Source of the DNA: Clostridia bacterium BRH_c25
GTDB lineage: Bacteria; Bacillota_A; Clostridia; Lutisporales; Lutisporaceae
Assembly: GCA_001515955.1 (NCBI GenBank)
Contig: LOES01000090.1
Coordinates: 1 to 22,958 of the forward strand
Length of the DNA: 22,958 bases
Direction: 5' to 3'
Shown: piece by piece, positions 1-22,958 of the stretch
How the letters are laid out: each line of letters opens with the position of its first letter
Position numbering within the stretch: the stretch's first letter is position 1
Position numbers and translations under genes: made by a program
Notes under the pieces: generated by a model
Databases searched by the model: none
Seen by the model: the letters and a program-made list of their open reading frames with translations, nothing else
Told to the model about the DNA's origin: nothing

Positions 1-418
1 CAACACCATAAACAGTCTTTAGGTGATCTGAAATATCCCTTGTTGTCATTCCTTTGGCATACATAGACAGTACCTGATCCTCGATGTTAGAGATGTCAGT
101 CTGGTTCTTCTTTACAATCTGTGGTTCAAACTCCCCTTTGCGGTCACGAGGAATGTCTAAACCAATCTCACCCATTGAAGAGACGACATTCTTCTTACTA
201 TAGCCGTTCCTGCTATTATCGGTGTTCTTGTTGGAGTAATCATATTTGGAATAACCCAATTCATCCTCCATCTCACCTTCCAGCATTCCCTGAAGAGTAT
301 CTCCTAGCAAATCTTTGAGCATTTCCTGAACATCCTGTGCGGTTTCTGGTCTGTAGTGCTCAAGTAATCCACTGATGAACGCCTTGCGTTCTGGAGTAAG
401 CTTTCTTTGTCTTGCCAT
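1..418 (-). CDS. IS256-family (mutator-type) transposase, N-terminal 139 residues
   Basis: The start is the ATG at 418 (minus strand), preceded by AGGAGG and about 8 nt. The frame stays open to the window edge, so this is a truncated view of a gene that would normally encode about 400 residues. The N-terminus (MARQRKLTPERKAFI) is followed by the family's hallmark segments: a GEMEDELGY helix, an NSRNGYS motif and a DIPRDRKGEFEPQIV stretch leading into the RNase H-like DDE catalytic domain. The catalytic DDE residues are beyond the window. No internal stop or frameshift is seen in this part. The protein would catalyse cut-and-paste or copy-out transposition of its own IS. It is not part of the defence genes, but it marks the left flank as mobile. 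Confidence 0.9.
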   Translation of the reverse strand, partial: MARQRKLTPERKAFISGLLEHYRPETAQDVQEMLKDLLGDTLQGMLEGEMEDELGYSKYDYSNKNTDNSRNGYSKKNVVSSMGEIGLDIPRDRKGEFEPQIVKKNQTDISNIEDQVLSMYAKGMTTRDISDHLKTVYGV

Positions 419-503
419 AAAAATATCCTCCTGAATTAATATTTATCTTAACATTAATCCAAGAGGATTCTCCACCGGTTTACACAAAATATTTTACACT
501 ACC
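1..503 (-). mobile_element. IS256-family insertion sequence, partial (one end plus transposase N-terminus)
   Basis: The left edge of the window cuts this element. What is visible is the 5' part of a transposase gene read leftwards, its leader, and a probable terminal inverted repeat. Read on the minus strand, the outer end starts near 503 with GGTAGTGTAAAATATTTTGT and continues with TGTAAACCGG. IS256-family elements carry one transposase gene between terminal repeats and usually create 8-9 bp target duplications. The other end lies outside the window, so neither the duplication nor the exact boundary can be confirmed. Confidence 0.75.
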
Positions 504-735
504 AAAAACAGCAGGTTTGAGTTTCATTGACCTATATGAGATTGATAATGGTGGATTCTTTTATTTTTCCTTAGAATGCTTAATTCTCTTTGATTTTTAT
601 GCATTTCTGTAAAATACATACATAAACAGTTCTAGGAAATCTATTTGTAAACCGCTGTATTTTATCATTGATCCAAGAGGTTTACTCAAAATAAATTACA
701 CTCTCGTACTGATAGATATATCTTCAATTAGCCAA
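421..735. other. Non-coding stretch with IS leader, IS terminus and remnant of a related IS end
   Basis: There is no credible gene here. Positions 421-503 are the transposase leader and IS terminus. Positions 662-702 repeat much of that terminus in the same orientation and are listed separately. Positions 504-661 are AT-rich with no ORF of note. They contain short pieces resembling the inverted IS end (TGTAAAATA near 608 and TTGTAAACCG near 649), which suggests a decayed IS or MITE-like remnant. No terminator with a clear stem and T-run was found for the leftward vsr transcript. Confidence 0.5.
662..702 (-). repeat. Degenerate second copy of the IS256-type terminus
   Basis: This block aligns with the IS end at 447-500. 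TTATCATTGATCCAAGAGG matches the IS sequence at 17 of 19 positions. The next 22 bases (681-702) match the IS terminal 22-mer (479-500) at 19 of 22 positions. A 12-bp segment present in the IS (467-478) is missing. The orientation is the same as in the intact end. It is probably the scar of an older, related insertion. Confidence 0.55.
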
Positions 736-1155
736 TCACAAAAGAGAGCTTTTTAAATCGTATATTAATTTAGACATGGTCTCTTCTGGATTCTTTTTTA
801 ATTCACATTCCCATAGAATTTTTACTTTCCACCCTAAGGAGATAAGTTTGTCAGTATTTATTTTATCTCTATTTATATTATTTCTTATTTTAGTCATCCA
901 ATAATCTGTCCTTGTTTTTGGGATATGGGAATAACTACAGACTCCATGGCCATGCCAGAAGCATCCATGTATAAAAATAACTGTGCTATATTTGGGGAGT
1001 ACAATATCAGGCTTTCCGGGAAACCTTTCATCATTTTTCCTAAAACGGAAACCTTCTTTGAAAAGCCATTTACGAGTGAATACCTCAATAGATGTATCTT
1101 TCCCACGTATTTTTGACATGTTTTTACTACGTCTTTCTTTCGAAATTTTATCCAT
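736..1155 (-). CDS. vsr: Very short patch repair (Vsr) mismatch endonuclease
   Basis: A 139-residue protein, the normal Vsr length. Vsr nicks 5' of the T in T:G mismatches that arise when 5-methylcytosine deaminates in a Dcm-type methylation site, starting very-short-patch repair. The visible family signature covers most of the protein. It includes MSKIRGKDTSIE (13-24), then GKPDIVLPKY with the catalytic Asp near residue 50, and HGCFWHGHGVC (63-73). TRTDYWMTKI and GWKVKILWECEL follow. C65, H70, C73 and C117 correspond to the structural zinc ligands of the E. coli enzyme. The ATG at 1155 has an AAGAG element 5' of it and starts 25 nt after the stop of the upstream nuclease gene, so the two are co-transcribed. 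The only cytosine methyltransferase visible is about 12 kb away in another operon, and it is the probable source of the lesions. Confidence 0.95.
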   Translation of the reverse strand: MDKISKERRSKNMSKIRGKDTSIEVFTRKWLFKEGFRFRKNDERFPGKPDIVLPKYSTVIFIHGCFWHGHGVCSYSHIPKTRTDYWMTKIRNNINRDKINTDKLISLGWKVKILWECELKKNPEETMSKLIYDLKSSLL

Positions 1156-1180
1156 ATGATCAACTCTTAATTAATATTAT

Positions 1181-2377
1181 TTATGGTAAAGGATAATTAC
1201 TTACGAGCCAATTTTCAAGATTATATTCATCAAAACTATTTCGTTTTAGTATGTCAATAATATCTCTACAACAAACAAGAAGTACCGGATGACCATCTTC
1301 TCTAATTTCCTGACAAGCTTGTGCGCCTATATAACTTGTAGTTACTAATACTCCAAATTGCCGGTGCTTTATTCTGGAAATCAGTCTTGATGTGCTTTTA
1401 ACCCCTACACCATTTCCGTATGGATCATATAACTTTGCTTCCAAAGCACAATCAATAAATAGTTTTTCGTTTTCAAACCCTATTTTATACCTGCCAAGAG
1501 CATCCCTTCCACCGTCTCTCCAGGGGCGTGTGAGGTCAAAATTATAAAAATTCGAATCCATCATTTTTATAATAGCTGCAGCACATGCCTCAAATAAAGT
1601 GGGACAGCTTTTAAAGTAATTATAAATAATCTCTGCCATTTTCATTCCAGCTCTATCATAAGGCAGCTGCTCCTCTTTTGTCCTGTAGCTTTTTATCTTA
1701 GGAGCTTTAAGTGGTATTAAACCGTTTATACCTTTTTCAATATAAATTTTCCATGCATCAGGAGCTAAATTTAACGCTTCAGGATCATTATGTTTAATAG
1801 CTGTAAGCCATTTTTTTGAAATCGGTTGACCAGCAGTATCAAGTATAGTGAAATGGGCTTCATAGTTTTGAAAACGTTCACTTCCTTTTGTTCTCCATAT
1901 TGCTATAAGTTGCTTATCTTTTTGCAGATATAAAGAGCCAGGAGCAGCAAGCCCAAGAAATCTTACAGATCTGCCTGGATCGGATTTTTGAAATATTAAG
2001 AATGGTGGAATCTTTTTCCTATCAATTGGATCTCCGCTTAGTAATTTAAATACGTTATTTAGAAGTAGATTTCCACCTCTTTTAGTAGAATGAAGATCAT
2101 GCCCGGGTGAACGGTTATCACCAAAATATCTGAATGTTCCGGTTTCTAAATCTAGACTATCTGGCCATTCTTGTTCTTCGCCACTTGTGTATAGAATTAC
2201 ATATGCTGGCCATTTTTCAGTGTTTTTATTTGCTACTCTAAAGCCCCCTTGATTTCCTATACCAGGTATCAATTTAGAAATAGGGTCATCAGATACATTC
2301 TTTGAGTCTCCACCTTTGTATATTGCATCTACAATCAGGGTTGCTGATTGTAGTTCATTAAATGAAAAAGTATTCAT
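1181..2377 (-). CDS. AspBHI/Mrr-like restriction endonuclease
   Basis: A 398-residue protein, close in size to AspBHI (MspJI family). The N-terminal half (about 40-150) resembles the AspBHI N-terminal recognition domain: GGFRVANK, then YVILYTSGEEQEWPDSLD, TGTFRYFGDNRSPG, TKRGGNLLL and VRFLGLAAPG. The C-terminal half carries an Mrr-type PD-(D/E)XK core. D292 lies in WRDGGRDALGRY and E313-x-K315 in CALEAKLY, followed by GVGVKSTSRLISRIKHRQFG and VLVTTSY. The ATG at 2377 has a strong AAGGTGAT ribosome binding site. It is the first gene of a minus-strand pair with vsr. MspJI-family members cut 5mC-containing DNA. Homologues encoded beside a cytosine methyltransferase may instead be conventional restriction enzymes, so the modification requirement is open here. 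Confidence 0.85.
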   Translation of the reverse strand: MNTFSFNELQSATLIVDAIYKGGDSKNVSDDPISKLIPGIGNQGGFRVANKNTEKWPAYVILYTSGEEQEWPDSLDLETGTFRYFGDNRSPGHDLHSTKRGGNLLLNNVFKLLSGDPIDRKKIPPFLIFQKSDPGRSVRFLGLAAPGSLYLQKDKQLIAIWRTKGSERFQNYEAHFTILDTAGQPISKKWLTAIKHNDPEALNLAPDAWKIYIEKGINGLIPLKAPKIKSYRTKEEQLPYDRAGMKMAEIIYNYFKSCPTLFEACAAAIIKMMDSNFYNFDLTRPWRDGGRDALGRYKIGFENEKLFIDCALEAKLYDPYGNGVGVKSTSRLISRIKHRQFGVLVTTSYIGAQACQEIREDGHPVLLVCCRDIIDILKRNSFDEYNLENWLVSNYPLP

Positions 2378-2454
2378 ATTACTATCACCTTTTTATATAT
2401 TTCCACAGCAATTCAAATAAACCTTTAAAAACTTATGGCAATTAACTAAATTCC

Positions 2455-2483
2455 TTTATACTTTTTAGTTTTTATTCTGACAA
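2455..2483 (-). promoter_or_regulatory. Sigma-A-type promoter for the nuclease-vsr unit
   Basis: Read on the minus strand, TTGTCA (2483-2478) and TATAAA (2460-2455) are separated by exactly 17 bp. Each hexamer has one mismatch to consensus. The start point would fall near 2447, leaving a leader of about 70 nt before the ATG at 2377. Confidence 0.65.
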
Positions 2484-2594
2484 ATCAATTGTAACTTAAA
2501 TGAGAACAATTTAGAAGCATTATTATCTACGCATAAAACTGAATAATTATTTACATATAAAGGTTTCAATATTTCTTTTGATTTCAAATTATTG

Positions 2595-2612
2595 TATAAT
2601 TAGGTTGACCTA
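2595..2612 (+). promoter_or_regulatory. Possible -10 box with overlapping operator for the helicase operon
   Basis: TATAAT at 2595-2600 is followed at once by the inverted repeat TAGGT-TG-ACCTA (2601-2612), which would cover the transcription start. That is a typical place for a repressor site. The -35 region is poor, so this is a suggestion from position and symmetry only. Confidence 0.3.
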
Positions 2613-2776
2613 TTTTTATTGAGAGGATTTACTTATACCAGGTTCTAATCAGTAAAAACCAAAGTTATTATTCCTTTATAAAATACCTAATGAGCAAACA
2701 GTTGAGAATAACCCATTTTAAGTATAAAAATAAAGTTATTATAAAGATTGAGGATGAATTAGTTGGGGGCTAAAGA

Positions 2777-4804
2777 ATGGACTACCTTGATTGGAATAGG
2801 CTTATTTCCCAGCATTTTTTCAATGAGGAGATGGCTGGACGTGATGTGATTCTATATGTGGACAGTTCTCTACTTGACAAATTAGGGGAAAGCTATGGTG
2901 TCGGTGTTGAAGATTTTATTGAAGCGGTTGTTGATGGACCAAGTCAGGCTTATGAAAAAGGATTCAGCAATAAGGCATTATGGGCATTAGGAAGAAGCAG
3001 GGTCGGTGGTAGTTGTAGAAATGGATATCCTTTATATATTGCTTACCTAGCTTTTTTTGTTTTTGCTGTAGATACTGAAGGAGATTTTTCTGACCATGCA
3101 TACTATCCGAGACTTAATACCCTTTTGGGAAAGTATGGAGAGAAAGTACAGCCAGGGTCTTTTATGGAATTGGATGAATTATGGTTTGACTTACAAATAT
3201 GGAGCATAGAAATAAAAAATGAAAAGCTTGGAAGGTTTACAACAAAACCAGTGGGATCGTGGCGGCATGTCGGCTTACCTATTTCACAAACATTGCTTAC
3301 TTCCGAGGAACGCGAAAAGCTACCCATATTCTTTATTCAAAATGGTTTTGATCCGATGTTATTACCAGATTATAACACGCTTTCAAAGACCATTTGTGAG
3401 TCTCCATATTTTAAGAACCGTACAAAAAAGTTAATTTTATCTGATGATAATGAGCATAAACATTTGATGGTTGCCTTGCTTGTACTTGTCCAGACTGCTC
3501 TTGTTGAATGGGATGGAGTTGCACCAGATATTGAAGACAGTGATATTCAACAAAATGGATGGATAAATTCAATGTTGAGGTTGTGTATAGAGCTAGACAA
3601 TTTTGCCATGCTGATAAAAGCGTCAGTGAGGTTTAAATCAAACTGTGAATTCCCTGATGATGAATTTGAGTTTATAAGACAAAGAGATGCGAGCTTATGG
3701 AAGAGTAAGGGCTCTATACGTAATTGGAGTAAAGCTCTTGTGGGTTATTACCAAAAAAATACTACTGATGCAACTTTACTATGCTGGAGCGAAGAGGAAG
3801 TTTTTATTGATAATCAACTAAGATGGAGGGTAAAGTTAAAGCCTTCACTAGTACGTATATTTATTTCTGGAAAATATGAAGGTTTGAACGGTTGGATAGA
3901 AATAAATAGGATCGAGCCTGGCATAGATTGTTTAATAGCGTGTCACGAATCTCATGCCGAGAGTATTACTAGTTGGGGAATGAATTCATGTGCCGGGTTT
4001 TCAAATTTAGATTATGAGGGAATACCTCCTCTATGGAGACTGTATATGGTGAAAAATATTAGAAAGCCTCACCCTGAAATAGATACACTAAAATTTCCGT
4101 TATCATATTCGATCCGGTTTGAAGGTGGTGTCAAGTCAGGTAAAGGGAACTCCTATTTTAGACTTGCTCCGCCAAGAATCTGTATTGATGGCATTCACGG
4201 TAATGAAACTGTTGCAGTAAATAGCGGGAAAATTACAAATCACCTGGATAACATCTGGCTTTTACCAGAAAATGTTGAAGTCAATTCCCCCCTTAAAATT
4301 GAGCTTTTCGATGGTAGTACTTGCGTGATGTCACGCATTTTAATACTTGAAGAGGGCTGTATGGGTTCTAGGTACAGTTCACCTATTAGAGACAAATATG
4401 GTGATATTACAACACAGCAGCAGATTTTTTCGGTATCAGGGGCAAATGTATTTGGCGTAAGCTTAAAATATATACCGGCATATAAAGAGCATCCACCAAC
4501 ATATATGTCACATAGGATTATTTTTATTGGTAATCATCCCGACCTTTACTGTGAATGGCCTGATGAAAATTTGCCAGATAACTGGGATGCAGTTTGGGCC
4601 ATTGCGAAAGTTAAGCGGGATAGATGGAAAGCATATTTTGTGGGTAGAGACCTATCCCAATGTACCTTAACCGAAATTAATAAATCGTGGCCTCTTTGGA
4701 AAAAGTGGAAGAAGGTATTAGTGAATTTGAGTATTGAACCTCCCAAAATCCAAAAACTTTATGATTTATGGAAGATATACAAAAAGGGGGCACAAAAACT
4801 ATGA
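2777..4804 (+). CDS. Uncharacterised 675-aa protein, first gene of the helicase operon
   Basis: I do not recognise a named family. The ATG at 2777 has GGGGG 7 nt upstream (2765-2769). The protein looks cytoplasmic and soluble, with no signal peptide or membrane segment. The N-terminus (about 6-40) has a compact pattern, NRLISQHFFNEEMAGRDVIL followed by YVDSSLLDKLG, that looks like a conserved domain start. The middle is mixed helical, the region from about 350 on appears beta-rich, and the last 80 residues hold a Trp-rich segment (NWDAVWAIAKVKRDRWKAYF). I see no nuclease, ATPase or methyltransferase motif. Its stop overlaps the next start by 4 nt (ATGA), so the two genes are translationally coupled. 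Context suggests a core structural, recognition or adaptor subunit for the giant helicase downstream. That role is inference only. Confidence 0.85.
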   Translation: MDYLDWNRLISQHFFNEEMAGRDVILYVDSSLLDKLGESYGVGVEDFIEAVVDGPSQAYEKGFSNKALWALGRSRVGGSCRNGYPLYIAYLAFFVFAVDTEGDFSDHAYYPRLNTLLGKYGEKVQPGSFMELDELWFDLQIWSIEIKNEKLGRFTTKPVGSWRHVGLPISQTLLTSEEREKLPIFFIQNGFDPMLLPDYNTLSKTICESPYFKNRTKKLILSDDNEHKHLMVALLVLVQTALVEWDGVAPDIEDSDIQQNGWINSMLRLCIELDNFAMLIKASVRFKSNCEFPDDEFEFIRQRDASLWKSKGSIRNWSKALVGYYQKNTTDATLLCWSEEEVFIDNQLRWRVKLKPSLVRIFISGKYEGLNGWIEINRIEPGIDCLIACHESHAESITSWGMNSCAGFSNLDYEGIPPLWRLYMVKNIRKPHPEIDTLKFPLSYSIRFEGGVKSGKGNSYFRLAPPRICIDGIHGNETVAVNSGKITNHLDNIWLLPENVEVNSPLKIELFDGSTCVMSRILILEEGCMGSRYSSPIRDKYGDITTQQQIFSVSGANVFGVSLKYIPAYKEHPPTYMSHRIIFIGNHPDLYCEWPDENLPDNWDAVWAIAKVKRDRWKAYFVGRDLSQCTLTEINKSWPLWKKWKKVLVNLSIEPPKIQKLYDLWKIYKKGAQKL

Positions 4805-5796
4805 GTCTTGATTTACTAAATGTCATTTCTACTAGAGGTGAAATAAGTATTGAAGAGTTTAGAAAAATTGTAAACGAACTCTGTTTAAAAGACGCAGATG
4901 ATAATGTTAGTTTAAAAGAATATTCAATACAGCTATTATATTACCTTGATGCTCTTGGCCATTGTGAATTTGATTTTGAAAGCCGTAAAGTTTTTGCCTG
5001 TCAACCAGTACTTGCATTACTACCAGGGACAGGAAGTCTTAATGTGGTACTTGCAGGTGCACGTGGCAGTCAGATGATGAAAAAGATTAAAGAAATAGAA
5101 GAAAACTATAAGGATTGCCTAAGTATACATATTATAAAACAGGAAAGGGAAGGAATTGTTTTGCCAGATACAGTGCTTTTTGAAGCATTAGATGAATCAG
5201 TATTTAATGAAATTGCAAGCATTTTAAGTGTTCAGTATGCAGGTAAAATACCTGTTGCATGGGTTATTGCTAATGGATCATGTGATATTAGAGAATCCTT
5301 TGACAGAACCGAAGAACATATGGGCAAAAGACTTAATTGGACATGCAGGAGATTTAATCCATATAAACTTTTTTTCCAGAAATATATTTCAGATGATATA
5401 CTTCCGCAGCTATTGGAATATACAAATCCAATATCCCAGAAAAAAATTTATTTATATATTAGTGATGATTACGTAAAAAAGGTTGAAAGAGATTGGGGAC
5501 GCTACCACCTACTAAACAAATTAGGTAAACATATACTGCTATATGATGATAAAAAGTATGTGCTGGCTGTGCCAAGTTATGTACCTTTGCCAAGACTATT
5601 AACACGGGCATTGACGCTCTGTTCCGGGCATGCAACATATAAGCAGTCTCTAATCTGTGATATGTATGGTTTGTATAAAGGTCTACCGGTAGATATATAC
5701 AAAGGGGTTACTGTTTCTATGGCTGAATTGGTTGCAAGTAAGGTTGGACAAGGTCTGAATATATTTACCGCAAATTTTGAGGAGGCATATGTATGA
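4801..5796 (+). CDS. Uncharacterised 331-aa protein with winged-helix-like N-terminus
   Basis: The start is set at the ATG at 4801, inside the ATGA overlap with the previous stop. An in-frame ATG at 4768 would place 11 extra residues inside the upstream gene and has a weaker ribosome binding site. Residues 1-70 (MSLDLLNVISTRGEISIEEF..., then QLLYYLDALGHCEFDFESRK) read like a winged-helix fold of three helices and a beta hairpin. After it comes a distinctive ALLPGTGSLNVVLAGARG segment (72-89). The rest alternates beta and helix with no catalytic motif that I recognise. The last codons overlap the helicase start by 4 nt (ATGA). Tight coupling to the helicase suggests a small DNA-binding or regulatory partner of the same complex (inference). 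Confidence 0.85.
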   Translation: MSLDLLNVISTRGEISIEEFRKIVNELCLKDADDNVSLKEYSIQLLYYLDALGHCEFDFESRKVFACQPVLALLPGTGSLNVVLAGARGSQMMKKIKEIEENYKDCLSIHIIKQEREGIVLPDTVLFEALDESVFNEIASILSVQYAGKIPVAWVIANGSCDIRESFDRTEEHMGKRLNWTCRRFNPYKLFFQKYISDDILPQLLEYTNPISQKKIYLYISDDYVKKVERDWGRYHLLNKLGKHILLYDDKKYVLAVPSYVPLPRLLTRALTLCSGHATYKQSLICDMYGLYKGLPVDIYKGVTVSMAELVASKVGQGLNIFTANFEEAYV

Positions 5797-8700
5797 TTGA
5801 TCCGATCAGATCTTATGAAGCTGTAAGAGATAATTTCATTCTTTATGTTAAAACTGCATTTGGTACGAGATTTCAATCAATAGAAGAAGAAAGAGAAAAA
5901 TTACTACATAAAGATAAGGTAATGAGTCAGGAACCTTGGATAGAACCGTTGCCTAAATATAAATCAAGCGGAAAGTCTATTGATGATGTGACGGGCAGTG
6001 ACCTACCTAGTCTTACATCAAATGAGGTGTTAACCTTTAAGGAGATGGTAAAATGCGGACTTTTTAGTCCGGAGTTTCCTCTTTATAGCCACCAGTATAA
6101 AATGTTAAGGAAAGCTTTAGAAGGATTTAATTGTGTTATTACTTCCGGTACAGGATCTGGTAAAACAGAATCTTTTCTTTTACCACTATTGGCACAATTA
6201 GCAAAGGAATATAGCAGCTGGAGTACTGCCGGACCGATGCACCCAAATTTGAATGATTGGTGGAAAAATAAACAGTGGAAAGATAGCTGCAAAACAAATG
6301 GAAGGCTTACAAAATCGTATAGAGTTTCCCAACGTCAGCATGAGACCCGGCCTGCTGCTGTAAGAGCCTTAATCTTATATCCGGTTAATGCATTAGTAGA
6401 AGATCAATTGACCCGTTTAAGAAAAGCCTTAGATTCTGATAAAGCAAGACAATGGTTTGCTGAAAACGGTAAGGGAAACCGTATATATTTAGGACGCTAT
6501 AATGGATCCACACCTGTACCAGGGCATGAGCTGAAAAGAAATGGGAATCCTGATACAAATAAGATTAATGGATTAGCAGAAAAGTTAAAGGAAATGGATG
6601 ATACATCACAAATTGCGAGAATGTATGCTAATGATCCAAACAATAATGACCCTGACAAACGTGATGTTATAGCCTTCTTTCCCCAAATGGACGGAGCTGA
6701 GATGAGATCAAGATGGGACATGCAAGACTCACCTCCGGATATTTTAATTACAAATTTCTCAATGCTAAGTATTATGCTTATGAGAGAAGCTGATAAAGAT
6801 ATATTTGAGAAGACAAGGTCGTGGATTGCTTGTGAGGATTTACCTGAATGTAAACGGGAAGAAGCAAAGAATACTAGGGTTTTTCACCTGATAGTTGATG
6901 AATTGCATCTTTACCGTGGAACAGCTGGAGCAGAGGTGGCTTATTTACTTAGGTTGCTACTTTTGCGTCTTGGATTGCATCCAGATCATCCACAGTTACG
7001 TATACTTGCATCCAGTGCTTCATTGGGGGCAGACGATCCTAAAAGTCATGAATTCTTAAGAGATTTTTTTGGAAGCAATACTTTTGAAATTATTGAAGGT
7101 AGTCTTGCTCCTATGCCTGAAGTAAAAGAAAATAACTATTTACCATATAATCCTTTTAGAATAATTAGTGAAAATAGTAGCAATCTTACAGATGATGTTT
7201 TTTATCAAGTACTTCAAAATATGGGGGTAGAATATCATGGAAGTGAGCCATGTAAAGCATTACTCCAAACTTTAGAATCGCCGGAATTTAAAGTTGATGC
7301 GCATATGGTATGTGCATGCAATGTAGAAGGTAAATTAAGAGCTGTATCGTTAACTGACTTTGGTAAAAAAATATTTGGAGATATTCCTTTAGACGAAATT
7401 CATAAAGCTACTCAGGGCTTATTAATTTTAAGATCACTATATGATGAGATGGGAATGAGGACTTCTCTTCCATCTTTTAGAATGCATTTCTTTTTCCGGA
7501 ATATTGAAGGGCTTTGGGCATCAACAAAACCCTTATCAGGATCAACAGATGGACGTCCAGTTGGTCCACTTTATGCGTCTTCGAAAATAATAGGTGATAA
7601 AAATATTGGTGATGAAAAATACCGGGTTTTAGAACTGCTATATTGCGAGCATTGTGGGACAGTGTTTTTTGGAGGTAGTAGACTAAATAATCTGGAAAAT
7701 GGTATTACCGAAATGCTGGCTACAGACCCGGAAATTGAGGGGATTCCGGATAGAAGTCCTGCAAGGTTTGTAGAAAGAAGAACATATAATGAATTTGCTG
7801 TTTTCTGGCCGCAAGGGGAGCAGGAATTCAAGACAGATGCATCTAGATGGTATCAACCAAGGATTGATGCTCCTGACCAAAGTAGCTCTAATCATTTTTC
7901 AGATCAAGCTAGATGGGAAGAAGCCTGCCTTAATAACAGGACGGGTTACATGGTTTTAACTCATGAGAAATACGATGAGGATCCAGACCAATGGGTTAAG
8001 GGTTATTTATTTTCAATTATACCTGATAATGATGAAGATTTAGAGAATCATAGGGCTTTACCTTGTTTATGTCCTTCATGTGCAGCTGATCATACGCGGC
8101 GTTTAAGGAAATCTCCTATAAGGGGGTTCCGTACAGGTTTTACGAGGGTGAGTCAGATATTTACAAAAGAGTTATTCTACCAGCTTCCAGAAATACCTCA
8201 AAGAAAGCTTGTAGTTTTCTCCGATAGCCGTGAAGATGCTGCTCAAATTTCAAATGGTGTAGAAAGAAGCCACTATTCGGATCTAGTGCGGGATATAGCA
8301 ATTGATGAGCTGCAAATTCAAGCGTTGGGAGAGCCAAGCGTACTTGATGATATCGAAAACAACAGAAACTATAGTGATTTTGCACAAAGATACCTTGAGA
8401 TTAATCCTAATGCAGCGGATGAGATGCAGAATTTATTAGGGCTAACTAAAAGTTCAATCCCTCCTGGCTTGCCTCCTGCATTTCAACAAGTATTGGAGGC
8501 TCAGGTAAAAGAAGCAAATGAAAAGCTTGATAGTATACGAAAAAGAGGGAGAACTAGAATTGTGTCAGTGGCTACAATACTCCCCCCTGTTGATAACCTA
8601 TCTTCTTGTGGAAGATTAATTGAAAGATTAATAAAACTAGGTGTAAATCCTTCAGGAAATGAAATTAGGTTACAAAATTTTAAATGGGATGATGTATGGC

Positions 8701-11537
8701 ACCACTGGACTGGACTTTTTGATTTGGAAAGTAATAAATGGAAGCAAGATTTACCGCAGACGTCACAGTTTGCGAGAGACAGGATTCATGACAGGTTATT
8801 AAGGTCTATTGCAGAATTGTTTTTCGGTAGGCTATATTTTGGTATTGAATCTTCAGGGCTTGGCTGGCCAACATTGACTTTGCAGGATGACTTACTGCAA
8901 ATATATGCATCAAGTTCCGGCGTACATGTTGATATATTTAGACAGATTTGTGACTCTTTTATAAGGATTTTAGGAGATAAATACCGGTATGAACCTTCTG
9001 AACATATTCCTATTGATTACCCTGATTATAGTAGTCTGACTGCTCCATTAAAAAGGTATATCCGTGCTATAACCAGTAAATATAATATTGATGAAGAAAC
9101 ACTTGGACAGAATGTCATCCAAGCGCTACAAAACGGAGGTCATAGTGGTGCGAAAATTAATACAAGATTATTGCACGTACATGTATCCCAAGCAGATGAT
9201 ACAGTATGGACTTGTCCAATTTGTTCGCGGTACCATCTCCATGCCTCAACTGGAATCTGTACAAACTGTTGTACAGATTTAAATCCTGATCCAGATGAGA
9301 TCTGTAGGGAGATATGGAATCAGAATTATATTGCTAAGCCTGCTTCTGAAAAGCGTAAGCCAATCCGGTTGCATTGTGAAGAATTAACGGCTCAATCCGA
9401 TGACCAAGCGGAAAGACAGAGACACTTTAGAGGCATGATAGTTAATTTTAATGGCCAACAAAGGGTGTATCACCGCATTGTAGATGAGATAGATGTCTTA
9501 AGTGTCACAACAACAATGGAAGTGGGCGTTGATATTGGTAGTTTGCAGGCAGTTATGATGGCTAATATGCCGCCCATGAGGTTTAACTATCAACAAAGGG
9601 TAGGACGTGCAGGGAGAAGAGGGCAGGCCTTTGCTTTTGTTCTCACATTATGTAGAGGCCGTAGCCATGATGAATACTACTTCGCAAACCCAGAAAAGAT
9701 AACAGGTGATCCACCTCCAGTCCCATTTATCACTATGGGGCAGTCTAGGATTGTTAAACGGCTTTTAGCAAAGGAGTGTTTACGTAGAGCTTTCTGGAGT
9801 GCCGGTGTAAGGTGGTGGGATAGCCCTGTTCCCCCAGATAGCCATGGAGAATTTGGCCTTGCAGTGGACCCAGATAATCAACGTGGGTGGGTGCAAAACG
9901 AAAATTCCGTAGTTCCATGGCTTAATAGTCAAAAAAGTGACCAAGCTGAAATAATAAGGGCACTTATAAATAAGGATGATGATAGCTTACTTGACTGGGT
10001 TTCGAATGAACTCCCCGCGCTTATTTCTAGTTCTGTGAATAAACCAGAGCTTTCTGGTGACGGTTTGGCAGAGAGACTAGCGGAAGGTGCAATATTACCA
10101 ATGTATGGAATGCCTTCAAGAACAAGAAACCTGTACCATTATGCCAAAGGGCAAGTAATAAAAGCTATTGATAGGGATTTGGAGCTGTCTATTACGGAGT
10201 TTGCTCCTGGAGCACAGAAGACAAAAGACAAAGCAATTCATACTTCAATAGGTTTTACCCCTCCATTGGTAAACCACGGGTATAGATGGATGCCTGCAAC
10301 AAATAATCCACTTCCGTATAGAAGATGGATGCAACGATGTAAAAGATGTAACAATATTGACACAAGTGACCTTCCATTAACTGATAAAAGTTGTACATAC
10401 TGTGGGCAACCGGAAGATGAAGACCGTAATTTTTTTCAATTTGAAATTGCTGTACCGCAGGCTTATAGGACAGATTTTTCTCCAGGTGAAGATGCCAAGG
10501 AGGATACAGATATTTTAACCGGTGCGCCCTCACTACTTGCAGAATCAAACACGGCTATAATAGAGTCAAAACAAGTTGGGAATTGTGACTTATCAGTTTC
10601 GGATAATGGGCGTGTATGGCGGATAAATGATAATGCTGGCAGGCTGTTTGAAGGATCAATAATTACTTATGATGGAATGGAACACCAGTGGATTTCATCA
10701 AAATATGGGGGAAGTCCAATTGAAAGTATAGCTTTGGCGGCAGGAAAAACAACCGAAGTGTTACGTCTGCAACCAGCCAGTATTCCTTTTGGCTTGAACA
10801 TTGATCCACTATACTCCTATGGTGCAGTCAATGGTGCAGTTAAAGGAGCTATATATTCTGCAGCTTTTTTACTGAGACGTGTACTTGCAAGTGAACTTGA
10901 TATAGATCCTGACGAGATTGAGATTGCAAATTTCACACGGAAAGGGGATACTGGTGAGTTAGCGTATGCTGATATTGTTATGAGTGATAGATTGCCAAAT
11001 GGGGCAGGTTTCGTAAAGTACCTTTATGACAACTTTGAAAGAATTATCAAAGAAACTTGTGAACCAGTACCAGGCTCAAAGACATATGCTGAAACAATTA
11101 TATCTCCTGCTCACCGGTCATGTGATTCTGCCTGTTATGATTGCCTAAAAGTTTACCGCAATATGACTTACCATGGTTTGTTGGATTGGAGATTAGCAAT
11201 CTCTTATTTACGGATCTTATCAGATGCAAGTTATTTATCTGGGGTAGATGGTAACTTTGATTATCCTGAGTTAGATAATTGGATGGATACTGCAGTAATA
11301 TTAAGAGATAATTTTATTTCATATTTTGATAGTTATCAGCCAAAAACATGGGGCGTCCTGCCTGGATTTAAAGCTGGTAGAAGGCAGTATATTATTGTAC
11401 ATCCATTATGGGATAGAAATAATCCACAAGGTATTTTAGCAAAGGCAATTGCAGCAATGGATGCTGAGCCGGGCTTTATAGATACATTTAACTTGCTGCG
11501 TAGGCCAGGGTGGTGCCATAGGAATCAACTGAGGTGA
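5793..11537 (+). CDS. Giant SF2 DEAD/DEAH-type helicase with DUF1998-like C-terminus (DruE-like size)
   Basis: A 1914-residue ATP-dependent helicase or translocase. The ATG at 5793 has GAGGAG 8 nt upstream. Helicase motifs, in order: I GTGSGKT (119-125), Ia LILYPVNALVEDQ, Ib DILITNFSML, II DELH (369-372), III SAS (408-410), IV VVFSDSRED (807 on), V TTTMEVGVDIG, and VI QRVGRAGRRG (1268-1277). Cysteine pairs suggest zinc sites: C618/C621 with C758/C760/C763, C1141/C1144 with C1156/C1159, and C1516/C1519 with C1534/C1537. The C-terminus has the DUF1998-type signature CDSACYDCLKVYRN (1777 on). Helicases of this architecture include DruE of Druantia, and smaller relatives occur in DISARM. It overlaps both operon neighbours by a few bases. 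It is probably the motor that moves along or unwinds invading DNA for the nucleases nearby. Classification into a named system is uncertain. Confidence 0.92.
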   Translation: MIDPIRSYEAVRDNFILYVKTAFGTRFQSIEEEREKLLHKDKVMSQEPWIEPLPKYKSSGKSIDDVTGSDLPSLTSNEVLTFKEMVKCGLFSPEFPLYSHQYKMLRKALEGFNCVITSGTGSGKTESFLLPLLAQLAKEYSSWSTAGPMHPNLNDWWKNKQWKDSCKTNGRLTKSYRVSQRQHETRPAAVRALILYPVNALVEDQLTRLRKALDSDKARQWFAENGKGNRIYLGRYNGSTPVPGHELKRNGNPDTNKINGLAEKLKEMDDTSQIARMYANDPNNNDPDKRDVIAFFPQMDGAEMRSRWDMQDSPPDILITNFSMLSIMLMREADKDIFEKTRSWIACEDLPECKREEAKNTRVFHLIVDELHLYRGTAGAEVAYLLRLLLLRLGLHPDHPQLRILASSASLGADDPKSHEFLRDFFGSNTFEIIEGSLAPMPEVKENNYLPYNPFRIISENSSNLTDDVFYQVLQNMGVEYHGSEPCKALLQTLESPEFKVDAHMVCACNVEGKLRAVSLTDFGKKIFGDIPLDEIHKATQGLLILRSLYDEMGMRTSLPSFRMHFFFRNIEGLWASTKPLSGSTDGRPVGPLYASSKIIGDKNIGDEKYRVLELLYCEHCGTVFFGGSRLNNLENGITEMLATDPEIEGIPDRSPARFVERRTYNEFAVFWPQGEQEFKTDASRWYQPRIDAPDQSSSNHFSDQARWEEACLNNRTGYMVLTHEKYDEDPDQWVKGYLFSIIPDNDEDLENHRALPCLCPSCAADHTRRLRKSPIRGFRTGFTRVSQIFTKELFYQLPEIPQRKLVVFSDSREDAAQISNGVERSHYSDLVRDIAIDELQIQALGEPSVLDDIENNRNYSDFAQRYLEINPNAADEMQNLLGLTKSSIPPGLPPAFQQVLEAQVKEANEKLDSIRKRGRTRIVSVATILPPVDNLSSCGRLIERLIKLGVNPSGNEIRLQNFKWDDVWHHWTGLFDLESNKWKQDLPQTSQFARDRIHDRLLRSIAELFFGRLYFGIESSGLGWPTLTLQDDLLQIYASSSGVHVDIFRQICDSFIRILGDKYRYEPSEHIPIDYPDYSSLTAPLKRYIRAITSKYNIDEETLGQNVIQALQNGGHSGAKINTRLLHVHVSQADDTVWTCPICSRYHLHASTGICTNCCTDLNPDPDEICREIWNQNYIAKPASEKRKPIRLHCEELTAQSDDQAERQRHFRGMIVNFNGQQRVYHRIVDEIDVLSVTTTMEVGVDIGSLQAVMMANMPPMRFNYQQRVGRAGRRGQAFAFVLTLCRGRSHDEYYFANPEKITGDPPPVPFITMGQSRIVKRLLAKECLRRAFWSAGVRWWDSPVPPDSHGEFGLAVDPDNQRGWVQNENSVVPWLNSQKSDQAEIIRALINKDDDSLLDWVSNELPALISSSVNKPELSGDGLAERLAEGAILPMYGMPSRTRNLYHYAKGQVIKAIDRDLELSITEFAPGAQKTKDKAIHTSIGFTPPLVNHGYRWMPATNNPLPYRRWMQRCKRCNNIDTSDLPLTDKSCTYCGQPEDEDRNFFQFEIAVPQAYRTDFSPGEDAKEDTDILTGAPSLLAESNTAIIESKQVGNCDLSVSDNGRVWRINDNAGRLFEGSIITYDGMEHQWISSKYGGSPIESIALAAGKTTEVLRLQPASIPFGLNIDPLYSYGAVNGAVKGAIYSAAFLLRRVLASELDIDPDEIEIANFTRKGDTGELAYADIVMSDRLPNGAGFVKYLYDNFERIIKETCEPVPGSKTYAETIISPAHRSCDSACYDCLKVYRNMTYHGLLDWRLAISYLRILSDASYLSGVDGNFDYPELDNWMDTAVILRDNFISYFDSYQPKTWGVLPGFKAGRRQYIIVHPLWDRNNPQGILAKAIAAMDAEPGFIDTFNLLRRPGWCHRNQLR

Positions 11538-11542
11538 TATAT

Positions 11543-12628
11543 TTGAACCGGCATACAGTTCCAAATCTGACATTGAAACAATTGAATAGAATATCGCCTA
11601 GTAAATACTTTTCCTTACAGGCTTGTATCCTTCGTGAAGTTTGGTCAGCTGATAATCAGACTAAAGGATTATTACCGGTTGCACCAATTATAAAAATAGG
11701 AACAGTTGCCCATAAAGTATTAGAATTAGCTGCAAAAGGTTTAGTTAAGACAGAGGAAGATGCCGTAAAGCAATGGGATATTGGAGTAAAAGCAACTGAA
11801 GAGGAGATGAACTCCAGTTGGTTAGAAAAGCATTTACTACCTTTGTCAAAAAAGGCTAGGTACTATGAGGTTAAGCGCCAGCAATGTTTAATAATGGTAC
11901 GTAGTATATTAGGAAGAGGTAGTGGTAAAGGAATAATACGGCCTTCCTCTATAAAAGTCGAGGTATGGGTTGAATCAAGTAATGGAAAAGTTGCTGGGAA
12001 AATCGATGTTGTGCGGCAGACCTCAGAGGGTGTTCAAATAGTTGATTATAAAACTGGAGCAGTTCTTGAAATAAATGCTGATGCTGATGAGATAAAGCTG
12101 GAATATCAACTGCAGCTAAAAATATATGCAGCATTATATAATGAGAAATATGGTAATTGGCCAGAACATTTAGTTATTTTAACTTTGGGGCATAAGGAGT
12201 ATGAGATCCCGTTTACTAAAAAAGAATGTAAAAATTTGCTTGAAAAAGCATCAGCTAGGCTTGATGAGGTTAATGCAATGATAGCAAGTGCTCATAGCGT
12301 GAAAGAACTTGCTAATCCAACCCCAGATAATTGCAGGTATTGCACGTTTAGACCAGCTTGTGAAGTATATTGGACAACAAGAGATTTGACAGGTCTCTGG
12401 CCTATAGATTGTTATGGAAGAGTCATTGACTTAAAAGTGTTGAATAACGGAAGTTTGAGAGTAACAATTAATAATGGATCTGACAATGTAGTAATTCGTG
12501 GGTTAGATCCGAAAAGGCATGAGGGTTTTCAATATAATGCTAGTGAGGTATTCTTTTATAATTTAAATGTAGATTCAGTTTCTGGATATTATACAGAAAG
12601 TCTATTAACAACATGCTATTGTAAATAG
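11543..12628 (+). CDS. Cas4/AddB-like PD-(D/E)XK nuclease with Fe-S-type cysteine cluster
   Basis: About 361 residues. I chose the TTG at 11543 because GAGGTG (11531-11536) lies 6 nt upstream. An in-frame GTG at 11534 would sit inside that site. The fold is a RecB-family nuclease (PDDEXK_1 type): GTVAHKVLE (H57), E140, GKIDVV (D155), IVDYKTG (D168-x-K170) and the QxxxY-like EYQLQLKIYAALY (189 on). Four cysteines are spaced as in Cas4 and AddB Fe-S nucleases: C28 in LQAC, then C264-x2-C267-x5-C273 (CRYCTFRPAC). All catalytic residues look intact. Residues 285-361 are beta-rich and could be an OB-like nucleic-acid-binding tail (inference). The gene follows the helicase directly and ends the four-gene operon. 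It is probably the exonuclease or DNA-end-processing partner of the helicase, an analogue of helicase-nuclease pairs such as AddAB. Confidence 0.85.
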   Translation: MNRHTVPNLTLKQLNRISPSKYFSLQACILREVWSADNQTKGLLPVAPIIKIGTVAHKVLELAAKGLVKTEEDAVKQWDIGVKATEEEMNSSWLEKHLLPLSKKARYYEVKRQQCLIMVRSILGRGSGKGIIRPSSIKVEVWVESSNGKVAGKIDVVRQTSEGVQIVDYKTGAVLEINADADEIKLEYQLQLKIYAALYNEKYGNWPEHLVILTLGHKEYEIPFTKKECKNLLEKASARLDEVNAMIASAHSVKELANPTPDNCRYCTFRPACEVYWTTRDLTGLWPIDCYGRVIDLKVLNNGSLRVTINNGSDNVVIRGLDPKRHEGFQYNASEVFFYNLNVDSVSGYYTESLLTTCYCK

Positions 12629-12837
12629 TAATTAAAACTTTTTCATAGTCTGGTCTGTATAGGAAAATCTCCTAGCTTGGTTGTTTGAATTATAATTAAG
12701 TTTTTAATAACATTCTTGTTGGATTATTGCATTCCGTCTAGATGAATGAATAAATAGATGGTATACAAATTTATTGCTTTCATTCGTTTCTTCGCATATA
12801 CTAGTACATGAAAAATCATAATACTATGAGGTTATAG
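12629..12837. other. Intergenic gap between the helicase and methyltransferase operons
   Basis: This AT-rich stretch holds the promoter described below and a small inverted repeat TAGGA-N5-TCCTA (12660-12674). The repeat has only 5 bp per arm and no T-run, so it is not a convincing terminator. The helicase operon may therefore read through into the methyltransferase operon. No ORF or RNA gene is evident. Confidence 0.45.
12774..12806 (+). promoter_or_regulatory. Probable promoter of the HTH-methyltransferase operon with overlapping palindrome
   Basis: TTGCTT (12774-12779) and TATACT (12797-12802) are separated by 17 bp. The -10 is close to consensus and the -35 keeps only TTG. The perfect 8-bp palindrome TACTAGTA (12799-12806) overlaps the -10 and is a natural operator position. 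The start point would be about 30 nt before the HTH gene. Confidence 0.45.
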
Positions 12838-13008
12838 ATGGAATATATCACGGCAAAAGAAGTAGCGGTTAAATGGGGGATATCCCAGCGAAGAGTTCAA
12901 ACTCTATGTGAACAGGGACGGGTAAAGGGTGCTGTTAGGCTAGGCTGGGCTTGGGCAATTCCAAGAGAATCAGATAAACCTAAAGATGCCCGGAAAAAGA
13001 AAATGTAA
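12838..13008 (+). CDS. Small 56-aa helix-turn-helix DNA-binding protein (MerR/excisionase-like)
   Basis: The ATG at 12838 has GAGG 7 nt upstream, and the frame runs 56 codons to TAA. The protein MEYITAKEVAVKWGISQRRV followed by QTLCEQGRVKGAVRLG is a typical short HTH of the MerR/excisionase (HTH_17) kind. It has the 'tAkEvA..wgiS.RrVq.lc..GrI.GA.r.G..W.Ip' pattern and a lysine-rich tail. Such proteins bind DNA as regulators or architectural factors. It sits 61 nt before the methyltransferase gene in the same direction and probably in the same transcript. It is therefore a candidate controller of the restriction-modification operon, acting like C proteins do although from a different fold family. 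An alternative role as a recombination directionality factor is possible, but no integrase is nearby. Confidence 0.75.
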   Translation: MEYITAKEVAVKWGISQRRVQTLCEQGRVKGAVRLGWAWAIPRESDKPKDARKKKM

Positions 13009-13069
13009 CCTTTTAATTTCTATTTCTATAATTAACTGGCAATAATATTAAGAATGATTGAGGAGATAT

Positions 13070-14206
13070 ATGGCGATTTCACTTTTTTCTTTTTTTTCTG
13101 GTACAGGATTATTGGATCTCGGTTTTGAGGATAATGATTTAGATTATGATATAGTTTTTGTAAATGAATATAAGCAGGCATTTTTAGATGCATACATGTT
13201 TTCTCGTCAAAATCATAATATTGGGCTACCTAGATACGGATATCATTGTTGTAATATTAATGATTTTTTAAACATCAATCTAGCTGGTATACTGCAAGGC
13301 TATTTGCAGGAACAACGTAACCTGAATAATATTACCGGATTTATTGGTGGACCTCCATGTCCTGATTTTTCAGTAGGTGGTAAGAATCTTGGTAGGAATG
13401 GTGAAAATGGTATACTAGCACACAGCTATGTTAATCTGATTATTGCACAGCGGCCCGATTTTTTTATTTTTGAGAATGTCCGTGGGCTAGTAAAAACCGC
13501 AAAACATAGGGAGTATTTTGATGAACTAAAACTTGCTTTACGTAATGCTGGATATGTTATTTCTGATATTCTTCTAAACTCATTGAGTTTTGGGGTTCCC
13601 CAAGACAGAGATAGAGTTATAATGATAGGGGTTTTAAACAACCAGGGACTGGATTTACCTATAAATGATGATGGAGTTTTGGATTTCCCTTGGCTTCAAT
13701 ATGCTATGGCCGGCGCCGATGCTGATGTTATTAAACAATTACCTTGGCCGACAGAACAACCATATGAAGAAAATAGCCGAAGAGATTTTCAATATCATGT
13801 TCAAGAGAACCTTACAGTACAATATTGGTTTACCAAAAATAATGTTAGAAATCATCCAAATAGTGGAGATATTTTTCAGGTAAGGGCGGGAAGAACAAAG
13901 ATGTTGCAGATTCCAGAGGGAGATACAAGCCGTAAATCATTTAAAAGGCTACACAGGTGGAGATATTCTCCGACTGCTGCATATGGAAATAATGAAGTTC
14001 ATTTACATCCGTATGAGACAAGACGGTTAAGTGTATCTGAGGCTATGGCGATACAATCGCTACCAGCATGGTTTTGTCTACCAGAACACATGACATTAAC
14101 TGATAAATTTAAAGTAATTGGTAATGGTGTACCATATCTTATGGCTTTGGGGATTGCACGGGCAGTAAATGAATTTCTAAATCAAATATTTGATGAGGTG
14201 AACTAA
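13070..14206 (+). CDS. DNA (cytosine-5) methyltransferase, Dcm-like
   Basis: About 378 residues. It transfers methyl groups from S-adenosylmethionine to C5 of cytosine. I place the start at the ATG at 13070, just after GAGGAG (13060-13065). An upstream in-frame TTG at 13058 lies partly within that site. All major C5-methylase motifs are visible: I FSFFSGTGLLDLGFE, IV GGPPCPDFS with catalytic C97, VI FENVRGL (E135), VIII GVPQDRDRVIMIG, IX RRLSVSEAMAIQSLP and X KVIGNGVPYLMALGIA. The segment from about 190 to 300 is the target-recognition domain, so the site cannot be read from sequence. Motif IV is PCP rather than the commoner PCQ. Two bases separate its stop from the next start. It should protect host DNA and is the probable reason a vsr gene is kept at the left end of the island. 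Confidence 0.95.
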   Translation: MAISLFSFFSGTGLLDLGFEDNDLDYDIVFVNEYKQAFLDAYMFSRQNHNIGLPRYGYHCCNINDFLNINLAGILQGYLQEQRNLNNITGFIGGPPCPDFSVGGKNLGRNGENGILAHSYVNLIIAQRPDFFIFENVRGLVKTAKHREYFDELKLALRNAGYVISDILLNSLSFGVPQDRDRVIMIGVLNNQGLDLPINDDGVLDFPWLQYAMAGADADVIKQLPWPTEQPYEENSRRDFQYHVQENLTVQYWFTKNNVRNHPNSGDIFQVRAGRTKMLQIPEGDTSRKSFKRLHRWRYSPTAAYGNNEVHLHPYETRRLSVSEAMAIQSLPAWFCLPEHMTLTDKFKVIGNGVPYLMALGIARAVNEFLNQIFDEVN

Positions 14207-14208
14207 AA

Positions 14209-16845
14209 ATGGGTGAAAAGAGAATTATTATTGATCCGAGAATAATACAGCATCTTGGGCGAGATCTTATCACTTCTCCAGATGTTGCAATTATTGAGCT
14301 TATTAAAAACTCAATTGATGCAAAATCAAAAATAGTTAACATTCATTTATTTGAACGTTTTGATAAAGTTACTGAATGCAAGAATTTTATAACGGCTCTT
14401 CCAAAGGAAGTTTTAAATTTTATTCCTGAGAAGTTAAGAAAATCAACTGTTTTAATTGTTGAAGATAAAGGTTTCGGAATGTCAACAACCCAATTGGAAG
14501 ATGGTTTCTTAAAAATAGGAACGGATATAAAATCGAATAAAACAGGTGATGATATTATTCTTGGTGAAAAAGGAATAGGTAGATTAGCTGCTCAACGTCT
14601 TGGAAATGCACTTATTGTTGAGACTGCATCAGAAAGTGAAGGTCTTATATCGTTAACATACTTAGATTGGAATGAAATTATAAAGGGAAAAGATATTGTT
14701 CCATATGATCAGATATCTGGGACACATAATAGCTATACGAGATTATGGATATTTAATGTTAACTTCGAAGAGTTATTAGAATACCCTGTGCAATTAAGTC
14801 TAGATTCTACAAGTGAGATAACTGATATTAATCGGGATTTACAATCAGCTATGAATTTTTTGGTTTCACCGTTTAATGCTACAATGCCATCAGCGATAAT
14901 TAATATGTATTTTAATGATAAGCCTCTGGAGACTCGCTTTCCGGGTGAAATGCTAGAATTATCAGAGAGCACACATTACTTTTCTTTTATCAACAGCAAT
15001 AGTGTTATCTCATTAAATTATGGATTGAAATTACAACCATGGTATATTGAACGTATTCATCGCGCTTTAGTAAAGGCTGATGCTTTTACGCGCTTAAAAA
15101 AGCCTCATAATTTTTATCAAGAATTATTAAACGAAAACACTTCTAGAATTGACCAAGCCTTAACTTTTACTATAAACCAAGAAGAATTATGCGAACGAAT
15201 AGCATCATTTTATGAGGATGTTTATCCAAATTTAGTAAATAAAAATAATAAAGAAACTATTGAAAAATACTTTTATGAAGAGGCCTCAAAAATGGTAAGT
15301 AGGTTATGTGAAATTGCGCCTATTTCTGGTGAAATATATAGTTTTAAGCAGAATGCAGCAATTGGAGATAATATTATTATTGAATCAGTTAAGCAAAGAA
15401 ACAAAAACGATAAAATCCAAAATATTGATTTGAAAAAGCTGAAGCAATTCCTTGATAATTATAATGGAATTAAGTTATATAGAGGGAGCTACCGAATTGG
15501 TTTTTTAGGGAATAAAGAAAGTGACTGGATTAAACTACAGCAATATAGAACTAAAGGACAACAATGGTTTAGATTTGATTTGGGGAACACGGTCGGTTAT
15601 GTTTCACTTAATGATCCTCACCAAGAAAAAATTAAAGAGATAAGCTCACGTTTGGATATAAGTCAGAACTATGTTTCAGAAGCTTTTAAAAACTTAGTTT
15701 ATATCGTATTTAATAGATTGTTTTATGAACTAAATCAGAAAGCAAATGGTATTGTAAAAGTCATTCTGGAAGAGAAAGGACTTCTTGGTGAACCTTTAAC
15801 AAAACGCGTAAAGAAAAATGTTGACTTGGTTCAACAAATGATTAAGAAAAACAAAAAAATGATGAACACCATTCAAGAAGTTTCACGAACGCTGGAGAAA
15901 AAGGTCGTGATAGATGGTGCTTCCGCAAGTATGCCCAAAATAACATATGAGTTTGTCACAAAAGTTATTGATGATATAAATGAGCACTTTAAAGAAGATC
16001 AAGATACGCATGCCGAAGCTGCAAATTTATTAGTAGAAGCGGATGAACAGTTGAAAATAATTGAAGTAGAATCTTACAATAATTATAAATTGATGGCAAA
16101 TGGTTTAATTACAGAAACAATAACGCATGAATTACATTCATTAAGTACTACTAATATTGACAATCAAGTCGATGGACATTTTGAATCTTTAAAGGATTAT
16201 TTCTCTGAAAACAAGGAGGCAAAAGTATACAATTCACATGTATATCCGATAAAAAATAGTTATAATGTAATTTCAAATAAAATACTCCAAATAGGAGATA
16301 TGTATTCGTTCCTTGAAAAAACGTTTATTAAAAAAGGAACATATGATGAATTTATCGAACAGAATATAAAAGAGCTTGCCGAACAAGTATATGTTAATTT
16401 AATGAAGGCATCAAAATCAAGTAAAATAAACCTGGTGTGCGAAACAAGTGATTTAACTTGGTTTGTTCCTAAAGGAGTTTTGGTTCATGTCTTTTATAAT
16501 TTATTTAGTAATTCAAGATATTGGATTGATATACGTCGAAAAAGAGCAGAAAAAGATTCTGCTTATACCCATAGTGGAGATGATCAAATCATAGTAGAAC
16601 CGCTGGGGACCGATGGATTAATTGTATCCGATACTGGTACAGGGGTTACCACAAATATGCAAGATATACTTTTTGAGCCACTTCAATCTGGAAAGCCATA
16701 TAATGAAGGTCGCGGTATGGGTTTATATATTGTAAAGAAGCTGATGAATTCATTTAATGGGGACATTATCTTATTGCCAGATCTAAATGAGTTTGGTAAT
16801 CGCTATAGATTTTTACTCACGACAGATAAAGCGGAGGAAATGTAA
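14209..16845 (+). CDS. Dual GHKL ATPase: MORC/Hsp90-like N-terminus plus histidine-kinase-like C-terminus
   Basis: An 878-residue protein. The ATG at 14209 follows GAGGTG. The N-terminal GHKL module has an N box ELIKNSIDA (E30, N34, D37), a G1 box VEDKGFGMS (D86) and a G2 box GEKGIGRLA (119-127). This matches the Hsp90/MutL/MORC type, and prokaryotic paraMORC ATPases of this type are known in restriction-modification loci. The middle (about 500-660) is charged and coiled-coil-like. A sequence ITETITHELHSLST with H640-E641-L642 resembles a histidine-kinase H box. The last 120 residues are a second ATPase module: N box FYNLFSNSRYW (N764), G1 VSDTGTG (D808), F box near ILFEPLQSGK and G2 GRGMGLYIVKK (834-844). 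No membrane segment is present, so the protein is cytosolic. It overlaps the next gene by 1 nt (TAATG). It may remodel DNA or the nuclease complex, with possible kinase-like signalling. Confidence 0.88.
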   Translation: MGEKRIIIDPRIIQHLGRDLITSPDVAIIELIKNSIDAKSKIVNIHLFERFDKVTECKNFITALPKEVLNFIPEKLRKSTVLIVEDKGFGMSTTQLEDGFLKIGTDIKSNKTGDDIILGEKGIGRLAAQRLGNALIVETASESEGLISLTYLDWNEIIKGKDIVPYDQISGTHNSYTRLWIFNVNFEELLEYPVQLSLDSTSEITDINRDLQSAMNFLVSPFNATMPSAIINMYFNDKPLETRFPGEMLELSESTHYFSFINSNSVISLNYGLKLQPWYIERIHRALVKADAFTRLKKPHNFYQELLNENTSRIDQALTFTINQEELCERIASFYEDVYPNLVNKNNKETIEKYFYEEASKMVSRLCEIAPISGEIYSFKQNAAIGDNIIIESVKQRNKNDKIQNIDLKKLKQFLDNYNGIKLYRGSYRIGFLGNKESDWIKLQQYRTKGQQWFRFDLGNTVGYVSLNDPHQEKIKEISSRLDISQNYVSEAFKNLVYIVFNRLFYELNQKANGIVKVILEEKGLLGEPLTKRVKKNVDLVQQMIKKNKKMMNTIQEVSRTLEKKVVIDGASASMPKITYEFVTKVIDDINEHFKEDQDTHAEAANLLVEADEQLKIIEVESYNNYKLMANGLITETITHELHSLSTTNIDNQVDGHFESLKDYFSENKEAKVYNSHVYPIKNSYNVISNKILQIGDMYSFLEKTFIKKGTYDEFIEQNIKELAEQVYVNLMKASKSSKINLVCETSDLTWFVPKGVLVHVFYNLFSNSRYWIDIRRKRAEKDSAYTHSGDDQIIVEPLGTDGLIVSDTGTGVTTNMQDILFEPLQSGKPYNEGRGMGLYIVKKLMNSFNGDIILLPDLNEFGNRYRFLLTTDKAEEM

Positions 16846-18908
16846 TGCAGCAAATTGATTATAGAAAGTTATTTATTAATGTTGATTGTGCTATGATAGT
16901 TTTTCTTGAAGATGACTTTTCTCTTGCAGATACAGAAGTAGATAAATCAAAGTTTCTTTATTCTATTTCGAGGATGGATGTCGAGAGCAGAAAAGACTTT
17001 GTTTCGGAACTGGAAAAAAATCATTCTGTTTTTGCATTATCTTTAAAAAGCTATTCCAATTGTATGGATAAATTATTTCCCCTAATAGAATGCTGGAATG
17101 AAGAAGTCATAAGGGATGATATTGAATCCGCTATGGATATTATAAAAATACGGGACCCAGCACAGTATGATAGCCTCAGTGGTTTATATAATGCTATTGA
17201 ACTGCCCAATGTGGATCAATTGGCTAAGTTATTATTAAAATATGGGCTTTGCATCAATATTCCGCCTTGTTATCAAAGAATATTTGATGAGTATCTACTA
17301 TCGGAGAACAGATGGAAACCGTTTAGAATATATGCAAACTTTGATGCTGAAAATAGCAGGTCATTTAAGTGCGATTTGCAAGAGTTCTATAAAAATACAA
17401 TCAATGAATTTACTTGCCTCTGCTGCATAATTGATAATGAACTTTCAGGGGAAAAAAGGGCGAAAAATATCATTGATGAAATAAGAAGCTTTAACACAGA
17501 TAAGCGAAATAGTATTATTGGAGCCATAGTCACTTCTCATGAAAAAACTGAAAATATAGATGAACATGTTTTCCTTGAATATGTTAATAAGTCTTTAGCT
17601 CAAAATAATTTACAATCTGCAATACTTAAAAGTACATATAATTATGCGATAAGCAAGTTAAAAGATGAATTGGTGAAAGGACTTTTTGATTCTTTCTCAA
17701 AAGCTACAATCAACAGGAATATTGCATTCTACCTATCGCAAATGGCTGTATATGAAGGAGTGGCAAATTACCAAATTATTAACACTTGGATTAGTACCAT
17801 GTGTGATTTTGAATTATCTAAAAGTAATGTAATTCTTTATATCGTGAGATTAACTAATCTAATTAATCAGGTTGAAATTGAAAATTATGAAATTTCTGAT
17901 GATTTAAATATGCTTAATACTTTTGAAGCATTTGATTATAATGTAAATAAGTTTTATCAGCCTCCGGCAGCAGGTGATGTTCTCATAGATAATGATGGCA
18001 ATGTATACATTTTGGTTGGACAAGACTGTGACATCATGATGAGCGAAACCAGAAAAAGGAGGAATGCTATTTCTGAATTGATACCGGCACAAATCGTATC
18101 ACAGACTGAAATGTTTAAATTGAAGAATAATCTTAATTATATGATGATTAACAACTTTAGAAAAAGTCCTGAAGATACTCCAAGTTGCATAAAGATAGAT
18201 TATACAAAAAGAGTTTACTTGGAGAATGAGTTGATTAATTTGTGCACATATAATCCGGATGGAAAATGTTGTATTAGTCTCGATACGGTGTTGCCAGATG
18301 ATAGAGCTAAGATTATGATGCCATATCTTGTTGAATATTATGGTGAGATGCAGAAGTACTTTAATTCGATAAAAACATTAAAATCTCAAGCAGGAGAAGC
18401 TTTTGATATATTCTTAGATAATACTTATGCCCCAAGACTTATATCCGTACATAAGTATGAGGAGGAATCTGCAAATAAATTATCTTATCCGTTGCGAAGA
18501 ATTTGTAGATTAACAGAAACCTATATACTTTACTTATACAAGCTATATCTTGAGTATAGAGGGAGGCAGCCGTATAACACTATCAATTTAGCTCGGTGCC
18601 AGACTCTTGATATACCTATAACAGATTCAGCGATTTCTGGAGAAATGAGCATTCAGGTTATTCTTTCAGGAGATAGGAATACAAATTCCAAGCCTGCAAA
18701 ATTACCCTGGGAAATATCAAGAAGTGAAGTACTGAGGATGTTGTCAAAATTTAATGTGGATTCAATGCCTACAGATAAAAAAGATTACATAGCTTTAGAG
18801 GCTGAGGAAACTAATATTCGCTTAGAGAATGGACAGGCATTAAAAGTAACTAAAAAAAGTAAACCAGCGGTAAAATTAGAAATAATACGATCCTACATAG
18901 GCTACTGA
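16845..18908 (+). CDS. 687-aa protein with internal response-regulator receiver-like domain
   Basis: The ATG at 16845 is coupled to the previous stop (TAATG), with GGAGG about 7 nt upstream inside the ATPase gene. The region of about 158-260 resembles a CheY-type receiver: acidic residues after a beta strand (RIYANFDAEN, D167/E169), CCIIDNELSGE with D197 at the phospho-acceptor position, IIGAIVTSHE with T230/S231, and FLEYVNKS with K249. The rest is not assigned. A C-terminal beta-rich segment includes GDVLIDNDGNVYILVGQDCD (about residues 370-390). There is no DNA-binding output domain that I recognise and no nuclease motif. Pairing with an ATPase that ends in a histidine-kinase-like module suggests the two communicate, perhaps by phosphotransfer, but a purely structural pseudo-receiver is equally possible. 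Confidence 0.8.
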   Translation: MQQIDYRKLFINVDCAMIVFLEDDFSLADTEVDKSKFLYSISRMDVESRKDFVSELEKNHSVFALSLKSYSNCMDKLFPLIECWNEEVIRDDIESAMDIIKIRDPAQYDSLSGLYNAIELPNVDQLAKLLLKYGLCINIPPCYQRIFDEYLLSENRWKPFRIYANFDAENSRSFKCDLQEFYKNTINEFTCLCCIIDNELSGEKRAKNIIDEIRSFNTDKRNSIIGAIVTSHEKTENIDEHVFLEYVNKSLAQNNLQSAILKSTYNYAISKLKDELVKGLFDSFSKATINRNIAFYLSQMAVYEGVANYQIINTWISTMCDFELSKSNVILYIVRLTNLINQVEIENYEISDDLNMLNTFEAFDYNVNKFYQPPAAGDVLIDNDGNVYILVGQDCDIMMSETRKRRNAISELIPAQIVSQTEMFKLKNNLNYMMINNFRKSPEDTPSCIKIDYTKRVYLENELINLCTYNPDGKCCISLDTVLPDDRAKIMMPYLVEYYGEMQKYFNSIKTLKSQAGEAFDIFLDNTYAPRLISVHKYEEESANKLSYPLRRICRLTETYILYLYKLYLEYRGRQPYNTINLARCQTLDIPITDSAISGEMSIQVILSGDRNTNSKPAKLPWEISRSEVLRMLSKFNVDSMPTDKKDYIALEAEETNIRLENGQALKVTKKSKPAVKLEIIRSYIGY

Positions 18909-18941
18909 GTAAGTGGTATGAGATATTACAAAAATTGAAAT

Positions 18942-18958
18942 TCTAGGATTTTCCTAGA
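18942..18958. repeat. Perfect inverted repeat TCTAGGA-TTT-TCCTAGA
   Basis: Seven-base arms with a 3-nt centre lie in the 78-nt gap between the receiver-like gene and the next gene. No T-run follows, so it is not a normal terminator. It could be a protein-binding site or a small processing hairpin. A weaker look-alike (TAGGA-N5-TCCTA) lies at 12660-12674 in front of the methyltransferase operon. Confidence 0.45.
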
Positions 18959-18986
18959 TTGATTTACATATGTAAGGGGCATTATT

Positions 18987-20663
18987 ATGGAAAACATAAG
19001 TATTATTTCAAAAATTAAAAATCATGCTTTAAATAGAGTGAAAAAATATTTCTCAGGCTTATCTATAAGGGAACAGCAAGTATTTATCAATCATGTAATC
19101 CGCTATTATGATCAAACTTACGATCTGTGGCTTAGCCAATATAATGGAAATAATAATGAGATTCTCGATTACTTAACTTTTTCGTTTCCAGTAGTATTTC
19201 GTTATCTTTATAAAGATTATAGTAGCACTGAAGGTTGTCCACTAATCCCTTCTTCCTTAATGTCCATGCAAACCATAAGGGATTTTTTGGATATTTGTTA
19301 TAAAGCCGGACTCATGGAAAACTATGAGGAACTACTCCGGACTGGAGTATTGCAGTATGAAATTAAGGGTGAAAATAATGTATATTTATCGTATACAAAT
19401 AAATACTTTTCAATTGAAAGAGTAGAGAAAGTTCAAAGTGTAAAGTATTCTCATGCAATGATGAGATCCATGCAAAGTGAATATCATAGGGGTTTAACTC
19501 AGCTCATACGGATAATCAATAAAATGGAAAAATTGGTATATACATGGAATGACGATTTTATAGGTTACGAGGCAGATCCAGAAGTAGACCTTTTTTTCAT
19601 CCGTAATGCACAGTTAGATTTTGCTCAAGCCACAGAATGGGATGGATTTTCTGAAACTTCAAAGTTTGGGGATATAGAGTATCATTTTTTTTTAAGTGCT
19701 CTAATAGCTATTGAATCAATAAATATAAAACACTCACAATTTGTTCAAGTAGCAATGAAAAAAGACCCTAATTTAGAAAGTCATAATATTTTGCCCTGTA
19801 TTGAAGATTATATAACCGTGGTTGATACCATCTCTTATATTTTGGGTACTTCCCAAGAAACAGCAGAAACAATATTAAATACATTCTTGTTTGATGAAGA
19901 AAAGAGAGAATATTATAGTCATATAAGTGCTCCAAATCCACCTTTTATTAGAATATCATCAACACAATTGTTGCGTTCGTTCAGCGGCTGTATTTATAGG
20001 CCAATAGAATTTATGCTAGCTGAGCTAAAGAGGTTATATCCAGAAGATTGGGACCGAAACACAAAAGAAAGAGAAAGAATGTTTAGAGATGAGCTATATA
20101 AGTATTTTACTGATGACCGCTTTATTACATTCAATAGAAGTATAGATATTGTTGAAAACGGAAAAAGAATTACTGATATTGATGCATGCATTATTGATAA
20201 AGAAACTAATGATATAGCATTCATTCAACTTAAATGGCAGGATTCTATTTATGAATCAGTGCGATCTCTAGTAAGTAAAAGAAAAAACTATGTAGAGAAA
20301 GCAACAAAGTGGGTTCAAGATATTGAACAATGGATTAATATGACTTCAGAAAGACGTATAGCTGATTTTCTGCAATTAAGTCCACAATTTGTTTGTAAGG
20401 ATAAGATTAAGAGTTTTGTAATTGGTAGACATAACGGAAATTACTCTGGAGACGAAAGGCCATGTAGTAATGCTGCCTGGTGCCAATGGTATAATTTAAC
20501 TAAGCTAATAGGAGTATCCCAAAATGATATTACTATACCAAAACTTTTTGACTTAATTCAAAAGGAGAGTCCTTATAATCAACAAAATAGTATTAGTCCA
20601 TCAGAAATAAAATATGGAAATTATTGTATCCAGTTAGTTGCTCCCCCATATAATTATGCTTAA
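18987..20663 (+). CDS. 558-aa protein with probable PD-(D/E)XK (QxK variant) nuclease domain
   Basis: The ATG at 18987 has AAGGGG about 8 nt upstream. Residues 1-330 are mainly helical and unassigned. The region of about 360-450 looks like a restriction-endonuclease core: a helix with E369, then SIDIVENGKRITDIDACIID with D397/D399, then IAFIQLKW giving Q414-x-K416, followed by an amphipathic helix (SVRSLVSKRKNYVEKATKWV). A D...(Q/E)xK pattern after an 'I-x-D-I-D' strand is common in Mrr-like and other R-M nucleases. The gap of 78 nt from the previous gene lacks a terminator, so it is probably the last gene of the methyltransferase operon. It is the best candidate for the restriction effector of this operon. 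The nuclease call rests on motif pattern only. Confidence 0.75.
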   Translation: MENISIISKIKNHALNRVKKYFSGLSIREQQVFINHVIRYYDQTYDLWLSQYNGNNNEILDYLTFSFPVVFRYLYKDYSSTEGCPLIPSSLMSMQTIRDFLDICYKAGLMENYEELLRTGVLQYEIKGENNVYLSYTNKYFSIERVEKVQSVKYSHAMMRSMQSEYHRGLTQLIRIINKMEKLVYTWNDDFIGYEADPEVDLFFIRNAQLDFAQATEWDGFSETSKFGDIEYHFFLSALIAIESINIKHSQFVQVAMKKDPNLESHNILPCIEDYITVVDTISYILGTSQETAETILNTFLFDEEKREYYSHISAPNPPFIRISSTQLLRSFSGCIYRPIEFMLAELKRLYPEDWDRNTKERERMFRDELYKYFTDDRFITFNRSIDIVENGKRITDIDACIIDKETNDIAFIQLKWQDSIYESVRSLVSKRKNYVEKATKWVQDIEQWINMTSERRIADFLQLSPQFVCKDKIKSFVIGRHNGNYSGDERPCSNAAWCQWYNLTKLIGVSQNDITIPKLFDLIQKESPYNQQNSISPSEIKYGNYCIQLVAPPYNYA

Positions 20664-20778
20664 AGGAATCAAATTTACATTACCAAAAGGTTGGATAATA
20701 GAGAATAAATTACAGATTTAATACTAGGTAATAATAAAGAGAATGCTGTTTTTAAACTGACATTTTCTTTCTAATAAT

Positions 20779-20800
20779 ATACTAACAAAATACTAACAAA
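20779..20800. repeat. Perfect 11-bp tandem duplication ATACTAACAAA
   Basis: The sequence ATACTAACAAA occurs at 20779-20789 and again at 20790-20800 with no spacer, immediately before the terminator that precedes parA. It could be a recombination core or target duplication at the cargo/backbone junction, or a binding site. The copy number is only two. Confidence 0.6.
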
Positions 20801-20802
20801 GC

Positions 20803-20845
20803 AAGCCGTTTACTTTATCTTATCGATAAAGCAAGCGGCTTTTTT
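20803..20845 (+). terminator. Rho-independent terminator upstream of parA
   Basis: The arms AAGCCGTTTACTTTATC (20803-20819) and GATAAAGCAAGCGGCTT (20825-20841) pair over 17 positions, with one G-T wobble and one A-C mismatch. The loop is 5 nt and the T-run ends at 20845. It lies after the last defence gene and just before the parA ribosome binding site, so it would insulate parA from cargo transcription. Confidence 0.75.
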
Positions 20846-20866
20846 GCGAGAAAGGAGGAATTTTAA

Positions 20867-21691
20867 ATGTCAAAAGTAATTGCTCTCGCCAATCAAAAAG
20901 GAGGGGTGGGCAAAACAACCACAACGCTCAATCTAGGTATCGGCCTTGCGGCACTGGGAAAAAAGGTATTACTGGTGGATGCGGATGCGCAGGGTAACCT
21001 GACGGATTCTTTGGGTTTCCACGAGCCAGACAATTTGCCTGTTTCACTGGCTACTGTCTTATCTAAAGTCATGTTGGAGGAACCATACGCACCTGACGAG
21101 GGCTTCCTTCATCATGTGGAGGGAATTGACCTCATACCGGGCAACATTGAGTTGTCTGCTATTGAGGTTTCCCTCGTCAATACTATGAGCCGGGAAACAG
21201 TGCTGTGCAGCTATATTAGAACCGTTAAAGATAGGTACGATTATGTGCTGATCGACTGTATGCCGAGCTTAGGCATGCTGACAATCAACGCCCTTGCTGC
21301 CGCGGACAGCGTGATTATTCCCGTTCAGGCTCATTATCTGCCCGCAAAAGGAATGACGCAGCTTTTACAGACCATTGCCAGAGTTAGGCGACAAATTAAT
21401 CCTAAGTTAGCTATTGACGGTGTTTTACTAACAATGTTAGATAACCGCACTAACTTTGCAAAGGATATTTCCTTTGTCCTGCGGCGGGATTACGGTGACA
21501 AGCTGCGAGTTTTTCAATCGGAAATCCCCCTGTCCATCCGGGCAGCTGAAACAAGCGCGCAGGGAAAAAGCATCTATGCGTTTGACCCGCAAGGAATAGC
21601 CGCCAAAGCCTATCAAGCCTTTACAAAGGAGGTGCAGGATATTGGCGAAAAGCAATGCAAGAGACAGCATAAAGTTGACCTTAGTAGATGA
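20867..21691 (+). CDS. parA: ParA/Soj-type partition ATPase
   Basis: A 274-residue ATPase for segregation of a plasmid or the circular form of an integrative element. It works with ParB bound at centromere-like sites and patterns on the nucleoid. The deviant Walker A motif KGGVGKTT (11-18) follows MSKVIALANQ. Walker A' is LLVDADAQGNLTDSLG, and Walker B is YDYVLIDCMPSLGMLT. The C-terminal part (VDGVLLTMLDNRTNFAKDI) is typical of the family. The ATG at 20867 has AAAGGAGG about 8 nt upstream. The gene is more GC-rich than the defence genes on its left, consistent with a different origin. Its 3' end overlaps parB by 50 nt, so the pair is translationally coupled. Confidence 0.95.
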   Translation: MSKVIALANQKGGVGKTTTTLNLGIGLAALGKKVLLVDADAQGNLTDSLGFHEPDNLPVSLATVLSKVMLEEPYAPDEGFLHHVEGIDLIPGNIELSAIEVSLVNTMSRETVLCSYIRTVKDRYDYVLIDCMPSLGMLTINALAAADSVIIPVQAHYLPAKGMTQLLQTIARVRRQINPKLAIDGVLLTMLDNRTNFAKDISFVLRRDYGDKLRVFQSEIPLSIRAAETSAQGKSIYAFDPQGIAAKAYQAFTKEVQDIGEKQCKRQHKVDLSR

Positions 21692-22577
21692 ATTGTTTTC
21701 CACGGCGGAAAGCCGGGCTGATGAACAGCGGGAAAAGGTGCTAGATATTCCTCTATCGGAAATCAGCGATTTTCCCAATCATCCTTTTAAGGTGAAAGCG
21801 GATGAAGCTATGCTGGAAATGGCGGACAGCGTAAAGCAGTACGGTGTTTTAGTTCCCGGACTTGTACGACCCAAAGCGGACGGTGGTTATGAAATGGTGG
21901 CTGGACACCGGCGTAAAAAGGCAAGCGAGCTTGCCGGTAAGGAAACGATGCCCTGCATTATCCGTGAATTGGATGACGATGCCGCCACAATTATAATGGT
22001 TGACAGCAATCTGCAACGGGAAAGCATTCTGCCGAGTGAAAAAGCCTTTGCATACAAGATGAAGCTGGAAGCAATGAAACGTCAAGCAGGAAGGCCAAGC
22101 AAAGAAAATGTGTCCCAAGTTGGGACACAAAAACGTTCAGATCAAATATTAGCTGAACAAAGCGGGGATAGTCGAAATCAAATACAAAGGTATATTCGCT
22201 TAACAGAACTTACCCCATCTATCCTTGAAATGGTAGACGAGAAGCAGATAGCTTTTAATCCGGCAGCAGAGCTTTCCTACTTAGCCGAAAACGAACAGCA
22301 GGACCTATATAACACTATGCGGTCGGAGGACTGCACCCCCTCTTTAGCACAGGCACAGAGAATGAAAAAGCTCAGTCAGGACGGTAGGCTAAGTATGGAT
22401 GTCATCTTTTCCATTCTTACTGAGGAAAAGCCAAATCAAAAGGAAAAGTTCAATATTCAGAGAGAACGGATTGACCGCTTTTTCCCTAAGAACTTTACGG
22501 AGAAGCAAAAGGAGGAATTGATCGTACAGCTGCTGGAAAGCTGGTACAAAAAGCGGCAGCGGGAACAGGAACGATAA
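21642..22577 (+). CDS. parB: ParB-type partition protein
   Basis: A 311-residue partner of ParA. The start is a TTG at 21642, chosen because AAAGGAGGTG lies just upstream and because the resulting N-terminus (MAKSNARDSIKLTLVDELF) is the usual one for ICE-borne ParB proteins. The N-terminal CTPase/ParB-N domain is visible: IPLSEISDFPNHPFKV (about 32-47), MADSVKQYGVLVPGLVRP, GHRRKKASELAG (the CTP-binding GHRR box) and DSNLQRESILPSEKAFAYKM. An HTH region (IQRYIRLTELTPSILEMVDE) and a basic, helical C-terminus follow. The gene overlaps parA by 50 nt and is followed by a terminator. ParB would bind parS-like sites, none of which I can identify in the window. Confidence 0.93.
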   Translation: MAKSNARDSIKLTLVDELFSTAESRADEQREKVLDIPLSEISDFPNHPFKVKADEAMLEMADSVKQYGVLVPGLVRPKADGGYEMVAGHRRKKASELAGKETMPCIIRELDDDAATIIMVDSNLQRESILPSEKAFAYKMKLEAMKRQAGRPSKENVSQVGTQKRSDQILAEQSGDSRNQIQRYIRLTELTPSILEMVDEKQIAFNPAAELSYLAENEQQDLYNTMRSEDCTPSLAQAQRMKKLSQDGRLSMDVIFSILTEEKPNQKEKFNIQRERIDRFFPKNFTEKQKEELIVQLLESWYKKRQREQER

Positions 22578-22607
22578 AACAAAATATGATCGTAACACAT
22601 GGCAATT

Positions 22608-22634
22608 CGTTCTCATGAATGAGGACGTTTTTTT
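22608..22634 (+). terminator. Rho-independent terminator after parB
   Basis: CGTTCTC (22608-22614) pairs with GAGGACG (22621-22627), including one G-T wobble, around a 6-nt loop. A run of seven T residues follows (22628-22634). It ends the parAB transcript or attenuates reading into the next small gene. Confidence 0.7.
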
Positions 22635-22660
22635 ATGCCCTTTTGAAAGGAGGTGTTTCC

Positions 22661-22837
22661 ATGTACTTTACAGAAGGGCGGCTGCGGGCATACGAGCACA
22701 TGATGCAGGAGAAACCGAAGCATGAGCATGAGCTTCCTGCAAAACCAGTGAAGGATACGGATTGTAAGCAATGTCGACGCTTTGACAAGCATAATGGAAA
22801 ATGCAGCAAAGAAAAATGTATCCTACCAGATGATTAA
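22661..22837 (+). CDS. Small 58-aa cysteine-rich protein, ICE-backbone type
   Basis: The ATG at 22661 has a very strong AAAGGAGGTG ribosome binding site. An upstream in-frame start at 22619 would lie within the terminator stem and is rejected. The C-terminal half carries DCKQCRRFDKHNGKCSKEKC, a CxxC...CxxxxC arrangement suggesting a small metal-binding knuckle. Short proteins of this look often follow parB in Clostridia ICEs. The function is unknown. It shares the higher GC content of parAB and not that of the defence genes. Confidence 0.75.
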   Translation: MYFTEGRLRAYEHMMQEKPKHEHELPAKPVKDTDCKQCRRFDKHNGKCSKEKCILPDD

Positions 22838-22958
22838 TGAGGTGATTTTACACCAAGGGGGTAGTCTGTCCTTTGTTTTGAGGTGTCGTATGGTGGTCTT
22901 GCGGTTTTCCCCTCCCCACACCCCTCCCCTAAAATTTTACCAGCCGAAAAAGAAATAT

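What the first reader, a model, noticed from the sequence alone, without database searches (positions are those of the whole stretch)
736..20663. Roughly 20-kb multi-operon defence island that may be one composite system
Ten defence-type genes lie together without unrelated genes between them: Vsr, an AspBHI-like nuclease, two unknowns, a DUF1998 giant helicase, a Cas4-like nuclease, an HTH protein (the candidate regulator), a C5 methyltransferase, a dual GHKL ATPase, a receiver-like protein and a QxK nuclease. Vsr at the far left makes functional sense only with the methyltransferase 12 kb to the right, which argues that the block is kept as a unit. Parts recall paraMORC R-M loci, Druantia (DruE, and a C5 methylase in type II) and DISARM (DUF1998 plus a C5 methylase), but the whole set does not match a named system I can identify.
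Basis: partly seen in the sequence, partly recalled or inferred. Interest (0 to 1): 0.8.

Follow-up and report, generated by a model that had tools for sequence, protein, structure and literature searches.

The report
Methylase-linked Druantia IV defence island
The stretch is a stack of known anti-virus modules, probably on a plasmid, whose core is a Druantia type IV helicase system lying next to a DNA-marking enzyme and its repair partner, a pairing that recurs beside other copies of this system and suggests it tells self from non-self DNA by methylation.

Summary
The eleven listed genes are real and contiguous, but they are not one new system. Genes 3-6 (druF-druL-druE-druK) match Druantia type IV. 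Genes 8-10 are a C5-methyltransferase / dual-GHKL / receiver-like cassette, followed by a QxK nuclease, resembling published paraMORC / HEF_HK restriction loci. The cassette is 88% identical in DNA to copies without Druantia, with the match ending within 25 bp of its borders, and only 2 of 18 surveyed GHKL loci have Druantia nearby: the block is modular. Of 7 assessable loci found through DruL alone, 6 have a C5 methyltransferase directly behind druK, three with Vsr and one with an AspBHI-like gene, although type IV was described as lacking that methylase. The window and its closest Druantia relative share druFLEK and Vsr by descent but carry different methylases. Best reading: Druantia IV is methylation-keyed with an exchangeable methylase, here supplied by a transposed cassette that may serve two restriction arms. 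Activity is untested. New variant of a known kind.

The parts
736..1155 (-). Vsr-type mismatch endonuclease
   Evidence: TIGR00632 7.3e-43 above cut-off; PDB 1cw0 2.3e-32; 65% identical to the Vsr beside Druantia IV in G010
1181..2377 (-). AspBHI-like (MspJI family) modification-dependent endonuclease; 25 bp from vsr, same strand
   Evidence: PF18062 and Mrr_cat; PDB 4oc8 AspBHI 6e-95; PADLOC mREase_II 4.7e-146
2777..4804 (+). druF
   Evidence: PADLOC DruF4 PDLC00054 1.5e-233 over 675 aa
4768..5796 (+). druL, overlaps druF
   Evidence: PADLOC DruL4 PDLC00056 3.6e-103
5793..11537 (+). druE, YprA-like giant helicase with MZB Zn-binding domain
   Evidence: PADLOC DruE2 1902.6 bits, DruE4 1864.7 bits; DEAD, Helicase_C, MZB
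11534..12628 (+). druK, PD-(D/E)xK nuclease, Cas4-like
   Evidence: PADLOC DruK 1.3e-29; PDDEXK_1 2e-19
12838..13008 (+). 56-aa HTH protein, excisionase-like; role unclear
   Evidence: HTH_17 25.4 bits, below cut-off; PHROG excisionase 2.4e-6
13058..14206 (+). C5 cytosine methyltransferase; PPC, ENV and GNGVP stretches present
   Evidence: PF00145 1.1e-46; PADLOC MTase_II 1.5e-139, DruM2 1.4e-126; motifs (their catalytic meaning is recalled)
14209..16845 (+). dual GHKL ATPase, histidine-kinase-like (paraMORC / HEF_HK-type architecture), invariant H640 before the second ATPase domain
   Evidence: PF13589, PF02518; invariant columns
16845..18908 (+). receiver-like protein: REC-like domain (D197, K249 invariant) plus MazF/CcdB-like barrel at 373-576
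18987..20663 (+). QxK-type PD-(D/E)xK nuclease, candidate restriction effector of the cassette
13059..18884 (+). mobile cassette methyltransferase-GHKL-receiver, 88% DNA identity to L001 and L004
2..418 (-). flank: transposase piece cut by window edge
   Evidence: PHROG transposase
20867..22577 (+). flank: ParA and ParB, plasmid-type partition genes
   Evidence: ParB 77% to a Cohnella herbarum plasmid; 73% DNA identity at 20830-22577

Best explanation
The island is a Druantia type IV system (DruF, DruL, DruE, DruK) that works as a methylation-keyed, R-M-like defence. Here a transposed methyltransferase-GHKL-receiver cassette supplies the methylase. Steps: (1) the C5 methyltransferase marks host DNA at its own site [family and motifs shown; activity and site inferred]; (2) Vsr repairs the T:G mismatches that deamination of that 5mC creates [family shown; role from Vsr biology, PMC8011034 section 8]; (3) the DruE helicase with DruF/DruL and the DruK nuclease unwinds and cuts invading DNA that lacks the mark [families shown; dependence on the mark inferred from gene linkage]; (4) the GHKL kinase-like ATPase, the receiver protein and the QxK nuclease form a second restriction arm, probably switched by ATP and a His-to-Asp phosphorelay, that shares the same methylase [conserved residues shown; signalling inferred]; (5) the AspBHI-like enzyme cuts DNA carrying foreign 5mC or 5hmC, so the resident methylase must not create its target [inferred]. 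The block was put together from modules, not kept as one unit.
For: Druantia IV identity. Linkage: of 7 assessable loci found through DruL alone (G759, G775, G821, G869, G924, G1025, G1551), 6 have a same-strand C5 methylase overlapping druK or within 100 bp of it. It is the genome's only PF00145 gene in all 5 of these six that were scanned (G759, G775, G821, G869, G1025; G1551 was not scanned). The best PADLOC model is DruM2 in 5 of 6, second best in G821. Vsr lies beside Druantia IV in 5 of 8 genomes scanned. Replacement: window and G010 are DruE sisters (64%, 100/99) and share Vsr (65%), but the window methylase groups with the L001/L004 cassettes (80-82%) and G010's with G821's (95/86). 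Sharing: in G013 the genome's only C5 methylase sits in a GHKL-receiver-methylase-Vsr-QxK cassette convergent with druFLEK. [quoted passage not shown] DruF and DruL are one polypeptide in 6 of 10 DruL loci checked, which supports one complex.
Confidence: 0.6

Rival explanations
1. A plain defence island: Druantia IV, an independent GHKL-type R-M cassette and a Vsr/AspBHI pair lie together only because defence genes collect in the same mobile region; the methylase serves its own cassette alone and Druantia IV is methylation-blind.
For: The methylase cassette is a unit of its own, 88% identical to copies without Druantia; 16 of 18 GHKL loci have no Druantia in the fetched flanks; GC steps along the window; the two cyanobacterial Druantia IV loci have no methylase match.
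Against: Loci found through DruL without reference to methylases have one directly behind druK in 6 of 7, and it is the only C5 methylase in the 5 of those genomes scanned; a rough chance estimate is under 1e-15, assuming independence and random placement; different methylase lineages fill the place.
Confidence: 0.27
2. One coherent ten- or eleven-gene composite system maintained as a unit.
For: G013 carries most of the same families together in another phylum.
Against: Order and orientation differ in G013; the modules have different histories; cassette borders; AspBHI N-domain in 1 of 10 Druantia genomes and 0 of 18 GHKL genomes; HTH found in no other held locus.
Confidence: 0.06
3. The stand-alone Vsr is not a repair enzyme but a nuclease subunit of Druantia IV, replacing the inactivated Vsr-like C-terminal domain reported for type I/II DruE.
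For: Vsr tracks DruE (window-G010 65% and 64%) better than it tracks the methylase (53%); inactive Vsr-like DruE C-termini are reported for types I and II in PMC12458937 (passages).
Against: In the six other loci where Vsr lies beside Druantia (G010, G013, G775, G869, G1025, Hymenobacter plasmid) a C5 methylase is there too; the window protein passes the Vsr cut-off; druK already supplies a nuclease.
Confidence: 0.07

Closest known systems
Druantia type IV (PADLOC; PMC8565338, section 14 and passages read)
   Same: druE, druF, druL (and PADLOC's DruK) in one overlapping operon; no DruG hit
   Different: Type IV was described as lacking DruM; in 6 of 7 assessable loci found by DruL a C5 methylase that hits DruM2 models follows druK, in three of them with Vsr
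Druantia type II
   Same: the DruE2 model scores slightly higher than DruE4; a methylase hitting DruM2 is near
   Different: no DruG hit; DruL and DruK instead
HEF_HK / Response_reg_2 two-component-like R-M loci (PMC8011034; abstract, section 5 part 1, section 8 and passages read)
   Same: HATPase_c_3 + HATPase_c protein next to a receiver-like protein and a C5 methylase; Vsr often near; [quoted passage not shown]
   Different: PF19191 and PF19192 do not match the window proteins; hhalign does not link the receiver-like family to the G452 Response_reg_2 protein
paraMORC R-M systems (PMC2292703; passages read)
   Same: GHKL ATPase with C5 methylase, Vsr and endonucleases
   Different: fused histidine-kinase-like second ATPase and a separate receiver-like protein
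Upx (PDB 9wuf)
   Different: no PADLOC hit at E 1 and no PDB sequence match at E 1; Upx chain has 1212 residues
Eggerthella lenta group B defence island (PMC13060105; passages read)
   Same: C5 methylase, large helicase and Mrr-like enzyme together, called reminiscent of Druantia
   Different: not compared at sequence level here

Membership tests
Druantia type IV | DruE, DruF and DruL together | tested here: met
Druantia type IV | no DruG | tested here: met
   no DruG model among the hits shown for the ten proteins (only the methylase's list was cut, at 25 of 56)
Druantia type IV | no DruM (as described in PMC8565338) | tested here: inconclusive
   a methylase hitting DruM2 at 1.4e-126 lies 430 bp past druK but belongs to another mobile cassette; other DruL loci have a DruM2-like gene in place
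Druantia type II | DruG present | tested here: not met
HEF_HK family | match to PF19191 | tested here: not met
   no match at E 10, while the same model matches the G452 protein; also 0 of 12 genomes, where nothing rang in the controls
HEF_HK family | HATPase_c_3 N-terminal and HATPase_c C-terminal with a His stretch between | tested here: met
Response_reg_2 family | match to PF19192 | tested here: not met
   no match at E 10; hhalign to a true member probability 0.3
Response_reg_2 family | receiver fold with acidic pair, Asp and Lys | tested here: met
   [not shown]
paraMORC | GHKL+S5 ATPase in an R-M locus | tested here: inconclusive
   GHKL and R-M context met; no paraMORC model was available
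DISARM | DrmB and DrmC with the DrmA-type helicase | tested here: not met
   only DrmA hits to the helicase (best 7.2e-10) and DrmMII hits to the methylase (2.9e-31); no DrmB or DrmC hit shown
Hma | HmaA helicase and HmaC ATPase with an m5C methylase | tested here: not met
   no Hma model among the 22 hits of the helicase or the 0 hits of the GHKL protein; the methylase list was cut at 25 of 56
Vsr | TIGR00632 above cut-off | tested here: met
MspJI/AspBHI family | AspBHI-type N-domain plus Mrr_cat | tested here: met
MspJI/AspBHI family | cleavage dependent on 5mC | not testable with these tools
   biochemistry needed

The most novel reading that the evidence does not exclude
Druantia type IV is a true restriction-modification system in which the self mark is a C5 methylation supplied by an exchangeable methylase slot. 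In some islands, this one included, two unrelated restriction machines, a helicase-nuclease complex and a two-component-like GHKL/receiver/QxK device, share one methylase, with Vsr guarding the mark and an AspBHI-like enzyme policing foreign methylation.
Probability: 0.4. Interest if true: 0.75.

Novelty: new variant of a known kind. Interest (0 to 1): 0.55.

Why it matters
How Druantia type IV spares host DNA was not stated in anything I saw, and the type was described by the absence of the methylase. If a swappable C5 methylase and Vsr are regular parts, the system gains a concrete self/non-self rule that one methylase mutant can test, and its border with type II needs redrawing. Because several methylase lineages fill the place, surveys that cluster neighbours by family could have missed it (inference). 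The window also puts two restriction machines beside one mark.

Tried and rejected

Rows dropped before the 6 of 7 count: G1513 (4.2-kb contig, no flank), G865 (37-residue DruL fragment with stops), G1682 (E 5.6e-4, no Druantia gene recognised on its 5-kb contig), and G013 and G010 (found through the GHKL query). G924 counts as negative: its contig gives 1.9 and 2.2 kb of flank, and its only C5 methylase belongs to an EcoRII locus on another contig. The 9 of 12 count adds G010, G013, the Hymenobacter plasmid and the two cyanobacterial plasmids; these plasmids are the top three of 65 plasmid records with a DruE match, and the other 62, all weaker, were not examined. The class draw overlaps the phylum draw. 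L044 and L045 have no DruK match by blastp at 1e-5, but L044 has a PDDEXK_1 protein about 4 kb past druE. The gaps between druK and the methylase rest on mechanically chosen start codons. That Upx is a single-gene defence system is recalled, as are the catalytic meaning of the methylase motifs and the label IS256. Not-in-print statements rest on searches of open-licence PMC papers only; supplements were not readable.
Full report
WHAT IS THERE. The window holds eleven contiguous open reading frames from 736 to 20663, flanked on the left by a transposase piece and on the right by ParA and ParB. Two genes run left (AspBHI-like, then Vsr, 25 bp apart); nine run right. druF, druL, druE and druK overlap one another; a 56-aa HTH protein follows, then the methylase, GHKL, receiver-like and QxK genes. 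GC is 0.35-0.42 in the Druantia part, 0.31-0.35 from the methylase to QxK and 0.48 at 21-22 kb. ParB is 77% identical to that of a Cohnella herbarum plasmid, and 20830-22577 aligns to it at 73% DNA identity, so the island is probably plasmid-borne.

DRUANTIA TYPE IV. The helicase scores slightly better with a DruE2 model (1902.6 bits) than with DruE4 (1864.7). No DruG model was hit. PMC8565338 (section 14 read) describes type IV as having DruE, DruF and DruL and lacking DruM and DruG.

THE METHYLASE CASSETTE. A scan of genome contigs with a GHKL alignment gave 18 loci. The receiver-like protein follows GHKL in 18 of 18 (one a partial match on a 3.9-kb contig), a C5 methylase is present in 17 of 18 (the miss is that contig), Druantia genes in 2 (L010 Geosporobacter, L013 Bacteroidetes MAG), a QxK homologue in 2 (L005, L013), a Vsr match in 5 (one of half length), AspBHI in none (genome-wide PF18062 0 of 18; DruL4 in 2 of 18 genomes). 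Of ten loci whose gene behind the receiver gene was scanned, one has HNH_2 and two DUF5677; the others have regulators, other genes or no family. The closest relatives, L001 and L004, match the window at 88.3 and 88.6% over 5.84 kb that starts at the methylase start and stops 24 bp before the end of the receiver gene; neither locus has a match to Druantia, QxK or Vsr. The cassette therefore moves as a three-gene unit. In five loci (L001, L002, L004, L005, L015) members of one ORF family lie upstream of the methylase; the L001 member is a serine recombinase.

HISTORY. DruE of the window and G010 are sisters (64%, support 100/99) and their Vsr proteins are 65% identical, but their methylases are not sisters: the window's joins L001/L004 (80-82%), G010's joins G821's. 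G775/G869 share DruE, methylase and Vsr at 61-68%, and G1025/G1551 share DruE and methylase at 70-75%, so the linked set can also be inherited together. G013's methylase falls in the distant GHKL clade; G759's and the Hymenobacter plasmid's are far from all, on long branches whose place is unsure. So different methylases have come to sit beside Druantia IV more than once. In G013 the genome's only C5 methylase lies in a GHKL-receiver-methylase-Vsr-QxK-HNH cassette convergent with Druantia IV: both machines, if methylation-keyed, must use it.

MECHANISM. I infer that the methylase provides the self mark for Druantia IV and for the GHKL/receiver/QxK arm, that Vsr protects methylated sites from mutation, and that the AspBHI-like enzyme cuts other modified DNA. 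AspBHI cuts at YS-m5C-NS (PMC3874153 Table 4, passage), so the resident methylase should avoid that context; the same review says each modification-dependent system is compatible with some resident methylases, and that the MspJI gene lies beside a methylase gene thought inactive. None of this was measured here. Passages on Druantia III (PMC13192584) describe loading on ssDNA-rich intermediates, which could be the entry step here with methylation deciding upstream, or could mean that methylation is irrelevant.

IN PRINT. Of the 3 papers that hold Druantia, methyltransferase and Vsr, the passages I saw in PMC12458937 and PMC11090510 do not describe a Vsr or C5 methylase gene with type IV; the third, a preprint version of PMC11090510, was not opened. 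PMC13060105 (passages) describes an Eggerthella island with a C5 methylase, a helicase and an Mrr-like enzyme that fits no subtype. Supplements could not be read, so earlier notice cannot be excluded.

VERDICT. The composite-system idea is partly right: the block is modular and its parts are known, but the link between Druantia IV, a C5 methylase and Vsr is recurrent, against the published description, and worth a direct test.

Noticed in passing
L020, L024, L025, L027, L047, L048 (DruL hits in G013, G1025, G821, G775, G1513, G1551): DruF and DruL matches lie in one open frame in these 6 of 10 DruL loci checked, so the two appear fused.
   Followed up: yes
[not shown]
   Followed up: partly
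L031 5487-13844: A C5 methylase, HEF_HK protein, Response_reg_2 protein and QxK homologue form a compact locus; QxK looks like an effector of this published two-component-like system.
   Followed up: partly
[not shown]
   Followed up: partly
L037 2383-11071: Beside the G821 Druantia methylase lie an overlapping 367-aa ORF and a 2012-aa ORF, both without a Pfam match.
   Followed up: partly
window 20830-22577: ParA/ParB resemble those of a Cohnella herbarum plasmid (73% DNA identity), so the island is probably on a plasmid of a Bacillota host.
   Followed up: partly
L042 8725-9492: A PDDEXK_4 nuclease gene follows the Druantia-linked methylase in G775.
   Followed up: no
L001, L002, L004, L005, L015 upstream of the methylase: Five loci share an ORF family upstream of the cassette; the L001 member is a serine recombinase (Resolvase + Recombinase), which may explain how the cassette spreads.
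   Followed up: partly
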